Below, piece by piece: positions 1 to 64,000 of a DNA stretch of 64,000 nt; position 1 is the first letter of the stretch; each line of letters opens with the position of its first letter. Source of the stretch: Thiocapsa bogorovii (GTDB lineage: Bacteria; Pseudomonadota; Gammaproteobacteria; Chromatiales; Chromatiaceae); assembly GCF_021228795.1 (NCBI RefSeq), contig NZ_CP089309.1:5081501-5145500 (forward strand), read 5' to 3'. Position numbers and translations under genes: made by a program. A model generated the notes under the pieces. The model was not told the DNA's origin and ran no database searches. It was given only the letters and a program-made list of their open reading frames with translations.

Positions 1-224
1 TGACAGCCGTCGGTGAGCCGCCAGAAGCCTCGGCCCAAGTTGTAGCGATCCTCTGCCAGTCCTTGATCGACAATCGCCAGGGTCTGCGTGCATGCGCGCA
101 TCGGTGCCCCGGCCGAATTCGCGACGAAGATCGCTGCGAGGTGTGCGTCGGGCGCTCGACCCTGTCCTAGGGCGAGGCCGTGCAGGAGTCGCTCAAGCCG
201 CGCTTTTAGCCAATGAGGACGCAT
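1..224 (-). CDS. MOSC-domain protein (partial, runs off the window start)
   Basis: An open minus-strand frame begins with ATG at 224 and is still open at base 1, giving about 74 residues. The N-terminal helix (MRPHWLKARLERLLHG) is followed by AAIFVANSAGAPM and then GLAEDRYNLGRGFWRLTDG. The last string resembles the GLxGDRYxxGxG segment near the start of MOSC domains, which are related to the molybdenum-cofactor sulfurase C-terminus and carry sulfur to metal centres. The conserved Cys and C-terminal half lie outside the window. No strong ribosome-binding site precedes the ATG, so the start is tentative. MOSC assignment is by pattern recognition only. Confidence 0.55.
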   Translation of the reverse strand, partial: MRPHWLKARLERLLHGLALGQGRAPDAHLAAIFVANSAGAPMRACTQTLAIVDQGLAEDRYNLGRGFWRLTDGC

Positions 225-287
225 GTGCGACCGCCCGTGATGATCAGCATGGAGGCCCGTCGCCGGTGGGCATGCTTCCGCACGTGC

Positions 288-1154
288 CTAAGCCGGCGCG
301 GCGACGGCGCAGCGATGCTCGAGAAACCCCAGCAACGCGCCGACATGTTCCTCGATGCAATCGACCGAGTCATGGTCGGCGCCGTCGATTTCCAGCAGGC
401 GCACAAGGCGTCCCGAGGATCGCGCATGGATCAGGCGCGCGTCGTTTACAGGAACCACGCGATCCGCCCTGCCGTGCACCAGCAACACTGGACAGGGGAT
501 GCGGGTGACTGTGTTCATGGGCGCGATGGCGTCGAAGCGGTGTCCGATCAGCCATTCCACGTAGCGGATGATTCCGTAGACGATCGGCGCGGGTAGGTGC
601 AGGTGACGCACCGATGCCTCGGTCACGCGTGCGGGGTGGGCGAATGCGGCGACGCTGATCACTGCCGCGATATCCGGGTTGCGTGATGCCTCGAACAGGG
701 CGGCGCCTGCTCCGACCGAGTGACCGAGCACGGCGACACAGTCGGCGCGTCGCGGGTGATGCCGTTTGAGCCAGGCGATGGCCATTCCGAGATCCTCGGC
801 AAACCGCGGCAAGGAGGAGAAGGTATCGGCGTCGCTTCCGCCGTGATTGCGGGCATCGAACAGCAAGACGTTGAAGCCGGCCTGTCGGAAGGGGGCCGCG
901 ATGGGCAACATCAGCTCGGCGTTGCCGCCCCAGCCGTGCAAGATGACAAGGGTGCGTGTCGAGCCCGCTGCCGGAATCAGCCAGCCGAAGAGGGATCGGT
1001 GTCGCACGGTCGGGATGCGAACGGCCTCGAAGTCGAGACCGGCGTCCGCCGGCGTGCCGATTTCGCGGAGCCGGGGAGCGCGGAATCCCAAGTGCACGCC
1101 CGCAGGGATTGCGGCTGCGGCCAAAACGGCCAAGAGACTCAAGGTCGCGAGCAT
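288..1154 (-). CDS. alpha/beta hydrolase
   Basis: A 288-residue serine hydrolase of the alpha/beta fold. The N-terminus is a hydrophobic helix (about residues 1-22) that may anchor it to the membrane. An oxyanion-type HGWGG lies at 73-77 and the nucleophile elbow GHSVG at 144-148 (Ser146). An Asp in HGRADRVVP and a His in GADHDSVD complete a plausible triad. The frame can be opened upstream to 1256, but that would overlap eutC; the ATG at 1154 leaves a 64-bp gap and puts the hydrophobic helix at the N-terminus. It follows eutC on the same strand and may be co-transcribed. The substrate is unknown. Confidence 0.8.
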   Translation of the reverse strand: MLATLSLLAVLAAAAIPAGVHLGFRAPRLREIGTPADAGLDFEAVRIPTVRHRSLFGWLIPAAGSTRTLVILHGWGGNAELMLPIAAPFRQAGFNVLLFDARNHGGSDADTFSSLPRFAEDLGMAIAWLKRHHPRRADCVAVLGHSVGAGAALFEASRNPDIAAVISVAAFAHPARVTEASVRHLHLPAPIVYGIIRYVEWLIGHRFDAIAPMNTVTRIPCPVLLVHGRADRVVPVNDARLIHARSSGRLVRLLEIDGADHDSVDCIEEHVGALLGFLEHRCAVAAPA

Positions 1155-1218
1155 GTCGGTCGAATTCCGTGACGGCTTGGAAGATTGCGCCCGCACCCTC
1201 GACCTTGTCCGGCCGTCT

Positions 1219-2040
1219 TCAGATTGCGGTGTTCGGCAAGAGGAAAGTGATGGCATCGGCTCGCCTTTCCAAATGCTCCGGCCCGGAGGCCCCTTCTTTG
1301 AGCGAGACGCCCGAGACCCGACGGCGTCGCGCCTCCTCCATCAGGTAACGCAGTTTGCACGATGCCGATTCGTGACTCAGGCCGGCGGAGCGGATATTGG
1401 ACAAGCAGTTGCGATCCGCATCCGTTCTGCCGACGCGCGGGCCATGGGTCAGGTAGACACCGAGACTGTCCGGCGAGCTCAGGCCCGGTCGTTCCCCGAT
1501 CAGGATCACCAGGATCTCGGTCCGCAGCCGCTCGCCGATCTCGTCGCCGATCGCGACCCGACCCTGCTCGACGATCGGGATGGGACCGACCCGCCAGCCT
1601 GCGCCCAGCAGATCCGGGATGATTCGATCGAGGAAGGGCAGGGCGTTTTCGTGGATCGCACGCGCCGAGAGACCATCGGCGATCACGAAAACCACATTCG
1701 GTTCGGCACCGGACGCGCTCGCGACATCTTCGAGTAAGGCACGCGACTCTGAGTCCAGCCGACGTCCCAAGTCGGGACGCTGCAGGTACTCGAAGCGATT
1801 CGCAGCCGCACTGCGCAGACGCAGGCTCGTCCAGCAGCGTGCGTCGAGCTGCGTCGCGATGCCGTCGGCATCCAAAGGCAGATGGACGGCATCGCGAGCC
1901 TGGGCATGGGCGAGCTGAAACGCCAGATGCGCCTGCGTCGGCAGACTGCCTCCGGCGCGTCCCAATGCAATGCGTGCATCGGTGAAGCGACGCAGAGATG
2001 ACCAAGGGTTCGAAACGACCGGGCTTTCGGGGTGCGACAT
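1219..2040 (-). CDS. eutC: ethanolamine ammonia-lyase small subunit EutC
   Basis: The light subunit of adenosylcobalamin-dependent ethanolamine ammonia-lyase, which splits ethanolamine to acetaldehyde and ammonia. The 273-residue product has family landmarks: an N-terminal RFTDARIALGRAG segment, FVIADGLSARAI in the middle, and GERPGLSSPDSLGVYLTH near the B12-binding face. ATG at 2040 lies only 8 bp after the eutB stop, so the two subunits are translationally linked. Longer versions of this frame, up to 3018, run antisense-like through eutB in another phase and are not real. Length is normal for the family. Confidence 0.95.
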   Translation of the reverse strand: MSHPESPVVSNPWSSLRRFTDARIALGRAGGSLPTQAHLAFQLAHAQARDAVHLPLDADGIATQLDARCWTSLRLRSAAANRFEYLQRPDLGRRLDSESRALLEDVASASGAEPNVVFVIADGLSARAIHENALPFLDRIIPDLLGAGWRVGPIPIVEQGRVAIGDEIGERLRTEILVILIGERPGLSSPDSLGVYLTHGPRVGRTDADRNCLSNIRSAGLSHESASCKLRYLMEEARRRRVSGVSLKEGASGPEHLERRADAITFLLPNTAI

Positions 2041-2048
2041 GGTTGCTC

Positions 2049-3440
2049 CTAAGGCAGCTGCGCCAGGGCGCGGCGGAAGGGTTCCGGCAGTGCTTCGGAG
2101 AGGGCCAAGCGATTGGTTCCGTCGAAGATCCCCATTTCCCCGAGCCACGACTCGAACTCTGGTGCGGGTCTCAGCCCCAGGACATCCCGGACATAGAGGG
2201 CGTCGTGAAACGAGGTTGTCTGGTAGTTGAGCATGATGTCGTCCGAACCCGGGATGCCCATGATGTAGTTGCACCCGGCGACACCCAGCAGGGTCAGGAG
2301 CACGTCCATGTCGTCCTGATCGGCTTCGGCGTGATTGGTGTAGCAGACATCGCAGCCCATCGGCACGCCCAACAGCTTGCCGCAGAAATGGTCTTCGAGA
2401 CCGGCGCGGATGATCTGCTTGCCGTTGAAGAGGTACTCGGGTCCGATGAATCCCACGACCGTATTGACCAGGAAAGGATCGAGTTTGCGGGCGAGTCCGT
2501 ACGCGCGGGCCTCCAGGGTCTGCTGATCGACTCCGTGATGAGCGTTGGCGGACAAGGCGCTGCCCTGTCCGGTTTCGAAATACATAACCTGATTGCCGAC
2601 CGTCCCGCGCTCGAGCGACAGGGCCGCGTCGCGCGCCTCGATCAAGAGGTCCAGTGTGACGCCGAAGCTCGCATTCGCGGCCTGGGTTCCGGCGATGGAT
2701 TGGAACATCAGGTCCAGTGGTGCACCCTGCTCGATTGCCTGGATCTGGGTCGTGACATGCGTCAGCACGCAGGATTGGGTGGGAATGCGGTAGTGCCCGA
2801 TGATCTCGTCGAGCATCCGCAGCAGGGTCGTGACCGCGGCTAGATTGTCGCCGGCCGGGTTGATCCCGATCATCGCATCGCCGTTCCCGTACAAGAGCCC
2901 GTCGAGGATGACTGCGGCAATCCCGGTCGGATCGTCGGTGGGATGGTTCGGCTGCAGGCGCGTCGACATGCGTCTCGGCAGCCCGATGGTGTTGCGAAAG
3001 GCCGTGACCACGCGACACTTGCGCGCGACCAGGACCAGATCCTGAATCCGCATGACCTTGCTGACCGCAGCGACCACTTCCGGGGTCAGGCCCGGAGACA
3101 AGGCGGTGAGTGCCGCCGTGTTGGCTTGCTCCGACAGGAGCCAGTTGCGGAAATCCCCGACAGTCAGATGCGCGACCTTGGCGAAGGCGGTCTTATCCTG
3201 ATCGTCGATGATAAGGCGGGTGACCTCGTCGTCCTCGTAGGGCACGACTGATTCGCTCAAGAAGACCTGCAAGGGTAATTCCGACAGGGTCAGTTGGGCC
3301 GCCACGCGCTCGGCGTCGTTGGCCGCGATCACCCCGGCCAGGGCGTCGCCCGAACGTGCGGGCGACGCCTTGGCCATCAGCTCACGCAGGCCGTCGAAGC
3401 GGTAGGTCGTCGTTCCGATGGCTTGTTTGTAGTGAGGCAT
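2049..3440 (-). CDS. eutB: ethanolamine ammonia-lyase large subunit EutB
   Basis: The catalytic heavy subunit (463 residues, normal length), a TIM barrel that binds ethanolamine and, with EutC, adenosylcobalamin. Recognisable segments are the N-terminal FDGLRELMAKASPARSGD, LLYGNGDAMIGINPAGD in the barrel, and FIGPEYLFNGKQIIRAGLED with MGCDVCYTNHAEADQDD further on. The gene sits 16 bp after the permease and 8 bp before eutC, forming a minimal permease-eutB-eutC unit. No eutA reactivase, microcompartment shell gene or eutR-type regulator is seen nearby, so the enzyme probably works freely in the cytoplasm. Confidence 0.96.
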   Translation of the reverse strand: MPHYKQAIGTTTYRFDGLRELMAKASPARSGDALAGVIAANDAERVAAQLTLSELPLQVFLSESVVPYEDDEVTRLIIDDQDKTAFAKVAHLTVGDFRNWLLSEQANTAALTALSPGLTPEVVAAVSKVMRIQDLVLVARKCRVVTAFRNTIGLPRRMSTRLQPNHPTDDPTGIAAVILDGLLYGNGDAMIGINPAGDNLAAVTTLLRMLDEIIGHYRIPTQSCVLTHVTTQIQAIEQGAPLDLMFQSIAGTQAANASFGVTLDLLIEARDAALSLERGTVGNQVMYFETGQGSALSANAHHGVDQQTLEARAYGLARKLDPFLVNTVVGFIGPEYLFNGKQIIRAGLEDHFCGKLLGVPMGCDVCYTNHAEADQDDMDVLLTLLGVAGCNYIMGIPGSDDIMLNYQTTSFHDALYVRDVLGLRPAPEFESWLGEMGIFDGTNRLALSEALPEPFRRALAQLP

Positions 3441-3456
3441 GGTGTTCTACCGGATC

Positions 3457-4911
3457 TTAGGCGACGCCCGCCAGTTCTGCCTCGGCGCGTTTGATCGCCT
3501 CGAACTCCTCCTCCGGGGCCTGCGCGACCAAGTGATGCCGGCTGTAGAAGAAGAAGTAGGCTGCCATGACGGCATAGAAGATCGCCGCGTAAAGCACGAC
3601 CATCGGATTCACCAGGAAGCCGGCGACGAAGGCGACACAGGCCAGCACCAAGGCGATGCTCGAGGTCACGGTGCCGCCGGGCGTGCGGTAAGGACGCGCG
3701 AGATCCGGCTCGCGCCGACGCAGGACGATGTGAGAGGCGGTCATGAGGATGTAGGAGATGGTCGCCCCGAACACGGCCATCAGGATCAGCAGGTCGCCTT
3801 CGCCGGTGAGCGACAAGGCAAAGCCCAGCGTTCCCGGGACGACGAGCGCGATCCACGGGGTCTTGCGCGAGCCGGTGAGCGACAGGACGCGCGGCAGATA
3901 GCCGGCGCGGGATAAGGCAAAGACCTGTCGTGAGTAGGCAAAGATAATCGAGAAGAAGCTCGCGATCAGGCCGGCCAGACCGACCAGGTTGATGAATCCG
4001 CTGACCCAGGTGCGCCCGCCGAAAGCCGTCTCGGACTCCAGAGCGTCGATCAGGGGATTGCCCGAAGCCATCAGTGTGGACGAGCCTGCCCCTCCGGGGC
4101 CGACGACCAGGATCAGTGCCGCGAACAGGAGCAGGATCAGCATGCCGACGATCAATCCTTTGGGCAGGTTCTTCGTGGGGTCTTGCGTCTCTTCCGCCGC
4201 CAAGGGCACGCCTTCGATGGCGAGGAAGAACCAGATTGCGAACGGGATCGCCGCCCAGATGCCGAGGTAGCCGAAGGGGAGGAAGGCGCTCGCCCCGAGT
4301 GCATCGGTTGGCGGAATATCGAACAGGTTATCGACGCTGAAATGCGGAATCATGGCGATCACGAAGACCAGCAAAGCCGTCGCGGCCACGGCCGTGATTA
4401 CGAAGATGAGCTTTAGTGCTTCGCCTACACCGTAGAGATGGATGCCGACAAAGACGAGGTAGAAGACCAGATAGACGGGCCATCCGCCGATGCCGATGAG
4501 CGATTCCATGTAGGCGCCGATGAAGACGGCGATCGCCGCCGGCGCGATCGCGTATTCCAAGAGGATCGCGGTCCCGGTCAGGAAGCCGCCGACCGGCCCG
4601 AAGGCGCGGCGTGCAAAGCCGTAGCCGCCGCCCGCAGTCGGGATCATCGAGGATAACTCGGCCAGCGAGAAGACCATGGCCGTGTACATGGTCGCCATCA
4701 GTACGGTTGCGATCAGCAGGCCGCCCCAGCCGCCCTGACCCAGCCCGAAATTCCAGCCTGCAAAATCCCCCGAGATGACATAGGCCACCCCCAATCCGGC
4801 GAGCAGGACCCATCCTGCCGCGCCCTTCTTCAATTGCCGGTGCTGGAAATAGGCCGCGTCGACCTTCTCGTAGTCGGCCCCATGCACATGAACGACGGTT
4901 TCTTCCGACAC
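3457..4911 (-). CDS. ethanolamine permease (APC family)
   Basis: A 484-residue amino acid/polyamine/organocation transporter with about 12 hydrophobic segments, matching the ethanolamine permease branch: GWVLLAGLGVAYVISGDFAGWN near the N-terminus, GGGYGFARRAFGP, and FLAIEGVPLAAEETQDP in the middle. It is the first gene of the eut unit and should bring ethanolamine into the cytoplasm. I prefer the GTG at 4911 because GGGG lies upstream at SD distance; an in-frame ATG at 4962 would add 17 residues, and the frame stays open to 5511 without coding character. Confidence 0.9.
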   Translation of the reverse strand: MSEETVVHVHGADYEKVDAAYFQHRQLKKGAAGWVLLAGLGVAYVISGDFAGWNFGLGQGGWGGLLIATVLMATMYTAMVFSLAELSSMIPTAGGGYGFARRAFGPVGGFLTGTAILLEYAIAPAAIAVFIGAYMESLIGIGGWPVYLVFYLVFVGIHLYGVGEALKLIFVITAVAATALLVFVIAMIPHFSVDNLFDIPPTDALGASAFLPFGYLGIWAAIPFAIWFFLAIEGVPLAAEETQDPTKNLPKGLIVGMLILLLFAALILVVGPGGAGSSTLMASGNPLIDALESETAFGGRTWVSGFINLVGLAGLIASFFSIIFAYSRQVFALSRAGYLPRVLSLTGSRKTPWIALVVPGTLGFALSLTGEGDLLILMAVFGATISYILMTASHIVLRRREPDLARPYRTPGGTVTSSIALVLACVAFVAGFLVNPMVVLYAAIFYAVMAAYFFFYSRHHLVAQAPEEEFEAIKRAEAELAGVA

Positions 4912-5552
4912 CTGTGATACCCCGCTAAGCGACAAAGATAGAAAGGATGCGATCGGTGCCATCTCGGGCTTGAAGCAGACAGACGAATCGGTCTGCCCTC
5001 CTGGTCTCGCGAGCTGCCCTCGGCTGCGATCTTTTGATGCAGTCGAGGCGCGATCTCGATCCCAACGCCCCGTATCGGTGCTGCGCTGCAACATCGGCGC
5101 GGCGCATGAGCAACAACCATAGGCATGAAGGCTCGGTTGCCCGAGTTTCAGGGGTTTGCACCGCACGATCCGAGCCAAAGCGTGTTGGCGGCTCGCGCGG
5201 CTCCTCCATCGTCGGCATCGAGAGGATCGCCGGAGCGGCACGTCGAAGGCCGTCGGGCGCCCATCGGATCCGTCGGCCGGGCGGTCCACTCGACGGCATC
5301 GACACCGCCGAGCGCAAGCGGCTGCTCTCGGAATGCGAGGGCGGGCGAGCGCGTCTCCGGTGCAGGACCATCGGTCTTGGCATAGACTGAAGACAACACA
5401 CTCATGCCCTCGAGCGCGTCGTGAAGGACCGGACCGACACCGGCCGCGCAACCTCGATACGGAGATCTCCGGGCTCGTCGTGAGTGGCGCCCTGGTCGTC
5501 GCGATCGTCAAGCCAGAGGGCGCTGACCTCGTCGTCCGGACAGGAGCTCAAC
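4912..5552. other. intergenic region upstream of the eut unit
   Basis: 641 bp between the divergently transcribed permease and the secreted protein at 5553. Several overlapping short frames exist on both strands, but none has a convincing start or family resemblance. It presumably holds both promoters. I looked for a sigma-54 element and a cobalamin riboswitch and saw neither. Confidence 0.5.
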
Positions 5553-6011
5553 ATGTTTCATGTCTCCCGCCCACGGCTTTACCGCCTGCTTGCCGCCGGT
5601 GTCTTCTTGCTGCTTGTGCGCTATGACGCTCTGGGCGCTTCCGCCATGTCGGCGCCCGCTTGGGATGACTGCCGTGACCGCGTCATCGCGAACCTCGAGG
5701 CCGCCGGTCTGCGGGATTTCGGCGACGTGAGCGCCTACACGGGCGCAACCGGTACCGGCGCGCTACAGGCGGTCATCGACCGATGCGGTTATCGCTCCGA
5801 AGACCTCGATCCGGCCTTTTGCGACGATCTCTACGAGCAGGTGTATGCGGCTTGCCGCGAGGATGGCTTCGAGGGAATGAGCATGGCCGCCACGTCTTGG
5901 GTTCTGATCTTCGATCCGAAAGGCCCGCTCGTGGAGCGGTTGAGGAGGATCTGTATCCAACGGGCGACGATCGACCGGACGCGGTTCGGTCGTCTGATCT
6001 GCGGGGAGTAA
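5553..6011 (+). CDS. secreted hypothetical protein with paired cysteines
   Basis: 152 residues. ATG at 5553 has AGGAG at 5542-5546. An N-terminal signal peptide (basic RPRLYR, then LLAAGVFLLLV, ending near ALGASA) predicts export. The mature part has six cysteines (DDCRDR, RCGY, FCDD, AACRED, ICIQ, LICGE), which suggests disulfides in the periplasm. No family recognised. It is divergent from the ethanolamine permease and convergent with hda, so context gives no functional hint. Confidence 0.7.
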   Translation: MFHVSRPRLYRLLAAGVFLLLVRYDALGASAMSAPAWDDCRDRVIANLEAAGLRDFGDVSAYTGATGTGALQAVIDRCGYRSEDLDPAFCDDLYEQVYAACREDGFEGMSMAATSWVLIFDPKGPLVERLRRICIQRATIDRTRFGRLICGE

Positions 6012-6139
6012 CGGGAGTCAGCCGCTCGACGAGGTCCAGGTCCAACTGCGCGCTGTCGGTCGCCACAGCATGGAGCGGACGTGGGGGGTTCCTTCGCTCG
6101 GATGCGTGTGCTCGAAATCGACCGATTGTGGATCGCCGT

Positions 6140-6844
6140 TCAGCTCTCGCCGCGCACGATGCGACGCACCAGCGGAATGCTCGGTTGGCGTTGTTCGCGC
6201 AGGCTGGCCTCATCGATTCGCTCGATCAGGGCCACCAGTGAGCCGGGATCGCGCGCATAGTTATTCATAATGTAGCGCGCGGTTTCCTGTCCCAGCCGCA
6301 TGCCGAACTCTGCGGCGATCTCCGTGAGCAATCGCTCGCAATCCGCGTCGCTCAGCGGCAGTAAGCAGTAGCGCGGACCCCATTGAAGGCGCGAGCATAG
6401 ATCCGCCAGACCGAGTCCCAGAGCATCCGGGGCTGAGCGTGCTGCGATCAGGAGTGAGCATCCTCGCGCCCGTGCCCGATTGAACAGATCGAACAAGGCG
6501 ACCTCCCAGTCCGGCTTGCCCGCCATGGCCTGGACATCGTCGATCGCCAGAAGATCGCGGCTCTCCAAGTCGTCGAAGATCGAGGGCATCAGTCCGGTCT
6601 CGCAAAGCGGGATGTACTGCGCCGTTCGGCCCCTTTGGATCGCGGTATGACAGGCGCCTTGCAGCAGATGGGTCTTCCCCGTCGATGCGCCTCCGAACAG
6701 GAAAATATAGGCTTCGCCGACCCCGGACGCCAGGGCCTCGATCGCGGCGAGCGCCTCCGCGTTCGGGCCGGCGCGATAGTCCGCGAGCGTCGGCTCGCGG
6801 ATGAGCGTGACCGGCAGATGCAGTTGTCCGGGATGCTCGGTCAA
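6140..6844 (-). CDS. hda: DnaA regulatory inactivator Hda
   Basis: A 234-residue AAA+ protein that, with the DNA-loaded beta clamp, stimulates ATP hydrolysis by DnaA and so limits re-initiation of replication. The N-terminal QLHLPVTL (7-14) matches the clamp-binding motif of Hda. Walker A is GGASTGKTHL (51-60) and Walker B is LLAIDDVQ (98-105); an arginine-containing sensor II segment lies near the C-terminus (IERIDEASLREQR). Unlike DnaA it lacks the DNA-binding domain IV. It follows wrbA on the same strand, an arrangement common in gammaproteobacteria. Confidence 0.95.
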   Translation of the reverse strand: MTEHPGQLHLPVTLIREPTLADYRAGPNAEALAAIEALASGVGEAYIFLFGGASTGKTHLLQGACHTAIQRGRTAQYIPLCETGLMPSIFDDLESRDLLAIDDVQAMAGKPDWEVALFDLFNRARARGCSLLIAARSAPDALGLGLADLCSRLQWGPRYCLLPLSDADCERLLTEIAAEFGMRLGQETARYIMNNYARDPGSLVALIERIDEASLREQRQPSIPLVRRIVRGES

Positions 6845-6878
6845 GGTTCCGCCTGCTCGAGGATGCGCGACTTACGCT

Positions 6879-7568
<690 letters not shown>

Positions 7569-7574
7569 TTAGTC

Positions 7575-7587
7575 TAAACCGCGTTCC
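7575..7587 (+). repeat. solitary half-arm of the TAAACCGCG palindrome family (copy A)
   Basis: TAAACCGCGTTCC matches the left arm of the ~85-bp palindromes described at 15274 and elsewhere. No matching right arm is seen about 85 bp away, so this is a relic or a chance match. It lies between wrbA and the thioredoxin-like gene. Confidence 0.35.
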
Positions 7588-7738
7588 CGATCGACACCGA
7601 TGTTTTGTCGAATCCCCGTCGCGCAGCCGGAGCCGGGACGCGTCGCCATTGAACTGTCGAGCCGAAGTGGCGAGAATCAGGCGACGGCGCGCGCGCGTTC
7701 GCCCGGTGCCGGAAACCTTGCGAGGAGGCAAGACAAGA

Positions 7739-8296
7739 ATGACTCAAACGCGTTCGCGTGTCCGTCGGCTACAGCTTCGACTGATGTTTATTCTGCTGGT
7801 TCTGCACGCGGTCTCGGTCGGCGCTGCAACCCGCGACCCGGCCCAATACTTCTTCGATTCGACCTTCGGTGATTTTGCCGAGGAGCTCCAGACGGCGAGA
7901 GACGAGGGCAAGAAGGGCGTCCTGCTGATGTTCGAGATGGACGAGTGTCCCTTCTGCCATCGTATGAAGACCACAGTGCTCAACCAGCCCGAGGTGCAGG
8001 ACTACTTCAAAGAGCATTTCATGATCTTTCCGGTGGATATCGAGGGCGACGTCGAGATCCATGATTTCGCGGGTACCGCGATGCCGCAAAAGGATTTTGC
8101 GTTGAAGACCCATCGGGTCCGTGCGACGCCGGTGTTCGCCTTCTTCGACCTCGACGGTAATCTGGTGGCCAGGTACACCGGAGCCACGGGTGATGCGACC
8201 GAGTTCATGTGGCTCGGGGAGTATGTCGTTCAGGAACGCTATAAAGACATCACCTTCCCGGCCTACAAGCGCGAGCGCCAAGCCGCCGCCGAGTAA
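7739..8296 (+). CDS. thioredoxin-fold protein, exported
   Basis: 185 residues. ATG at 7739 is preceded by AGGAGG at 7723-7728. An N-terminal signal or anchor segment (about residues 12-30) precedes a thioredoxin fold with an active-site motif C70-PF-C73 in MDECPFCHRM and a cis-Pro loop in RATPVFAFFD. This layout resembles SoxW-like or DsbD-gamma-like periplasmic thioredoxins that reduce disulfides of partner proteins. In a sulfur-oxidising host a role near Sox or cytochrome maturation is possible, but no such genes are adjacent. Confidence 0.85.
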   Translation: MTQTRSRVRRLQLRLMFILLVLHAVSVGAATRDPAQYFFDSTFGDFAEELQTARDEGKKGVLLMFEMDECPFCHRMKTTVLNQPEVQDYFKEHFMIFPVDIEGDVEIHDFAGTAMPQKDFALKTHRVRATPVFAFFDLDGNLVARYTGATGDATEFMWLGEYVVQERYKDITFPAYKRERQAAAE

Positions 8297-8354
8297 GCCT
8301 GCAATCCAAGCCACCGTTCGTGCAGTGCACAGGACCCGATCCGAGGAGCAGAGA

Positions 8355-8645
8355 ATGGACGAGCGTCAAAGCGAGCAACACATCTGCTACCGCTGCCTCG
8401 TCGGCGGGCGGGTGCAGGGCGTGTTCTTCCGTGCGTCGGCCCGCGAGCAGGCGATGCGGCTGGGTGTGACCGGGTATGCGCGCAATCTCCCCGATGGGCG
8501 CGTGGAGTTGCTGGTTTGCGGGGAGGCGAATGCGGTCGGCCATCTGCGCGACTGGTTGCGCACGGGGCCGCCGGGTGCTGCGGTGACCGGGGTTGCTTGC
8601 GAGCCTTTGGACTTTCAGCAGTATCCGAGCTTCGCAATCGATTGA
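8355..8645 (+). CDS. acyP: acylphosphatase
   Basis: 96 residues, the usual size. It hydrolyses carboxyl-phosphate bonds such as acetyl phosphate. The phosphate cradle is GRVQGVFFR with catalytic Arg26, and the catalytic Asn44 is in GYARNLPDGRVEL. ATG at 8355 is preceded by GAGGAGCAGAGA. The gene lies 58 bp after the thioredoxin-like gene on the same strand. Confidence 0.93.
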   Translation: MDERQSEQHICYRCLVGGRVQGVFFRASAREQAMRLGVTGYARNLPDGRVELLVCGEANAVGHLRDWLRTGPPGAAVTGVACEPLDFQQYPSFAID

Positions 8646-8687
8646 CGGGCGATTTCTAAGGTCGATGCGTGACAGGCGTCGCGCGCG

Positions 8688-9554
8688 TCAATAACCGCCT
8701 GCCGTCCGATTGGCACGCTCCGGGTAGCCGTCGAGACGCACCACACGCGTCTCGAGTGCGCCGTCGGCAAGTAGTGCGAGCTCTCGGTACCCCGGCGCTT
8801 GGGTATCGATTGCGAATTGGGACCGGCGCGGCTCGAACTGAACGCAGGTCGATGGAGTTCCCAGAACACTATACCCGTCGATACGCCGTGCGAATTCCTG
8901 GTGGATATGACCGCACACGACGGCCCTGACCTGAGGGTGTCGATCGCAGATCGCGATCAGCTCTTCTCCGTCCTCGACCGAGAGCTCGTCCATCCAGTCG
9001 CTTCGGACAGGGATCGGATGCTGATGTAGAAAGATGACGGTGGGTGAGGGGTCCGGCGCGAGGACTTCGTCAAGCGCGGCGAGTCGAGCCCTGCCGATCC
9101 GCCCGCCTTCCAAGCCCGGCTCGGTCGAGTCGAGAAAGACGAGATTCCAGTCGGCGAGCTTACGCACGGCAACCGGCTCGACTGCTGCAGGTCCGAGCAG
9201 CTCTTCCATCAGAGGACGAGAGTCGTGGTTGCCGGGAATGCAGTAGTAGGGTAAGTCGGTGCGATCGAGCAGACGACGGAGCGAGCGATACCCTTCGCGC
9301 GACTCGTCGTGGACAAGATCGCCCGTGAGCACTAAGGCATCGGCTGGTGGGGAATGCGAGAGGGCGAGCTCCAACACCGCCTCGAAGCTGCGCCGCGTGG
9401 TCACCCCGAGCAGCTGCCCGTCGGGTTGGGCGAACAGATGCGGATCGGTCAACTGCAGAAGCGTACGCCGTTGCACGGTCTGCTCCGGGCGTGTTCCACC
9501 CGCCACGGGTGATGGGGCGAGGTCGAGTGTCCGTGAGCCGATGGACGCTGGCAT
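8688..9554 (-). CDS. cpdA: 3',5'-cyclic-AMP phosphodiesterase CpdA
   Basis: A 288-residue calcineurin-like metallophosphoesterase. Metal-binding motifs appear in order: DPH (37-39), GDLVHD (78-83), GNHD (108-111), HQHP in the middle and GHIHQEF near residue 218. This spacing matches CpdA/IcC proteins, which hydrolyse cAMP with a dinuclear Fe/Mn centre. ATG at 9554 has AAGGAG at SD distance; the upstream open frame to 9785 shows no coding character. It converges with acyP and is divergent from the rubrerythrin gene. Confidence 0.9.
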   Translation of the reverse strand: MPASIGSRTLDLAPSPVAGGTRPEQTVQRRTLLQLTDPHLFAQPDGQLLGVTTRRSFEAVLELALSHSPPADALVLTGDLVHDESREGYRSLRRLLDRTDLPYYCIPGNHDSRPLMEELLGPAAVEPVAVRKLADWNLVFLDSTEPGLEGGRIGRARLAALDEVLAPDPSPTVIFLHQHPIPVRSDWMDELSVEDGEELIAICDRHPQVRAVVCGHIHQEFARRIDGYSVLGTPSTCVQFEPRRSQFAIDTQAPGYRELALLADGALETRVVRLDGYPERANRTAGGY

Positions 9555-9765
9555 AATCTGCTCCTTGGTGATCAGATTTAGGGTATAGCAGTTGCGCATG
9601 AGCGCGTTACCGAACCAGTTCACAGACTTGTCGAAGAGCGCCGTCGCCCATAAAAACAGACGATCGAGGTCATTGGAACAAACAATTTCTGAAATGGCGT
9701 CGAGGTGACTAAGGTTTTTGTGTAGGTTCAGCCAACCCCGTTCTTTCCATCGTGAGGAGATCGAC

Positions 9766-10185
9766 ATGGAGCTCAAGGGCAGCAAGACCGAAGCGAGTTT
9801 GAAGGAAGCCTTCGCAGGCGAGTCTCAGGCCAATCGCCGCTACCTCTACTTCGCCGCCAAGGCCGATGTCGAGGGCTACAACGACGTCGCGGCGGTCTTC
9901 CGTTCTACCGCCGAAGGCGAGACAGGCCATGCGCACGGCCACCTCGAATATCTCGAAGCGGTCGGGGATCCGGCCACCGGCTTGCCGATCGGCCCGACCG
10001 GCGACAATCTGCGTGCGGCCATCGCGGGCGAGACCCACGAATACACCGACATGTATCCCGGCATGGCAAAGACCGCGCGTGACGAAGGTTTCGACGAGGT
10101 CGCGGATTGGTTCGAGACGCTGGCCAAGGCCGAGCGCTCGCACGCCAACCGCTTCCAGAAGGCACTCGATAACCTCGACGCCTAA
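9766..10185 (+). CDS. rubrerythrin-like diiron protein lacking the rubredoxin domain
   Basis: 139 residues, four-helix ferritin-like fold. Diiron ligands are recognisable as E19 ([11 protein letters not shown]), E52 with H55 (GETGHAHGH), E89 with H91 ([12 protein letters not shown]) and E123 with H126 (AERSHANRF). Classical rubrerythrin has a C-terminal rubredoxin domain with two CxxC pairs; this protein stops before it, as in erythrin-type proteins. It probably reduces hydrogen peroxide in the cytoplasm with an external electron donor. GAGGAGA precedes the ATG at 9766, and an intrinsic terminator follows. Confidence 0.9.
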
Positions 10186-10683
10186 ACCGAGTCCCCCGAG
10201 CAACCAGATCGGCTCGGCGGCATGATGTCCATGCTCGGCGCCAAGTACCGCGGCGTCGGGCGCGGCTTAGAGAAAGAGCGCTTCCCCCGACCTTTGTAGG
10301 GAGCGCGAACCGCATGTCGGGGCGACGTGAGTCGCCCCTTCTTGTTTTGAGCTGCGGCGTCGTCCGGATGTCGACGCTCGGGAATCAACTTCACGATTAC
10401 CGAGACCGCCTCGGATCCCTTGTCTGCTTCGTCACCTCGTGCGGCGCAGCCGCGCACGCGTATAATCGCGCCGTGCCCTTCAGCGCTCCAGGCCGCGTTT
10501 TACCGGCGTCCACCAACGACGCCCCAGTAGCAACAGGCCAGATCCGCATGAGGTGGCTCGACCCACCTCGAGCTTTTTCCATTCTTTAGAAGACCGCGTC
10601 AGCTGAGACGCCTGTGAATGATTGCGACGCGGAGTCAGCGTGAGACGAGTGACGATTGCACCCGATGCGGCTTAAAGGACACG
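10186..10683. other. intergenic region between rubrerythrin and cupin genes
   Basis: About 500 bp. It contains the terminator at 10319-10348. The rest has only short overlapping frames without starts or family resemblance. Confidence 0.5.
10319..10348 (+). terminator. intrinsic terminator downstream of the rubrerythrin gene
   Basis: A perfect 8-bp stem GGGGCGAC / GTCGCCCC with a GTGA loop is followed by TTCTTGTTTT. It lies about 135 bp after the rubrerythrin stop. Confidence 0.8.
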
Positions 10684-11187
10684 ATGGAACGATTGCTTGA
10701 ATGGATCAGCGCTCGGCGACCCTGTCGTCTCATCGAAGGCGAGCAGGGCGAGCCCTACCTCGAACGCTACTACCTCCTCGGCGCCTTCGGCTGGCATCTG
10801 TATCTGCACCGCTTCGTCGATTCGGATCCGGACCGCGGGCTTCACGACCACCCCTGGCGACACGCCGTGAGCTTGGTGCTCTCGGGCGGCTATGACGAGA
10901 TCCGCGCACTCGACGGGGACCCGGAGCACATCCGGGCGCGCTTCTGCGCTCCGGGAAGATTCAACAGGCTGCGCGGCTCGGACTATCACCGGGTGGTTTT
11001 GCGTGCGGGCGTCCCGGCTTGGACGCTCTTTATGCATGGCCCGAGAGTCAAGGGCTGGGGATTTCGTCGAGGGGGCTCCGTCCAGGTGATGGCCAAGGAC
11101 GGAAACGACTTTCGACATCGCGATTGGTGGAAACAGGCGCCGACGGGTGCGGAGATCCGTGGGACGGCGCGGATCCGGCCTCGATGA
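10684..11187 (+). CDS. cupin-like hypothetical protein
   Basis: 167 residues. The sequence has a cupin-type metal-binding pattern: HDHPWRH (54-60) followed by a glycine-rich turn (LSGGYDE), then YHRVVLRAGVPAWTLFMHGP. The fold is inferred from these spaced histidines; the activity is unknown. ATG at 10684 is preceded by AAAGGA, while an upstream ATG at 10618 lacks a clear SD. The stop overlaps the start of the Kunitz lipoprotein gene (ATGA), implying translational coupling. Confidence 0.75.
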   Translation: MERLLEWISARRPCRLIEGEQGEPYLERYYLLGAFGWHLYLHRFVDSDPDRGLHDHPWRHAVSLVLSGGYDEIRALDGDPEHIRARFCAPGRFNRLRGSDYHRVVLRAGVPAWTLFMHGPRVKGWGFRRGGSVQVMAKDGNDFRHRDWWKQAPTGAEIRGTARIRPR

Positions 11188-11465
11188 GGGCCGAGCGGCT
11201 CGTCCGGTTGCGCGTTCCGGTGCTCGTGATCCTCATGGCGAGTCTATCGGGATGTGGCGGTGCTTCCTCGGGAGGCGCACGCGAGGAGCTTCCCGTCGCC
11301 TGTCTCGTCAAACCCGACCCCGGCCCCTGCCGCTCCAATCAACGCGGGTTCTATTACGATTATCGAGACGATCGCTGCAAGGCATTCACCTACGGCGGTT
11401 GCGCGGGTCGGGTGCCGTTTCCCACCCTGAAGCACTGTTTGGACTTCTGCGGGGCAAAGCGGTGA
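11184..11465 (+). CDS. lipoprotein with a Kunitz/BPTI-type domain
   Basis: 93 residues. The signal sequence ends in lipobox LSGC (Cys24), predicting a lipid-anchored periplasmic or outer-membrane protein. The mature part is essentially one Kunitz domain with six cysteines at 40, 49, 65, 73, 85 and 89, spaced 8-15-7-11-3. BPTI is 8-15-7-12-3. The conserved YGGC is present. The residue after the second Cys (P1 in BPTI) is Arg50, which predicts inhibition of trypsin-like proteases. Kunitz domains are mainly animal and are uncommon in bacteria. The gene starts inside the stop codon of the cupin gene. Confidence 0.88.
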   Translation: MRAERLVRLRVPVLVILMASLSGCGGASSGGAREELPVACLVKPDPGPCRSNQRGFYYDYRDDRCKAFTYGGCAGRVPFPTLKHCLDFCGAKR

Positions 11466-11576
11466 TCCTCGGGGCCGGTCACGTGAAAGGCGACATCGGT
11501 TATCCGTCATCGGTGATCGGCTCTTAGGCAATCTCCGGCATCGCTTCCCCGCGAGGCGACGATAAGTCGCCGACAG

Positions 11577-13304
11577 TCAGCGCCTCTTCGGCGGCAGCAG
11601 ATCCGTGATCGACCCGTGCGCCATCTCGGCGGCGAGCCCGATGGTTTCGTTCAGGGTCGGATGCGGATGAATGGTCAGGCCGATGTCTTCCATGTCCGCG
11701 CCCATCTCAAGCGCCAGAACAGCCTCGCCGATCAGCTCGCCGGCGTTCGGGCCGACGATGCCTGCGCCCAGGATGCGCTTGGTCTCCGGATCGAAGAGCA
11801 GCTTGGTCAGACCCTCGTCGCGATGGATGCCGAGTGCGCGGCCGCTTGCGGCCCAAGGGAAGACGCCTTTCTCATAGGCGATGCCATTGGCCTTGGCATC
11901 GGTTTCTGTGAGGCCCATCCAGGCGACCTCGGGGTCGGTGTAGGCGACCGAGGGGATGGTCATGGGATCGAAGAGGGCCGGCATCCCGGCGATGACCTCG
12001 GCCGCGACCTTGGCTTCGTGGGTCGCCTTGTGGGCGAGCATCGGCCCGCCGACCACGTCGCCGATGGCGAAGATGTTCGGCACGTTCGTGCGCATGTGGG
12101 CATCGACCTTGATGAACCCGTGCTGATCGACCTTCACCCCCGCCGCCTCGGCGTTGACGAGCTTCCCGTTCGGGCGTCGGCCGATGGCGACCAGTACCTT
12201 GTCGTAGACCTCCTCGCCCGGTTTTTTGCCCTCGAACACAACCTTGATGCCTTCGGCCGTGGCGCTCATCTGCGCGACCTTCGTTTCGAGTCGGATGGTG
12301 CTGTAGCGCTTCTTGATGACCTTTTCGAGCGCGCGCACGAGGTCGATGTCCGCACCGGGCATCAACTGATCCTTCATCTCGACGACCTCGACGGTCGAGC
12401 CGAGTGCACTGTAGACGCTTGCCATCTCGAGTCCGATGATGCCGCCGCCGACGATGAGGAGGCGCTCGGGAATGTCTGCGATCTCGAGCGCGTCGGTGGA
12501 GTCCATGACACGCGGGTCGTCATGCGGAAACCCAGGGATCTTCATGGGCGCCGAGCCGCACGCGATGATGCAGTGGTCGAACAGGATCCGGACCGGACCA
12601 CCGGGTTGGGCCACGGCGATCCGGTTGGGTGCTTCGAACCGACCGGTGCCCTGGATCACGTCGACTCGACGTTGCTTCGCCATGGTCGCGAGACCGCCGG
12701 TGAGCTTGGCGACCACCTGCTCCTTGCCCGTGCGCATCTTTTCGAGGTCGATCTCGGGCGCACCGAAGGTCACGCCCATGGTGCCCAGGGTCTTGACCTC
12801 TTCGAGGATGGCGGCGGTGTGCAGCAGCGCCTTCGAGGGAATACAGCCGACGTTCAGACAGACGCCGCCGAGTGTGTGGTAGCGTTCGATCAGCACGACC
12901 TTCTTGCCGAGGTCGGCGGCGCGAAAGGCGGCGGTGTAACCTCCGGGGCCGGCGCCGAGGACCACGACCTCCGTGACGATCTCCTGCGACGCGGCGGCAG
13001 CCGTGTTCGCGGACGCTTTCACCGGTTCGGAGGCGCCCGCAGCCTGTACCTCCTTGACCTCGAGCGTCACGATGAGTGTGCCTTCCGAGATTCGATCGCC
13101 CACCGCGACCTCGACCGTGCGCACGATCCCGGCACGCGGCGCCGGGATCTCCATGCTCGCCTTGTCGCTTTCGAGGGTGATCAGCGACGCCTCTTCGATC
13201 ACAGGGTCACCCGGGGAGACCAAGACCTCGATGACCTCCACGTCCTCGAAGTCTCCGATGTCCGGTACCTTGACCTCGATGATGTCGCCGCTCTTGTCGT
13301 TCAT
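11577..13304 (-). CDS. lpdA: dihydrolipoamide dehydrogenase with N-terminal lipoyl domain (PDH E3)
   Basis: 575 residues. Residues 1-85 form a lipoyl domain with the acceptor lysine K48 in ESDKASMEIP. After an Ala/Thr linker comes a flavoprotein: FAD-binding GAGPGGYTAAFRAA (about 118-130), redox disulfide C149-x4-C154 in GGVCLNVGCIPSKA, NAD-binding GGGIIGLEMASVY, and the C-terminal HPHPTLNE His-Glu pair. It reoxidises dihydrolipoyl groups of the E2 core. E3 with its own lipoyl domain is known from Neisseria- and Ralstonia-type complexes. ATG at 13304 was chosen because it begins the lipoyl domain. It is the last gene of aceE-aceF-lpdA. Confidence 0.95.
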   Translation of the reverse strand: MNDKSGDIIEVKVPDIGDFEDVEVIEVLVSPGDPVIEEASLITLESDKASMEIPAPRAGIVRTVEVAVGDRISEGTLIVTLEVKEVQAAGASEPVKASANTAAAASQEIVTEVVVLGAGPGGYTAAFRAADLGKKVVLIERYHTLGGVCLNVGCIPSKALLHTAAILEEVKTLGTMGVTFGAPEIDLEKMRTGKEQVVAKLTGGLATMAKQRRVDVIQGTGRFEAPNRIAVAQPGGPVRILFDHCIIACGSAPMKIPGFPHDDPRVMDSTDALEIADIPERLLIVGGGIIGLEMASVYSALGSTVEVVEMKDQLMPGADIDLVRALEKVIKKRYSTIRLETKVAQMSATAEGIKVVFEGKKPGEEVYDKVLVAIGRRPNGKLVNAEAAGVKVDQHGFIKVDAHMRTNVPNIFAIGDVVGGPMLAHKATHEAKVAAEVIAGMPALFDPMTIPSVAYTDPEVAWMGLTETDAKANGIAYEKGVFPWAASGRALGIHRDEGLTKLLFDPETKRILGAGIVGPNAGELIGEAVLALEMGADMEDIGLTIHPHPTLNETIGLAAEMAHGSITDLLPPKRR

Positions 13305-13515
13305 GGTGTGATTCTTCTCTTGGGGCCGCAACGGCCGCGCGATGATGATGGCTCGATAGCGCCCAATCCTAGACGAAAGCGTGTCGCGAGGCGAAACCCT
13401 CGACCCTATTCACTGCATTGCGTTCGGGCGTCGCGCACGTGCGTGGGCCCCGGGTATCGACCGCGGGAGCCGAGGCGAGGCACAGGCAAACATGCCCCGC
13501 CTCCACGAGCCGGCC

Positions 13516-15258
13516 TCACAGCAGGAGCTGACGAAGATCTCCGAGCAGCTCCCCGAGCAGGCTGGTGAAGCGCGCCCCGTCGGCCCCGTCGACGACACGG
13601 TGATCGTAGGACAGGGACAGCGGGAGCATCAGGCGCGGCTCGAAGCTCTGGCCGTTCCACACCGGCTTGGTCGTCGCGCGCGAGACCCCGAGGATGGCGA
13701 CCTCGGGCGCGTTCACGATCGGCGTGAAGGCGGTCCCGCCGATACCGCCGAGGCTGGAAATGGAGAAACACCCGCCTTGCATGTCGCCCGGCAGCAGCTT
13801 GCCGTTGCGCGCCTTGTCGCCGAGATCGGAGAGCTCCGCGGCCAGGGCATAGATGCCTTTCTTGTCGACATCGCGCACGACCGGGACGACCAGGCCCTGC
13901 GGCGTATCGACCGCCACACCGATATGGGTGAAGTGCTTGAGCACCAGACCCTCGCCGTCCGTTGTCAGCGAGGCCTTGAGGACGGGCATCCGGTTCAGGG
14001 CCGTCGCGACCGCCTTGAGGAGGAAGGGAACAAAGGTCAGCTTGATGCCCTTTTCGGTGGCCTGAGCCTTTTGCGCCTTGCGGAAGTCCTCGAGGGAGGT
14101 GATGTCTGCCTCGTCGAATTGCGTGACGTGCGGCACGGAAAGCCAGCAGCGGTGCAGATGTCGACCGCTGAGCTTCTTGATGCGCGACAGTTCGGTGACC
14201 TCGACCGGGCCGAACTTGGCGAAATCAATCTCGGGCGCGGCGGGCAAGGCGAAGGGCAGGGCGCCGCCGGCGGGCCCGCTCGGAGCACCTTGCGCGAGCG
14301 CGTGCTTGACGAAGCCCTGGACGTCGTCCTTGAGCACGCGACCCTTCGGCCCTGACCCCTTGACGAATTTCAGGTCGACGCCGAGCTCGCGAGCGAACCG
14401 TCTCACTGTGGGGCTCGCATGGGCCTTGCGGCCTTTGGCGATGGCTGCCATGTCCTCGGGGCGTGGCAGCACCGGCGCGGGTCGGCGCTCGGATTCACCG
14501 GGTGCGCGCTTCGCGTTCGATGACGGCCCCGGCGGTGCTTCGAGCTCTTCGGCCGTGTTCGCAGCCATCGGCGAGGCCGTTGCGATCGGCTCGCCGCTGT
14601 CGATCTCGCCGTCGGTGCGAAGCGTGAGGATGAGATCGCCCTGGTTGAGGGTATCTCCGACCTTGACGGCCAGCTCCTCGACGATACCTGCGTTTGGAGA
14701 AGGGATTTCCATCGTGGCCTTGTCGCTCTCGAGCGTGAGGAGCGACTGGTCGACCTCGATGCGATCTCCCGGAGCGATCAGGACCTCGACGACCGGGATG
14801 TCGGAAAAATCGCCGATATCGGGCAGGACCACGGAGATGGTCTCGCCGCTGCTCGGCCCATGCCGAGCAGTCGACTTCGGTAGCGGCGGCGACGCAGGAG
14901 CCGGGGAGGCCGCGCGAGACGTCAGGGGGGCGGCGAGCGGCTCGCCCGACCCGGCTTGCGCAGACCGCGTTTCGCCGGCTGCGTTCTCTTCGGGTGCCGC
15001 CTCCTCCGAGCCGGTACCATCTGTCTCGACGCTCATCAGGGGATCCCCCTGACTGACCCGGTCTCCGATCTTGACCTTCAACGCTTTGATCACCCCCGCC
15101 AGGGGCGAGGGGATCTCGATGGTCGCCTTGTCGCTTTCCAGGCTGAGGATCGATTGCTCGGCCTCGATCCGGTCGCCTGGCGCGACGAGGATCTCGATCA
15201 CCTCGACGTCCGAGAAGTCCCCGATGTCCGGCAGCAGAATATCTTCGACGGTTGCCAC
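13516..15258 (-). CDS. aceF: pyruvate dehydrogenase E2, dihydrolipoyllysine acetyltransferase
   Basis: 580 residues. Two lipoyl domains (lysines K44 and K180, each in ESDKAT) are joined by Ala/Pro-rich linkers. Then comes a peripheral-subunit-binding domain (ASPTVRRFARELGVDL to KGRVLKDDV, roughly 280-315) and a C-terminal acetyltransferase core ending in YDHRVVDGADGARF with the catalytic His and Asp. E. coli AceF has three lipoyl domains; two here plus the lipoylated E3 is the alternative pattern. It transfers the acetyl group from E1 to CoA. The 209-bp gap to aceE is filled by two palindromic repeats. Confidence 0.96.
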   Translation of the reverse strand: MATVEDILLPDIGDFSDVEVIEILVAPGDRIEAEQSILSLESDKATIEIPSPLAGVIKALKVKIGDRVSQGDPLMSVETDGTGSEEAAPEENAAGETRSAQAGSGEPLAAPLTSRAASPAPASPPLPKSTARHGPSSGETISVVLPDIGDFSDIPVVEVLIAPGDRIEVDQSLLTLESDKATMEIPSPNAGIVEELAVKVGDTLNQGDLILTLRTDGEIDSGEPIATASPMAANTAEELEAPPGPSSNAKRAPGESERRPAPVLPRPEDMAAIAKGRKAHASPTVRRFARELGVDLKFVKGSGPKGRVLKDDVQGFVKHALAQGAPSGPAGGALPFALPAAPEIDFAKFGPVEVTELSRIKKLSGRHLHRCWLSVPHVTQFDEADITSLEDFRKAQKAQATEKGIKLTFVPFLLKAVATALNRMPVLKASLTTDGEGLVLKHFTHIGVAVDTPQGLVVPVVRDVDKKGIYALAAELSDLGDKARNGKLLPGDMQGGCFSISSLGGIGGTAFTPIVNAPEVAILGVSRATTKPVWNGQSFEPRLMLPLSLSYDHRVVDGADGARFTSLLGELLGDLRQLLL

Positions 15259-15273
15259 GCTCTGTCCTCCCTA

Positions 15274-15355
15274 AACCGCGTCCGGGGCGATCACCACGGA
15301 TCCCTGTGGTGGGCGGCCCTGGCTGAGCCGGGCGGTTCGGCCCGGACGCGGTTTA
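15274..15355. repeat. ~85-bp palindromic repeat, type 1 (copy B)
   Basis: Left arm TAAACCGCGTCCGGG pairs perfectly with right arm CCCGGACGCGGTTTA; the repeat is 82 bp. The interior can form a smaller hairpin (CACCAC...GTGGTG). It lies between aceE and aceF. Confidence 0.85.
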
Positions 15356-15375
15356 GCCATAGATTTTAGATGTCC

Positions 15376-15460
15376 TAAACCGCGTCGGCCGAGCGCTTCG
15401 TAGAACCTTGTATGTCGGTAGGTTCACCGAAGCAACGCGTGTCATGCCGGACGCGGTTTA
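15376..15460. repeat. ~85-bp palindromic repeat, type 1 (copy C)
   Basis: TAAACCGCGTC pairs with GACGCGGTTTA, 85 bp apart end to end. It follows copy B after a 20-bp AT-rich linker and ends 8 bp before the aceE stop codon, so it lies in the aceE-aceF spacer. Confidence 0.85.
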
Positions 15461-15467
15461 GCGCGGT

Positions 15468-18122
15468 TCAGATCGTCACCGGGTTGGGTTTTTCCGGGTC
15501 GATACGGTATTTCCGAATGGCCTCGGAGACCGTCGCGGTCGGGATCTCGCCCTCGTCCGCCAATGCCTTGAGTGCGGCGACGACGATGTAGTAACGATTC
15601 ACCTCGAAGAATTTTCGGAGCTGGCTGCGCATATCGCTCCGCCCGAAGCCGTCGGTCCCGAGCACCAGGTAATGGCGCGGGATGTAGGGGCGGATCTGAT
15701 CGGCGTAGGTTCGGATATAGTCGGTGGCGGCAATGATCGGACCCTGGGTCCCGGCCAGCTGCTCCTCGACATACGTGGTTCGTTGGGGCTGGTCGGAGTG
15801 GAGCATGTTCCAGCGCTCCACATCGATGCCCTCGCGCCGCAGCTCGTTGAAGCTGGTGACGCTCCAGACATCGGCGCCGACGTTGAAGTCCTTGGCGAGC
15901 AGCTCGGCCGCGGCCAAGACCTCCCGCAGGATGGTCCCGGCGCCGAGCAACTGGACCCGGTGGGTATGCTCCTCGCCCTGATGAACCCGATACATGCCCT
16001 TGAGGATCCCGGCCTCGGCGCCCTCGGGCAGCGCCGGCTGAACGTAATTCTCGTTCATCGCCGTGACGTAGTAGAAGACGTTTTCCTTCTCCCGATACAT
16101 GCGGCGCAAGCCATCCTGGACGATGACGGCGAGCTCGTAAGCGTAAGCCGGATCGTAAGCGACACAGTTCGGGATGGTCGCGGCGACCACCATGCTGTGG
16201 CCGTCCTGATGCTGCAAACCCTCGCCGGCGAGCGTGGTGCGTCCGGCGGTGCCGCCGATGAGGAAGCCGCGCGCCTGCATGTCGCCCGCCGCCCAGGCGA
16301 GATCCCCGATGCGCTGGAATCCGAACATCGAGTAGTAGATATAGAAGGGGATCATGCTCTGACCGTGGTTCGCGTAGGCGGTGGCCGCGGCGATCCAGGA
16401 CGACATGGCTCCCGCCTCGTTGATGCCTTCCTGCAGGATCTGACCCTTCTTGTCCTCCCGGTAGTACATGACCTGATCGGCATCGACCGGCTCGTAGAGC
16501 TGTCCGATCGAGGAGTAGATGCCGAGCTGTCGGAACATGCCCTCCATGCCGAAGGTGCGTGCCTCGTCCGGAACAATGGGGACCAGGTACTTGCCGATCG
16601 CCTTGTCGCGTACCAGGATGGTGAGGATGCGCACCAGCGCCATGGTGGTCGACATCTCCTTGTCGCCGCTGCCTTCCAGGAGCGGCTTGAAGGCATCCAG
16701 CTCGGGGATCGGCAGCACGGCGGCCTCGTCGCGACGCGCCGGCAGGAAGCCGCCGAGCCGCTCTCGGGCCTCGTGCATATATTGCATCTCGGGGCTGTCC
16801 TGAGGTGGCTTGTAGAAGGGCGCGGCGCCGATCTGGTCGTCCGAGATCGGAATATTGAAGCGATCACGGAAGGCCTTGAGGTGCGTTTCACCCATCTTCT
16901 TCTGTGAGTGGGTGATGTTCATTCCCTCGCCGGCCACACCCATGCCGTAACCCTTGACCGTCTTGGCCAGGATGACCGTCGGCTTGCCGTTCATGCGCAT
17001 GGCTGCGTCGTAGGCCGCGTAGACCTTGGCCGGGTCATGACCGCCGCGGTTCAGGCGCCAAATGTCCTCGTCGGTCATGTTGGCGACCATCTCCTTGAGC
17101 TCTGGGTACTTCCCGAAGAAATGCTCGCGGGTATAGGCGCCGCCCTTGGCCTTGTAGGCCTGGTAGTCGCCGTCGACACATTCTTCCATGCGCTTCAGGA
17201 GCAAACCCTGCTTGTCGCGCGCGAGCAAGGGGTCCCAGTAACTACCCCAGACGACCTTGACGACGTTCCAGCCGGCGCCGCGGAAGACCGCCTCCAGCTC
17301 CTGGATGATCTTGCCGTTGCCGCGCACCGGGCCGTCAAGACGTTGCAGGTTACAGTTGACCACGAACACCAGGTTGTCGAGACGCTCGCGCGCCGCAAGA
17401 GAGATGGCGCCCAGCGATTCGGGTTCGTCCATCTCGCCGTCGCCAAGGAAGGCCCAGACCTTACGCTCGCTCGTGTTGACCAACCCGCGATCGTTCAGAT
17501 AGCGCATGAAGCGCGCCTGATAGATGGCCATCAGCGGACCCAACCCCATCGAGACGGTCGGGAACTGCCAGAAGTTGGGCATCAACCAAGGGTGCGGATA
17601 CGAGGACAGGCCGTTGCCGTCGACCTCCTGGCGGAAGTTGTAGAGCTGCTCCTCGCTGATGCGTCCCTCCAGAAACGCGCGTGCATAGATGCCGGGCGCC
17701 GCATGGCCCTGGAAGAAGATGAGATCACCGCCGTGATCCTTGTCGCGCGCACGGAAGAAGTGGTTGTAGCCTACGTCGACGAGGGTGGCCGAGGAGGCGA
17801 AGCTCGAAATATGGCCGCCGAGCTCGGTCGAGAGCCGATTCGCTTGAACCACCATCGCCATCGCGTTCCAGCGCACGAAGGAGCGAATGCGCCGCTCCAT
17901 CGCGCGATCGCCGGGGAAGCGTTCCTGCTGCTGCACCGGAATGGTGTTCACGTAGGCGGTGTTGGCGGTGAACGGGAGATAAGCCCCCGAGCGGCGCGCC
18001 TTGTCGATCAGTCGCTCAAGCAAAAAATGGGCGCGCTCGACGCCTTCGTTCTCGAGCACGGCATCGAGCGAATCGAGCCATTCCTGTGTCTCTTGGGGAT
18101 CGATATCGGGCTTGTTGGTCAT
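15468..18122 (-). CDS. aceE: pyruvate dehydrogenase E1 component (homodimeric type)
   Basis: 884 residues, typical of the single-chain gammaproteobacterial E1. It decarboxylates pyruvate with thiamine diphosphate and reductively acetylates E2. The ThDP motif begins at GDGEMDEPES and runs to NCNLQRLDGPVRGNGK. The N-terminal WLDSLDAVLENEGVERA is characteristic of AceE, and SSFASSATLVDVGYNHFFR and GLQHQDGHS are conserved active-site regions. It is the first gene of the aceE-aceF-lpdA cluster; a 475-bp upstream region should contain the promoter. Confidence 0.97.
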   Translation of the reverse strand: MTNKPDIDPQETQEWLDSLDAVLENEGVERAHFLLERLIDKARRSGAYLPFTANTAYVNTIPVQQQERFPGDRAMERRIRSFVRWNAMAMVVQANRLSTELGGHISSFASSATLVDVGYNHFFRARDKDHGGDLIFFQGHAAPGIYARAFLEGRISEEQLYNFRQEVDGNGLSSYPHPWLMPNFWQFPTVSMGLGPLMAIYQARFMRYLNDRGLVNTSERKVWAFLGDGEMDEPESLGAISLAARERLDNLVFVVNCNLQRLDGPVRGNGKIIQELEAVFRGAGWNVVKVVWGSYWDPLLARDKQGLLLKRMEECVDGDYQAYKAKGGAYTREHFFGKYPELKEMVANMTDEDIWRLNRGGHDPAKVYAAYDAAMRMNGKPTVILAKTVKGYGMGVAGEGMNITHSQKKMGETHLKAFRDRFNIPISDDQIGAAPFYKPPQDSPEMQYMHEARERLGGFLPARRDEAAVLPIPELDAFKPLLEGSGDKEMSTTMALVRILTILVRDKAIGKYLVPIVPDEARTFGMEGMFRQLGIYSSIGQLYEPVDADQVMYYREDKKGQILQEGINEAGAMSSWIAAATAYANHGQSMIPFYIYYSMFGFQRIGDLAWAAGDMQARGFLIGGTAGRTTLAGEGLQHQDGHSMVVAATIPNCVAYDPAYAYELAVIVQDGLRRMYREKENVFYYVTAMNENYVQPALPEGAEAGILKGMYRVHQGEEHTHRVQLLGAGTILREVLAAAELLAKDFNVGADVWSVTSFNELRREGIDVERWNMLHSDQPQRTTYVEEQLAGTQGPIIAATDYIRTYADQIRPYIPRHYLVLGTDGFGRSDMRSQLRKFFEVNRYYIVVAALKALADEGEIPTATVSEAIRKYRIDPEKPNPVTI

Positions 18123-18598
18123 GATGTTTCCCGGAAGCGGTCGAAGCGGTCGGCACGGGCAAAGCGCGGATTATACCAGCGCTCCGAGTCTGCAATGCTA
18201 AGAATGTAGGTGGTCAATGCACGTCGGGACGGAGGCAGCCTCCAGCTTTCAGCCTTCAGTCTCCAGCCTCCAGCGATCAGCCGCCGGCCTTTCGGTGAGC
18301 GCGCCGCAAAGCGCCGGGGCGCCGGTGTAAAACCGCACGACTGTCTCGTACTGGATCCGGTTCGTGTGGAAACCCCGTCGGGCTCGCCCTGGACCTGCGG
18401 CGCCTGCTGGCCGTGTGAAGGGTCGTCGGCGCTCGCGATGCCGCCTTCAGATTCATCTATCCGGCGGCATGTCCGGGCTTTTCCCGGTGTCTTTTCGGTC
18501 CGTTGTTTGGGCCTTGATGGCGCCTTAAGTCGGGTCTCGGACGACGTCGCGTTGACGCGCGTATGTTGCGAAGTGCAGCCGCTGTCTCGTTCGAGGTT
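18123..18598. other. intergenic region upstream of aceE
   Basis: About 475 bp between aceE and the CWC-domain gene. It holds the heptanucleotide repeat at 18236-18284. No credible gene was seen in the remainder. It should carry the aceE promoter. Confidence 0.5.
18236..18284. repeat. heptanucleotide tandem repeat (CAG(C/T)NNN)x7
   Basis: Seven consecutive 7-bp units each start with CAGC or CAGT (for example CAGCCTC, CAGCTTT, CAGCCTT, CAGTCTC). The same CCTCCAG core occurs at 40204 and 60661. Confidence 0.75.
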
Positions 18599-18826
18599 TC
18601 AATCGGCCGCTTGGCGATCGACGTCCGATGCGCCGCGCTCGCTGCACAAGCGGTTGACCTGCTCCAGACAGGTCACGCAAAGACAGTCCCGATACCGGTC
18701 TCCGAGGTATTCGAGCGCCTCCGCGGTAAGCACGACGCTCAGGCATCCGCATCGCTCGACCCGGTTTGCTTTGCATTCGAAGCTGGATCCGCAGCGCGGA
18801 CAGGTCTTCATCTCGTGCTTGCCCAT
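18599..18826 (-). CDS. small cysteine-rich CWC-type zinc-ribbon protein
   Basis: 75 residues with eight cysteines. CPRCGSSFECKA is followed by RCGC and then CLCVTC and LC. This spacing resembles the cysteine-rich CWC family, small proteins of unknown function that probably bind zinc. ATG at 18826 starts MGKHEMKTCPRC; the frame stays open upstream to 19096 but loses this character. A weak GAGAG lies at SD distance. It is divergent from cbiZ. Confidence 0.7.
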   Translation of the reverse strand: MGKHEMKTCPRCGSSFECKANRVERCGCLSVVLTAEALEYLGDRYRDCLCVTCLEQVNRLCSERGASDVDRQAAD

Positions 18827-19094
18827 GCGCGTTGCTCTCGCTATCCGTGTTGGCGGGTGGATTGATCGACCGTCTTTTCGGTGTGGCCGAATGATGGGGC
18901 ACAGAACCCGGTAGACGGATCCACTGATGCAGGTGATTTGCACACAACCAGAGTCTACACCCTCGCCGCGACACCTCGCAGACCCGTATGCGCCGTCTTC
19001 GTTGCAGCCGCGCCGTCGCTTGCGATAGCCTCGCGCGGCTGTCGCTCCGTCGCGCGATGGCCATCCATCCCCGTTTCCGTGATCGAGGTCCCGC

Positions 19095-20294
19095 ATGTTG
19101 CTCGAAGAGACCGACCGTTACGCCCTGCATCGGCAGGGGCGCTATCTCGTCGTTGCCTTCGCGCGCCCGCATCGCGTGCTCGGCACCTGTCGGGTCAACG
19201 GCGGGATGTCCGAGTCGCTGACCCATCTCGCGAACCATCAGAGTTGCGAGGGCGTGGCCCATTTGGCGCGCTACGAGGCGGTCCTGGGTCTCGGAGCCCT
19301 GGACTATCACGCACGAAGCTGCTCAGAAGCCGGGCTTCCGCCCGAAACGACGGCCCTGATGGGGACCGCCGCCAACATGCAGTGCGCGGTGGTGGCGCAC
19401 GCGAGTGCAGAGGATCTTCGCGCGACGGTGGTCGCCACCGCCGGGGTGACCGGCAACGCCGTTCGCGCGGGTGATCCGGCCGCTTGGCACGAGGAGGCCG
19501 AGGGCAGCCGTCCCGCTCGTCGCGGGCGTTCCGCGGAATCGGCCGATCAGCCCGGATCCGAGGGCGAGAACGTCCACGATCGACCGCCCGATGAGTCGGG
19601 CTCGGGGACCATCGTCACGCTGGTCCTGCTCAATCGGCCCTGTACGCCCGCATGCCTGGTTCGTGCGGCGACCATGGTCACGGAGGCGAAGAGCACGGCT
19701 CTGCTCGACCTGCGTATGCCCAGCTTGCAATCGCGAGGCCTCGCGACGGGCACCGGGACCGATCAGCTCGCCATCGCCGCCCCGTTGGTCCGCGCGGACG
19801 AATGGGAGCGTCACTGGGCGGGCGGTCACAACACGCTGGGCGCGTTGCTCGGGCGAGCGACGCACGACGCCGTCACCCGCTGTTTGCTGCTGCAGAACGG
19901 CATCGTTCCCGAGCTCAGGCGAACCGTCTGTGCGGCCTTGAGCCGTTTCGGTTGCGACGAGGCCGCGCTGCGGGCTTGCGCCGAGTCCGAGCTGGATGCG
20001 CCGGGCGCGGCGGTCTTCGCCGCGAATCTCCAGGCCATCGTCCATGATCCGCACAGCGCCGCCGCAGCCTATGGCCTAGCCGAGATCTTGGACCTGGTGC
20101 GCGCCGGGGTGCTGCACGCGGAGGTTGCGCGCGAGGCGATCCTAAACCAGGCGGCGTTGCTCGGAGCGGCCGTCGCCGTGAAACCCGAGCGGTTCGTCGC
20201 GCTGCGCAAGGAGCTGGTACCGCATCAAGGGTTGCCGGACGGACGCTTGGCCGCGCTCGCTGTCGTTCGGGGTTTCGCTCGCAAATGGGACTGA
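19095..20294 (+). CDS. cbiZ: adenosylcobinamide amidohydrolase CbiZ
   Basis: 399 residues. CbiZ removes the aminopropanol side chain of adenosylcobinamide to give adenosylcobyric acid, letting cells salvage cobinamides. Family segments are NGGMSESLTHLANHQSCEG, MGTAANMQCAVVAH, ATAGVTGNAVRAGDP and the late GLATGTGTDQLAIAAP. Between the third and fourth lies an apparent polar insertion of about 35 residues (around 135-170), rich in Glu, Arg, Ser and Pro. The stop overlaps cbiB by 10 bp. CbiZ and CbiB together form a salvage step that could feed the B12-dependent ethanolamine ammonia-lyase encoded 15 kb away. Confidence 0.88.
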   Translation: MLLEETDRYALHRQGRYLVVAFARPHRVLGTCRVNGGMSESLTHLANHQSCEGVAHLARYEAVLGLGALDYHARSCSEAGLPPETTALMGTAANMQCAVVAHASAEDLRATVVATAGVTGNAVRAGDPAAWHEEAEGSRPARRGRSAESADQPGSEGENVHDRPPDESGSGTIVTLVLLNRPCTPACLVRAATMVTEAKSTALLDLRMPSLQSRGLATGTGTDQLAIAAPLVRADEWERHWAGGHNTLGALLGRATHDAVTRCLLLQNGIVPELRRTVCAALSRFGCDEAALRACAESELDAPGAAVFAANLQAIVHDPHSAAAAYGLAEILDLVRAGVLHAEVAREAILNQAALLGAAVAVKPERFVALRKELVPHQGLPDGRLAALAVVRGFARKWD

Positions 20295-21250
20295 CCGAGC
20301 ATCTCGCACTCATCCTCGCGGCCTGTCTGCTGGACGTCTTGATCGGGGATCCCGTCTATCGTTTTCATCCGATTCGGATCATCGGGGCCTGGAGTCTCGC
20401 CTGTGAGCGCCTCTTGTTTGCCGTCGGGTTGAAGGGGCGGGCCGGCGGCGTCCTGCATTGGCTGCTGGTGGTCGGGGGCGCGTTGGCGGCCTGGTGGGGC
20501 GTTCGAGCCGGTCTCGGCGTGCTGCACCCGTGGGCGGCTTTTGGCTGGGATGTCTTCATCGCCTACAGCCTGATTTGTACCCGCGACCTCCTGGACCACG
20601 GACGCCGGGTGCTCGAAGCGCTCGACGATCTCCCGCAAGCCCGCGCGCGGCTGCGAATGCTGGTCGGTCGCGATACGGATCACTTGGAGCGCGACGGCAT
20701 CGTACGTGCGACCGTCGAGAGCCTCTCCGAGAATCTGACCGACGGGGTTCTGACACCCCTGTGGGCGCTCTGTCTCTTCGGGCTGCCGGGTCTGATTCTG
20801 GTCAAGGCGGTGTCGAGTCTGGATTCGATGGTCGGCTACAAGAACGAACGCTACGGCCGGTTCGGCTGGGCCGCGGCGCGCTCCGACGATCTCGTGCATT
20901 GGCTCCCGGCACGGCTCTCGGTCCCCTTGATCGCGGCCGGGGCGGCACTGCTCAAGCTGCACCCGCGGCTGGCCTTCCGCGCCGCGCGCGACTATCACGC
21001 GATGCTCCCCAGTCCGAACTCAGGCTGGAGCGAGGCCGCCTGCGCCGGCGCGCTGCGGGTCAGGCTGGTCGGTCCGATTCGCTACGGAGGGGCTCTTGTT
21101 ACCGAAGACTACATGGGTGATCCGGATTGGCCGGCCGATCTCGGGGGGGCGGACCTCGAGCGCGCGCTGCGTCTGATCCTCGTGGCCTGCTTCTTGGCGC
21201 TTCTCGTCGGGATGGCGGTTGCGCCGCTGCGAACGGTTCTGCCATGGTGA
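20285..21250 (+). CDS. cbiB: adenosylcobinamide-phosphate synthase CbiB/CobD
   Basis: 321 residues, integral membrane protein. It attaches aminopropanol (or its phosphate) to adenosylcobyric acid. Landmarks are the N-terminal LDVLIGDPVYRFHPIR, GRDTDHLERDGIVRATVESLSENLTDG in the middle, and YKNERYGRFGWAAARSDD. Several hydrophobic helices and a late VEDYMGDP-like segment (VTEDYMGDPDW) agree with the family. It overlaps the end of cbiZ by 10 bp, indicating co-translation. Confidence 0.93.
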   Translation: MGLTEHLALILAACLLDVLIGDPVYRFHPIRIIGAWSLACERLLFAVGLKGRAGGVLHWLLVVGGALAAWWGVRAGLGVLHPWAAFGWDVFIAYSLICTRDLLDHGRRVLEALDDLPQARARLRMLVGRDTDHLERDGIVRATVESLSENLTDGVLTPLWALCLFGLPGLILVKAVSSLDSMVGYKNERYGRFGWAAARSDDLVHWLPARLSVPLIAAGAALLKLHPRLAFRAARDYHAMLPSPNSGWSEAACAGALRVRLVGPIRYGGALVTEDYMGDPDWPADLGGADLERALRLILVACFLALLVGMAVAPLRTVLPW

Positions 21251-21313
21251 AGGTTCTGCGCGGCCGGTGACGTGAGCTGCCGGCGACCGGCTCGCTCGGA
21301 GCGCAATCTGTTC

Positions 21314-21397
21314 TAAACCGCGTCCAGAGCGAGATGCTCACTTTCGGGTGAGCTCGAAGTTTGATGCATCCATGGCCCTTAGCGGGGACGCGGTTTA
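21314..21397. repeat. ~85-bp palindromic repeat, type 1 (copy D)
   Basis: TAAACCGCGTCC pairs with GGACGCGGTTTA; 84 bp. It is followed after a 24-bp AT-rich linker by copy E, forming a composite pair between cbiB and the TPR gene. Confidence 0.85.
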
Positions 21398-21421
21398 AAA
21401 TTTTCAGGTTTTTTAAGATTT

Positions 21422-21506
21422 TAAACCGCGCCGACTCCAACGGTCGTCAAGTCTGCCGGCGCCGATCCCATCCACAAACATCGCATACCGCGCTGGGCGC
21501 GGTTTA
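21422..21506. repeat. ~85-bp palindromic repeat, type 2 (copy E)
   Basis: TAAACCGCGCC pairs with GGCGCGGTTTA; exactly 85 bp. The interior is shared with copies F, G (inverted) and I (same orientation), including GTCTGCCGG, GCCGATCCC and AAACATC. It ends 22 bp before the TPR gene start. Confidence 0.88.
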
Positions 21507-21528
21507 GTGTTCAGGTCTCGAGGTTCTC

Positions 21529-23463
21529 ATGTCCAAAAAGTCCGCCAAGCCCAAGTCCAAGCCCGCGACGGGCGCCTCCGCCGTGCTGTCCAGTCAGCTC
21601 AAGGCGATCGAGCGTCTGATGGAGCGCCGGGACTACTCGACCGCAGCTCGCCGGCTGCGTGCCTTGATCGAGGCCCACCCGGATCAAAGCGGTCCCAGGC
21701 GCCTGCTCGTGGAGGCGCTGGAGAGTGGCCAGGGAAGCGGCGCTGCGGCCATCGCCGCCTTCGACTGGGCTGAGCGTCGACCAAAGAGCTTGCCTGCGCA
21801 GGAGATGCTCTTTCGGTACGCACTGCAGTTCGGGCATGTCATGTTGGCGGATCGCACCGCAGAGCGGCTGCGTGCGCTCGGTGCCGAGACGCGCGGGTTT
21901 CCGATGGCGCCCGCGATACGCGCGGATCTGCTGCGGCAGCCCGACGGGTCGAGCGCGACCGCCGAGCAGATGCTGCGCTTCGATATCGGAAAGCTCCATC
22001 TGGACGGGCATGATTTTGCCGGCGTGGTGCGTTGGCTGGACGGGGTCGATCTGACGCCGGCCAAGAACAATCGCGCGATGTCGCTGTTCCATCTCGATCG
22101 CATCGAGGATGCCCTGGCGGCCTTCCTGGCGTTTTGGAAGGAGGATCCGGACAACCTCTTCGCCTTGGGATGGGCAGCGCGCTTGCGACTCTATCAGGGT
22201 GACGAGACCGGCGCCCGACGCCTGACGACGCCCTTGGCCGCCGCGACGGCTCGCCGGGTCGAGGATGCCGTGCCCCAGCTCGATGCCCTGCTGCTGCTGG
22301 GCGAGGACAACGCCGCGTTGAGCGCCTTCGCCCGTGTCGAGCGGTCTGATTGGTTCGGTATCGGAGAGCCTCAGCAACAGGCCATGCTGAGCCATTTGGC
22401 CGCCTGCGCGGCGAGTCGGCTGGGCGAGGCAAAACGGGCGCGGGCGCTCTGCAAGGCATCGCTCGAGCGCGTGCCGAATTTCAAACCCGCCCTCGAGAGT
22501 CGCACCGTGATCGACGCCGCGGGCGATGCCCTGGCGTATCCGCCCGTGTTCGGTCTCGGACAGGCGTTGCCGCTGACCTGGCTGAACCGGATGCGTGATG
22601 CCGGGAACGACGCCTTTTCGCACCTCGCGAAGGTGACGGCCTCCAACGACTTTCTCGATGCACTCTATGTCGGCGGCGACGACGGCCTGCGCGGGCTGGT
22701 CGCCTTCATCCTCCAATACCGCGCCGAACAGGGCGATCCGGGCGCGGCCGAGCGTCTGAAACGATTTGCGCGCCTGCCGATCGGAACCAAGCAGACGCGC
22801 TTCGGGTTTCTTCGCACGCTCTACGACAAGGGTCTGCTGCCGCGCGACGAGCCGCTCGAGATGTGGGACGGCGAGCACGTCACGCAGGTCAAGCTGATCA
22901 ACACCGAGATCAGACGCGATCTCGTACCGAGCCATCTTCCCGAGGATCTCGATATGCTCCTCGGACGCTCGATCGAATGTTTCAACACGCGTGACTATGC
23001 GGGCGCGGAGATCCTGCTGAAGCGGATCCTCGAGCACGCCCCCGGTCATCGTGTCGCACTGGGCAATCTCGCCGCGGCCCTCAGCGCCCAGGGTCACGAT
23101 CAGGAGGCGCGAGAGCTGCTTCGCGATGCGGTTGCGCGTCATCCGGACTACATCTTTGCGCGCTGCAACCTGGCTGTCATGCTGATCGAGGACGGTGATC
23201 TCGACGAAGCCGCTCGTTTGCTGGAGGGGCTCTACGAGAGTCCGAGCCTGCACGTGCAGGATATCTTCGTGCTCTACGGCGCACTGGCGATGCTGAGTCG
23301 GGCACGCGGGGATCAGGCTGCCGCGGATGCTCTGATCGCAAATCTCGAGTCACTGGTCGAAGACGAGGACGACGCGCGCCGTCTCGCCCTCGCCAAGCGC
23401 TTACAGGGGCGGGTCAGGCCCGTTGCAGCCAAGGGCGGTTGGTTCAAGCGCTCGGGTGCTTAA
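21529..23463 (+). CDS. TPR-repeat protein
   Basis: 644 residues built of helical pairs. TPR-like units are clear near the N-terminus (RRDYSTAARRLRALIEAHP) and in the last third (NTRDYAGAEILLKRILEHAP, SAQGHDQEARELLRDAVARHP and EDGDLDEAARLLEGL). The first 20 residues are Lys/Ser-rich and no signal peptide is seen, so it is probably cytoplasmic. It likely acts as a scaffold, but the partner is unknown. The stop codon TAA is the first three bases of palindromic copy F, and copies D and E lie just upstream. Confidence 0.8.
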   Translation: MSKKSAKPKSKPATGASAVLSSQLKAIERLMERRDYSTAARRLRALIEAHPDQSGPRRLLVEALESGQGSGAAAIAAFDWAERRPKSLPAQEMLFRYALQFGHVMLADRTAERLRALGAETRGFPMAPAIRADLLRQPDGSSATAEQMLRFDIGKLHLDGHDFAGVVRWLDGVDLTPAKNNRAMSLFHLDRIEDALAAFLAFWKEDPDNLFALGWAARLRLYQGDETGARRLTTPLAAATARRVEDAVPQLDALLLLGEDNAALSAFARVERSDWFGIGEPQQQAMLSHLAACAASRLGEAKRARALCKASLERVPNFKPALESRTVIDAAGDALAYPPVFGLGQALPLTWLNRMRDAGNDAFSHLAKVTASNDFLDALYVGGDDGLRGLVAFILQYRAEQGDPGAAERLKRFARLPIGTKQTRFGFLRTLYDKGLLPRDEPLEMWDGEHVTQVKLINTEIRRDLVPSHLPEDLDMLLGRSIECFNTRDYAGAEILLKRILEHAPGHRVALGNLAAALSAQGHDQEARELLRDAVARHPDYIFARCNLAVMLIEDGDLDEAARLLEGLYESPSLHVQDIFVLYGALAMLSRARGDQAAADALIANLESLVEDEDDARRLALAKRLQGRVRPVAAKGGWFKRSGA

Positions 23464-23545
23464 ACCGCGCCAGGCGCGGTATATGGTGTTTTTGGATGGG
23501 ATCGGCCCCGGCGGACTTGACGTGTGTTGGAGCTGGCGCGGTTTA
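23461..23545. repeat. ~85-bp palindromic repeat, type 2 (copy F)
   Basis: TAAACCGCGCC pairs with GGCGCGGTTTA; 85 bp. Its interior is the reverse complement of copy E. The first three bases are the stop codon of the TPR gene. Confidence 0.88.
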
Positions 23546-23654
23546 AGGTGATTTCGGGGAAAGGAACTACCGGCAGAGCCGAACCAAAAAGCGCTCGAAG
23601 GCTCTGCTCGGCGGTTTGCTTGAGACTTGTGACGTCAGGTGCTGGATGCCTTCC

Positions 23655-23673
23655 GGGCATGCGCAGTCGGGAT
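23655..23673. repeat. 19-bp exact repeat, copy 1
   Basis: GGGCATGCGCAGTCGGGAT occurs here and again at 40390-40408. In both places it lies at or just beyond the 3' end of a minus-strand gene. Confidence 0.7.
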
Positions 23674-24968
23674 CACTCCGATCCGGCGAGACGCCGCTTG
23701 ATCCGTCTGAGTCCGAACCAGGCGAATCCGATTACGAAGGGTAGGGCGATCCCCATCCAGAGCGCGGCGTCGATCGGCGCGCCGCCGCTCTGCAGACCCT
23801 TGAGTGCGTATCCGATCAGGCCGACGCCGTAGTAGCCGATCGCAATCACCGACAGTCCTTCGACCGTCTCTTGCAGGCGCACCTGCAGATGGGCGCGGCG
23901 ATCCATAGACTCCAGCAGCCGCCGATTCTGCTCCTGCAGCGAGACATCCACACGGGCGCGCAGGAGGCTGGTGATGCGGGCCGCGCGCTCGGCCAGATCG
24001 TGTTGGCGGCGTTGGGTCGCCTCGCAGGTCGCGACCGCCGGGGCCAAGCGCGCGTCGAGGAATTCGGACAGGGTCTGCAGGCCTTCGATCCTGTTTTGGC
24101 GCAGCTGCTCGAGCCGCTGTTGGATCATCCCGTAGTAGGCCCGCGAGGCATCGAAGCGATAGGTCGTTCTGGCCGAAACCGCCTCGATATCCGCGGCGAG
24201 GCTGGTCAGCTCGCCCAGCAGCTCGCTCTCGAAGGCCGGCTGATCGGATGCGCCTTGACTCGACAGGCGCGATGCCACCATCGCCAAGCGGCGATCGGCG
24301 TCGCTGAGCGCTCCAGACACGCTTCGCGCCAGAGGAAACCCGAGCAGGGCCATGGCCCGATAGGCGTTGATCTCCAAGACACGTTTGGCCAGTCGCCCGG
24401 CCTGATTGTCGGACAGACCGCAGTCGCGCAACAGGATCCACGAGTACCCGTCGGCATGGATCTTATGGTCCGACCAAGCACGCCCTGCACCCCCGACCAC
24501 TTCCGATCCGATGACCGGGTTACCGTCGAAGAGCGCGACCAGCTCCTCGTTGGCGCGTTCGGGCTGATTGCAGGTCTCGATGGCCAGCGAGGTGGCGGTG
24601 ATGACCTCGCCGGGCAGCTCGCGCAGCCAGTCCTGCGGCAGATCGTCGAGCAGCGGCTCGGCGAACGGGTGAACGAAGGCGCCGCGTTTGCTGAAGGTGT
24701 AGGTGACGAACTCGGTATGACGTTCCCAACGCAGACGCATGGGTCCGAGGTCGGTCCAATAGTGTTGATCCACCGTCTCCGGGATCGGTAGCCCGAAGTG
24801 CGACAGCAGCCGCTTCAGGTGCTCGACGTTGCGACCGCTCCCGCGCTCCCCGGAAACCGCAGCGAGGTGCGACACACGCTCGGGCGCGCGCAGCGGCTCG
24901 AAGGTCCGGGCGTGCAGCTCGTCGGTGACGACATGACGGAGCCGATGCTCTTTGAAGGGGAGTGACAT
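23673..24968 (-). CDS. DUF3422-family membrane protein
   Basis: 431 residues. The N-terminal KEHRLRHVVTDELHARTFEPL and the following WERHTEFVTYTF are typical of DUF3422, an uncharacterised proteobacterial family. A helical, probably coiled-coil stretch (about 250-370) precedes two C-terminal transmembrane helices (VEGLSVIAIGYYGVGLIGYAL and MGIALPFVIGFAWFGLR). It is probably an inner-membrane protein with a large cytoplasmic N-terminus. Function is unknown and context is uninformative. Confidence 0.85.
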   Translation of the reverse strand: MSLPFKEHRLRHVVTDELHARTFEPLRAPERVSHLAAVSGERGSGRNVEHLKRLLSHFGLPIPETVDQHYWTDLGPMRLRWERHTEFVTYTFSKRGAFVHPFAEPLLDDLPQDWLRELPGEVITATSLAIETCNQPERANEELVALFDGNPVIGSEVVGGAGRAWSDHKIHADGYSWILLRDCGLSDNQAGRLAKRVLEINAYRAMALLGFPLARSVSGALSDADRRLAMVASRLSSQGASDQPAFESELLGELTSLAADIEAVSARTTYRFDASRAYYGMIQQRLEQLRQNRIEGLQTLSEFLDARLAPAVATCEATQRRQHDLAERAARITSLLRARVDVSLQEQNRRLLESMDRRAHLQVRLQETVEGLSVIAIGYYGVGLIGYALKGLQSGGAPIDAALWMGIALPFVIGFAWFGLRRIKRRLAGSE

Positions 24969-25145
24969 GCCGTGATGATCCTTGTTGGGCAGCGCGAGTG
25001 TAGTCGGCGGTTGTGACGAAGACGAGTCTCGCTCCCGGCTCGATCGTCGTTAGCAGGTCGATCGCGCTTGTCCTAATCTTTTGCCGGCCGCGCAGGCGCG
25101 CGTGGGCGTTCCGGGCCGTAGCCTCTTGCTCGGCATTCTCGGGAG

Positions 25146-25322
25146 TCAGCTCACGCCCTGACCGGCGTCGGTCTCCGGCAGGTCGCCCTCGGGCTGCTCG
25201 ACATCTGTCGCTTCGGATTGGGTGCTGCTGTTTTCCGCCCTGCGTTTCTGCTTCTCCTCTTTTTTCTTTTTCTTTTGCAGGTCGCGCTGACGTTTTTCGA
25301 ACGCATAGTTTGTCTTGGCCAT
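25146..25322 (-). CDS. small lysine-rich hypothetical protein
   Basis: 58 residues: MAKTNYAFEKRQRDLQKKKKKEEKQ then an acidic tail. The basic N-terminal half looks like a conserved small protein seen in many proteobacteria (MAKTN(Y/F)xFEKRQ pattern, from memory). It may bind nucleic acid, but this is untested. ATG at 25322 gives the conserved start; an upstream ATG at 25331 adds three residues. Confidence 0.65.
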   Translation of the reverse strand: MAKTNYAFEKRQRDLQKKKKKEEKQKRRAENSSTQSEATDVEQPEGDLPETDAGQGVS

Positions 25323-25416
25323 CGTCATCATCTCGCGATTCGGTGCCGCGACAGTCGAGACTGCCGGGCCCCGTCAAGAGGTTGGGGAAGGGATCGCGTG
25401 CGTCGGATCCCATTTT

Positions 25417-25501
25417 TAAACCGCGCCAAGCGCGGTATGCGATGTTCTTGGATGGGACCGGCCCCGGCCGACTTGACGGCCGCTGGAGCTGGCGCGGTTT
25501 A
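25417..25501. repeat. ~85-bp palindromic repeat, type 2 (copy G)
   Basis: TAAACCGCGCC pairs with GGCGCGGTTTA; 85 bp, same orientation as copy F and reverse of copies E and I. Confidence 0.88.
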
Positions 25502-25605
25502 GGGTGATCTTCGAGCGTAACAGCATCCGCTCGATTGCTCTACTCAGGAGGGGGTTCTCGCACGGCGGAGCGGCCATGAGCGACGGCGATCGACCGTTCC
25601 GCGTT

Positions 25606-25645
25606 CCGCCCCGTTCTCTTGGGTGCCGCCCCGTTCTCTTGGGTG
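25606..25645 (+). repeat. 20-bp tandem duplication
   Basis: CCGCCCCGTTCTCTTGGGTG occurs twice in direct succession, followed by CCGCC. Probably a slippage product. Confidence 0.7.
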
Positions 25646-25756
25646 CCGCCGCGATCGTCGACGCCCGCCATCCGTCGAAAGGGCGGGAAGTCATACGCTT
25701 GTCACGGCCATCTGCGATGCTCCCGGCCATCCGTGGCTGATTCGGGGGCAGGTAAA

Positions 25757-26026
25757 TTGGAACGCTTTGCAGATGAGCTCGACCTTACGCAGTTTCGAAT
25801 CGATCAGCTGACTGCACTGGCAGTCGCCGCAATGCGTGATCAGGCAAGCCGTGTTGCAGGTCGCGAGCACTGTCTCGACTGTGGCGATATGATTCCTGCG
25901 AAGCGTTTGACATGTGTGCCGAACGCGACTCGCTGCGCACCCTGCCAGGATCGCGAAGAGCGTCTTGGTCGTGGCTTCGTGCCTGGCGCGCTGGTTGACG
26001 GGCCCCAGGCTCGTCGTTCCGTGTAA
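25757..26026 (+). CDS. short DksA/TraR-type zinc-finger protein
   Basis: 89 residues from a TTG start with a GGGGGCAGG ribosome-binding site just upstream. A helical DELDLTQFRIDQL segment is followed by CLDCGDMIPAKR and CAPCQDRE, the C-x2-C...C-x2-C finger of TraR/DksA-like proteins. Full-length DksA has a longer coiled coil; this is closer to the short phage- and plasmid-type versions that contact RNA polymerase. The frame extends upstream without coding character. The C-terminal ~20 residues (VPGALVDGPQARRSV) look atypical, so the stop context may be altered. Confidence 0.6.
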   Translation: MERFADELDLTQFRIDQLTALAVAAMRDQASRVAGREHCLDCGDMIPAKRLTCVPNATRCAPCQDREERLGRGFVPGALVDGPQARRSV

Positions 26027-26533
26027 GTCTCGCTGGGGTCGCGTGCTCGCCGCACCAGGAGATTCGCCGGAGGAGTTCTTCGGCGGGATAAGACGGATGC
26101 CGTTGTCGCGGACGCGATCGTCGTCATTTTTTGGCGTCGGAGAGCGGACTCGGCTTCAGGTGCCGGCCGAGTACCTCGTTCCACCTTATTTTGGGTGCTC
26201 AGCGAGGCGAGAAGCGTTCAGCGGCTAGGCGCGCGAGTGAAGGAAGAGTGACCCTCTTTCAAGCTTGCGCAACAACGGCGCTGAACGCTTCTCGCCTCGC
26301 CCTTCGGGAGCCCCCCAAAGGCGCCAGGGCAGCGTTACAGCCCTTGGAAATAGCACCCACTATTCCCGGCGGTCTGTGCCTTGCCCTGACGCCTTTGGGG
26401 GCTCTGAGCATGCAAAATAAGGTGGAACGAGGTACTAGCGTCGAAAGAGCACCCGCGGGTATCGGGCGGCGACATCGGCACACCGTCGGCCTCATACTCT
26501 GCGCCTAGATCCAAGCTCGACGAGCCCCCTGCG
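26027..26533. other. intergenic region containing a 267-bp inverted-repeat element
   Basis: About 500 bp between the DksA-like gene and the esterase at 26534. Most of it is the element at 26170-26436. No gene is convincing here. Confidence 0.6.
26170..26436. mobile_element. MITE-like element with long terminal inverted repeats
   Basis: The ends 26170-26202 and 26404-26436 are inverted repeats: 24 bp perfect, then 7 of 9 matching. Inside lie two more hairpins. 26203-26223 pairs perfectly with 26279-26299 (21 bp), and 26309-26331 pairs with 26382-26403 with one bulge and one mismatch. The whole could fold into a stem with two side arms. It has no ORF of note, so if mobile it is non-autonomous; a structured RNA is the alternative. 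No target-site duplication was visible. Confidence 0.6.
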
Positions 26534-27487
26534 ATGCCTTTCGCCCACGGCTTTGCATTTGATCCAAGCTACGGCTATAGCCTGGATGCGCTCCTGGCTG
26601 TAGAGCCGCCGCCCGAGCCCGCCGAGTTCGGCGCCTTCTGGCGCAAGCGCTACGCGTGCGCCTTGACGGTCGAGCCGAACCCCCGCTTGAGCATTTCACG
26701 CGAGACTCACCCGCGTTTCAGAGTCCACGACCTTCAATATGACTCGACCGGCGGATTCCCGATTCGCGGCTGGCTTCTGACACCGCGCGTTGGCTCGCCT
26801 CGGCGAGGATTCGTGCTGGGGCACGGCTACGGCGGCATCGACGCTCCACCCTACGACCTTCCCCGCGACGACGGTGTCTATCTGGTGCCCTGCTTCCGAG
26901 GTCTCGGCCGCAGCCAGCGCCCGCCGATCTCGGCGGACCCCAATTGGCATGTGCTCCACGATATCGACAGTCGCGACAACTACATCCTGGGCGGCTGCGT
27001 CGATGACCTGTGGGTCGGGGTCTCGACCCTCCTTCTGCTCTTTCCGGAATTGGCCGGCCATGTCGGGTATCTCGGCATCAGCTTCGGCGGGGGGATCGGA
27101 GCCATGGCGATGGCCCGAGATGCGCGCATCGCACGCGGGCACCTCAACGTACCCAGTTTCGGTCACCAGCCTTTGCGGCTTGCGTTACCCAGTATCGGCA
27201 GCGCGGCTGCCGTCCAACGCTGCGTCGGTACCCAAAGTCGAATCGGCGATACCGTCGCCTATTACGATGCGGCGGTCGCTGCGCGGTCGATCCGTCAACC
27301 GATGCATGTCGCCGCCGCCCGCTTCGATCCGGCCGTGGCGCCGCCCGGACAATTTGCGGTCTACAACGCCATCCCCGGAGACAAGCGGCTGTTCGTTCTC
27401 GACGCCGGGCACTTCGACCATCCGGGGCGGGCGCGCCAGACACAGGATCTGCTTGCCGAGCTCTGGGCCTTCTTCGCGCCGCTGTGA
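26534..27487 (+). CDS. acetyl-xylan-esterase-like alpha/beta hydrolase
   Basis: 317 residues resembling the AXE1/cephalosporin-C deacetylase group. The family-like sections are the N-terminal FAFDPSYGYSLDALLAV and EFGAFWRKRY, DLQYDSTGGFPIRGWLL, LGHGYGGIDAP (oxyanion region), DNYILGGCVDDLWVG, and the nucleophile elbow GISFGGG. A C-terminal His in DAGHFDHPG could complete the triad. No signal peptide, so it is likely cytoplasmic. It ends 8 bp before the next esterase gene, suggesting an operon. The natural ester substrate is unknown. Confidence 0.8.
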   Translation: MPFAHGFAFDPSYGYSLDALLAVEPPPEPAEFGAFWRKRYACALTVEPNPRLSISRETHPRFRVHDLQYDSTGGFPIRGWLLTPRVGSPRRGFVLGHGYGGIDAPPYDLPRDDGVYLVPCFRGLGRSQRPPISADPNWHVLHDIDSRDNYILGGCVDDLWVGVSTLLLLFPELAGHVGYLGISFGGGIGAMAMARDARIARGHLNVPSFGHQPLRLALPSIGSAAAVQRCVGTQSRIGDTVAYYDAAVAARSIRQPMHVAAARFDPAVAPPGQFAVYNAIPGDKRLFVLDAGHFDHPGRARQTQDLLAELWAFFAPL

Positions 27488-27495
27488 GGTCAAAA

Positions 27496-28224
27496 ATGAA
27501 TCGCGAATACCACCGATGGTACAGCGACCGGCTCGGCCGGGACATGGAACTGCTGGTCTTCGGGCATGCGGGAGCCAAGGTTCTCGTGTTTCCGACGCGC
27601 GATGGGCGCTTTCACGAATATGAAGATCTGCGCTTGATCGAAGCACTCGGTCACAAGATCAATGCCGGCCAGCTTCAGCTCTATTGCGTGGACAGTATCG
27701 TTTGGGAGTCGCTCTACTGCGATTGGTGTCACCCCGCCGATCGCATCCGCCGGCATTGTGCCTTCGAGGACTATGTCCTCAACGAAGTGCTGCCCTTGAT
27801 GGCGATGAAGAATCCGCACCCCTGCACCATCGCGCATGGCTGTAGCTTGGGGGCCTACCACGCCGTGAATATCGCGCTGCGACACCCTCATCTCTTCAAG
27901 AAGATCGCAGCCTTCTCGGGGCGCTATGACCTGACCTACGAGGTGGACTGCTTCCGTGATCTGTTCAGCGGTCATCGGGACGAGCTGATCTACTTCCACA
28001 GCCCCGCTCAGTTCCTCGCGAACCTCGACTGTCCAAACCGACTTGGCGCCCTGCGCGGCATGGATATCACCTTGGTTGTCGGCAACGAAGATCCATTTCT
28101 CGATCACAATCGCCGGTTCAGTCACTTGCTCTGGGTGAAAGGGATTTGGCATGCGCTGCACGTGTGGGACGGCCGTGCGCACCGCGGCCACGATTGGCGG
28201 CGCATGGCGCCGCTCTATGTCTGA
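27496..28224 (+). CDS. esterase-D-like putative esterase
   Basis: 242 residues. ATG at 27496 follows GAGGT at SD distance. The core resembles the esterase D / antigen-85 fold: an N-terminal beta strand region with LLVFGHAGAKVLVFP, nucleophile elbow HGCSLGAYHA (Ser in GCSLG), acid loop GNEDPFLDHN and a late His in HRGHDW. It starts 8 bp after the AXE1-like gene and is likely co-transcribed. Substrate unknown. Confidence 0.8.
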   Translation: MNREYHRWYSDRLGRDMELLVFGHAGAKVLVFPTRDGRFHEYEDLRLIEALGHKINAGQLQLYCVDSIVWESLYCDWCHPADRIRRHCAFEDYVLNEVLPLMAMKNPHPCTIAHGCSLGAYHAVNIALRHPHLFKKIAAFSGRYDLTYEVDCFRDLFSGHRDELIYFHSPAQFLANLDCPNRLGALRGMDITLVVGNEDPFLDHNRRFSHLLWVKGIWHALHVWDGRAHRGHDWRRMAPLYV

Positions 28225-28267
28225 GACCTGGTCTGGGACCGTGTCCGAGACCGGTTCTGAAACCGGC
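28220..28267 (+). repeat. 12-bp tandem repeat, four imperfect units
   Basis: TCTGAGACCTGG, TCTGGGACCGTG, TCCGAGACCGGT and TCTGAAACCGGC follow one another. The first unit overlaps the stop codon of the preceding esterase gene. Confidence 0.6.
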
Positions 28268-28588
28268 CCATTCTCGATCGCGGATCGGGATGGCATGCCT
28301 TTCGCGCTTCGATTGCGCGGGATCGGATCGGGCCCCGGCGGGCGGCCTCGCCGAGCCGATCGACCCCGCCTCCACACAGCGCTCGATGGTGAACGGCTCG
28401 GTGGTGGTGACCGATTGCATGACCCGCATCGACGGGCGTCACACGATTGTCACCGGAACCGTCGATAATCCTGCCTACCCTGACCGGATGTGGCCCAGCC
28501 GCCTGGAACCTCGCGTCGTGACTCTTCTCCCGCTGGCTGAACACCACAGATCCCCTCGCCGTTGCCGTAGCGCTCGGCGAATTCCCTC
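28225..28588. other. intergenic region before the glycosyltransferase
   Basis: About 360 bp. The 12-bp tandem repeat covers the first part; the remainder has no convincing gene or terminator. Confidence 0.4.
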
Positions 28589-29929
28589 ATGACGACCGTC
28601 GATCTGATCTGGTTCAATGCGGGCGGTGGTCATCGCGCCGCAGCGCTGGCACTGGAGCAGGCCATCCAAGATCAGGGTTTGCCCTGGCGTGTGCGCAAGG
28701 TCAACCTGGTACAGGTGTTGGACCCGCTCGGATACTTTCGCCGCGTCACCGGGATGGAGCCCGAAGAGATCTACAATCGGCGCCTGTCGACCGGTTTTAC
28801 GCTCGGGCTGACGCAAGAGCTGAAACTGCTGCAAGGCATGGTCCGCTGGACGCATCCCCTCATGGTGCAGCGGCTGGCGTTGCATTGGCGAACGACCCGA
28901 CCCGATCTCGTCGTCTCGCTGATCCCGAATTTCAACCGCGTGCTGCATGACAGTCTTGCCTTGGCGGACCCGGCCGTGCCATTCGTCACGGTGCTCACCG
29001 ACATGGCGGACCACCCGCCGCACTTCTGGATCGAGCCGGATCTCGCTCAGCATCTGGTGTGCGGTACCGACTACGCGTACGCGCAGGCCGTGGCCGCCGG
29101 CTGCTCGCCGGACCGCGTGCATCGCAGCAGCGGGATGATCCTGCGCCCGGAGTTCTATACCCAGGCGCCTATCGCACGCTCCGAAGAGCGACTGCGCGTG
29201 GGACTGGATGCGGCGACACCGACCGGTTTGGTGTTGTTCGGCGGCACCGGGTCGCGGGCGATGAAGGGCATCGCCGCTCGTCTGCCGAAGACCCCTCTGA
29301 TTCTGATGTGCGGTCGCAACGAGAAGCTGGCGGCGCAGCTCCGCGCTCTGCCGTCACAGGCGCCGCGTGTCGTCGTCGGCTTCACGACCGAGGTTGCGCG
29401 ATGGATGCAGCTGGCCGATTTCTTCATCGGCAAACCGGGACCGGGCAGTCTGAGCGAGGCCGTTCACCAGGGACTGCCGGTGATCGTGACCCGCAATGCC
29501 TGGACCATGCCGCAGGAGCGCTGGAATACCGAGTGGGTGCGCCAACACGGCCTGGGGGTCGTGCGACCCAGTCTTCGGTCCATCAGCGCAGCGGTCGACG
29601 ACATCACGCGGAACCTGCCCGAGTACCAAGCCAGGGTGCGCCGGATCGAGAACCGTGCTGTTTTCGAGGTGCCGCAGATCCTCGCGAAGATCCTGGAGCA
29701 GGCGCGACAGCCTGCTCGTTTCGCGAGCCGAGGTCAGGTGTCGGGTCTGGTCGAGTCATCCTCCGATCACCGCGAGCCGGTCGCGGCGGACCGGCCGGCA
29801 GGCCCGGGGTACCCGGCCCCGTTCCGGCGCTGTCCGTCGAAGGCGTTGCCCAAGATCTCGAAGCTCGGCCGCGCAATGCGTAAAAAGCGCACTCTCGTTG
29901 CCCCTGCGATCGTGACCAAAGAATCGTGA
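28589..29929 (+). CDS. MGDG-synthase-like glycosyltransferase (GT28/GT-B fold)
   Basis: 446 residues. The N-terminal DLIWFNAGGGHRAAALALEQ has the GGGH motif of monogalactosyldiacylglycerol synthases and related GT28 enzymes. The middle has LTDMADHPPHFWIEPD and the C-terminal half has VLFGGTGSRAMKGIAARLP, ADFFIGKPGPGSLSEAV and a nucleotide-sugar site. It probably glycosylates a lipid on the cytoplasmic membrane face. The last ~70 residues are Arg/Pro-rich and low complexity. It is followed after 12 bp by an SMR-like membrane protein and then phoU, which suggests glycolipid synthesis under phosphate limitation; that link is inference. Confidence 0.8.
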   Translation: MTTVDLIWFNAGGGHRAAALALEQAIQDQGLPWRVRKVNLVQVLDPLGYFRRVTGMEPEEIYNRRLSTGFTLGLTQELKLLQGMVRWTHPLMVQRLALHWRTTRPDLVVSLIPNFNRVLHDSLALADPAVPFVTVLTDMADHPPHFWIEPDLAQHLVCGTDYAYAQAVAAGCSPDRVHRSSGMILRPEFYTQAPIARSEERLRVGLDAATPTGLVLFGGTGSRAMKGIAARLPKTPLILMCGRNEKLAAQLRALPSQAPRVVVGFTTEVARWMQLADFFIGKPGPGSLSEAVHQGLPVIVTRNAWTMPQERWNTEWVRQHGLGVVRPSLRSISAAVDDITRNLPEYQARVRRIENRAVFEVPQILAKILEQARQPARFASRGQVSGLVESSSDHREPVAADRPAGPGYPAPFRRCPSKALPKISKLGRAMRKKRTLVAPAIVTKES

Positions 29930-29941
29930 GCGGATGAGCCG

Positions 29942-30307
29942 ATGAACACGACATTCGCTGCGATTGGCTGCGTTCTACTGTCTGTCACCGCGCAGTTTCT
30001 GATCAAGGCAGGCATGTCGAGCGTCGCGGTCAAAGCGGCCTTGGCGAAGCCCGCCGCGCTGCACGTGGCAGGAACCGTCATGCTCAATCCCGCCATCATC
30101 GGCGGCTTTGCGCTCTACACCCTCGGCGCCGTCGTCTGGTTGTGGGTGCTGGCGCGTTGGGACGTCAGCAAGGCCTACCCGTTGGAAGGCCTTGGATTCG
30201 CGCTGGCGTTGCTGGTTGGATTCTTGATCGGGGAGCAGGTGACCCTGCTTCGCACCCTGGGCGTGGTGTTGATCTGCGCAGGCGTGTTTGTCATCAGCGC
30301 GAGTTGA
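29942..30307 (+). CDS. four-helix SMR/EamA-type membrane protein
   Basis: 121 residues with four transmembrane helices, comparable in size to small-multidrug-resistance and ArnE/ArnF subunits. The C-terminal half has WDVSKAYPLEGLGFALALL and GVVLICAGVFVIS, typical of the family. ArnE/F-like proteins flip lipid-linked sugars. As the gene follows a lipid glycosyltransferase by 12 bp, a role in moving its product across the inner membrane is plausible. Confidence 0.75.
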   Translation: MNTTFAAIGCVLLSVTAQFLIKAGMSSVAVKAALAKPAALHVAGTVMLNPAIIGGFALYTLGAVVWLWVLARWDVSKAYPLEGLGFALALLVGFLIGEQVTLLRTLGVVLICAGVFVISAS

Positions 30308-30339
30308 GCACGCGCATGGGATTTCCCGCGGACGGGTCG

Positions 30340-30357
30340 CGGTCATCGCATCGTCAA
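30340..30357 (+). promoter_or_regulatory. possible PHO box upstream of phoU
   Basis: CGGTCAT-N4-TCGTCAA: two 7-mers spaced 11 bp, matching the CTGTCAT consensus at 6/7 and 4/7. It is 75 bp upstream of phoU. Confidence 0.4.
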
Positions 30358-30431
30358 ACTTGCTCGGTATCGTCCCTGGTCAACGATCGACCCCTCGGGT
30401 CAATCACCCTGAACTGCTCCGGAGATCGAGC

Positions 30432-31100
30432 ATGGCTGAATCACTGTTGCTGGTTGAGAAAAAGCGCGACGCATTGCGGCAGGGCTTGCTCGTCCTCGGT
30501 GAGCACGTCGAGGTGGCGTTGCGTCAATCACTGGACGCACTGCGTGAACACGACCTCGACTTGGCTCGGAAGATCGTGGATGGTGATGAAGCGATCAACC
30601 TCCGTCGGCGCGTCCTGGAACAGGAGGCGCTGCTCGTGTTGGCCGCGTATCAACCGGCTGGCGCCGACCTGCGAATGGTTGGCGCCGCTCTGGAGATGGC
30701 GACGGAAATGGAGCGGATCGGGGACTATGCGGCGGACGTCGCACGGATTCTGCTGCTCGACGCCGATCAGGTCTTCCCGGCGCCCTTGATGATGTTCGTC
30801 GTCGAGATCGGCGAGGCCGCCGTCGCCATGTTCCGGGATGCCATGGCGGCCTATGGTCGCAACGGTGGAGACGCGGTGGCGGCGCGGGAGGTCGCGATAC
30901 GCGATGATCAGGTCGATGCCCTCCAACGAGAGCTCATTGCCGCAATCGTCGCGTCGATCCGGAGCGAGCCGGAGGTCGCAGCTCGTTGCGTTGCACTCTC
31001 CTGGATGGCTCACAACTACGAGCGTGTCGCAGACCGTGCAACCAATATCGCCGAACGGGTGGTCTACATCGCGACCGGACAGCTGCCTGAGCTGAATTGA
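30432..31100 (+). CDS. phoU: phosphate-signalling protein PhoU
   Basis: 222 residues, two tandem three-helix PhoU domains. The repeated metal/phosphate-site motif is seen as EMERIGDYAADVARI in the first half and NYERVADRATNIAERV in the second. PhoU relays the state of the Pst transporter to the PhoR sensor kinase and restrains phosphate uptake. GGAGATCGAGC precedes ATG at 30432. Here phoU is separated from the pst genes by 15 kb; a possible PHO box lies 75 bp upstream. It converges with ppk2. Confidence 0.93.
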   Translation: MAESLLLVEKKRDALRQGLLVLGEHVEVALRQSLDALREHDLDLARKIVDGDEAINLRRRVLEQEALLVLAAYQPAGADLRMVGAALEMATEMERIGDYAADVARILLLDADQVFPAPLMMFVVEIGEAAVAMFRDAMAAYGRNGGDAVAAREVAIRDDQVDALQRELIAAIVASIRSEPEVAARCVALSWMAHNYERVADRATNIAERVVYIATGQLPELN

Positions 31101-31127
31101 CGCTCAGGCCTGACTGATCGCAATGCG

Positions 31128-32048
31128 TCAGTAGTGATTAGGGACGAAGAGTTGCTCCGGCAGGGGCTCGCGATCGTAATCCGGATTGAAGACGCGGTCG
31201 GGTAGCGAGATCTGCTCGTGCGGCACCTCCGCGTAAGGAATCTGGCTCAGCAAGTGGCGGATGCAGTTGAGCCGTGCCCGCTTCTTGTCGTTGCCTTCAA
31301 CGACGAACCAGGGTGCCTCGGGAATATTGGTGCGCGCGAAGGTCTCTTCCTTTGCCTTCGTGTAGTCCTCCCATCGAACCCGGGATTGAAGATCCATCGG
31401 ACTCAGTTTCCATTGTTTGAGAGGGTCATGGATGCGCATGAGAAAGCGCAGCTGCTGCTCCTCGTCGGTGATGGAGAACCAGTACTTGATCAAGCGGATA
31501 CCCGAGCGCACCAGCATGCGCTCGAACTCCGGTACGTCCTGAAAGAACTGTTCGACTTGATCCGCGTCTGCGAAGCCCATGACGCGCTCGACCCCTGAAC
31601 GGTTGTACCACGAGCGATCGAACAGCACGATCTCCCCGCCGGATGGCAGGTGCGGAACGTAGCGCTGGAAGTACCACTGGGTCTTCTCCTGCTCGGTCGG
31701 TTTCTGCAGCGCGACCACACGAACGACGCGCGGATTGAGGCGCTGAGTAATACGTTTGATGACGCCGCCCTTGCCGGCCGCGTCGCGCCCCTCGAAGATC
31801 ACCAGGACCTTCTCGCCGGTCTGCTCGACCCAGTTGTGGAGCTTGATGAGCTCGCCTTGCAGCGCCAGCAGGGAGCGAAAATAGGTCGACCGATCCAGAG
31901 CCGCCGGGTGCTTGCGCTTGTAGGTCCTGCGAAGCTCTTCGGAGAGTGCCGGCTCGGAGATCTCGAGCTCGTAGTCTTCGTCGAGCGTATCCGCGAGCTC
32001 GGCCGTCAGCCAGTCCATAGCTTCAGGGTTTTCGTCGTCGATCGTCAT
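31128..32048 (-). CDS. ppk2: polyphosphate kinase 2
   Basis: 306 residues. A single PPK2 domain has Walker A EGRDAAGKGG (86-95), Walker B FDRSWYNRSGVE (143-154), and the WEDYTKAKEETF lid segment. It transfers phosphate between polyphosphate and a nucleoside diphosphate, in practice mostly making NTP from polyphosphate. One-domain length fits class I or III; the exact nucleotide preference cannot be told. It is convergent with phoU and close to the CHAD protein, consistent with a polyphosphate-handling region. Confidence 0.93.
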   Translation of the reverse strand: MTIDDENPEAMDWLTAELADTLDEDYELEISEPALSEELRRTYKRKHPAALDRSTYFRSLLALQGELIKLHNWVEQTGEKVLVIFEGRDAAGKGGVIKRITQRLNPRVVRVVALQKPTEQEKTQWYFQRYVPHLPSGGEIVLFDRSWYNRSGVERVMGFADADQVEQFFQDVPEFERMLVRSGIRLIKYWFSITDEEQQLRFLMRIHDPLKQWKLSPMDLQSRVRWEDYTKAKEETFARTNIPEAPWFVVEGNDKKRARLNCIRHLLSQIPYAEVPHEQISLPDRVFNPDYDREPLPEQLFVPNHY

Positions 32049-32578
32049 CTTGTCGCTCCGTAAGGCCGCGAATGAAAGGTTTGTTTGAACGGACGTTCGC
32101 TATCACGAGGATCGAGCTGGCCTTTCTCGATCCTCGACGCCGCGATTGGATCGGCCCGCCAACACCGGGATTGCATGATCCCGGGACGCTTCATAACCCC
32201 CTGGACGGAAGTAAATCAGACGGAAATGAACCTTTCATGAACCTTAAGGTGATCAACACCATCGCTTCCAGTGCAATGCGTCGCTGCGGAGGCGTCCGGA
32301 TCAGTGGGGTCCGTGTCGATCTCGGTTCTCGACGTCGAATTGTTGCGGTTCGATTGCGAGGGGCGGAAAGGTTGTCGCCGGCAAGGCCGGTCAGCCGACG
32401 CCGCCGAACCAAAAGGCGGTGTCTTGCTAGGCCAAGTCAGTTGGGATGTTCCCCGAGACCAACAGAGGGTGCGGGCGGTGCTTAGGACTCGCGGATGCCC
32501 TTCGGTCAATAGGTGTCCCGTCGTCGCGGCGGATTCGCACGCGCCTGGATGCGGCGTCAATAGGGTTCAGCCCAGAGC
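32049..32578. other. intergenic region upstream of ppk2
   Basis: About 530 bp with no convincing gene. It holds the 11-bp-phased repeat at 32226-32243, about 180 bp upstream of ppk2. Confidence 0.4.
32226..32243 (-). promoter_or_regulatory. possible PHO-like box upstream of ppk2
   Basis: On the minus strand GGTTCAT-N4-GGTTCAT is a direct repeat of 7-mers at exactly 11-bp spacing; GTCTGAT follows in the same phase. Each matches CTGTCAT at only 3-4 of 7 positions, so the phasing is the main evidence. Confidence 0.3.
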
Positions 32579-33019
32579 TCAGACCAAGCGGGCCGTGACG
32601 ATTCCTGCGAGCTCGGTTTCGATCCGCTTCCAAGCGGCCTCTCGGTCGCAATCCCGGCCCTCGCCGGCGCGCCGGATCGACCAAGCCGAATACGCGTCCC
32701 AGGCCGGTGAGTCGCTGGTCAGGCGCTCCGCGAGAAAGGGTTTCTGATAGGCAATGCAATGGGGACCGTAACGCGGTTCGTGGTCGACCCAGCGGGTCTC
32801 GGCCGCCTTCTCGAGTGGATCGGCATATGAGATTCGACACACCTTCCGGGTCGGCATCTCGCACCAGAAAGGCTCAAGCCAAATCACGGCTGCGCCGAGC
32901 GTGGTTTCCGCCAAGAAGATATCGGCCACACTCCGGCGATCCAGCTCGAAAGGTCGATGGCGGTTCGGGAGAACAACCTGGAGCGCGATGCCCTGCTTGA
33001 TGGCCTCGGCGAACGTCAT
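32579..33019 (-). CDS. hypothetical protein
   Basis: 146 residues. ATG at 33019 is preceded by AAGGTG at SD distance. The composition looks coding: charged helices, an MTFAEAIKQGIALQ start and a Trp-rich centre (IWLEPFWCEMPTRKVCRIS). No signal peptide or transmembrane helix. I do not recognise the family. It lies between ppk2 and the CHAD gene on the same strand, followed upstream by the direct repeat R1. Confidence 0.6.
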   Translation of the reverse strand: MTFAEAIKQGIALQVVLPNRHRPFELDRRSVADIFLAETTLGAAVIWLEPFWCEMPTRKVCRISYADPLEKAAETRWVDHEPRYGPHCIAYQKPFLAERLTSDSPAWDAYSAWSIRRAGEGRDCDREAAWKRIETELAGIVTARLV

Positions 33020-33069
33020 ACCAGCACCTTGTGACCGAAACGGCGACCGATTTTACCCGAGAGGTCCAG

Positions 33070-33183
33070 TTCGAGAAAGACAATGTTGTGAAGACGAGAC
33101 GTACCGCGTAACGACCTCTGCCGCAGCGGCGGTGCTCGGGCCCGCCGCCGGGATGCGATGGCCGTGATCGAGCCCAAGCGTTG
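33070..33183 (+). repeat. ~110-bp direct repeat R1
   Basis: Shares roughly 110 bp with 35510-35622 in the same orientation. The last 60 bp (from CAGCGGCGGTGCTCGG to CGTGATCGAGCC) are nearly identical. It can form a GGCGG...CCGCC hairpin. R1 and R2 bracket the CHAD-mgtE pair. Confidence 0.75.
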
Positions 33184-33224
33184 TTCGATGGAAGCGGCCG
33201 GGCGGCAAGGTTTTTTCGAAGCCC

Positions 33225-34172
33225 TCAGTCTTGGTGTCGTCCGTGGCCGTGCTTGTGCCACCAAGGATGCTTGCCCTGCACGAAAGCCTGCCAGTGGTCC
33301 TCGAAGCTGTCCAACAGCTCGCAGGATTGCCGCGTACGCCACCCGACCAGGCCACCGGAATAACGGATGACATCAGGGTCGGACTGTCCGGCGAGCAGGT
33401 CGTCGAGCAGGCTGCTCATGACCGATACGTCGTTGAGGACACCCAGCAGATCCTGTAGGCCCTTCAACCGGGTGATGTAGACGTCGAGGCCCGGTGTGAT
33501 GGCGGAGAAGAACTCGGCGGCGTAACGCAGCTTCTTGCATTGGATCCGCAGCCGATGCAGCTGCCGGGCGTCGTTCTTGTCGAGGTCCGTGCCAGCCTCG
33601 AGGACCTTGCGCTCGGAGCGGTCCAAGCGCTTGCGTGCGTACTTGGCGACGTCCATGTCGAGCCGGGTGCGCTGTTCCTCCGCGAGATCCGCCTGCTCCC
33701 AGGCCCTGGTCTCGGCCCACTGCGGAAAGGCGAGCTTGATCTGTGCATAACGATCGCTGTCGAGCATGGCTCGAACCACCTCGTAGGCGGCCGCGCGGTG
33801 CTGCTCCGCCAACGTCGACAGCTTGTCTGCGCCGGGGAGCGGCAGCCTCTCCCGCACGGATGCCAGGCCCTCGGCGATAAAGACATCGAGGTCGCGAGCC
33901 CGACCAAGTTGGCTCGCCACCCAGCCCAATTCCTCGCTCCAGTGCCGGCTGATCTCCTTCGGGACGGCCGAGCGAAACGACGACAAGGCCGCGCGCATGC
34001 GACGGGAGGTGACGCGCATCTGGTGCACGCCCTCGAGATCATCCCAAGACCGGGCCTTCGCTTCCCATTGCGTCATGTCATCGAAGTTATGGCGCAGGAT
34101 CGTCGCCAACGCCGCACTGACCGTCATTCCCTTGCGCAGCGGCACTTGCGTTCTCGCCTTCTTGTCAGTCAC
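33225..34172 (-). CDS. CHAD-domain protein
   Basis: 315 residues from a GTG start preceded by GGGGGAG. The CHAD domain is an all-helical tandem with conserved histidines: HQMRVTSRRMRAAL (from His50) in the first half and LHRLRIQCKKLRYAAEFF in the second. CHAD domains bind polyphosphate through a basic surface and localise proteins to polyphosphate granules. The frame is open further upstream to 34337 but would overlap the divergent mgtE-like gene. There is no adjoining CYTH domain. Its neighbours ppk2, phoU and pst support a polyphosphate role. Confidence 0.88.
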   Translation of the reverse strand: MTDKKARTQVPLRKGMTVSAALATILRHNFDDMTQWEAKARSWDDLEGVHQMRVTSRRMRAALSSFRSAVPKEISRHWSEELGWVASQLGRARDLDVFIAEGLASVRERLPLPGADKLSTLAEQHRAAAYEVVRAMLDSDRYAQIKLAFPQWAETRAWEQADLAEEQRTRLDMDVAKYARKRLDRSERKVLEAGTDLDKNDARQLHRLRIQCKKLRYAAEFFSAITPGLDVYITRLKGLQDLLGVLNDVSVMSSLLDDLLAGQSDPDVIRYSGGLVGWRTRQSCELLDSFEDHWQAFVQGKHPWWHKHGHGRHQD

Positions 34173-34227
34173 GGCAGGACTCTCCCCCTCGTGTCTCGGA
34201 TGGGGTGATCCGGATAGGGAACGAAGC

Positions 34228-35418
34228 ATGCGGCTGCGCGTGCCATTTCGCCGCCGTTTTCCGCCGTTTGCCTCTTCCCGAAGTATAGGCTTGATCCATT
34301 CGGGCGGTCCGGCGCAATGGAGCGAAGAGCCGCCCAAGCCGTCGGATGCCTTCGATGTGCTGGATGATTTCCCGGACGCGGTGGTGCGGCAAGTGCTCCC
34401 GCGGCTGCGCGAGCGCGAGGCGATCGCGGCGCTGCGCGGTTACCGGGAGGAATCGGCCGGCAGCATCATGAGCCGCAAGTTCGTCGCCGTTCCGCCGGAC
34501 TGGAAAATCGGTCAAGTCACCGACGAGGTCCGCGCCCATGCGCCGGCGATCGGAAAACTCTATGCGGTCTACGTCGTCGATGCAGAGCGGCGACCGGTTG
34601 GCTACCTGCGGCTCCGTGATCTGATGCTGTCGCCCAAGGAGGCGCCGGTTCGCGACGTCATGAGTACCGACTTCGTTGCGGTCGGGCCGGATACCGACCG
34701 AGAGGAGGTGGCCAAGCTGGCGGATCGCTACGAGCTCTCGGTCGCCCCGGTCGTGGACCGCGACGGGCGGCTGATCGGGCGCATTACGCCGAAGCAGCTG
34801 CGCCGGGTGCTGCGCGAGGAGGCCGAGGAGGACCGCAACCTGATGGCCGGCCTACCCGCCGACGCGCGCCCCGACGAGTCGATCGGACGGATCGTGCGCG
34901 GGCGCATCCCCTGGCTCTTGGGCGGACTGGCCGGCGCCTCGATGTCCGCGGCGGTGGTCGGTGCCTTCGAAGACGAGCTCGCCAAGGCCGCGATCCTCGC
35001 GAGCTTTATCCCGATCGTCATGTCGATGGCGGGCAACGCCGGCATTCAGGCCGCGACCGTCGCCGTACAGGGCATCTCGACCGGCACCGTGACCTTCGGG
35101 GACCTCGGCTGGCGCCTGGCCAAGGAGCTGCTCGCCGCGCTTGCGAACGGCAGCATCGCCGCGGCGATTCTGATGCTCTTGGTGCTGGGCGTCGCGCAGA
35201 TCGCGGCCTTCGACGCGCCGATCACCTTGGCTTTGACCGCCGGGCTTGCCTTGCTCGCCGTCGTCACGGTCGCGGTCGCGGTCGGCGCGACGATCCCGAT
35301 CGTGCTGGATCGTATCGGGATCGATCCGGCGATGGCCACCGGTGTCTTCATCACCACCGGCAACGACATCCTCTCGGTGATGATCTTCTTTGCCCTGGCA
35401 TCGTTGTTCTACCTCTAA
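34228..35418 (+). CDS. mgtE: MgtE-type magnesium transporter with shortened N-domain
   Basis: 396 residues against about 450 for full MgtE. Two CBS domains (about 90-200, with VRDVMSTDFVAV in the second) precede the membrane domain of five helices, which contains MSMAGNAGIQAATVAVQG and ends FVITTGND-like (FITTGNDILSVMIFFAL). The cytoplasmic N-domain, normally ~130 residues of helical repeats, is reduced to roughly the last 50 (DAFDVLDDFPDAVVRQVLPR onward). ATG at 34228 has AGGGA upstream. It diverges from the CHAD gene 55 bp away; both sit between direct repeats R1 and R2. Magnesium uptake could counter polyphosphate charge. Confidence 0.82.
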   Translation: MRLRVPFRRRFPPFASSRSIGLIHSGGPAQWSEEPPKPSDAFDVLDDFPDAVVRQVLPRLREREAIAALRGYREESAGSIMSRKFVAVPPDWKIGQVTDEVRAHAPAIGKLYAVYVVDAERRPVGYLRLRDLMLSPKEAPVRDVMSTDFVAVGPDTDREEVAKLADRYELSVAPVVDRDGRLIGRITPKQLRRVLREEAEEDRNLMAGLPADARPDESIGRIVRGRIPWLLGGLAGASMSAAVVGAFEDELAKAAILASFIPIVMSMAGNAGIQAATVAVQGISTGTVTFGDLGWRLAKELLAALANGSIAAAILMLLVLGVAQIAAFDAPITLALTAGLALLAVVTVAVAVGATIPIVLDRIGIDPAMATGVFITTGNDILSVMIFFALASLFYL

Positions 35419-35509
35419 GAGGCTGTCCCTTAGGTCTGCGACGCGCTCCAACGCGAAACTCAGCCGTTCTCAACAAGTAAAACTTGCCGGAATCACAGTA
35501 GCGCACCGA

Positions 35510-35622
35510 TTCGAGAAGACCATGTTGTCGAGACGCGGGGTACCCGCGCCGACCTCAGCGGCAGCGGCGGTGCTCGGGCCCGCCGCCCGGATGCGATGGC
35601 CGTGATCGAGCCTACGCCGACG
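35510..35622 (+). repeat. ~110-bp direct repeat R2
   Basis: Second copy of the repeat at 33070-33183, same orientation, located downstream of the mgtE-like gene. Confidence 0.75.
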
Positions 35623-35655
35623 TCTGCTCTGCGATCCCGATCAGGAATCATCCAA

Positions 35656-35684
35656 GCGTCACCGTCCCTTCGATCGACTGTCAC
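35656..35684 (+). promoter_or_regulatory. PHO-box-like array upstream of the 5'-nucleotidase
   Basis: GCGTCAC-N4-CCTTCGA-N4-CTGTCAC: three 7-mers phased at 11 bp, the outer ones close to CTGTCAT (4/7 and 6/7). The strong-weak-strong layout is the same as upstream of pstS. It is 116 bp upstream of the ATG at 35800. Confidence 0.5.
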
Positions 35685-35799
35685 GGAACCTTGCCACACT
35701 ATCGTCCCCGGTTATCGGATGGATCGCGGCTCGAACGCGGCTTCGCGACTCACCGGCGGGGATCTCAAGCCAGCATCGAACCGACCGGAGGACTCCAGC

Positions 35800-36357
35800 A
35801 TGATCGACATCCGAGCCCCTTTGCTCGCCTTGGCGACCGCGTGGATCGCGTGTGTCGCCCTCGCTGCGCCCGGCGCGGCAAACGCCGGTCTGCCCGGAAA
35901 GCCCAGCCGCCCCGTTCTTTCGGTCCAGGATGCCGTTGCCTACGAGGGCGAGGGTCTGCTGTCCTTTCCGGTCATCCTCGACCGACCCGCGCCGAGGGCG
36001 CTGCGCGTCATCGCCGTTCCGCTCCGCGATTCGGCAATGCCGGTCAGGGACTATCGTCCCGGCGCCGTGTTGACCACGATCCCGGCCGGTGCCACCGAGG
36101 GTTCTCTCGGGGTCCGGATCCGTGACGACAAGGTCGTCGGTCCGGATGCCACCTTAAACCTGCACATCGTCGCGGCGCCCGGTGTAACCGTCGAGAAGGG
36201 TAGGGCCACCGGCACCATCCGCGACGATGAGCCGCTGACGATCAATCTGCTCCACATCAACGATCATCACTCGAACCTGCAGCCAACCAGCACGACGCTC
36301 GACCTCGGCTCATCGGGGGGGCGTTCACTGCCCCGATCGGCGGCTTCCCGCGGGTGA
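35800..36357 (+). CDS. Calx-beta/5'-nucleotidase, N-terminal part (frameshifted)
   Basis: The first 185 residues of a secreted nucleotidase. GGAGG precedes ATG at 35800. A signal peptide ends near AANA (about residue 29). Residues 35-145 form a Calx-beta-like domain (LSVQDAVAYEGEGLLSFPVIL to GRATGTIRDDEP). The metallophosphoesterase domain begins with LLHINDHHSN. After a run of seven G at 36315-36321 the frame is lost and ends at TGA 36355-36357. The next frame continues the same domain exactly (AFTAPIGGFPR then TAKIRELE), so one intact gene would need one extra G or two fewer. Confidence 0.8.
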   Translation: MIDIRAPLLALATAWIACVALAAPGAANAGLPGKPSRPVLSVQDAVAYEGEGLLSFPVILDRPAPRALRVIAVPLRDSAMPVRDYRPGAVLTTIPAGATEGSLGVRIRDDKVVGPDATLNLHIVAAPGVTVEKGRATGTIRDDEPLTINLLHINDHHSNLQPTSTTLDLGSSGGRSLPRSAASRG

Positions 36358-37988
36358 CGGCCAAGATCAGAGAGCTCGAATCGCTGCTCGACAATGTCGC
36401 GAAGATTCACGCGGGCGACGCCATCACGGGCACACTCTTCTACACGCTGTTTCAGGGCGAGGCCGACGCGGATCTGATGAACACGGCCTGCTTCGACGTC
36501 TTTGCGCTCGGTAACCATGAATTCGACGACGGTGACGCGACTTTGGTGAAGTTCCTCGATGTCCTGGGGTCGGATCAGACATGCGATACAACGACGATCG
36601 CCGCTAACGTGATTCCGGCCGTCGGAACGCCGTTGGCGCCCGTGACGGCAAACGATTACATCCAGCCCTACGTCATCAAGGAGTTTCAAGGCCAGAAGGT
36701 CGCATTCATCGGGATCGACATCGCCGATAAGACGCGATTCTCATCGCAGCCCTTGCCGACCACGCAGTTCCTCGACGAGGTCGAGACCGCGCAAGCCTAT
36801 GTCGACGCGCTCTCGGCGATGGGGATCGACAACATCGTCCTCGTGACCCACTACGGTTACAAAAACGACTTGGCGCTTGCGCAGGCCGTGACCGGTGTGG
36901 ACGCCATCATCGGCGGTGACTCGCACACCCTGCTCGGCAATCTCGGTCAGTACGGTTTGCCCTCGGCCGGTGACTACCCGACCCTCACCACGAACGCGGA
37001 CGGCGACCCGGTCTGCGTCGCGCAGGCTTGGCAGTATGCCCAGGTCGTCGGCGAGCTGGCCGTCACCTTCCGCGAGGGCAAAGTCGACACCTGCGGCGGT
37101 ACGCCGCACCTCTTGCTCGGGGATGCCTTCGAGCGAAACCGTCAGCCGATAACCGAGCCGGAGCGTATCGAGATCCTGGGGCTCATCGACGCGGATCCGG
37201 ACCTCGGTGTCGTGACCCCGGATCCAACGGCCGAGGCGATCCTCGCCGCTTATGCGGACCAGGTCGACGAGCTCAGTCAGGAGGTGATCGGCGAAGCGGG
37301 CGAGGTCATCTGTGAGCGGCGCGTGCCGACAGAGCCCCGCGGGAGCGCACCCTGCGACGGCGACGCCGTTTCCCTTTCGGGGGCGCAGCTAGATGTGAAC
37401 GGCGGCTTCAGCCAGCAGGTCGTGACCGACGCCTTCCTGGCACGTGCCTTCCGGGCCGACCTCGCGCTGCAAAACGGCGGTGGCGTCCGCATCACGATCC
37501 CCGAGGGGGAGATCACGATCGGGACCGCCTACACCCTGTTGCCCTTCTCCAATACCCTGGTCGAGCTCGAGCTGTCGGGCCAAGAGGTGCTCGACAGCAT
37601 CGAGGACGGTCTTGCCTTCTACGCCTCGAATCCCGGCGGCAACACAGGGGCCTTCCCCTATGGCTCGCGGATCCGCTGGAACATCGATATGAACCAAGCC
37701 AAGGGCGCGCGGATCAGTGCCGTCGAGGTGAAGGATCGATCCACCCGGATCTGGTCGCCTCTCGACCCCGCGGAGACCTATATCGTCGTGACCAACAGTT
37801 TTCTGGCCAACGGCGGTGACGGTTACGCCACCTTCAAGGCCGCCGCGGACGACGGGCGGGTGACCGACACCTTCATCAACTACGCACAGGGTTTCGTCGA
37901 CTACCTGGTCCAGGATCTCGGCGGTGGAGACCTCTTCGTGCCGCTTCCCGAGGACTTCTCGACCCAGTCGTTTGAGCCCTTGCCTTAG
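36354..37988 (+). CDS. 5'-nucleotidase/UshA-like metallophosphatase, C-terminal part (frameshifted)
   Basis: 544 residues that continue the protein begun at 35800. They hold the rest of the metallophosphoesterase domain (FALGNHEFDDGD, VTHYGYKND, GGDSHTLLG) and the 5'-nucleotidase C-terminal substrate domain (QNGGGVRITIPEGEI, LPFSNTLVELELSGQ, YIVVTNSFLANGGDGY). This enzyme class hydrolyses nucleotides or cyclic nucleotides in the periplasm to release phosphate. The GTG at 36354 merely happens to follow the frameshift and is unlikely to be a true start. Whether the shift is a mutation, a sequence error or programmed slippage cannot be told here. Confidence 0.85.
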   Translation: MTAKIRELESLLDNVAKIHAGDAITGTLFYTLFQGEADADLMNTACFDVFALGNHEFDDGDATLVKFLDVLGSDQTCDTTTIAANVIPAVGTPLAPVTANDYIQPYVIKEFQGQKVAFIGIDIADKTRFSSQPLPTTQFLDEVETAQAYVDALSAMGIDNIVLVTHYGYKNDLALAQAVTGVDAIIGGDSHTLLGNLGQYGLPSAGDYPTLTTNADGDPVCVAQAWQYAQVVGELAVTFREGKVDTCGGTPHLLLGDAFERNRQPITEPERIEILGLIDADPDLGVVTPDPTAEAILAAYADQVDELSQEVIGEAGEVICERRVPTEPRGSAPCDGDAVSLSGAQLDVNGGFSQQVVTDAFLARAFRADLALQNGGGVRITIPEGEITIGTAYTLLPFSNTLVELELSGQEVLDSIEDGLAFYASNPGGNTGAFPYGSRIRWNIDMNQAKGARISAVEVKDRSTRIWSPLDPAETYIVVTNSFLANGGDGYATFKAAADDGRVTDTFINYAQGFVDYLVQDLGGGDLFVPLPEDFSTQSFEPLP

Positions 37989-38348
37989 CCTGACCGGTTT
38001 TCTCCCGTCCGGCATGGCTGCCGGCCGGGAGAAAGGGGGGATCGCGCAAAACCGAGCAAGCGAGCTCGTTGCAACCGGAATGGAATCTCTATATCGCGAT
38101 GCCGACGACGGTAATGCCGCAACGGTCGCAGCCTCGATCCCCGTGGGTCCCGCGTCCGAGGAAGCCTAGCTCGACACGGAGGACGCCGACTCGTCGGGTT
38201 GGACACCTCACTGTCATCTGTTGAACACATTCAACAACTATCGTATGGGCTCATGGGCGATTCGGCCGAACATGGATCCCGGGTTCGACTCGCGGGGATG
38301 GAGTCAGCACCCCTTTGATCGCCCGAACCCGACGACTTGGTGCATCAC
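37989..38348. other. intergenic region after the 5'-nucleotidase
   Basis: 360 bp. It contains a strong hairpin at 37998-38035 right after the stop (17-bp arms, one mismatch) but with no U-tract on the plus strand, and a lone CTGTCAT at 38211-38217. No gene seen. Confidence 0.45.
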
Positions 38349-38609
38349 ATGGCGGATTCGGATCGCAAAACACCTCTCGAGAAGGTCGAAACGCTCTATG
38401 AGGAGCTCGTCGACTGGTACGAGGAGGGCTCGGATCGCGAGCTGCGCGCCGCATCCAAGCTGCTGATGATCGGCCTTCTCAAGCTTAAAGCGCATGGCGG
38501 GTTCGGGTGGCAAGGACTCGTCGAAGACTACGTCCTGATGCTCAAGCAGGATCCCGAGCGCTATGCGCGGATCCTCGAGGCCAACCGAGGCGAGAGCAAG
38601 AAAGCCTAA
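38349..38609 (+). CDS. small hypothetical protein
   Basis: 86 residues, helical and acidic: MADSDRKTPLEKVETLYEEL then VDWYEEGSDRELRAASKLLM and GWQGLVEDYVLMLKQDPER. It has no signal peptide. The even codon use and helix pattern suggest a real gene, but I do not recognise the family. It lies about 100 bp upstream of a pstS paralogue on the same strand and may be co-transcribed. An in-frame ATG at 38337 would add four residues. Confidence 0.65.
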   Translation: MADSDRKTPLEKVETLYEELVDWYEEGSDRELRAASKLLMIGLLKLKAHGGFGWQGLVEDYVLMLKQDPERYARILEANRGESKKA

Positions 38610-38712
38610 GGATGCTTGCGCGTGCTCCCGAACACCCCGTCCGGAACGGAGACCGACCGAACGGCCCACCAGATCGCACCCTCACCAGATCGACGACCGA
38701 GAGGAACTCTAG

Positions 38713-39759
38713 ATGCCGTTATCTCCTGCCCTGCGTGTACTGGCGCTCGCCTTCGGCGCGCTGGTCTCCACAACCTTCTGGCAGCCATCCATTGCTGCGG
38801 ACCCGATCAAGATCAACGGCGCGGGGGCGAGTTTTCCGGCTCCGCTCTATCAGCGCTGGTTTCGGGACTATTTCCTCGCGCATCCGAACATTCAGGTCGA
38901 CTATCAGCCGATCGGCTCCGGACCGGGCGTCAACAGCTTTATCGAAGGTCGGCTCGATTTCGCAGGATCGGATCAGCCCTTGACCGATGAGCTGGCGCAG
39001 AGGGCAGGGGACAACATCCTCCAGCTCCCGTTGACGGCCGGGGCGGTCGTCTTGACCTACAATCTTCCGGGGATCGACGCGCTGCGGCTCTCGCGCGAAG
39101 CCCTCGCCGGCATCTTCCTCGGCTCGGTCGCACGCTGGAACGATCCGTTGATTCTTGCGGCCAACCCGGGTGTCGAGATCCCGGATGTGCCGATCGTGGT
39201 GGTCACGCGGGTCGACGCAAGCGGCACTTCCTTGGTCATGACACGGCATCTGAGCGCGATCAGCGAGGCGTTCGCGAAGGAAGTAGGCGTGAGCATGTCT
39301 CCGGACTGGCCGGCATTGCTGCGGGCGCGAGGCGGCCTGATCCGCGGAAGCGGCAACGGGGGCGTGGCGGCCTTCGTTCAGGCGACGGTCGGTGCCATCG
39401 GCTATGTTCAGTATTCCTATGCTCACCTACCCAACATGCAGATGGCTTCGATCGAGAACCGCGAGGGTGATTTTGTCTCGGCCGGGAGCGAGTCGTTCCG
39501 GGCGGCGATCGAGGCCTTTCGGGCGAAGCTTGATCCATCGCAGCTGAGCGATCCGGAAGGTGCGGGGGCTTATCCTATCTTGTCGTTGTCTTGGTTGGTG
39601 ATGCGCTCCGGCGGGGATGATGCCAAGTCGCAGGCGATGCGCGACGTGGTGCGCTACGCGCTCGTCGACGGACAGGCGGATGCCTCCAAGCTGGGTTATA
39701 TCCCCTTAAGTGAAAAGGCGGTTTCCTTGATTCTCGAGGAGCTCGATTCGAGGAAATAG
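38713..39759 (+). CDS. pstS: phosphate ABC transporter substrate-binding protein PstS (paralogue 1)
   Basis: 348 residues. A signal peptide ends near SIAA (about residue 29), and the mature protein has PstS landmarks: INGAGASFPAPLYQRWF, FAGSDQPLTDE, TAGAVVLTYNLPG, VARWNDPLI, RVDASGTSLVMTRHL and YPILSLSWLVM. It should bind periplasmic phosphate. GAGAGGAACTCTAG precedes the ATG. It is an orphan: no pstCAB follows. Compared with the copy at 50724, the phosphate-site loop is RVDASGTS instead of RSDSSGTT. Confidence 0.88.
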   Translation: MPLSPALRVLALAFGALVSTTFWQPSIAADPIKINGAGASFPAPLYQRWFRDYFLAHPNIQVDYQPIGSGPGVNSFIEGRLDFAGSDQPLTDELAQRAGDNILQLPLTAGAVVLTYNLPGIDALRLSREALAGIFLGSVARWNDPLILAANPGVEIPDVPIVVVTRVDASGTSLVMTRHLSAISEAFAKEVGVSMSPDWPALLRARGGLIRGSGNGGVAAFVQATVGAIGYVQYSYAHLPNMQMASIENREGDFVSAGSESFRAAIEAFRAKLDPSQLSDPEGAGAYPILSLSWLVMRSGGDDAKSQAMRDVVRYALVDGQADASKLGYIPLSEKAVSLILEELDSRK

Positions 39760-39780
39760 CATGGATCGAGGAAAGCTGAA

Positions 39781-40137
39781 ATGGTGAAATCGACGGCACT
39801 TCGAGGGGTTGCGCTCGGTGTGGCGGCCGGTCTGCTGGTCGTCGGCTGTACGCAAGAGACGCAAAACAAGTTCGGTCGGACGCTTCAGAATTGGACCGGG
39901 GCGAACGGGGTCCTTGAAGTCTATGCAGGGGAAAAGCTGGTCCGGCGCTTTATCAAGATCGACAAGCTCACGACGGCCAGCGCGACCCAGGGGGCAGGAG
40001 CACGACCCTATCGTTTCGGCTACGGGGTGTTGGATCTGAATCAGAACGGCGTCCAGGACGGCGGCGAAAAATCGGTCTATTTCGAGATCAGCGACTATTC
40101 CACCAACTACGTCTTCTACGGCGATCCTGGCTCCTGA
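39781..40137 (+). CDS. putative lipoprotein
   Basis: 118 residues with a signal peptide and a lipobox VVGC (Cys23). The mature part has a DLNQNGVQDGGEKSVYFE stretch resembling a dockerin/EF-hand-type calcium loop. It follows pstS paralogue 1 by 21 bp on the same strand, so the two are probably co-transcribed. Function unknown. Confidence 0.7.
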   Translation: MVKSTALRGVALGVAAGLLVVGCTQETQNKFGRTLQNWTGANGVLEVYAGEKLVRRFIKIDKLTTASATQGAGARPYRFGYGVLDLNQNGVQDGGEKSVYFEISDYSTNYVFYGDPGS

Positions 40138-40203
40138 AAAGGGAGGCAGTCCGGCATAAACATCCAGCCGAGCGGGAACCATAGCCGACTCGGTCGAATC
40201 AGC

Positions 40204-40224
40204 GAGGCTGGAGGCTGGAGGCCA
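40204..40224. repeat. heptanucleotide repeat (GAGGCTG)
   Basis: GAGGCTG-GAGGCTG-GAGGCCA: the complement of the CCTCCAG heptad seen at 18236 and 60661. Confidence 0.6.
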
Positions 40225-40389
40225 AACCCTTAGGCGATTTCCGGGAACCAACATCCCAACTGCACATCGGATTCGCCGGAAGTGATGCCGACGGTGGTCG
40301 CGACGTTGCTTCCGGCCGATCAAATTTGCACGGAACGATCGACGTGTCGATGCGCATTTAGGTGCACCTCAGGCACCTTCAGGTTGTGC

Positions 40390-40408
40390 GGGCATGCGCA
40401 GTCGGGAT
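40390..40408. repeat. 19-bp exact repeat, copy 2
   Basis: GGGCATGCGCAGTCGGGAT, identical to 23655-23673. It lies 15 bp beyond the 3' end of the HAD hydrolase gene. Confidence 0.7.
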
Positions 40409-40423
40409 ACTGATTTTCGGAAA

Positions 40424-41194
40424 TCACTTTAGACCTCCCCCCCGCAGCACGTCGGCAATCTCCCCCATCAGCCGCTCGAACGATGGCGCCAGGTGATCGA
40501 TCACCCCTCGGTCCTTGCGTTTGAGGCTATTGCCGACGTAGACCGCTCCACCGCATCCGACCTCGCGTTTCGCCGCTCGGACATTCTTGCGGCTATTGTC
40601 GACAACGATACAGGACCGAGGCTCGACATCGAGCTCCTTGAGAACGAAGCGATAGCCTTGCGGATCCGGTTTGGGATGCAGCTTGTTCTTTTTATCGAGC
40701 GTCGAGATCGCATCGAAGATGTGCTCGGGCGGAAACATCTCGGTAAGCCCCTTGACCTCGAGAACCCGGAAGACGTTCTCGCGGACCCCGTTGGTCAAGA
40801 TGGCAACCTGGATCTCATGATCCCTGAGCAGATCCAGTCCCTCGCGGATCCGGTCTTCGGCTCGACTGATGCCGCGATAGTCGAGGTTTCCGGTGCAGGC
40901 GTCGATGAGCCTCGCGAGGGTCGGCTCGATCGGGTCCTCCGCGGGCTTAAGCAATTTGGCGGTATGGTACAAGAGCGGTCCGAGCTGGAGACTCCCGCCC
41001 GCATCATAGATGGCGCGGCCTGCGAGTCGCATCATCTTGAGGGCGCGCTCGCCGAAATGCGTGCTGATCGCTGCGAAGACCGCCAGGGTCTGCGCCTTCA
41101 GCGCCACATCTTCTGCTTCGGTCGTGATCACGCCGTCGAAATCCAACAACAAGAGCCGCGCATCGCGGATGAGTCGGGCAGGCATTCCCGTCAT
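40424..41194 (-). CDS. HAD-superfamily hydrolase
   Basis: 256 residues with all four HAD motifs: motif I LLDFDGVIT (nucleophile Asp in DFDGV, 18-22), motif II ILTNG, motif III lysine in HPKPDPQGY, and motif IV CIVVDNSRKNV. The cap segment is helical. It is probably a phosphatase of a small metabolite, perhaps a nucleotide or sugar phosphate; pyrimidine-nucleotidase-like HADs have similar spacing. Transcribed alone, toward the lipoprotein at 39781. Confidence 0.85.
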   Translation of the reverse strand: MTGMPARLIRDARLLLLDFDGVITTEAEDVALKAQTLAVFAAISTHFGERALKMMRLAGRAIYDAGGSLQLGPLLYHTAKLLKPAEDPIEPTLARLIDACTGNLDYRGISRAEDRIREGLDLLRDHEIQVAILTNGVRENVFRVLEVKGLTEMFPPEHIFDAISTLDKKNKLHPKPDPQGYRFVLKELDVEPRSCIVVDNSRKNVRAAKREVGCGGAVYVGNSLKRKDRGVIDHLAPSFERLMGEIADVLRGGGLK

Positions 41195-41382
41195 GGATGA
41201 CCTCGGATTCCGAGTAGGCCCTGGACGGGCCGAAGCTCGTCAAGGCGGAAACAAAAGGCCAGGCGAGCGGCCGCTGTTCGATACTACTCCAAGACGCCGA
41301 TCCCGGGCGCAGCGCAACGAACTGCCCGAGTCGATACGGCGGTATTCGTCTATCGCGCGGGGGTGGCTGATCCCCTCGCGCC

Positions 41383-42381
41383 TCAGCGCAGCGGAATTAA
41401 GAGGGCGGTGCGCAGTTCCTTGGGGCTCTCGGCGCTGGACGGGTCGTTCTCGTAGATCTCCAGCATTGGGCGGTGCTTGTCGAGCTTGAGCTTGAGCATG
41501 CGGACATGGGCCACGGCGGCGTACCAGGCCAGCTCCAGAAAGTCATAGCTGCCGGTGAGGGTGACCCGGTAGTGTCGGCCGCCGTTGAAGTCCTTGCGGG
41601 CGAAGGGGCCGGCGGCGATGTCTGCGGGCGCCGGGATCGCCATGTCGCACTCGAAGCGGTTTTTCTTCACGTTCACCTTGTTATAGGCGCTGAAAGGCGG
41701 TCCGACAGGCGCAACACCGAGGGAAGCGAGATGGCCCGCGAGCTTCGGGAAGCCGTCCTCCATGGCCCGCACCATCGCATCCATCCTGCCGCTGAAGGGG
41801 ATCAGCAGCGCGCTCTGCGGCTGCAGAGTGGTCTCGCCCTCGAAACGCAGCTCGGGCCGCGGGGCGTCCGGATCAAGCTGCCCGCGAAGCAGCGCCAGGC
41901 CGAGCTCGTAGTCCTTGCCGATCATCTCGCGCACCAAGGGGATCATGGGACGCAACAGGAAGGGCATGCTGCCGCGCAGGTACCAGGCGACCTCTGTCCC
42001 CTCGTCCGTTTCGGCGAATTCCCACCAGACATCCGACCCTGACTTGAAGGGTCGCTGGATCTCCAGTCGTTGCTCGATCCGCCCAGGCGGATCGAAGCGG
42101 ATATGGGTCAGCCGGCCGGCGCCGATGAGGCGTCCATCCCAGGTATAGGAGCCGCCCGGCTGATCTTCGGCCGCACTGAAGTCACGCTTGGCATCGGGTT
42201 CGTGCAGCAGCCAGGGACTCCAGTCGTCCCAGCTTCGGAAATCGCGTACCCGGTCGAAGACGGCTTGCCGGTCGGCGTGCATGGTCAGACTGCGCCGGAC
42301 CTCGTAATCCTTTGGAAGTCGGCTTAGATAGACGAGCCCGGCAGCGAGGGCGATGGCGAGGACAATCAGGACAATCAGCAT
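41383..42381 (-). CDS. membrane-anchored SRPBCC protein with GyrI-like domain
   Basis: 332 residues. One N-terminal transmembrane helix (LIVLIVLAIALAAGLVYL) is followed by an SRPBCC/polyketide-cyclase-like domain (VFDRVRDFRSWDDWSPW, SYTWDGRLIGAGRLTH) and a C-terminal half resembling GyrI-like effector-binding domains (FSAYNKVNVKKNRFECDMAIP, HYRVTLTGSYDFLELAW). Such proteins bind hydrophobic ligands; the ligand is unknown. It is separated from the next gene by a decayed region. Confidence 0.78.
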   Translation of the reverse strand: MLIVLIVLAIALAAGLVYLSRLPKDYEVRRSLTMHADRQAVFDRVRDFRSWDDWSPWLLHEPDAKRDFSAAEDQPGGSYTWDGRLIGAGRLTHIRFDPPGRIEQRLEIQRPFKSGSDVWWEFAETDEGTEVAWYLRGSMPFLLRPMIPLVREMIGKDYELGLALLRGQLDPDAPRPELRFEGETTLQPQSALLIPFSGRMDAMVRAMEDGFPKLAGHLASLGVAPVGPPFSAYNKVNVKKNRFECDMAIPAPADIAAGPFARKDFNGGRHYRVTLTGSYDFLELAWYAAVAHVRMLKLKLDKHRPMLEIYENDPSSAESPKELRTALLIPLR

Positions 42382-42690
42382 GGCGATCTCCCGGTAGGCT
42401 GGATTCTCGGAAGTTTAGCCTTCCATTCGTTGCACGTGGATGAATCGAGACGTTTTTCGACGTCGAGGTCACCGATCTCGAAATACTGGATGCGCTCCAT
42501 CACCTCCGGGAAGTGCTCGCGCACCATCGGCTCATGTTCGCGACGGCTGACGGCGATGATGCGATGGGCGGCTTTAAAATCCTTCGGCCGTGCGGCGATT
42601 GGATAACGGGCGCCGCCGCGAACCGGGATCGTGCGGCGTTGCAGCTCGGTCATGGCGAAGGCGGAGTTCGGCCCCTGCGTTCTTAAACGT
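42375..42690 (-). pseudogene. remnant of a low-molecular-weight tyrosine-phosphatase-like protein
   Basis: An open stretch without a proper start reads GPNSAFAMTELQRRTIPVRG, ARYPIAARPKDFKAAHRIIAV, SRREHEPMVREHFPEVMERI, QYFEIGDLDVEK. This resembles the C-terminal two thirds of LMW-PTP-like proteins (the RxP...DF..A..IIA...EH.PM...FP...YF.I.DLD pattern). The N-terminal catalytic CxxxxxR loop is absent, and the tail is frayed. The upstream end overlaps the metallopeptidase remnant. Confidence 0.5.
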
Positions 42691-43190
42691 CGAGCGCCGC
42701 CCCGTTCCTTCGCAGCCATTCCTTCCGCTCCCGGAAATCGGGTAGGACCTTGTCGACCTCGTTCCAGAATGCGTCCGTATGGTCGCGGTGGTGGAAGTGG
42801 CAAAGCTCGTGGACCAGGATGTAGTCGATGACGGTCTGAGGAGCCATCATGCACTTCCAGTGAAAGGCGAGCTTGCCGGAGGCCGAGCACGAGGCCCACC
42901 GGTGTCCAAGCTCCTTGACCTCGATGCCTGCCGGCTCGACGCCCACCTTGGGGGCGAAGTAGCCGACACGGCTGCGCAGTCGCTCGGTGCCCTTGGCGGT
43001 ATGGTAATCCCGGAACGCGGATTTGGCCGCCGCCATCTCGCCATGGTCAACGAGGTCGCGCCGCAGCGTGAAGCGGCCATTCTTGAGCTAAAGCTTCTCT
43101 GCCTGGTCGGCGACCAGCAGAAGACGGTAAGCCCGCCCCAGGTACAGAAACCCCTCGCCGTTCATGTATTCGCGCAGCACCCCCAGTCGG
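42683..43190 (-). pseudogene. interrupted YgjP-type (M48-like) metallopeptidase
   Basis: The intact C-terminal part (42683-43036) has the zinc motif HELCHFHHRDHTDAFW and the ELGHRWASCSASGKLAFHW strand typical of YgjP/DUF45 proteins. Upstream in the same frame are LRRDLVDHGE and EYMNGEGFLYLGRAYRLLLV, but a TAG stop at 43088-43090 interrupts them (ADQAEKL-stop-LKNGRF), and the usual N-terminal ~70 residues are missing. Such proteins are often encoded beside type I restriction genes; none is seen here, so this looks like the leftover of a lost locus. A short form starting at 43036 could still be expressed. Confidence 0.65.
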
Positions 43191-43438
43191 CTTGAGATCC
43201 TGCCACTAGGCGAGGCTCCGGCAGATCCAGTATTGTTTGGACGCGACGGAAGATCTCTTCGAATCGCCTGCCACCTTCGGAGCCGAAGCGCTGCAGCTCG
43301 ACGCGGTTCGAGCCGTCCGAAAGGGTCGGCAACAGCGTCCAATGCGCGACCGGGGAGACCGGCCAAGGCGATCCCTCGGATGCAAACGCCGACCGCGTGG
43401 ACGGACTCGATACCGGCGATGCTCCGCGCCGTCTCTTG

Positions 43439-45289
43439 CTATTTGAGCTGCGCGACCGAGAGCTTGCGCAGCGTCGCCCGCCGCTTGACGTAATGCTCGT
43501 CCATGCGTCCGATGATGCCGTCGAGGAAACGGACGGTCTCGACGATGTTCGGCCCCTTGTTGAGCATGGCGCATTCGGCCTGGATGCTCATGGCGGCGTC
43601 CGAGACCTCCGCGCGCGACGGTGCCCCCTTCTTGGCCATGCCCTCGAGGATCTGGGTGGCCCAGATCACCGGGACATGCGCCGCCTCGCAGAGCCAGAGG
43701 ATCTCCTGCTGCACCTCGGAGAGGCGCTCGAAGCCGACTTCGACCGCCAGATCGCCCCGCGCGATCATGATCCCGACGGGAGGCGAGTTGAGGCTTGCGA
43801 GCAGGATCCGCGGGAGGTTCTCGAAGGCCTGACGGTTTTCGATCTTGAGCACGACGCCGAGACGGTTGGCGCCGAGTCGGTAGAGCGCGTCGTGCAGATG
43901 CTCGACATCCTCGGGCCCGCGCACGAAGGACAGCGCGACCATGTCGGCAAACTTGACGACTGCCGGCAGGTCCTCGAGGTCTTTCTCGGTCAGGGCGGAC
44001 ATCTCGAGCGCGGTGTCGGGGAAGTTGATGCCCTTCTCGGCGCGCAGCTTGGCGCCCTGCGGCCCGGTATGGGTGATCTTGACCCGGATGCGCTGGCCGT
44101 CGTTTTCTTGAACAAGGCCGCCGATCTTTCCGTCGTCGAACCAAACCCGGTGTCCGTGCGCGACCTGCTCGAACGCCGCATCGAGGGTGCAGTGGATCTG
44201 TGCCGGCGCGACGATGCGACCGGATGCGTCCCGCTCGGCGTCCGTACCGGGTTCGTCGTCACGGGTCAAAATCAGGGTGTCTCCGGGCAGGAGGCCGATG
44301 GGGTTGACCACCTCGGGGATCCCGACGATGCGCCCTTCCCCGATCGACTTGCCGTCGCGCAGGCCCGTCACCGGTGTCTCGTCCTGAATATAGGCGGTCC
44401 GCTCGGTTTCGGCGATGAATGATCGACCGGCCGTCTCGACGATCTTCAGCTCATGGTTTTGACCGCGCGTGTCGGTCAGAGCAATACAATCGCCGACAGC
44501 GAGCCGCTCGAGCAGACCGCACTCGATCCGCAGGGTGTAGCGAATATCGCCGGGGGGCGGCTCGGCCGCTGCCGCTGTAGTCAGCCAAATACAAGCGGGC
44601 CTAGCGATGCGACCGAAGACATCCCGCTCGGGCGCCAATCGTTTCACCCGCCCGCTCGCGCGAATGGCGCCCGTGCGGAGCTTCGGACCGGCTAGGTCGG
44701 CCTGCACGCGACAGCTGCGCCCGACGACGCGCTCTGCGCGGCGCAGGTTTTCCACCATCGCGAACCAGGCATCCGGACCGTCGTGCGCGCAGTTGATGCG
44801 CATGACATCCATCCCGGCAATGAGGAGATCCTGGACCAGTTGCGCATCCGAGGCCGCTTCACTGGGCATGGTCACCATGATGCGAACGAATCGGTCCCGC
44901 GGCTCGGGACCCAGGAGCGCACGGGTATGATCCCGAAGCAACAAGGGGCCGGTACGGAAATCCACCGGCGGCTCCGGCGCCGGACCGAGATCCTTGCCGC
45001 TGAGCTGCTCCAAGATGGCCATGACCGAGTTGAGGCTGGCCAGGGCATGGGGCTCCAGGACGCCGAGCGACGAGAGCCCCAAGGCGCCGAGGTCCTGCTG
45101 CAGACTGCGGATGTCGTGTTGACGAATACTCAGATAGTGAAGGAAGTTGCGTGCGCTGTCGCGATGGCTGGGCTCGACCTTCTCGATCTCGGCCTCGTAG
45201 GCTCGCTCGAACTCGACGGCACCCTCGCGGAGGGTGGCGAGTTGGGCGATCGGTCTTTCCAACTGTCGGGATGTCGGGGTCGTGGTCAT
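43439..45289 (-). CDS. pyk: pyruvate-kinase-domain protein, long form
   Basis: 616 residues, longer than the ~470 of ordinary pyruvate kinase. Conserved catalytic segments are present: MVTMPSEAASD and MDVMRINCAHDG, VQADLAGPKLRTG, KGINFPDTALEMSALTEKD, MIARGDLAVEVG, and WATQILEGMAKKGAPSRAEVSDAAM. About 150 extra N-terminal residues are helical and the B-domain region has an insertion (around 260-380). The C-terminal allosteric domain of typical PK is missing. ATG at 45289 (MTTTPTSRQLERPIAQL) is chosen; the frame extends to 45442 without coding character and no clear SD decides it. Confidence 0.8.
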   Translation of the reverse strand: MTTTPTSRQLERPIAQLATLREGAVEFERAYEAEIEKVEPSHRDSARNFLHYLSIRQHDIRSLQQDLGALGLSSLGVLEPHALASLNSVMAILEQLSGKDLGPAPEPPVDFRTGPLLLRDHTRALLGPEPRDRFVRIMVTMPSEAASDAQLVQDLLIAGMDVMRINCAHDGPDAWFAMVENLRRAERVVGRSCRVQADLAGPKLRTGAIRASGRVKRLAPERDVFGRIARPACIWLTTAAAAEPPPGDIRYTLRIECGLLERLAVGDCIALTDTRGQNHELKIVETAGRSFIAETERTAYIQDETPVTGLRDGKSIGEGRIVGIPEVVNPIGLLPGDTLILTRDDEPGTDAERDASGRIVAPAQIHCTLDAAFEQVAHGHRVWFDDGKIGGLVQENDGQRIRVKITHTGPQGAKLRAEKGINFPDTALEMSALTEKDLEDLPAVVKFADMVALSFVRGPEDVEHLHDALYRLGANRLGVVLKIENRQAFENLPRILLASLNSPPVGIMIARGDLAVEVGFERLSEVQQEILWLCEAAHVPVIWATQILEGMAKKGAPSRAEVSDAAMSIQAECAMLNKGPNIVETVRFLDGIIGRMDEHYVKRRATLRKLSVAQLK

Positions 45290-45533
45290 GGGGCGGGTGC
45301 CTGCGCGTTGGATCTTGGCCGCGCGGTGACGGCCGAATCCGGAGAACATAGGGCAGATGTGTTTCAGTTGTGTGATCCTGCTGCGAGGCGGGGGCTGCCG
45401 CAGCGGCACCGATCGAGGCTGATCCGCAGGGGTTGTCATCACCTGCGAAATACCCTCGAGCCGGACCGGCGCAGCGAGGTGTGCGGGTTGGGGTCGTCCC
45501 CGAGGAGGCGAGCTCAGTCTCCGGCCTGGATCG

Positions 45534-46196
45534 TCAGACAGCAGGCAAAAGATAGTCGGGTGCGCCGTTTCCTTTCAGGAGACGTGCAAGGCGCTTTTTG
45601 AGCTTCGGGATCGTAAACAGCATGCCGAGGCTGTGTTTGCGCGCGTCCTTGACCAGCGTGGAGGGGTCGAAATAGGCCTTGGCGTTGTCGACGGACAGCA
45701 CGAAGGGCGGTCGGCCCTCACGCGCCAGGACGTAGCTCATAATCAGGGAGCCGGTGCGGTGGTTGCCTTCGAGAAAGAGCTGTGGACGACTCAGGATGTA
45801 GACGTAGAGACCGGCCGCGCGAAACCAGACCTTCTCGTCCCGGTGACGCGCGAGCCATTCCATAAAACCGCCGATGCCGGCACCCTCATGCTGGTAGAAG
45901 TGCCGCTCGGTCGAGGCGATATGCGTGGAGAACTCACGGCGCCTCTCGACATCCTGTCCGCACAACACGCAGGTATTGAGCTCCAACAGCCATTGCGAGT
46001 GTCCGACTTCGAAGGGGTCGAGCCCGCTCGCCAAGGCGTCGTCGACCATTCGGTAGCCGGCCATCATGTTCCGGCGCACCCTGTCGGTCATCGGATCCCG
46101 GGGTGTGCTCAGGGTCAGGTTGATCTGCTCGAAATCGGCCTGAACGGCGCGCAGGGACGTGTCGATTGCGCTCAAATTTAGACGCATGGGTTCCAT
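45534..46196 (-). CDS. Fic-like protein with degenerate active-site motif
   Basis: 220 residues. ATG at 46196 has GGAG at SD distance. The core helix reads RPQLFLEGNHRTGSLIMSYVL. Fic AMP-transferases have HxFx(D/E)GNxRxxR; here FLEGN and an Arg are kept but the catalytic His position is Gln. It may therefore be inactive, or use another chemistry. A CxxC (TCVLCGQD) in the middle could bind zinc. It lies 131 bp downstream of the PstS lipoprotein gene on the same strand, so it may be part of the pst transcript. Family assignment rests on this single motif. Confidence 0.55.
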   Translation of the reverse strand: MEPMRLNLSAIDTSLRAVQADFEQINLTLSTPRDPMTDRVRRNMMAGYRMVDDALASGLDPFEVGHSQWLLELNTCVLCGQDVERRREFSTHIASTERHFYQHEGAGIGGFMEWLARHRDEKVWFRAAGLYVYILSRPQLFLEGNHRTGSLIMSYVLAREGRPPFVLSVDNAKAYFDPSTLVKDARKHSLGMLFTIPKLKKRLARLLKGNGAPDYLLPAV

Positions 46197-46327
46197 GGCG
46201 CGATCTCCGGAGTCAGAACGGCCGGTCCCGCTGGCAGCGGTGCGGAGTTTGCGCGGGACGACCCTATGCGCGCGGGGCACACGGCTCGGGGCATCGACGG
46301 ATCGATCCCTGGATCGACCTGCTTCGC

Positions 46328-47404
46328 CTAGCGGATCGTATCGAGGGCGCGTGTCGCTGCGGAGACGATGTTGGTCGGAAGCGGAATGTAGCCCAATGCC
46401 TCGGCGATCGGCTGTCCCTCGTTCAGGGCCCAGGTCACGGCAGCCTTCAGCGCCGCCGCCTTCTCGGGCTCCGGATAGGCGCCATAGAGCAAGAGCCAAG
46501 ACAGACTGACGATGGGGTAGGCATCCGGCGCATCCGGATCGGGAACGAAGAGCCGCAGGTTCTCGGGCATGCGCTCCGCCGCTGCCGCTTCGAGTGTGCG
46601 CCGCCCGCTCGCGGCATCCGGCTTGACGAAATTGCCGGCCTGATTCTGCAGGGTCGCCATCGGCAGTCCCAGGCGCTTTGCAAAGAAGTATTCGACGTAG
46701 CCGATCGAGCCATGGCTGATCTTGATCTTGTGCGCGACCCCCTCGTTGCCGGTACCCGTCATGGCGCCGCCCGGCCAATCGAGCAGGGTTCCGACCCCAG
46801 GCCCCTCATTGCGCCAAGCCGGTTTGATGGTGCCCAGATGGTTGGTGAAGACGAAGGTGGTGCCGGAGCTGTCGCCACGCACGACGGTCTGGATGAGTTT
46901 CGACGGCAGCCCGAGATCCGGATTGGCTGCGACGATCCGCGGATCGTCCCACTTCCAGATCCTGCCCTTGAAGATGTCGACGTAGACGTCCCGAGGCAGA
47001 CGCAGCTCCCCGTCGATCCCGGGCAGGTTGTAGGCGAGCACCACCATGCCGGCAGTCACCGGGATCAGCCTGGCGCCGCGGCTCACCTGAGCCATCTGCT
47101 CGTCCGTCATCGCCGAGTCGCTGGCACCGAAATCGACCGTCTCGGCGATGAAGCGTTTGACGCCCTCGCCGCTGCCCACGCCTTCATAGCTGAAACGCGC
47201 GTCGGATTGCTCCGCGTTGTAACGGCCGATCCACTCCTGGTAGAGCGGCTCGGGGAAGGTTGCGCCGGCCCCCGTGATGTGCAGCCCGGTCGGGGAATCC
47301 GCCGTCGATTCCGTAGATTCCGTCGACTCCCCGCCGCACGCCGCCAACAGGACCGAAACAAAGAGCGCCGAAACGGCGCGTGTGACCCCAAGAAACCTCG
47401 TCAT
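46328..47404 (-). CDS. pstS: phosphate-binding lipoprotein PstS (paralogue 2)
   Basis: 358 residues with a lipobox LAAC (Cys23) and a Ser/Thr/Glu-rich linker, then a PstS fold: ITGAGATFPEPLYQEW, DFGASDSAMTDEQM, TAGMVVLAYNLPG, WKWDDPRIVAANPD, RGDSSGTTFVFTNHL and YPIVSLSWLLL. Unlike the soluble copy at 50724 it is lipid-anchored. It follows pstB by 78 bp, at the end of the pstC-pstA-pstB run. Confidence 0.92.
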   Translation of the reverse strand: MTRFLGVTRAVSALFVSVLLAACGGESTESTESTADSPTGLHITGAGATFPEPLYQEWIGRYNAEQSDARFSYEGVGSGEGVKRFIAETVDFGASDSAMTDEQMAQVSRGARLIPVTAGMVVLAYNLPGIDGELRLPRDVYVDIFKGRIWKWDDPRIVAANPDLGLPSKLIQTVVRGDSSGTTFVFTNHLGTIKPAWRNEGPGVGTLLDWPGGAMTGTGNEGVAHKIKISHGSIGYVEYFFAKRLGLPMATLQNQAGNFVKPDAASGRRTLEAAAAERMPENLRLFVPDPDAPDAYPIVSLSWLLLYGAYPEPEKAAALKAAVTWALNEGQPIAEALGYIPLPTNIVSAATRALDTIR

Positions 47405-47482
47405 GGCCCGTCCTCGTGAACTGAAACTGATGTGCGAAGGCGCCGCGCCCGCATGGGGCAGGGCGGGTGCGCGTCCGCAGGA

Positions 47483-48310
47483 TCAACTGAACTCGCCGGA
47501 GACGTATTGCTTGGTGAGCTCCTCTTGGGGATCCTCGAAGATCCGGCGGGTCTCGCCCATCTCGACCAGGTAGCCGGTGCGTCCGCCTTGCGAGATATCC
47601 ACGCCGAAAAAGGCGGTGGTATCGGCCACGCGAGTCGCTTGCTGCATGTTGTGCGTGACCAGGGCGACCGTGTAGCGCTCCTTGAGCTCGAGCATGAGCT
47701 GCTCGACCTGACGGGTTGCGATGGGGTCGAGCGCCGAGCAGGGCTCGTCCATCAGCAGGACATCGGGCTCGGTCGCGATCGCCCGGGCGATGCACAGCCG
47801 CTGCTGTTGACCGCCGGAGAGGGAGAGGCCGCTCTTGTTTAACTTGTCCTTGACCTCTTTCCAGAGTGCGGCGCGCTCCAGGGCCTTTTGCACGCGCTCC
47901 TCGATATCGCCCTTGTAGCGGTTCAGCCGCAGCCCGAAGGCGACGTTGTCGAAGATGCTCATCGAGAACGGGTTCGGCTGCTGAAAGACCATCCCGATAT
48001 AGCGCCGGACGACAACCGGGTCGACATTCTTCCCGTAGACGTCTTGCCCGTGGTACTTGACGTGGCCTTCGAATCGAAAGATCGGGATCAGATCGTTCAT
48101 CCGATTGAGGCTGCGCAGCACCGTACTCTTGCCGCAGCCGGAGGGGCCGATGAAGCCCGTGATCTTGCCCTTCTCGATCGGGACATTGCTGTTGCGCACG
48201 GCGAGAAAATCGCCGTAGAACACCTTCTGGAGCTGACAGTCGATCACGGTCGGGCCGACCGGCGTGAAAGCCGCTGCTCGCGGCGCCATTGCTTCAGCTG
48301 TTGCGCTCAT
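47483..48310 (-). CDS. pstB: phosphate ABC transporter ATP-binding protein PstB
   Basis: 275 residues. Walker [10 protein letters not shown], signature [16 protein letters not shown], and Walker [14 protein letters not shown], with the PstB-specific [21 protein letters not shown]. It energises phosphate import with PstC and PstA. Starts 21 bp after pstA. Length and motifs are normal. Confidence 0.97.
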
Positions 48311-48331
48311 GACTGATACCTCGGGATTGGG

Positions 48332-49222
48332 TTACACCTTGGACTGCCCGATGAGGCGCGCCAGGATATTGAAGACAAGGACGATCAGGACCAGCACCAG
48401 GGATGCGGCCCAGGCGAGCTCGATCTGGTTGTCGAACGGCATGGCCGAGAAGTTGTAGATGAGGATGGACAGCGAGGCGGTCGGCTCCATCAGCTCGGAC
48501 ATGAAGTAGTTGCTGAAGAGTGCCGTGAAGAGCAGCGGAGCGGACTCGCCCGCTGCACCGGCAACCGCAAGCATGATGCCGGTCAGGATGCCGGGCAGGC
48601 CGGTCGGCAGCACCACCTTCCAGATCACCTGACTGCGGGTGCAGCCCATCCCGAAGGCGGCATCGGTCATCTTCTGCGGCACCTGCTTCATGGACTCCTC
48701 GGCGGCCAGCACGACTGTCGGCAGCATGAGGACCGCAAGTGCCACACCGCCGGCGACCGCCGAGTAGCCGAAGTTGATGACCAACACCGCGTAGGTGAAG
48801 ACACCCGCCAGGATCGACGGGAAGCCGGTCAGGGTCTTCGCCACGAAGCGCGCCGTTCCCGCCAACGGGCTGTGGGGATCGAGGATCGCAAGATAGATGG
48901 CCGCGAGCAGACCGATCGGGACGCTGATCGCGGTCGCGATGGCGACCATCACCAAGGTGCCGATGATGGCGTTTGCGAAACCGCCGCCCATCTCGAAGCC
49001 GGCCGGCGGCAGCGAGGTCAACGCCTCGATGTCCAGGCGGGCGCCGCCCTGGGTCACCAGCATAATGATGACCGAGAAGAGCGGGATGCTGCCAAGGATG
49101 GCGATGCCCCAGGTCAGGCCCGTCAGGATTCCGCTGGTGAGTGCCCGCAGCTCGAAAGGTCGGCGCTCCAGGCTCAACCGCTGTATGTCCTGCGGCCGGG
49201 ATGTCAAGTCGATGTCGCTCAT
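48332..49222 (-). CDS. pstA: phosphate ABC transporter permease PstA
   Basis: 296 residues, about six transmembrane helices. The EAA-type loop that contacts PstB is seen around EESMKQVPQKMTDAAFGMG with the following VIWKVVLPTGLPGILTG. It overlaps the 3' end of pstC by 4 bp (ATGA), a sign of translational coupling. Forms the phosphate channel with PstC. Confidence 0.96.
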   Translation of the reverse strand: MSDIDLTSRPQDIQRLSLERRPFELRALTSGILTGLTWGIAILGSIPLFSVIIMLVTQGGARLDIEALTSLPPAGFEMGGGFANAIIGTLVMVAIATAISVPIGLLAAIYLAILDPHSPLAGTARFVAKTLTGFPSILAGVFTYAVLVINFGYSAVAGGVALAVLMLPTVVLAAEESMKQVPQKMTDAAFGMGCTRSQVIWKVVLPTGLPGILTGIMLAVAGAAGESAPLLFTALFSNYFMSELMEPTASLSILIYNFSAMPFDNQIELAWAASLVLVLIVLVFNILARLIGQSKV

Positions 49223-50196
49223 GCCTTGCCCTCGAACTTGCGAACGGTGTATTGCTGGATGCCCAGCCCGACAACGTTGACGACCAGTGTGATCAAGAGG
49301 AGCACCACGGCGGCATACATGAGCGCCTGGACCTCGATCTGGCCGGCCTCCGGGAAGCTCGAGGCCAGGAGAGAGGCCAGCGTGTTCGCCGGGGCGAACA
49401 GCGACAGGTTGATCTGGTTGCTGTTGCCGATGAGCATCGCCAGGGCCATGGTCTCGCCGAGCGCGCGTCCGAAACCCAGAACCAACGCCGCCAGGATCCC
49501 GGAGGAGGCGGTCGGCAACATCACCTTGAGAATGGCTTCCCAGCGAGTCGTGCCCATCCCGTAGGCCGCTTCCTTGACCTTGTAGGGGATGCGCCGGAAG
49601 GCATCGACCGTGATGGCGGCGACCGTCGGCAGGATCATGATGGCGAGCACCAAGGCCGCGGGCGCCATGCCGGGACCGCTCAGCTCGGTCCCGAAGATCG
49701 GGACAAAACCGAGCTCGCTATGCAGCCATTCGGCGACGGGGCGCAGCATCGGGATGACGACATAGATGCCCCAGAGACCGTAAACCACGGAAGGAATCGC
49801 GGCCAACAACTCGACGATGGTCCGAAAGACCGCGGCGAGGCGGGCGTGGATGAAGTCCTGGGTCAGGAAGATGGCGATCGCAACGCCGAAGGTTCCGCCT
49901 AGGATCAGCGCCAAAAAGGAGCTGTAGAGCGTTCCCCAGATCTCGGGCAGGACGCCGAATTCCTGAGTGCCGACATTCCAGGTCGTCCCCGAGACGAAGC
50001 TCAATCCGTGCTGCGCCATGGCCGGCAATGCCAGGCCACCGATCTCCCAGAGGATGAAGAGAATCAGGAGGATGATGAGCGCCGCACAAGACAGCGCGAT
50101 GATGCGAAAGACTGAGTCGGCGAGGTAATCGCTCCCGGAGGGTGGTCCGGAAACGCTGCTTGCCGAGTCGGCATGCTCGAATGGATTCAGGGCCAT
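49219..50196 (-). CDS. pstC: phosphate ABC transporter permease PstC
   Basis: 325 residues, about six transmembrane helices. EAA loop: EAAYGMGTTRWEAILKVMLP; also FGVLPEIWGTLYSS and PSVVYGLWGIYVVIP, typical of PstC. The first ~35 residues are a polar cytoplasmic tail (NPFEHADSASSVSGPPSGSD). The gene is separated from pstS by 527 bp holding two palindromic repeats, so it may be read through from pstS or from its own promoter. Confidence 0.96.
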   Translation of the reverse strand: MALNPFEHADSASSVSGPPSGSDYLADSVFRIIALSCAALIILLILFILWEIGGLALPAMAQHGLSFVSGTTWNVGTQEFGVLPEIWGTLYSSFLALILGGTFGVAIAIFLTQDFIHARLAAVFRTIVELLAAIPSVVYGLWGIYVVIPMLRPVAEWLHSELGFVPIFGTELSGPGMAPAALVLAIMILPTVAAITVDAFRRIPYKVKEAAYGMGTTRWEAILKVMLPTASSGILAALVLGFGRALGETMALAMLIGNSNQINLSLFAPANTLASLLASSFPEAGQIEVQALMYAAVVLLLITLVVNVVGLGIQQYTVRKFEGKA

Positions 50197-50526
50197 GGGT
50201 TTGTATCTGCCTGGATGTGCGTCGATCTGAACGATGGACCTGCGGTCTCCTCAGCCTCGTCGGGCGGATCGAATGCGGTGGCTCCGCCCGTATGGGTCGC
50301 CTGTGAGGGCGATCCGGACGGAGGATCCGCATGGGCGCTCATGCCGGCTCACCCCATGTGAACCGGCGCGCCCCATCCCCCCGACATGCTCCGAAGACCC
50401 GGATCCTGTCCCGCTAAGCAAGGGTTCAACAACAAGTGATCCGACTTGGCCCCTCCCCCCCTCGCGGGAGAGTTTGGTGAGAGGGGAGAACGAACCGGAA
50501 TGGCTCAGTTGTTTTTGAACCGTTAC

Positions 50527-50610
50527 TAAACCGCGTCCAGAGCGACAAGCGTCATTTTCACTTTGTGTCGGGATTAGGGATTTTTCCTAACCTCGTGGAG
50601 ACGTGGTTTA
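50527..50610. repeat. ~85-bp palindromic repeat, type 1 (copy H)
   Basis: TAAACCGCGTCC against AGACGTGGTTTA (one arm partly diverged); 84 bp. Its first 18 bp match copy D. Confidence 0.8.
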
Positions 50611-50633
50611 GAACTTTAGATTTTTTAGAACTT

Positions 50634-50718
50634 TAAACCGCGCCGTCTCCGACAATCGTCGAGTCTGCCGGGGCCGATCCCGTCCAAAAACATCACATGC
50701 CGTACCGGGCGCGGTTTA
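50634..50718. repeat. ~85-bp palindromic repeat, type 2 (copy I)
   Basis: TAAACCGCGCC pairs with GGCGCGGTTTA; 85 bp, same orientation as copy E. The linker from copy H (23 bp, T-rich) resembles the D-E linker. It ends 5 bp before the pstS stop codon. Confidence 0.88.
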
Positions 50719-50723
50719 AAGGA

Positions 50724-51779
50724 CTACTGGATCAGCGCAGAGACCTCGCGGACCTTCTCGACCACGTTTGCGGGCAGCGGGATATAGCCCATCGAATCCG
50801 CGCTCTTCTGACCTTCGGTCAAGCAATACTCGACGAGGTCACGCGCGACCTGCGCCTTCTCGGCGTCCTGCGTCTCCGGGAAGATGAGCCAGGTGTAGCT
50901 GACGATCGGATAGGCCTCGTCGCCGGCGGGATCCATGATCCAGGCGCGCAGATCCGGAACCTCCGAACCCGGCAGGTTGCCGGCGGGGAACTCGGCGGTC
51001 GCCAACGCCGCAGCGCCGCTCTCGGCACCGGCTGCGACGAATTTGCCGTCTTGGTTTTCGAGGATGGCGCTCGGGGCCTTCGTCAGCTTTGCGAAACCAT
51101 ATTCGACATAGCCGATGGCCCCGGGGGTCTGTTTCACCGTTGCGGTGACGCCGTCGTTTTTCGGTGCCTTGACGAACGTCGTGCTCTTCGGCCACTGCGG
51201 CGACTTCCCTTGGCCGATCGTGGTCTTGAAGGACTCGCTGACGGCGGAGAGATGTCCGCTGAAGACATAGGTCGTGCCGGAGGAGTCGGAGCGGACGACG
51301 ACCGTGATGTCGTCGTCGGGCAGCTCGACACCCGGATTGGCTGCGGTGATCTTCGGATCGTTCCACTTCGTGATCTCGCCCGAGAAGATGGCCGGATAGA
51401 CGTCGCGCGGGAGCTTCAGCTCCTCGACACCATCGAGGTTGTAGGTCAGAACGACCTCGCCCGCGGTCATGGGCAGCAGCACGACGCCGCTCTTGGCCTG
51501 CGCGATCTCCTCGTCGCTCATGGCGGCGTCGCTGCCCGCGAAATCGACGACCTGGTTGACGAAATCCTGGATGCCGGCGCCGCTGCCCTTGGACTGGTAG
51601 TCGACCCGCACGCCCTTGTTCGCGGCACTGAAATCCTTGAACCATTTGGCGTAGATGGGTGCCGGAAAGCTCGCGCCCGAGCCCATGAGCTTGACGTCGG
51701 CAAAGACGGCGGGCGAGAAGGCGGCGGCCGAAAGGCCCCCGGCGATCGCGACTGTCTTGAGTAGAGATGAGATTTGCAT
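50724..51779 (-). CDS. pstS: periplasmic phosphate-binding protein PstS (paralogue 3)
   Basis: 351 residues. A signal peptide ends near AVFA (about residue 27). Phosphate-site loops are GSGASFPAPIYAKWF, DFAGSDAAMSDEEIA and RSDSSGTTYVFSGHL, and the C-terminal YPIVSYTWLIFP matches the family. Of the three PstS copies this is nearest to classical E. coli PstS. A triple PHO-box array lies 95 bp upstream, so expression should rise under phosphate starvation through PhoB. It heads the pstS-C-A-B-S cluster. Confidence 0.95.
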   Translation of the reverse strand: MQISSLLKTVAIAGGLSAAAFSPAVFADVKLMGSGASFPAPIYAKWFKDFSAANKGVRVDYQSKGSGAGIQDFVNQVVDFAGSDAAMSDEEIAQAKSGVVLLPMTAGEVVLTYNLDGVEELKLPRDVYPAIFSGEITKWNDPKITAANPGVELPDDDITVVVRSDSSGTTYVFSGHLSAVSESFKTTIGQGKSPQWPKSTTFVKAPKNDGVTATVKQTPGAIGYVEYGFAKLTKAPSAILENQDGKFVAAGAESGAAALATAEFPAGNLPGSEVPDLRAWIMDPAGDEAYPIVSYTWLIFPETQDAEKAQVARDLVEYCLTEGQKSADSMGYIPLPANVVEKVREVSALIQ

Positions 51780-51874
51780 GAGAAAAAAACCTCCAGGTCG
51801 GACCGTGTCGGGTGTGATGGTCGGGTGTGATGAATCGACCGAGTAAGATTGTCCCGAAAGTGTCTGCCAAATCC

Positions 51875-51903
51875 GTGACGGCGACGTGATGATTAGGTGA
51901 CGG
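51875..51903 (-). promoter_or_regulatory. PHO box array upstream of pstS
   Basis: On the minus strand CCGTCAC-N4-TCATCAC-N4-CCGTCAC: three 7-mers with exact 11-bp periodicity, the outer two matching CTGTCAT at 5 of 7. It ends 95 bp before the pstS ATG, a normal place for a PhoB site. Confidence 0.7.
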
Positions 51904-51932
51904 TTCTGCGAAGGGTTGTGTTTGGCGTGGGC

Positions 51933-52015
51933 TTAACCGCGTCCGGAGCGCTAGGAATCGTTTTCAGTGTGCGTTTGGCTTCGGAGATACCCTTGATCCC
52001 GGTGAGGTTCGGTTT
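51933..52015. repeat. decayed ~85-bp palindrome, type 1 (copy J)
   Basis: TTAACCGCGTCC and, 83 bp away, the weakly matching GAGGTTCGGTTTGG. Interior GAGCG and TTTTCA resemble copy H. It lies between pstS and the yibE/F gene. Confidence 0.5.
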
Positions 52016-52018
52016 GGA

Positions 52019-53215
52019 TCAGGCCGTTTCGTTTCGGGAGACCAGCCGGATCCAACTCGCCAGCCCGAGCTTTGCCGGCCCGAGCTTCGTTTGATAAAGC
52101 AGCCCGGCAATCAAGGCGGTGAAGGGAGCGACCGTGATGAGCCCGAAGCTACCGACCAGGATGTTGAGTGTCTCGGCGGCGACGAAGGGCGCGTTGAGGA
52201 TGTTCTCCGCCGGCAGGCCTTTGGCCATGAAGAGCAGGAACATGCAGATGTGACTGCTCGAATAGGCGAGCAGCAGCGTGGTCGTCATGGTACCGATGAC
52301 TGCGCGACCGACGCGCAGCCCCGACGCGATATGCTCCAACACGCCGATATCCGGTTGACTCAGCTTGATCTCCTCCATGCTTGCGGCGATGTCCATCGCC
52401 AAATCCATGACCGCGCCCGATGAGGCGATGAAGACACTGGCGATGAAGATATCGGTGAGTCGCAACTCGTAATAGCCCGAGTAGAGAAGCGACTCTGCGA
52501 AGGGGCGGATGGCGCCGTGCAGGTTGAATGCATGCGCGAACCAGACGGCGAGGCCGCAGGTCAGCAAGACGCCGAGCATGGATCCCGAAAAGGTCGCGAT
52601 GCCGCGTCTGGTCAGTCCGCCGACCGAGAAGGTCACGACGCCGGTCAAGACGGCGACCACAGCAAGACCGGTCGGGATCGGCGGATAGCCGAGGAGCAGA
52701 AGCGGGAAATAGAGCTTCCAGAGAACCAGTGCCGCAAAGACAAAGGAGAGTGCGGCCTTCAGTCCGGTGACCCCGGCAACTCCGATCAGCAGAGCCACGA
52801 AGCAGCCGATGAGCAGCAACTGCATCTGTAGTCGATAGTGACCGCGGGCCATGCCGTGGGCCGGCTGCCCGTCGAGGAGATCGTATTCGACCAGGATGAC
52901 CGAGCCCGTTTCGTAGAATTCGTCGAGTTCCAGCTTGCCGGTGAGCATGTTGGTGACGGCGATCTCCTCGCCTTTGGCCGGTCCGTCGAGCAATCGGACG
53001 GACAAGACCTGGGCCTCGGTCTTGATGATGAGGTTCGTGCGGACGCGACTGTTGTCGACGTCGACGATCAGTCCACGCGCATGAAGTCCGCGCTCGGCCG
53101 GCGGGCCTGGCGGTGCCAAATCCAGGTTGAACAGGAGGATGCAGACGACGGCGATGACCGCGGCAAAGAGCCATTCGCGACCTATTCTCGACACGGAGCG
53201 ATACCTCGAATACAA
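52019..53215 (-). CDS. YibE/F-family membrane protein
   Basis: 398 residues. One N-terminal membrane segment (LFAAVIAVVCILLFNL) is followed by a soluble part (VDVDNSRVRTNLIIKTEAQVLS, GEEIAVTNMLTGKLELDEFY) and about seven helices. The signature region ASSGAVMDLAMDIAASMEEI matches YibE/F, an uncharacterised family of probable transporters. It lies between alkaline phosphatase and pstS; 75 bp after the phosphatase stop, so it may belong to the phosphate regulon, though that is only context. Confidence 0.85.
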   Translation of the reverse strand: MYSRYRSVSRIGREWLFAAVIAVVCILLFNLDLAPPGPPAERGLHARGLIVDVDNSRVRTNLIIKTEAQVLSVRLLDGPAKGEEIAVTNMLTGKLELDEFYETGSVILVEYDLLDGQPAHGMARGHYRLQMQLLLIGCFVALLIGVAGVTGLKAALSFVFAALVLWKLYFPLLLLGYPPIPTGLAVVAVLTGVVTFSVGGLTRRGIATFSGSMLGVLLTCGLAVWFAHAFNLHGAIRPFAESLLYSGYYELRLTDIFIASVFIASSGAVMDLAMDIAASMEEIKLSQPDIGVLEHIASGLRVGRAVIGTMTTTLLLAYSSSHICMFLLFMAKGLPAENILNAPFVAAETLNILVGSFGLITVAPFTALIAGLLYQTKLGPAKLGLASWIRLVSRNETA

Positions 53216-53290
53216 GGATCTGAAACACGAAAAAGGCGCCGCGAAGGCGGCGCCGGGGCGCGGCGGGTTCGATCTAACCCGTCGTTGCGA

Positions 53291-54859
53291 TCAAGGGCAT
53301 GTTTTCGTGACCGGCATCTCGGGCAAACGCATGATCTTGGCGAGGCGCTTGGCGATGTCCGTGTTGTCGTAGAAGCCCGCCAAGCGCTCGGCAGCCCATC
53401 CCTGTGCGTACAGGGGTACGGGTACGCCGGTGTGGGAGTAGGACGTCCAGCCGATGCTGGCGCGCTCGTTGAGCAGATGGGTGATGGTGACGATGACCGG
53501 CTCGTAGCCGCCGTAGAGGAGCTTGTTCTCGTCCGTGCTGTTGTCATCGGCGCCGCACATGGACTTGTCATAGGCGTCTTCGAGCTTCTCCTTCTGATAG
53601 GTGTTCAGATCTGCCCAATCGAGGCCGAAGACATCGGCGATGAGTCCGAGCATGACCGTATCCTGCTCGAGGTTGTTCGATGCCTGCCAGCCGTCGCCCG
53701 CGCAGATGCTCTCGCTGTTGGCGGCCTTGTGCTCGGCCCATTGGTTCGCTTGGAAGTGCTCGTAGCTGTTCTTCTGACCGAGCAAACGATCGTAATAGGC
53801 CGTATAGGCGGTCGTCGCATGGCCGACGGTCATGCCGCCGGTCTCGTGATCGCCCGTGACGACGATGAGGGTTTCGTTCGGATGCCGGCTGGCGAACTCG
53901 ATGGCGACCCCGACCGCGGCGTCGAAATCCAAGATGTCGCCGATATTGGCGACCGCGTCGTTCGCATGGCCGGCCCAGTCGATCTTGCCGCCTTCGACCA
54001 TCAGGAAGAAGCCTTTGCGGGCCGAGCCGCGCTCCTTGTCCCAGCGTTTCTTCGGGCGATCTTCGAGATTGGCGATCGCGACCTCGACCATCTCCTTCAG
54101 CGAGAGATTGCCCTCCGGGCGGTCGATGGCGTACGGCATGGCAGAGCTGCGATCGAGTGTGGGGTTGATCGCGACCACCTTGTCCATCGGTTGAGTCTTG
54201 AGCGACAAGATGGACGAGCGGTCGTTGAGGACCGTGTAGCCGTTGGCGCTCAGCAGATTCCAAATATTATTGTCGGTATCGCCCGAGCGCGCTGGTCCCT
54301 CCGGTGCGACCAAACCGCCGCCGCCGAAAAACTCGTACCCGCTCTCGGCCAGCTGAGTCGCGATGTTGTTCATCAAGCCGCGATTCGTCACGCTGGCGTA
54401 ATAGGTGGCCGGTGTTGCGTGATTCAGAGAGACGCTGCTGATCACCCCGACCTTCCTGCCGCTTTCGTGGGCGAGCTCGGCGATGCTCTTGTAACAGACC
54501 GATTGCGTCTCGGGGTCCATGTTGATCACGCCGCTCTTGGTCTTGAGCCCACTCGCGAAGGCCGTCGCCGAGGATGCCGAGTCCGTCATCAAGGCGTAGG
54601 CATCATAGGTCGTCTGCATGCCCGCAACGGGCATTTTGGTCATGTTGAGCCGGTTCTCTGGGCGCATGAGGTCTTCCGCGACCGTCGCCTCCCCGCCGTT
54701 GATGGTCGTCAAATAGGCCTCGGTGGCTTGGATCTGGGTATTCGACATGCCGTCGCCGAGGAAGAAGAACACATACTTCGGCAGCGCCGCGCTTGCCGAT
54801 GTCGCTGCTGCAAGCAACGCGGTGGCGGACAGACTGAGGATCAGATGTCGGTGTTTCAC
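53291..54859 (-). CDS. phoA: alkaline phosphatase (PhoA family)
   Basis: 522 residues, somewhat longer than E. coli PhoA. The signal peptide ends at ATSASA (about residue 24). The metal site starts with FFFLGDGMSN (Asp36) and the catalytic serine is Ser94 in MTDSASSATAFASG. Further metal ligands appear in VEGGKIDWAGHAND and VTGDHETGGM. It releases phosphate from organic monoesters in the periplasm. A single TTGTCAC lies on the coding strand about 135 bp upstream, but no phased partner was seen, so PHO control is not shown directly. Confidence 0.92.
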   Translation of the reverse strand: MKHRHLILSLSATALLAAATSASAALPKYVFFFLGDGMSNTQIQATEAYLTTINGGEATVAEDLMRPENRLNMTKMPVAGMQTTYDAYALMTDSASSATAFASGLKTKSGVINMDPETQSVCYKSIAELAHESGRKVGVISSVSLNHATPATYYASVTNRGLMNNIATQLAESGYEFFGGGGLVAPEGPARSGDTDNNIWNLLSANGYTVLNDRSSILSLKTQPMDKVVAINPTLDRSSAMPYAIDRPEGNLSLKEMVEVAIANLEDRPKKRWDKERGSARKGFFLMVEGGKIDWAGHANDAVANIGDILDFDAAVGVAIEFASRHPNETLIVVTGDHETGGMTVGHATTAYTAYYDRLLGQKNSYEHFQANQWAEHKAANSESICAGDGWQASNNLEQDTVMLGLIADVFGLDWADLNTYQKEKLEDAYDKSMCGADDNSTDENKLLYGGYEPVIVTITHLLNERASIGWTSYSHTGVPVPLYAQGWAAERLAGFYDNTDIAKRLAKIMRLPEMPVTKTCP

Positions 54860-54999
54860 TTGCCTTCTCTCTACTTCTCGTCATAGTTGGCCCTGGATGG
54901 ACGGGGCCGGCGGACCGTTCCGGGGGCGACCGAGGTGTCTGGCGCTTCCCGAATGGCACGGAGCAATCTACAGAAAGACCCTTACTTTCTTGTGACAAT

Positions 55000-57900
55000 A
55001 TGCCGAACATTCTGCGACATCTGCTGCTGCTTCTCTTGATCCTGTCGGCGCCCTTGCGGGCGCAGATCGATGCCGTTGCGGAGGATTCCGGGCCGCTCGG
55101 CTCCGGACCCAGTTCCTCACCGAACATCCCCGCGGCGTTGCAGCCTTGGATCCCCTGGGTTCTGGAAGGCGGTCCCGAAGGGCAGGATCAACGCGACTGT
55201 CCGATTGATCCGGCCGACGGCGCACGCCTCTGCGCCTGGCCCGGGCGGCTGGAGCTGGCGCTGAGCGGCGCGGGCGGGATCTTCGCGCAGGTCTGGGAGG
55301 TCTTTGCCGAGTCCGCGGTTCCGCTGCCGGGCGGCGCGGATGCCTGGCCGCTCGGAGTCGAGGTCGACGGGGCCGCAGTCGCAGTAGTCCAGCGTGACGG
55401 CCGGCCAACGGCGACACTCGCGACCGGGATCCACCGCGTCACCGGACGCTTCGTCTGGGACCGTCCGCCGGACGCGCTCCTGATCCCGCCCATGGTCGGG
55501 CTGGTCGAATTGGTGCGCGACGGCCGCGCGGTGCCGACGCCGCGATTGGACCGGACCAACCGTCTCTGGCTCGGTGACCCCGCGGGGTCCGAGACCGAGC
55601 GCTCGGGCGATCGTCTGAGCCTGGAGGTCTATCGGCGCATCCAAGACAGTCTGCCGCTCGAGGTCCTGACCCGGCTTCGGCTCGAGGTGTCCGGCGGTGC
55701 GCGCGAGGTGCGGCTGGGCCCCGTGCTGTTGCCCGGCGGGATCCCGTTGCGGATCGACAGCCCCTTGCCGGCACGAATCGAAGAGGACGGGATGCTGCGG
55801 GTGCAGGTCCGCCCCGGGCGCTGGGTGGTCGATGTCATGGCTCATCACCAGGGCGACGTGTCCGAGCTGTCGCGTCCCGAGACCGGCGCACCCTGGCCGG
55901 AGCGCGAGATCTGGGCCTTCGCCGCGGAGCCCGCGCTGCGGCGGGTCGAGCCCTCCGGTCTCGATGCGGTGGATCCGCGCCAAACCGGGATCCCCGAGGA
56001 GTGGTCGCGCCTGCCGGTCTATCGGGCTGAGCCGGGCGCGGTTCTGCGCCTGGCCGAGCAGGCCCGCGGGGATCCGGATCCGGGACGGGACCGTCTGCGC
56101 CTAGATCGCGAGCTTTGGCTCGACTTCGACGGCAAGGGCTACAGCGTGCAGGATCGCATCGGCGGTCAGTTGTCGCGCGGGTGGCGCTTGGACGCCGGCC
56201 CGGCACTCGCGCTGGGCGCCGTGACCCTCGACGGCCGTCCCGTGCTGATCACGCGTCTGAACGACACGGCGTCGCCAGGGGTGGAGGTGAGACGGGGCAT
56301 CCTGGATGTGGTCGCCGATGCTCGGCTCGAGTCGGCACCGGGACGCGTTCCGGCTTCCGGCTGGGCGACCGAATTCGAGAACGTCGCTGCACGGCTCTAT
56401 CTCCCGCCGGGCTGGGATCTCTTGACCGTTCAAGGCGTCGACAACCTGCCGAGCACCTGGGTCGGTCGCTGGAGCTTGTTGGATCTCTTTCTGGTGCTGA
56501 TCACGACACTGGGTATCGGCCGCATCTGGGGTTGGGGTTGGGCGTTGCTTGCCCTGCTGACGCTGGGTCTGACGTGGCAGGCTCCGGGTGCGCCGCGACT
56601 GATCTGGCTGCACCTGCTCGCCGCGGCGGCCTTGCTTCGGTTGATCCCGGACGCGCCTGTGCGGACCGGTCTTCGGCGCCTGCGAAGCCTGGTAACGCTC
56701 TATTTCCGATTGGCGTTGTTGGGGCTTGTGGTGATCGGCCTTCCGTTCCTGGTGACCGAGGTCCGGGACGGGCTCTTTCCGCATCTGGAACGCTCCTGGG
56801 CGGCGTTGGGCGACGCGGGATCGAGCACACGGACGACCGCCGCACCCCCGCCGGCGTTCGAGCTGGGACGCGCGATGGACACCGAGGCGATGTCGAAACG
56901 TGAGGGTCTATCCGGTGCCCTGTCCGAGCCCGCCGCCTCGATTCCCGAACCTATCGACCTCATGGATCCCGATGCGCGTCTACAGACCGGAGCCGGCATC
57001 CCGGACTGGCGCTGGAACAGTGTCGATCTGCGGTGGAGCGGTCCCGTCGGCGAGCGGGAATCGGCACGCCTTTGGTTGCTGAGCCCGACCTTGAACCTGG
57101 TGCTGTCGCTTCTCGGCTCCGTTCTCCTGGTGCTGCTCGGTCTGCGGCTGGCCGGGCTCGTCGGCGGTCGCGTGACCCACGGGGCGGGTCTGGCCCTGCT
57201 GGTTGCCGTGGGGCTGGGCACGGCGGTCGGTCCAGGACCCGTCTCGGCCGAGGATCTGCCGAGCCCCGAGTTGCTTCAGGAGCTTCGCACCCGTCTGCTC
57301 GCACCTCCGGACTGTCTGCCACACTGCGTCGATCTGCCCCTGGTGATCCTCGCGGCGACTCCGGATCGTCTGGTCCTGGATTTGACGATGGATGCCGCGG
57401 TCGCGGTCGCGGCACCCGTACCGGGCGGGGTAGGGGGCTGGCTGCCGACGGAGATCCGCGTGGACGGGGAGCCTTCGGACGGATTGCGCCAAGACGCTGC
57501 CGGTCGGCTCTTGCTGATGCTCCCCGCCGGCCGACACGCAGTCAGGCTCGCCGGCCCGCTGGCGAGCCGCGATCAGGTCGAGATCCCGCTGCCGATGCAG
57601 CCTCGGCTGATCCGGGCCACCGTCGATGGCTGGAGCCTCGAAGGGCTGGATTCCGGCGGACGCGCCGGCGCTCAGGTTCGCTTGGTCCGCCTCTCCGACA
57701 CCGGCGCCCCGCATGAGACCTCGCTTGCCCAGGGTGCGCTACCACCGCTGCTGCGCGTCGAGCGGACCCTGCGGATGGGCATCGATTGGCGTGTGGATAC
57801 CCGTGTGCGGCGTCTTTCGCCCGACGAGTTCCCGGTCTTGATCCCGGTGCCGTTGTTGCCGGGCGAGTCGGTGCAAACCCCCCGGGTCCAGGTCGAGGGT

Positions 57901-59145
57901 TCTGCGGTTCTCGCGGACCTGCCGGCCGGGCGCTCGGAGGTCACCTGGTCGTCGCGTCTGGAGCCGACCCGCGAGCTGCGCCTCGTCGCCGCCATAGATC
58001 CGCGCCTGAGCGAGGATTGGCGTCTCGACGTGGGACCGCTCTGGCATCTGGAGTACGAGGGTATCGCTCCGATCCACCGTCTGGGTCCGGCCGAGCGCTG
58101 GCTGCCCAACTGGCGACCCCTGCCTGGCGAGACCTTGGTCCTGACCCTGACCCGACCACTGGGCGTCCCGGGGCGAACCTTGACGATCGATCGCGTCGAC
58201 ACACGGGTCGAGCCTGGGCAACGCGGGACCCTTTCGACCCTAACCTTGGAGATCCGCAGCAGCCAAGGCGGAAGCCATGTCGTCCGGTTGCCGGACGCCG
58301 CCGAACCGATCGCCTTCAGCCTGGACGGCCGGAGCCTTCCGCTCCCCGATACGGCGCCGGAAGTCGAGCTGCCGCTGACGCCCGGATCGACCCGGGCCGA
58401 GCTGACCTGGCGCGAGCCGCAACCGCTCGGCCTCGGCTACCGGCCCAATCTGCCTGATCTGGGCAGCACGGCGGTCAACCTGAATCTCTCGCTGAGCCTG
58501 CCCGACGACCGTTGGGTCCTCTGGACTTGGGGGCCACGAATCGGTCCGGCCGTGCTTTTCTGGGGGATCCTTCTCGTTCTGATCGGGCTGGCCGCGGGCT
58601 TGGGTCGCAGTCGTCTGACGCCCCTGCGCATGCACGATTGGCTTCTGCTCGGCATCGGACTCATCCTGGCCGAGGTCTGGGTCGTGCTGCTGGTCATCGG
58701 CTGGCTCTTCGCGCTCGGCCTGCGGCATCGCTTGGACCCGCTTGCCCGTCCGGCCTGGCGCTTCAATCTGATTCAGACGGGGCTCGTGATCCTGACGCTC
58801 TTCGCCCTTGCGGGCCTCCTCGGCGCTGTCCAGCAAGGTCTGCTCGGGACACCCGAGATGCAGATCCGGGGCAACGGCTCGACCGCGACCGCGCTCAACT
58901 GGTATCAAGATCGCGGCGGGCCCGCGCTGCCCGATGTGTGGGTGCTCTCGGTGCCCATGTGGGTCTACCGCGCACTCATGCTCGGCTGGGCGCTCTGGCT
59001 CGCGATGCGGCTGCTGGACTGGCTGCGCTGGGGCTGGGAGGGACTGTCCAAGCCGCTGATCTGGCGCGAGACGGGGGCGTTCGAACGGAAGCGGCCGGCG
59101 GCGAAATCCACCCACGATGCGGAAGAGATGCGTCTGGATCTATGA
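55000..59145 (+). CDS. very large membrane protein of unknown function
   Basis: 1381 residues. A signal peptide (LRHLLLLLLILSAPLRAQ) is followed by a ~460-residue extracytoplasmic region rich in beta strands with many WxR/DGRP-type turns. Membrane helices come at about 490-600, then 695-750, then a second large beta-rich section (about 760-1170) and a cluster of helices at about 1180-1350. The two beta-rich sections share a style (LARLRLEV, PGRHAVRLAG) and may be an internal duplication. Gene order, not homology, is the only clue: the stop overlaps the start of the CrtA-like gene (ATGA). Confidence 0.78.
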   Translation: MPNILRHLLLLLLILSAPLRAQIDAVAEDSGPLGSGPSSSPNIPAALQPWIPWVLEGGPEGQDQRDCPIDPADGARLCAWPGRLELALSGAGGIFAQVWEVFAESAVPLPGGADAWPLGVEVDGAAVAVVQRDGRPTATLATGIHRVTGRFVWDRPPDALLIPPMVGLVELVRDGRAVPTPRLDRTNRLWLGDPAGSETERSGDRLSLEVYRRIQDSLPLEVLTRLRLEVSGGAREVRLGPVLLPGGIPLRIDSPLPARIEEDGMLRVQVRPGRWVVDVMAHHQGDVSELSRPETGAPWPEREIWAFAAEPALRRVEPSGLDAVDPRQTGIPEEWSRLPVYRAEPGAVLRLAEQARGDPDPGRDRLRLDRELWLDFDGKGYSVQDRIGGQLSRGWRLDAGPALALGAVTLDGRPVLITRLNDTASPGVEVRRGILDVVADARLESAPGRVPASGWATEFENVAARLYLPPGWDLLTVQGVDNLPSTWVGRWSLLDLFLVLITTLGIGRIWGWGWALLALLTLGLTWQAPGAPRLIWLHLLAAAALLRLIPDAPVRTGLRRLRSLVTLYFRLALLGLVVIGLPFLVTEVRDGLFPHLERSWAALGDAGSSTRTTAAPPPAFELGRAMDTEAMSKREGLSGALSEPAASIPEPIDLMDPDARLQTGAGIPDWRWNSVDLRWSGPVGERESARLWLLSPTLNLVLSLLGSVLLVLLGLRLAGLVGGRVTHGAGLALLVAVGLGTAVGPGPVSAEDLPSPELLQELRTRLLAPPDCLPHCVDLPLVILAATPDRLVLDLTMDAAVAVAAPVPGGVGGWLPTEIRVDGEPSDGLRQDAAGRLLLMLPAGRHAVRLAGPLASRDQVEIPLPMQPRLIRATVDGWSLEGLDSGGRAGAQVRLVRLSDTGAPHETSLAQGALPPLLRVERTLRMGIDWRVDTRVRRLSPDEFPVLIPVPLLPGESVQTPRVQVEGSAVLADLPAGRSEVTWSSRLEPTRELRLVAAIDPRLSEDWRLDVGPLWHLEYEGIAPIHRLGPAERWLPNWRPLPGETLVLTLTRPLGVPGRTLTIDRVDTRVEPGQRGTLSTLTLEIRSSQGGSHVVRLPDAAEPIAFSLDGRSLPLPDTAPEVELPLTPGSTRAELTWREPQPLGLGYRPNLPDLGSTAVNLNLSLSLPDDRWVLWTWGPRIGPAVLFWGILLVLIGLAAGLGRSRLTPLRMHDWLLLGIGLILAEVWVVLLVIGWLFALGLRHRLDPLARPAWRFNLIQTGLVILTLFALAGLLGAVQQGLLGTPEMQIRGNGSTATALNWYQDRGGPALPDVWVLSVPMWVYRALMLGWALWLAMRLLDWLRWGWEGLSKPLIWRETGAFERKRPAAKSTHDAEEMRLDL

Positions 59146-59894
59146 GCCAAGTCCTGTTCAGCTTCTTTCGCTATCCGATTCGGCAGGTTCCTGGCGCCCT
59201 GCTCCTGATGGGGTTTCAGCGCCTGCTCGCCGGCCGCGACAGGCCCGCCGGCGTTGTCCGGCTGATGGGCTGCGGCAGCGGTGACGGATTCTCGGTGGTT
59301 CCGGATCTGCGTGCCTATTGCCTGATGCGCGTACTCGCGAATCCGAACGACGAGGCACGTCTGCGCCGGAGCCGGTTCTACCGCGCGGTCGCCGAGTCGA
59401 GCAGCGATCAGCTTCACTTCTCGCTGGCGCCCCTTTCCGGGCGCGGAACCTGGGACGGCGAGGCCGTGTTCGACTATCGGGGGGCATCGTCGACGGACCG
59501 GCCGCTGGCGGTCCTGACCCACGCCCGGGTCACGCCGGGGCGGGCGATCGACTTTTGGCGGAGCGTCCCGGGAATCCGCAGCCAGTTGCGCGAGACCCCG
59601 GGCTGCCCCTATCACATCGGATTCGGGGAGGATCCGCTGCTGACGCTGGCGACATTCAGTGTCTGGGACGCTCCCGCGAGCATGCAGGCGTTCGCCTATC
59701 GGAACACCCCGCATCATCGCGCAGGCCGCGCGTCACGGCAGGAGGACTGGTTGAGCGAGTCGATGTTCGTACGCTTCGCCGTCGAGCGTGTCGAGGGCCA
59801 TCTCGAGCGTTATCCCCGCCTCGCGGCGATCCTGGGGTCGCGAGCGCGCCACCCGCAGCATCCCGACAGATCAGTGGAATCTCGGACACAGTGA
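59142..59894 (+). CDS. crtA: spheroidene-monooxygenase-like protein (CrtA family)
   Basis: 250 residues. The sequence follows CrtA along its length: VLFSFFRYPIRQ at the start, RLMGCGSGDGFSVVPDL, SLAPLSGRGTWDG, AVLTHARVTPGRAIDFWRSVP, GFGEDPLLTLATFSVWD and FVRFAVERV. CrtA inserts keto groups into carotenoids in anoxygenic phototrophs. No other carotenoid or photosynthesis gene is in the window, so the substrate is inferred. ATG at 59142 overlaps the stop of the large membrane protein, so the two are translationally coupled. Confidence 0.8.
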   Translation: MSQVLFSFFRYPIRQVPGALLLMGFQRLLAGRDRPAGVVRLMGCGSGDGFSVVPDLRAYCLMRVLANPNDEARLRRSRFYRAVAESSSDQLHFSLAPLSGRGTWDGEAVFDYRGASSTDRPLAVLTHARVTPGRAIDFWRSVPGIRSQLRETPGCPYHIGFGEDPLLTLATFSVWDAPASMQAFAYRNTPHHRAGRASRQEDWLSESMFVRFAVERVEGHLERYPRLAAILGSRARHPQHPDRSVESRTQ

Positions 59895-60010
59895 TATGAC
59901 GGTGGCGTGTCGGGCACGCTACGCTCTACCCAATCTACGAGTAGGGAGTTTTTTGAAATGGGTCAAGCGGATGTCTGGCACGGAAAACTCTAAAAATGCT
60001 TTTCAAATCC

Positions 60011-60096
60011 TAAAACGCGTCCACCACCGAGCATCTTGGGTCCGCTGAGCGCTATGCTCGCTGCAAGAGATCGAATATCGCTCGGGACGCGTTTTA
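60011..60096. repeat. ~85-bp palindromic repeat, variant (copy K)
   Basis: TAAAACGCGTCC pairs with GGACGCGTTTTA; 86 bp. The arm carries an extra A/T in place of C/G. It is preceded by an AT-rich CTAAAA segment and lies just past the 3' end of fabA. Confidence 0.75.
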
Positions 60097-60099
60097 GCC

Positions 60100-60615
60100 T
60101 TAGAAACCCTCGGTCGAGGTAAAGAGCCCCACCCGCAGATCTTTTGCCGTATAGATGGTGCGCCCATCCACCTGCACCACGCCGTCGCCGATGCCGAGCA
60201 CGAGCTTGCGCGAGATGACCCGTTTCATGTCGATGTGATAGGTGACCTTGCTCGCCGTCGGGAGGACCTGCCCGGTGAACTTGACCTCGCCGACGCCGAG
60301 CGCCCGGCCGTGTCCAGGGTTGCCGATCCAGGCGAGATAGAAGCCGACGAGCTGCCAGAGCGCGTCCAGGCCCAGACATCCGGGCATGACCGGGTCGCCG
60401 GGAAAATGGCACTGAAAAAACCAGAGATCGGGCTTGATGTCCAGCTCGGCGAGGATCTCGCCCTTACCGTTGGCGCCGCCGAAATCGGCGATACGCAGCA
60501 CCCGATCCATCATCAGCATGTTCGGCACGGGCAATTGGGCATTGCCCGGACCGAACATCTCGCCGTGTCCGCAGGCAAGCAGTGCGTCGCGGTCGAAGGA
60601 GGCTTCTTTCGTCAT
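60100..60615 (-). CDS. fabA: 3-hydroxydecanoyl-ACP dehydratase FabA
   Basis: 171 residues, the same length as E. coli FabA. The hot-dog active site has catalytic His70 ([11 protein letters not shown]) and Asp84 (GLDALWQL), at the same numbers as E. coli. It dehydrates and isomerises 3-hydroxydecanoyl-ACP, making the cis double bond needed for unsaturated fatty acids. ATG at 60615 gives [16 protein letters not shown]; the frame is open further upstream but loses character. Confidence 0.96.
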
Positions 60616-60660
60616 TAGGGGTGAGGTCCTGTGTGTCTTGCGGTTCCAGGGGTTAGAGAG

Positions 60661-60688
60661 CCTCCAGCCTCCAGCCACCTGCCTTCGG
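60661..60688. repeat. heptanucleotide repeat (CCTCCAG)
   Basis: CCTCCAG-CCTCCAG-CCACCTG-CCTTCGG. Two perfect and two diverged units of the same heptad as at 18236 and 40204. It lies between fabA and proS. Confidence 0.6.
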
Positions 60689-60780
60689 CTTCGTTCGAGG
60701 TGGCGGGGCGGTGGATTGCACGCGAGGCGTTCGGTGTTGCGTCGCTCGTGCATGAGCGCGAGGATCGCTGGCAGCTGAAA

Positions 60781-62502
60781 TCAGCCCGTCCGAAGCCGCG
60801 CCGATAGCCAGCCGACGATCTGCTCGATCGGGATAAGCTGGGTCTCGCTGTCGTTGCGGCCTTTGTACTCGACCTGTCCGTCGTCGAGCGACTTGTCGCC
60901 GACCACGATGCGATGCGGGATGCCGATCAGCTCCATGTCGGCAAACATCACGCCGGGGCGGGCGTCGCGATCGTCGAGCAGGACGTCGATGCCGGCCTGC
61001 TTGAGATCCTCGTAGAGCTGATTCGTCGCCTCTCGGACGCGGTAGGATTTGCCGAGCTTCATCGGCAAGAGTGCGACCTGGAAGGGCGCGATCGGCGCCG
61101 GCCAAGAGATGCCGCGCTCGTCGTGATGTTGCTCGATCGCCGCGGCGACGACCCTCGACACCCCGATCCCGTAGCAGCCCATGGTGAGCGTGGTGGCGCG
61201 CCCGTCCTCGCCGAGCACGTTCGCCTTCATGGCCTGGCTGTATTTACGACCTAGCTGGAAAATGTGTCCGACCTCGATCCCGCGCGCGATGCGAAGATGG
61301 CCCGAGCCATCCGGGCTGGGGTCGCCGTCGATGACGTTTCTCAGATCCGCGACCTCGGGAAGCGGCAGATCACGGCCCCAGTTCAAACCGAACCAATGCT
61401 TGCCGTCCTGATTGGCCCCGGCACTGAAATCTCCGGTCACCGCGACGCTGCGATCCACGATGGAGGGGATCCGCAGATCCTTCGGTCCCAGCGATCCGGG
61501 GCCCGCGCCGATCGCCTCGCGGATCTCGGCCTCGCTCGCCATGCGAAGCGGCGCCGCGACCGAGGGAAGCTTCTCGGCCTTGAGTGCGTTGAGCTCGTGA
61601 TCGCCGCGCACCAGCAGAGCGATCAGAGTGGACCCACTCTCTGCGGAGGCGGCGACGACCAGGGTCTTGACCGTACGCTCGATCGGCTGAGAGAACTGCT
61701 CGACCAGATCCGCGATGGTGCGTGCGTCGGGCGTGTCGACCAGGCGCACGGTCTCCTGCGGGGCCGGGGCGACTTTGGCCAAGGCGAGGGCCTCGGCCAG
61801 CTCGACGTTGGCCGCATAGTCGCTGCTGTCGGAGAAGGCAATGGCGTCTTCGCCCGAGTCCGCCAGGACATGGAACTCGTGCGAGGCGTTGCCGCCGATG
61901 CTGCCGGTGTCGGCTAGGACCGGGCGGAAATCGAGTCCGCACCGACTGAAGATGCGGCTGTAGGCCGCGTGCATCTGCCGGTAGGTGTCTTCGAGCGATG
62001 CATCGTCGAGATGGAAGGAATAGGCATCCTTCATCAGGAATTCGCGCGCGCGCATCACGCCGAAGCGCGGGCGGATCTCGTCGCGAAACTTGGTCTGGAT
62101 CTGATAGAAGTTGATCGGGAGCTGCTTGTAGCTCTTCAGCTCGTTGCGGGCGAGGTCCGTGATGATCTCCTCGTGCGTCGGGCCGAAACAGAAGTCGCGC
62201 TGGTGGCGGTCGCGCAGACGCAGCAGCTCGGGGCCATAATGGTCCCAACGGCCGGATTCCTGCCACAGCTCAGCCGGTTGCACCGCGGGCATGGAAACCT
62301 CCAGGGCACCGGCGCGGTCCATTTCGTCACGGACGATGCCTTCGACCTTGCGTAGAACCCGCAGCCCCATCGGCAGCCACGTGTAGAGCCCGGCGGCCAG
62401 CTTGCGGATCATGCCGGCACGCAGCATCAGGCGATGACTGGCGATCTCCGCGTCGGACGGGGTCTCTTTGAGGGTCTGTATCGGGAACTGAGAGGTGCGC
62501 AT
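60781..62502 (-). CDS. proS: prolyl-tRNA synthetase
   Basis: 573 residues, the bacterial-type enzyme with an editing (INS) domain between class II motifs 2 and 3. Motif 1 is around [21 protein letters not shown], motif 2 at [26 protein letters not shown], and motif 3 in [18 protein letters not shown]. The insertion (about 225-400) carries [16 protein letters not shown]-like editing sequence. It charges tRNA-Pro and clears mischarged alanine. ATG at 62502 starts [19 protein letters not shown]; a longer frame to 62598 exists. Confidence 0.95.
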
Positions 62503-62740
62503 CGGGAGGGATTTCGGCGGCGTAAAGGCGCGAAGTGTATTGTTCAAACAGTGTCGAAACAACCGCGTCATGCCGATCCCGGCGGGACTGCGGCGCAAGT
62601 CCGGTCGATCGGCGGGTTCGCGGGATGTCGGATCCCTCTCTATACTTGCCGAATCCGCTGTAGGCTGGCGCTGGACAATCCATAGCTCAATTCAGCCGAA
62701 ATCCGAATCGGGTTTGGCACCCGCGGGAGCCGAGCGCGAG

Positions 62741-63799
62741 ATGACAACGGGAGTGGATGATTCGAGTCGCATGCAGACGACGCCCTCCGAAAACCGGCGC
62801 ACCCAACGACGCATCACCGTGCGCATCCCGATCCAGGTCTATTTGCCCGGCACGGATCAACCCATCACCGCCATGAACCAGGATATCTCCTGGGGTGGGG
62901 CGCAGTTTGTCGCGGTCTTGCCGGTCGAGGCCCTGTCCGGCACGCTGCGCCTGGTTTTCCCCTGGCGAGGGCGCGACAGGGTTGCGATCGAAGCGCGGGT
63001 GGTGCGAGCGCAGCGTCTGGAAGCCGGCCACTTTCAGGTCGCGGTTCGTTTTGCGAGCCTCTCGCCGAGGAGTCAGTCCAGGCTGGAGAAACTGCTGCAG
63101 ATGCTCGACGTGGCGGACGGGGCGGCCGAGTCGCCACCGGCCCCGCTTGTGCGCGAGCTCGAGGTTGCGGTCGACGAGGTCGGCGCCATGCGCGAGATGC
63201 TCGAACAGATCGGATCCGGGCGCCTGAGCATCACCGTGTTCGAGGCCTATCAAGCGGGTCAAAGCATCCGCTTGGCGATTCGTGGTGCTGACGCCCTGCC
63301 GAGCCTTCGCTTGAGAGCCCGCGTGCTCGAGGTCTCGCGGGTGAAGGTCGAAGGGTTCGCCCAATCGGAGCTCTTTGCGCTTGCGCTCGGATTCGAGCAT
63401 CCGCCGACTGCGATCACGGCCTTCGTGGAGCTGCTGATCGCACAGCTCCCGCCGGTCTGGAAAGACCCGGAATCCAGCTTCGCGGGTGCTCCGGATTGGC
63501 TGCGCGCCATGCATTTGGCCAGACCGACGGAGGATCTCGCCCTCGGCGATCAACAAAGTGATATCTCTGTCCTCGAGTCGCGCTATCCCGACGTCTTGAG
63601 GAGTCTCGCGTGGGCTTGGGGAGACCCGGAAGCATTCGACCTGGCGTTCCAAGACCTGACGTTGGGCGACCGCGTCGAGCCGGGTGGTTGGCCCGAGGAT
63701 GCATGGGACGAGCTGGGTCTTCTCCAGGATGTTCACGACAGCGCCTACGGACCCCCTGCGACCCGGCTGAGTTCGCTGCGACCGACGCGTTGTCGTTGA
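62741..63799 (+). CDS. PilZ-domain protein
   Basis: 352 residues. The N-terminal PilZ domain has the c-di-GMP motifs RRTQRR (19-24) and DISWGG (48-53), so it should bind cyclic di-GMP. A helical linker follows, and the C-terminal half (about 145-352) has no family I recognise. ATG at 62741 is chosen; a second ATG lies at 62771. It diverges from proS. Confidence 0.75.
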   Translation: MTTGVDDSSRMQTTPSENRRTQRRITVRIPIQVYLPGTDQPITAMNQDISWGGAQFVAVLPVEALSGTLRLVFPWRGRDRVAIEARVVRAQRLEAGHFQVAVRFASLSPRSQSRLEKLLQMLDVADGAAESPPAPLVRELEVAVDEVGAMREMLEQIGSGRLSITVFEAYQAGQSIRLAIRGADALPSLRLRARVLEVSRVKVEGFAQSELFALALGFEHPPTAITAFVELLIAQLPPVWKDPESSFAGAPDWLRAMHLARPTEDLALGDQQSDISVLESRYPDVLRSLAWAWGDPEAFDLAFQDLTLGDRVEPGGWPEDAWDELGLLQDVHDSAYGPPATRLSSLRPTRCR

Positions 63800-63939
63800 G
63801 TCGGTGCGGCGACCGGGCGCCTCGGGCGCGCTTCGATCCGCGCCGTGCCTCGGTTCGGCGCCTTGCTTGACCGGTCGCGTCGATCGCGGTACCTTCGACC
63901 GCTTTTCAACCCTGTTGGGACTGATCGGAGGTCACCGAG

Positions 63940-64000
63940 GTGGCACTGTCTGAAGCGCAATCCGTAGGGGCTGAGTCGAAACGGCCGGAGCGGAGGGGTG
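63940..64000 (+). CDS. start of an unidentified gene (cut by the window edge)
   Basis: GTG at 63940 has GGAGG at 63927-63931, 8 bp upstream, and the frame (VALSEAQSVGAESKRPERRG) stays open to the end. Too short for any functional call. Confidence 0.55.
   Translation, partial: MALSEAQSVGAESKRPERRG

Follow-up and report, generated by a model that had tools for sequence, protein, structure and literature searches.

An abundant palindromic repeat of Thiocapsa: a probable MITE family of IS630 origin that often coincides with stop codons

Several described elements bear comparison with the repeats analyzed here. RUP, the repeat unit of pneumococcus, is a 107-bp intergenic repeat with IS630-like terminal repeats that is inserted at TA (PMC2229807, PMC3049150). 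Of 58 coding sequences that overlap a BOX element in Streptococcus pneumoniae, 36 take their stop codon from it at the 3′ extreme, and in the account of PMC3049150 the evidence for truncation is not strong. The Correia/NEMIS and ERIC repeats are tabulated in PMC2229807 as small repeats with terminal inverted repeats, target-site duplication and TA termini. ISY100 inserts at TA with duplication of the TA, as described for 34 of 39 products (PMC2170065), and the title of a paper cited in the same source states that an IS630 transposon prefers CTAG. Finally, the GTAG and CGTC REPs, with the BIMEs and REPINs, are palindromic, occur in pairs (REP dimers) and lie mostly downstream of genes, as outlined in PMC3733652.

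The window, a stretch of 64,000 nucleotides of the Thiocapsa bogorovii genome, contains a family of palindromic repeats for which literature searches found no earlier description. We consider, with a probability of about 0.9, that these are a MITE family, most likely derived from an IS630-family IS, often placed exactly on stop codons and moved in trans with duplication of TA. This reading is drawn from comparison of sequences.

The repeats and their distribution

The end sequence TAAACCGCG matches 16 times in the window, against 0.22 expected and a maximum of 2 among 100 shuffles, and there are 172 end matches in the whole T. bogorovii genome with none for the reversed control. The excess in the window and the matches genome-wide show that the repeats recognized in the initial annotation are genuine. 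All nine copies that it listed exist, aside from a correction to the start of the first, which is 15272 rather than 15274, and the four type-2 copies of the window (at 21422, 23461, 25417 and 50634) are indeed exactly 85 bp. Two further copies had been taken as relics; the one at 51933 belongs to the T1b subtype, and the one at 7575 is a weak relic. The copies are as follows.

15272..15460, plus strand: two diverged units, 15272-15355 and 15376-15460, forming a doublet between aceE and aceF
21314..21506, plus strand: 193-bp doublet MITE made up of a T1a unit (21314-21397), an AT-rich linker (21398-21421) and an inverted T2a unit (21422-21506)
23461..23545, plus strand: single T2a unit; TAA at 23461-23463 is the stop codon of the predicted gene 21529-23463
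25417..25501, plus strand: single T2a unit of 85 bp, filled in genome G004
50527..50718, plus strand: doublet MITE of 192 bp, T1b-like unit 50527-50610, linker 50611-50633, inverted T2 unit 50634-50718
60011..60096, probably minus strand: diverged unit 3 bp from the fabA stop codon
10183..10269, no strand assigned: diverged unit, newly listed; its TAA is the stop codon of the rubrerythrin-like gene 9766-10185
51933..52017, plus strand: T1b relic with a decayed right end
7575..7660, plus strand: weak relic, left end only
10590..10674, no strand assigned: doubtful relic, newly listed

The placement of copies in the aceE-aceF and pstS-pstC spacers is borne out by NCBIfam, which confirms the gene identities. 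The aceE-aceF doublet occupies the same site in all eight Thiocapsa genomes of one clade, T. bogorovii included, and is absent from G005, G006 and G009. The doublet at 21314 follows cbiB and lies 22 bp ahead of the next predicted gene; at the orthologous site G004 has a hybrid single. The doublet at 50527 is 5 bp from the pstS stop codon, and its site is filled in G004; at this place G001, G002, G005, G008 and G010 lack the doublet, and there the left flank is also different. The site of the diverged unit at 10183 is occupied in relatives. The unit at 60011 carries an identical change at both ends (TAAAACGCG / CGCGTTTTA). Within the window no Rfam family matched at gathering score, and the doublet found no DNA match in plasmid and phage collections. 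Integron attC sites follow the RYYYAAC/GTTRRRY rule; an attC reading was weighed against this rule and dropped.

Confinement to the window, or loss of interior and length at other loci, would have spoken against a family. Copies are spread across the genome and are found in relatives too, and both their interiors and their lengths are conserved. They comprise 201 solo palindromes of 84-86 bp and 175 doublets. Among distinct units with the long left-end pattern, the only ones counted, 330 of 346 are 84-86 bp long, as are 127 of 142 partnered left ends at other loci of the same genome and of relatives, with 12 further left ends unpartnered. Orthologous copies in different genomes are kept separate in these tallies, so that counts and p values overstate independence. 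In Heliobacterium and Mesorhizobium (L144, L127) the 18-base end was matched but no partner end was found; these matches were therefore judged to be chance and excluded from the gene-context counts. The amplification is clade-restricted, with copy numbers from one hundred up to several hundred in certain purple sulfur bacteria: there are 102-633 end matches in eight related Thiocapsa genomes, and 0-3 in three outgroup Thiocapsa.

The IS630 parent and its target site

The probable parent was found in another genome of the Chromatiaceae, G135. This is an IS of 1274 bp, present in three copies that are 99.9-100% identical, with an open gene for a transposase of 396 amino acids. It starts TAAACCGCGTCCAGAGCG, and all 18 of its terminal bases are those of the commonest T1 end. 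The T1b and T2a ends are 76-91% identical to the IS ends over 32-34 bp, while a blastn comparison of T2b with the IS finds nothing at E <= 0.01, and no similarity between the MITE interiors and the IS was found past the ends. A relative of 1277 bp in G006 encodes an IS630 transposase (NF033545, 155 bits against a cut-off of 100). Flanks of C-TA...TA-G surround five full-length IS copies for which both ends were read. Three shortened copies, of 944, 532 and 398 bp, retain both ends together with pieces of the transposase and are flanked by T...G, C...A and T...G, so that YTA...TAR fits all eight.

The repeats have the same flanks: 103 of 107 clusters are bounded by YTA...TAR, counting exact TAAACC / GGTTTA ends only. 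Such flanks are expected for TA-targeting elements of the IS630/Tc1-mariner type. It is because the ends match those of an IS630-family IS, and the flanks contain TA, that we assign the repeats to a MITE family. They are short, non-coding and high in copy number, with IS630-type terminal inverted repeats and TA on both sides.

We identified 15 empty sites with both flanks at least 80% identical. The core is exactly 4 nt in ten of these, as predicted for Y-TA-R, and of another length in five; by length, most empty sites therefore appear to fit a 2-bp duplication. TA is found mid-core at five of the ten exact-length sites, whereas it makes up about 2.2% of intergenic dinucleotides (3318 sites in 152 909 bp). 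The cores of the other five are CTCG, CAAA, CGAG, CCGA and CGAA, where the CGAG core is shared by two genomes at one locus. The IS630 transposase, acting in trans, would insert the elements at TA inside YTAR, the full-length IS copies sitting in CTAG, and would duplicate the TA, as half of the exact-length empty sites suggest.

None of the eight MITE-rich Thiocapsa genomes yielded an intact parent IS, nor did the MITE-rich G028, and the transposase is detected at E <= 1e-30 in just five of 116 genomes in an even sample of the family. In the MITE-rich G001, 51 residues of the transposase, with 78% identity, survive as a remnant among MITE ends. Genomes in which the IS is present, whole or in pieces, have 0-9 end matches (G135 5, G079 0, G102 1, G014 0, G100 9, G006 1). 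The parent may have been lost later, and the MITEs may have outlived it. Other candidates for the parent were set aside. Other IS630-family elements of Thiocapsa have different ends in those compared (30 of 48 DDE_3 matches were fetched as loci). Pairing of orphan ends across all fetched loci gave 23 candidate pairs for an autonomous element. Twelve spans, made up of nine candidate pairs and the three shortened IS copies, were searched by tblastn with the G135 transposase, which was found only in L237 (from G006) and the shortened copies L330, L334 and L338. No transposase of this type was found by tblastn in L105, L107, L026, L282, L286, L306 (two) and L317; L238 was rejected on inspection, and G000:C1:1296000-1299000 holds separate ordinary units.

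The mobile unit, hairpins and Y1 transposases

What is the unit that moves? In its fullest form the element is a doublet of about 192 bp, whose two outer ends each carry an IS-like terminal repeat of roughly 32 bp. Doublets are 189-194 bp in 163 of 175 cases, with a linker of 22-23 bp in 137 (median 86% AT), long terminal repeats at both outer ends in 134 and a different type of end (T or C) on either side in 152. The uniform AT-rich linker, the outward-facing long ends and the unlike outer ends of most doublets argue against pairs of independent insertions of a mobile 85-bp palindrome, an account to which we give perhaps one chance in five. Singles are nonetheless plentiful, 201 alongside 175 doublets, and two of them have an exact-length empty site (L083 5247 and L287 6895). 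One single, that of G004 orthologous to a doublet of the window, is clearly a deletion hybrid, and the solo palindromes probably arose at least in part by deletion between repeated TAAACCGCG ends.

It has also been suggested that the repeats act as terminators or RNA-stability elements, and selection might keep them as bidirectional terminators or mRNA-stabilizing hairpins at 3′ ends, mobility being their origin only. Nine copies of the window fold as DNA with z of -1.5 to -7.6, and the doublet 21314-21506 as RNA with z of -5.1; end base 10 is paired in 321 of 346 units, as T-A (174) or C-G (147). The copies lie near 3′ ends, are scarce in divergent spacers, and that of aceE-aceF persists in all eight genomes of the clade. 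Yet terminal pairing is equally required by a transposase, and several type-2 copies fold just weakly better than shuffles. Orientation to the upstream gene is even (21 versus 20 fully typed doublets), a simple terminator scan of 15000-26000 gives 6 sites, one within a copy, against 7.6 in shuffles, and three Thiocapsa genomes are almost without copies. The proposed role is not borne out by these data, and we regard maintenance by such a function as unlikely, though the hairpins may affect transcripts.

The initial annotation left the choice between a REP/BIME-type and a MITE family. The latter stands, on the long terminal repeats that match IS630, the YTA...TAR flanks and the lengths of the empty sites. 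A REP/BIME (REPIN) family mobilized by a RAYT (Y1) transposase, with oppositely oriented palindrome pairs at gene 3′ ends, would share the genomic places, inverted doublets, high copy number and orthologous persistence, and T. bogorovii has 14 Y1 matches, but it is very improbable: none of these 14 genes has a repeated 14-mer of the family within 400 bp; elements are 1.0-1.4 kb away at four of 20 relative Y1 loci (from 86 relative matches) and were not seen at 16, the four being orthologues of one RAYT-like gene present too in the nearly repeat-free G006 and G009; and the 85-bp, TA-flanked units with IS630-like ends pair from the first base over 84-86 bp, rather than forming a 20-40-bp palindrome with an unpaired GTAG/CGTC tag. 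The RAYT mobilizer with matching ends that had been envisaged accordingly finds no link at any of the 14 own and 20 relative loci.

Stop codons and comparison with known systems

None of 170 clusters lies inside a predicted gene, as called by a home-made gene finder. To this extent the repeats are all intergenic as first described, except that the element itself often provides the stop codon. Eight clusters had no predicted gene to one side and were left out. In 73 of the remaining 162 the terminal TAA doubles as the stop codon of a neighbouring gene, a proportion three times that predicted from the availability of targets, and few clusters (21 of 162) are in divergent spacers. In the Thiocapsa loci sampled there are 79 transposon-borne stop codons.

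Insertion onto a stop codon would replace the original by the TAA of the element, usually preserving the length of the protein. Element-free homologues were found for 17 of 61 genes ending on an element TAA, and 14 of the 17 stop at the same codon; these 17 are only about nine different genes, eight of them at the same codon. Two element-free homologues of gene 21529-23463 likewise stop there. Many copies lie exactly on stop codons, in all likelihood because TAA and TAG stops are YTAR-type sites; against this, many of the element-free homologues end in TGA. It is a tentative suggestion, somewhat less probable than its converse, that the YTAR target and terminal TAA make such insertion protein-silent, so that stop codons are a safe harbour and mRNA 3′ ends have been remodelled with hairpins across the clade. 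If so, the threefold excess would come either from selection for new 3′ ends or from gene ends being actively preferred. The repeats provide a clear case of a mobile element taking over stop codons with proteins mostly unchanged, and annotators should be aware that many Thiocapsa stop codons come from transposons. An abundant intergenic repeat now has an identity, along with a target rule and a transposase that is its likely parent, and mobilization in trans is therefore directly testable.

How do the repeats compare with known systems? In the REPs, which are 20-40 bp long, one end bears an unpaired tag, and the GTAG types are tied to RAYTs, in contrast to the TA-flanked, IS630-like Thiocapsa units of 84-86 bp. 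Correia/NEMIS and ERIC, likened here by description, differ in host and size. Full-length IS630 elements and ISY100 share the TA targeting, whereas the repeats of the window encode no transposase. BOX is similarly small and supplies stop codons, though its size varies and it is compared with ISSpn2 in the relevant part of PMC3049150. RUP with IS630-Spn1 likewise has IS630-type ends and TA, as judged from published descriptions. The host of RUP is unrelated, and the Thiocapsa family is set apart from it by the lack of an intact parent among the MITE-rich genomes searched, by the doublets of palindromes and by the coincidence with stop codons.

Anatomy and distribution of the repeats

The repeat family is most likely a set of MITEs, small gene-free transposons, of an IS630-type element. 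The 64-kb window contains 16 occurrences of the motif TAAACCGCG against 0.22 expected, and the copies reported in the initial annotation are all present there, the start of the first being corrected to 15272. Extending the search to the complete T. bogorovii genome (5,649,927 bp, one contig), as had been proposed, gave 172 matches to the degenerate left end TAAACCGCGYCNNNNGCG, compared with 0 for its reversed control.

Pooling all the loci collected gave 346 distinct units that show the long pattern at the left end, and 330 of them are 84–86 bp in length. A crude similarity rule assigns 312 units to the subtypes T1a, T1b, T2a and T2b and leaves 34 whose interiors differ. At base 10 from the unit ends, T is paired with A in 174 and C with G in 147. 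The 201 single units have one recognisable long IS-like end in 145 cases, two in 5 and none in 51. Doublets comprise two inverted units and an AT-rich linker (median AT 86%). The linker is 22–23 bp in 137 of the 175 doublets, the total length is 189–194 bp in 163, the long ends face outward in 134, and the outer ends are unlike in type (T and C) in 152. Where the window has the doublet 21314–21506, G004 carries a single unit that starts with ten T1 bases and continues as T2, and this hybrid looks as it would after deletion between direct TAAACCGCG repeats. Hairpin folding is strong in some copies, whereas several type-2 copies fold only weakly better than shuffles.

We surveyed 56 genomes for end matches (reversed control 0 to 2 per genome). 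Eight Thiocapsa including T. bogorovii have 102 to 633 each. Identity of aceE to T. bogorovii is 93–94% in the seven other rich genomes, and 83–85% in the three poor ones. Outside Thiocapsa, G028 has 113 matches, five genomes have 1 or 2, and the remainder 0.

End matches in Thiocapsa genomes (G000 is T. bogorovii)
Rich: G000 172, G001 499, G002 234, G003 325, G004 301, G007 198, G008 102, G010 633
Poor: G005 3, G006 1, G009 0

Among the matches listed for the exact 18-base T1 end in named genomes are Thiocapsa species, Thiobaca trueperi, Thiocystis minor, Candidatus Thiosymbion and a Chromatiaceae MAG; two further matches among those listed were judged to be chance. The doublet has no match in plasmid and phage records. 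All eight clade genomes have the copy that fills the aceE-aceF operon spacer; the three outgroup genomes lack it.

Other repeats were noted in the window. A 48-nt inverted repeat (26170–26217 and 26389–26436; 81% complementary, 171 nt apart, 52–54% GC against 64% for the window) may mark the termini of a further small mobile element. A 68-nt direct repeat (33112–33179 and 35550–35617; 93% identical, 2.4 kb apart) is unlike the TAAACCGCG family, and short AGCCTCCAGC-rich repeats lie at two distant places (18237–18288 and 60659–60689). In five genomes (loci L032, L210, L213, L218 and L222) a copy of the MITE family, degenerate in L032, lies 1.0–1.4 kb upstream of one conserved RAYT-like Y1 gene; the same gene is also found in G006 and G009, which are nearly free of these MITEs.

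A probable parent insertion sequence

Genome G006 contains a DDE_3 (IS630-type) gene within a 1277-bp element, the ends of which (TAAACCGAGCC... and TAAACCCCGCCCAGAGCGGGATACGTAATTTTCAT...) are close to T1b. DDE_3 and the IS630 transposase NF033545 (155 bits, cut-off 100) both match its 317-aa open stretch, and relatives were found in five of 116 family genomes (even sample). G135 has three near-identical 1274-bp IS copies in which the 396-aa transposase gene is open. At the 5′ end they read TAAACCGCGTCCAGAGCG, which agrees base for base with the T1 end. T1b and T2a match the IS ends over 32–34 bp; for T2b, blastn gave no match. Five full-length IS copies are flanked C-TA...TA-G. Three shortened copies retain both ends together with pieces of the transposase, and are possible intermediates from IS to MITE.

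Shortened copies of the probable parent IS
L334:1339-2282 (G102), 944 bp
L330:1486-2017 (G014), 532 bp
L338:1371-1768 (G135), 398 bp

End matches in genomes with the IS or its pieces
G135 5 (three are IS copies), G079 0, G102 1, G014 0, G100 9, G006 1

Using the G135 transposase as query against 16 genomes (E <= 1e-20), no match was found in G000, G002, G003, G004, G007, G008 and G010, nor in G005, G009, G025, G028 and G031. The MITE-rich G001 retains a parent-IS transposase remnant (86 aligned residues, two stops) among several MITE ends (L343:1296-1874). An internally deleted or rearranged IS derivative with two outward ends is likely to have spread in an ancestor of the Thiocapsa clade, and the parent IS would have been lost; the MITE copies probably decay, recombine and stay on at gene ends.

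Another, separate element of the IS630 family is ~1.17 kb long and occurs in G010 (L235, L242, L248), G001 (L243, L250, L252, L258) and G008 (L255); its ends, TATACCTCATATAGG, do not match the MITEs. It is probably recent in G001, because the four copies there are 99.7–99.9% identical.

Insertion sites and gene ends

Among the 107 clusters whose ends are exact, 103 have outer flanks of the form YTA...TAR.

Flank classes of exact-end clusters
CTAG 31
TTAA 31
CTAA 21
TTAG 20

At 15 sites where the element is absent in a relative, the core is exactly four bases in 10, as would be expected if Y-TA-R turns into Y-TA-element-TA-R. Five of these have the middle TA (ATAG, CTAA, GTAG, TTAA, TTAG) and five do not (CTCG, CAAA, CGAG, CCGA, CGAA); the five sites of other core length start with YTAR in three cases (L005, L124, L297) and not in two (L151, L193). 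Our reading, which is not proof, is of a TA duplication blurred by sequence divergence. By comparison, PMC2170065 reports that 34 of 39 in vitro products of ISY100 carried a normal TA duplication.

Genes were predicted with a home-made codon-usage gene finder. None of 170 clusters lies inside a predicted gene, bearing out the initial description of the copies as intergenic, and the 162 that could be classified are in tandem (97), convergent (44) or divergent (21) settings. On 3′-facing sides the median gap to the neighbouring gene is 4 bp, and for 77 of these 185 sides the stop codon of that gene coincides exactly with the TAA of the element. Genes that end at an element TAA number 79, and only 6 reach farther into the element. 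The TAA serves as a stop codon in 73 of 162 clusters (45%), three times the 15% (82 of 547 sites) expected for insertions spread evenly over YTAR sites outside coding sequence; the nominal p of about 8e-20 is too small because copies shared by descent are counted separately. Element-free homologues were found for 17 of 61 genes ending on the TAA (about nine different genes), and 14 of them (eight different genes) end at the same codon; therefore the protein has not been shortened by the element. L176 appears to be an exception, where the gene of the relatives seems to run on past the insertion site. The hairpins may influence transcripts; a terminator scan gave no excess, and typed doublets are evenly oriented towards the upstream gene (21 versus 20). 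The association with stop codons is unusually sharp, and is the most interesting trait of the Thiocapsa MITEs.

Relation to known elements

We found no description of the Thiocapsa family in the open-access literature searched, most subscription journals being outside its scope. As judged from excerpts of PMC2229807 and PMC3049150, the nearest precedent for an IS630-type MITE family is RUP with IS630-Spn1, and a known case of repeats that provide stop codons is that of BOX elements. The kind of element is already known, and the Thiocapsa family would be new within it.
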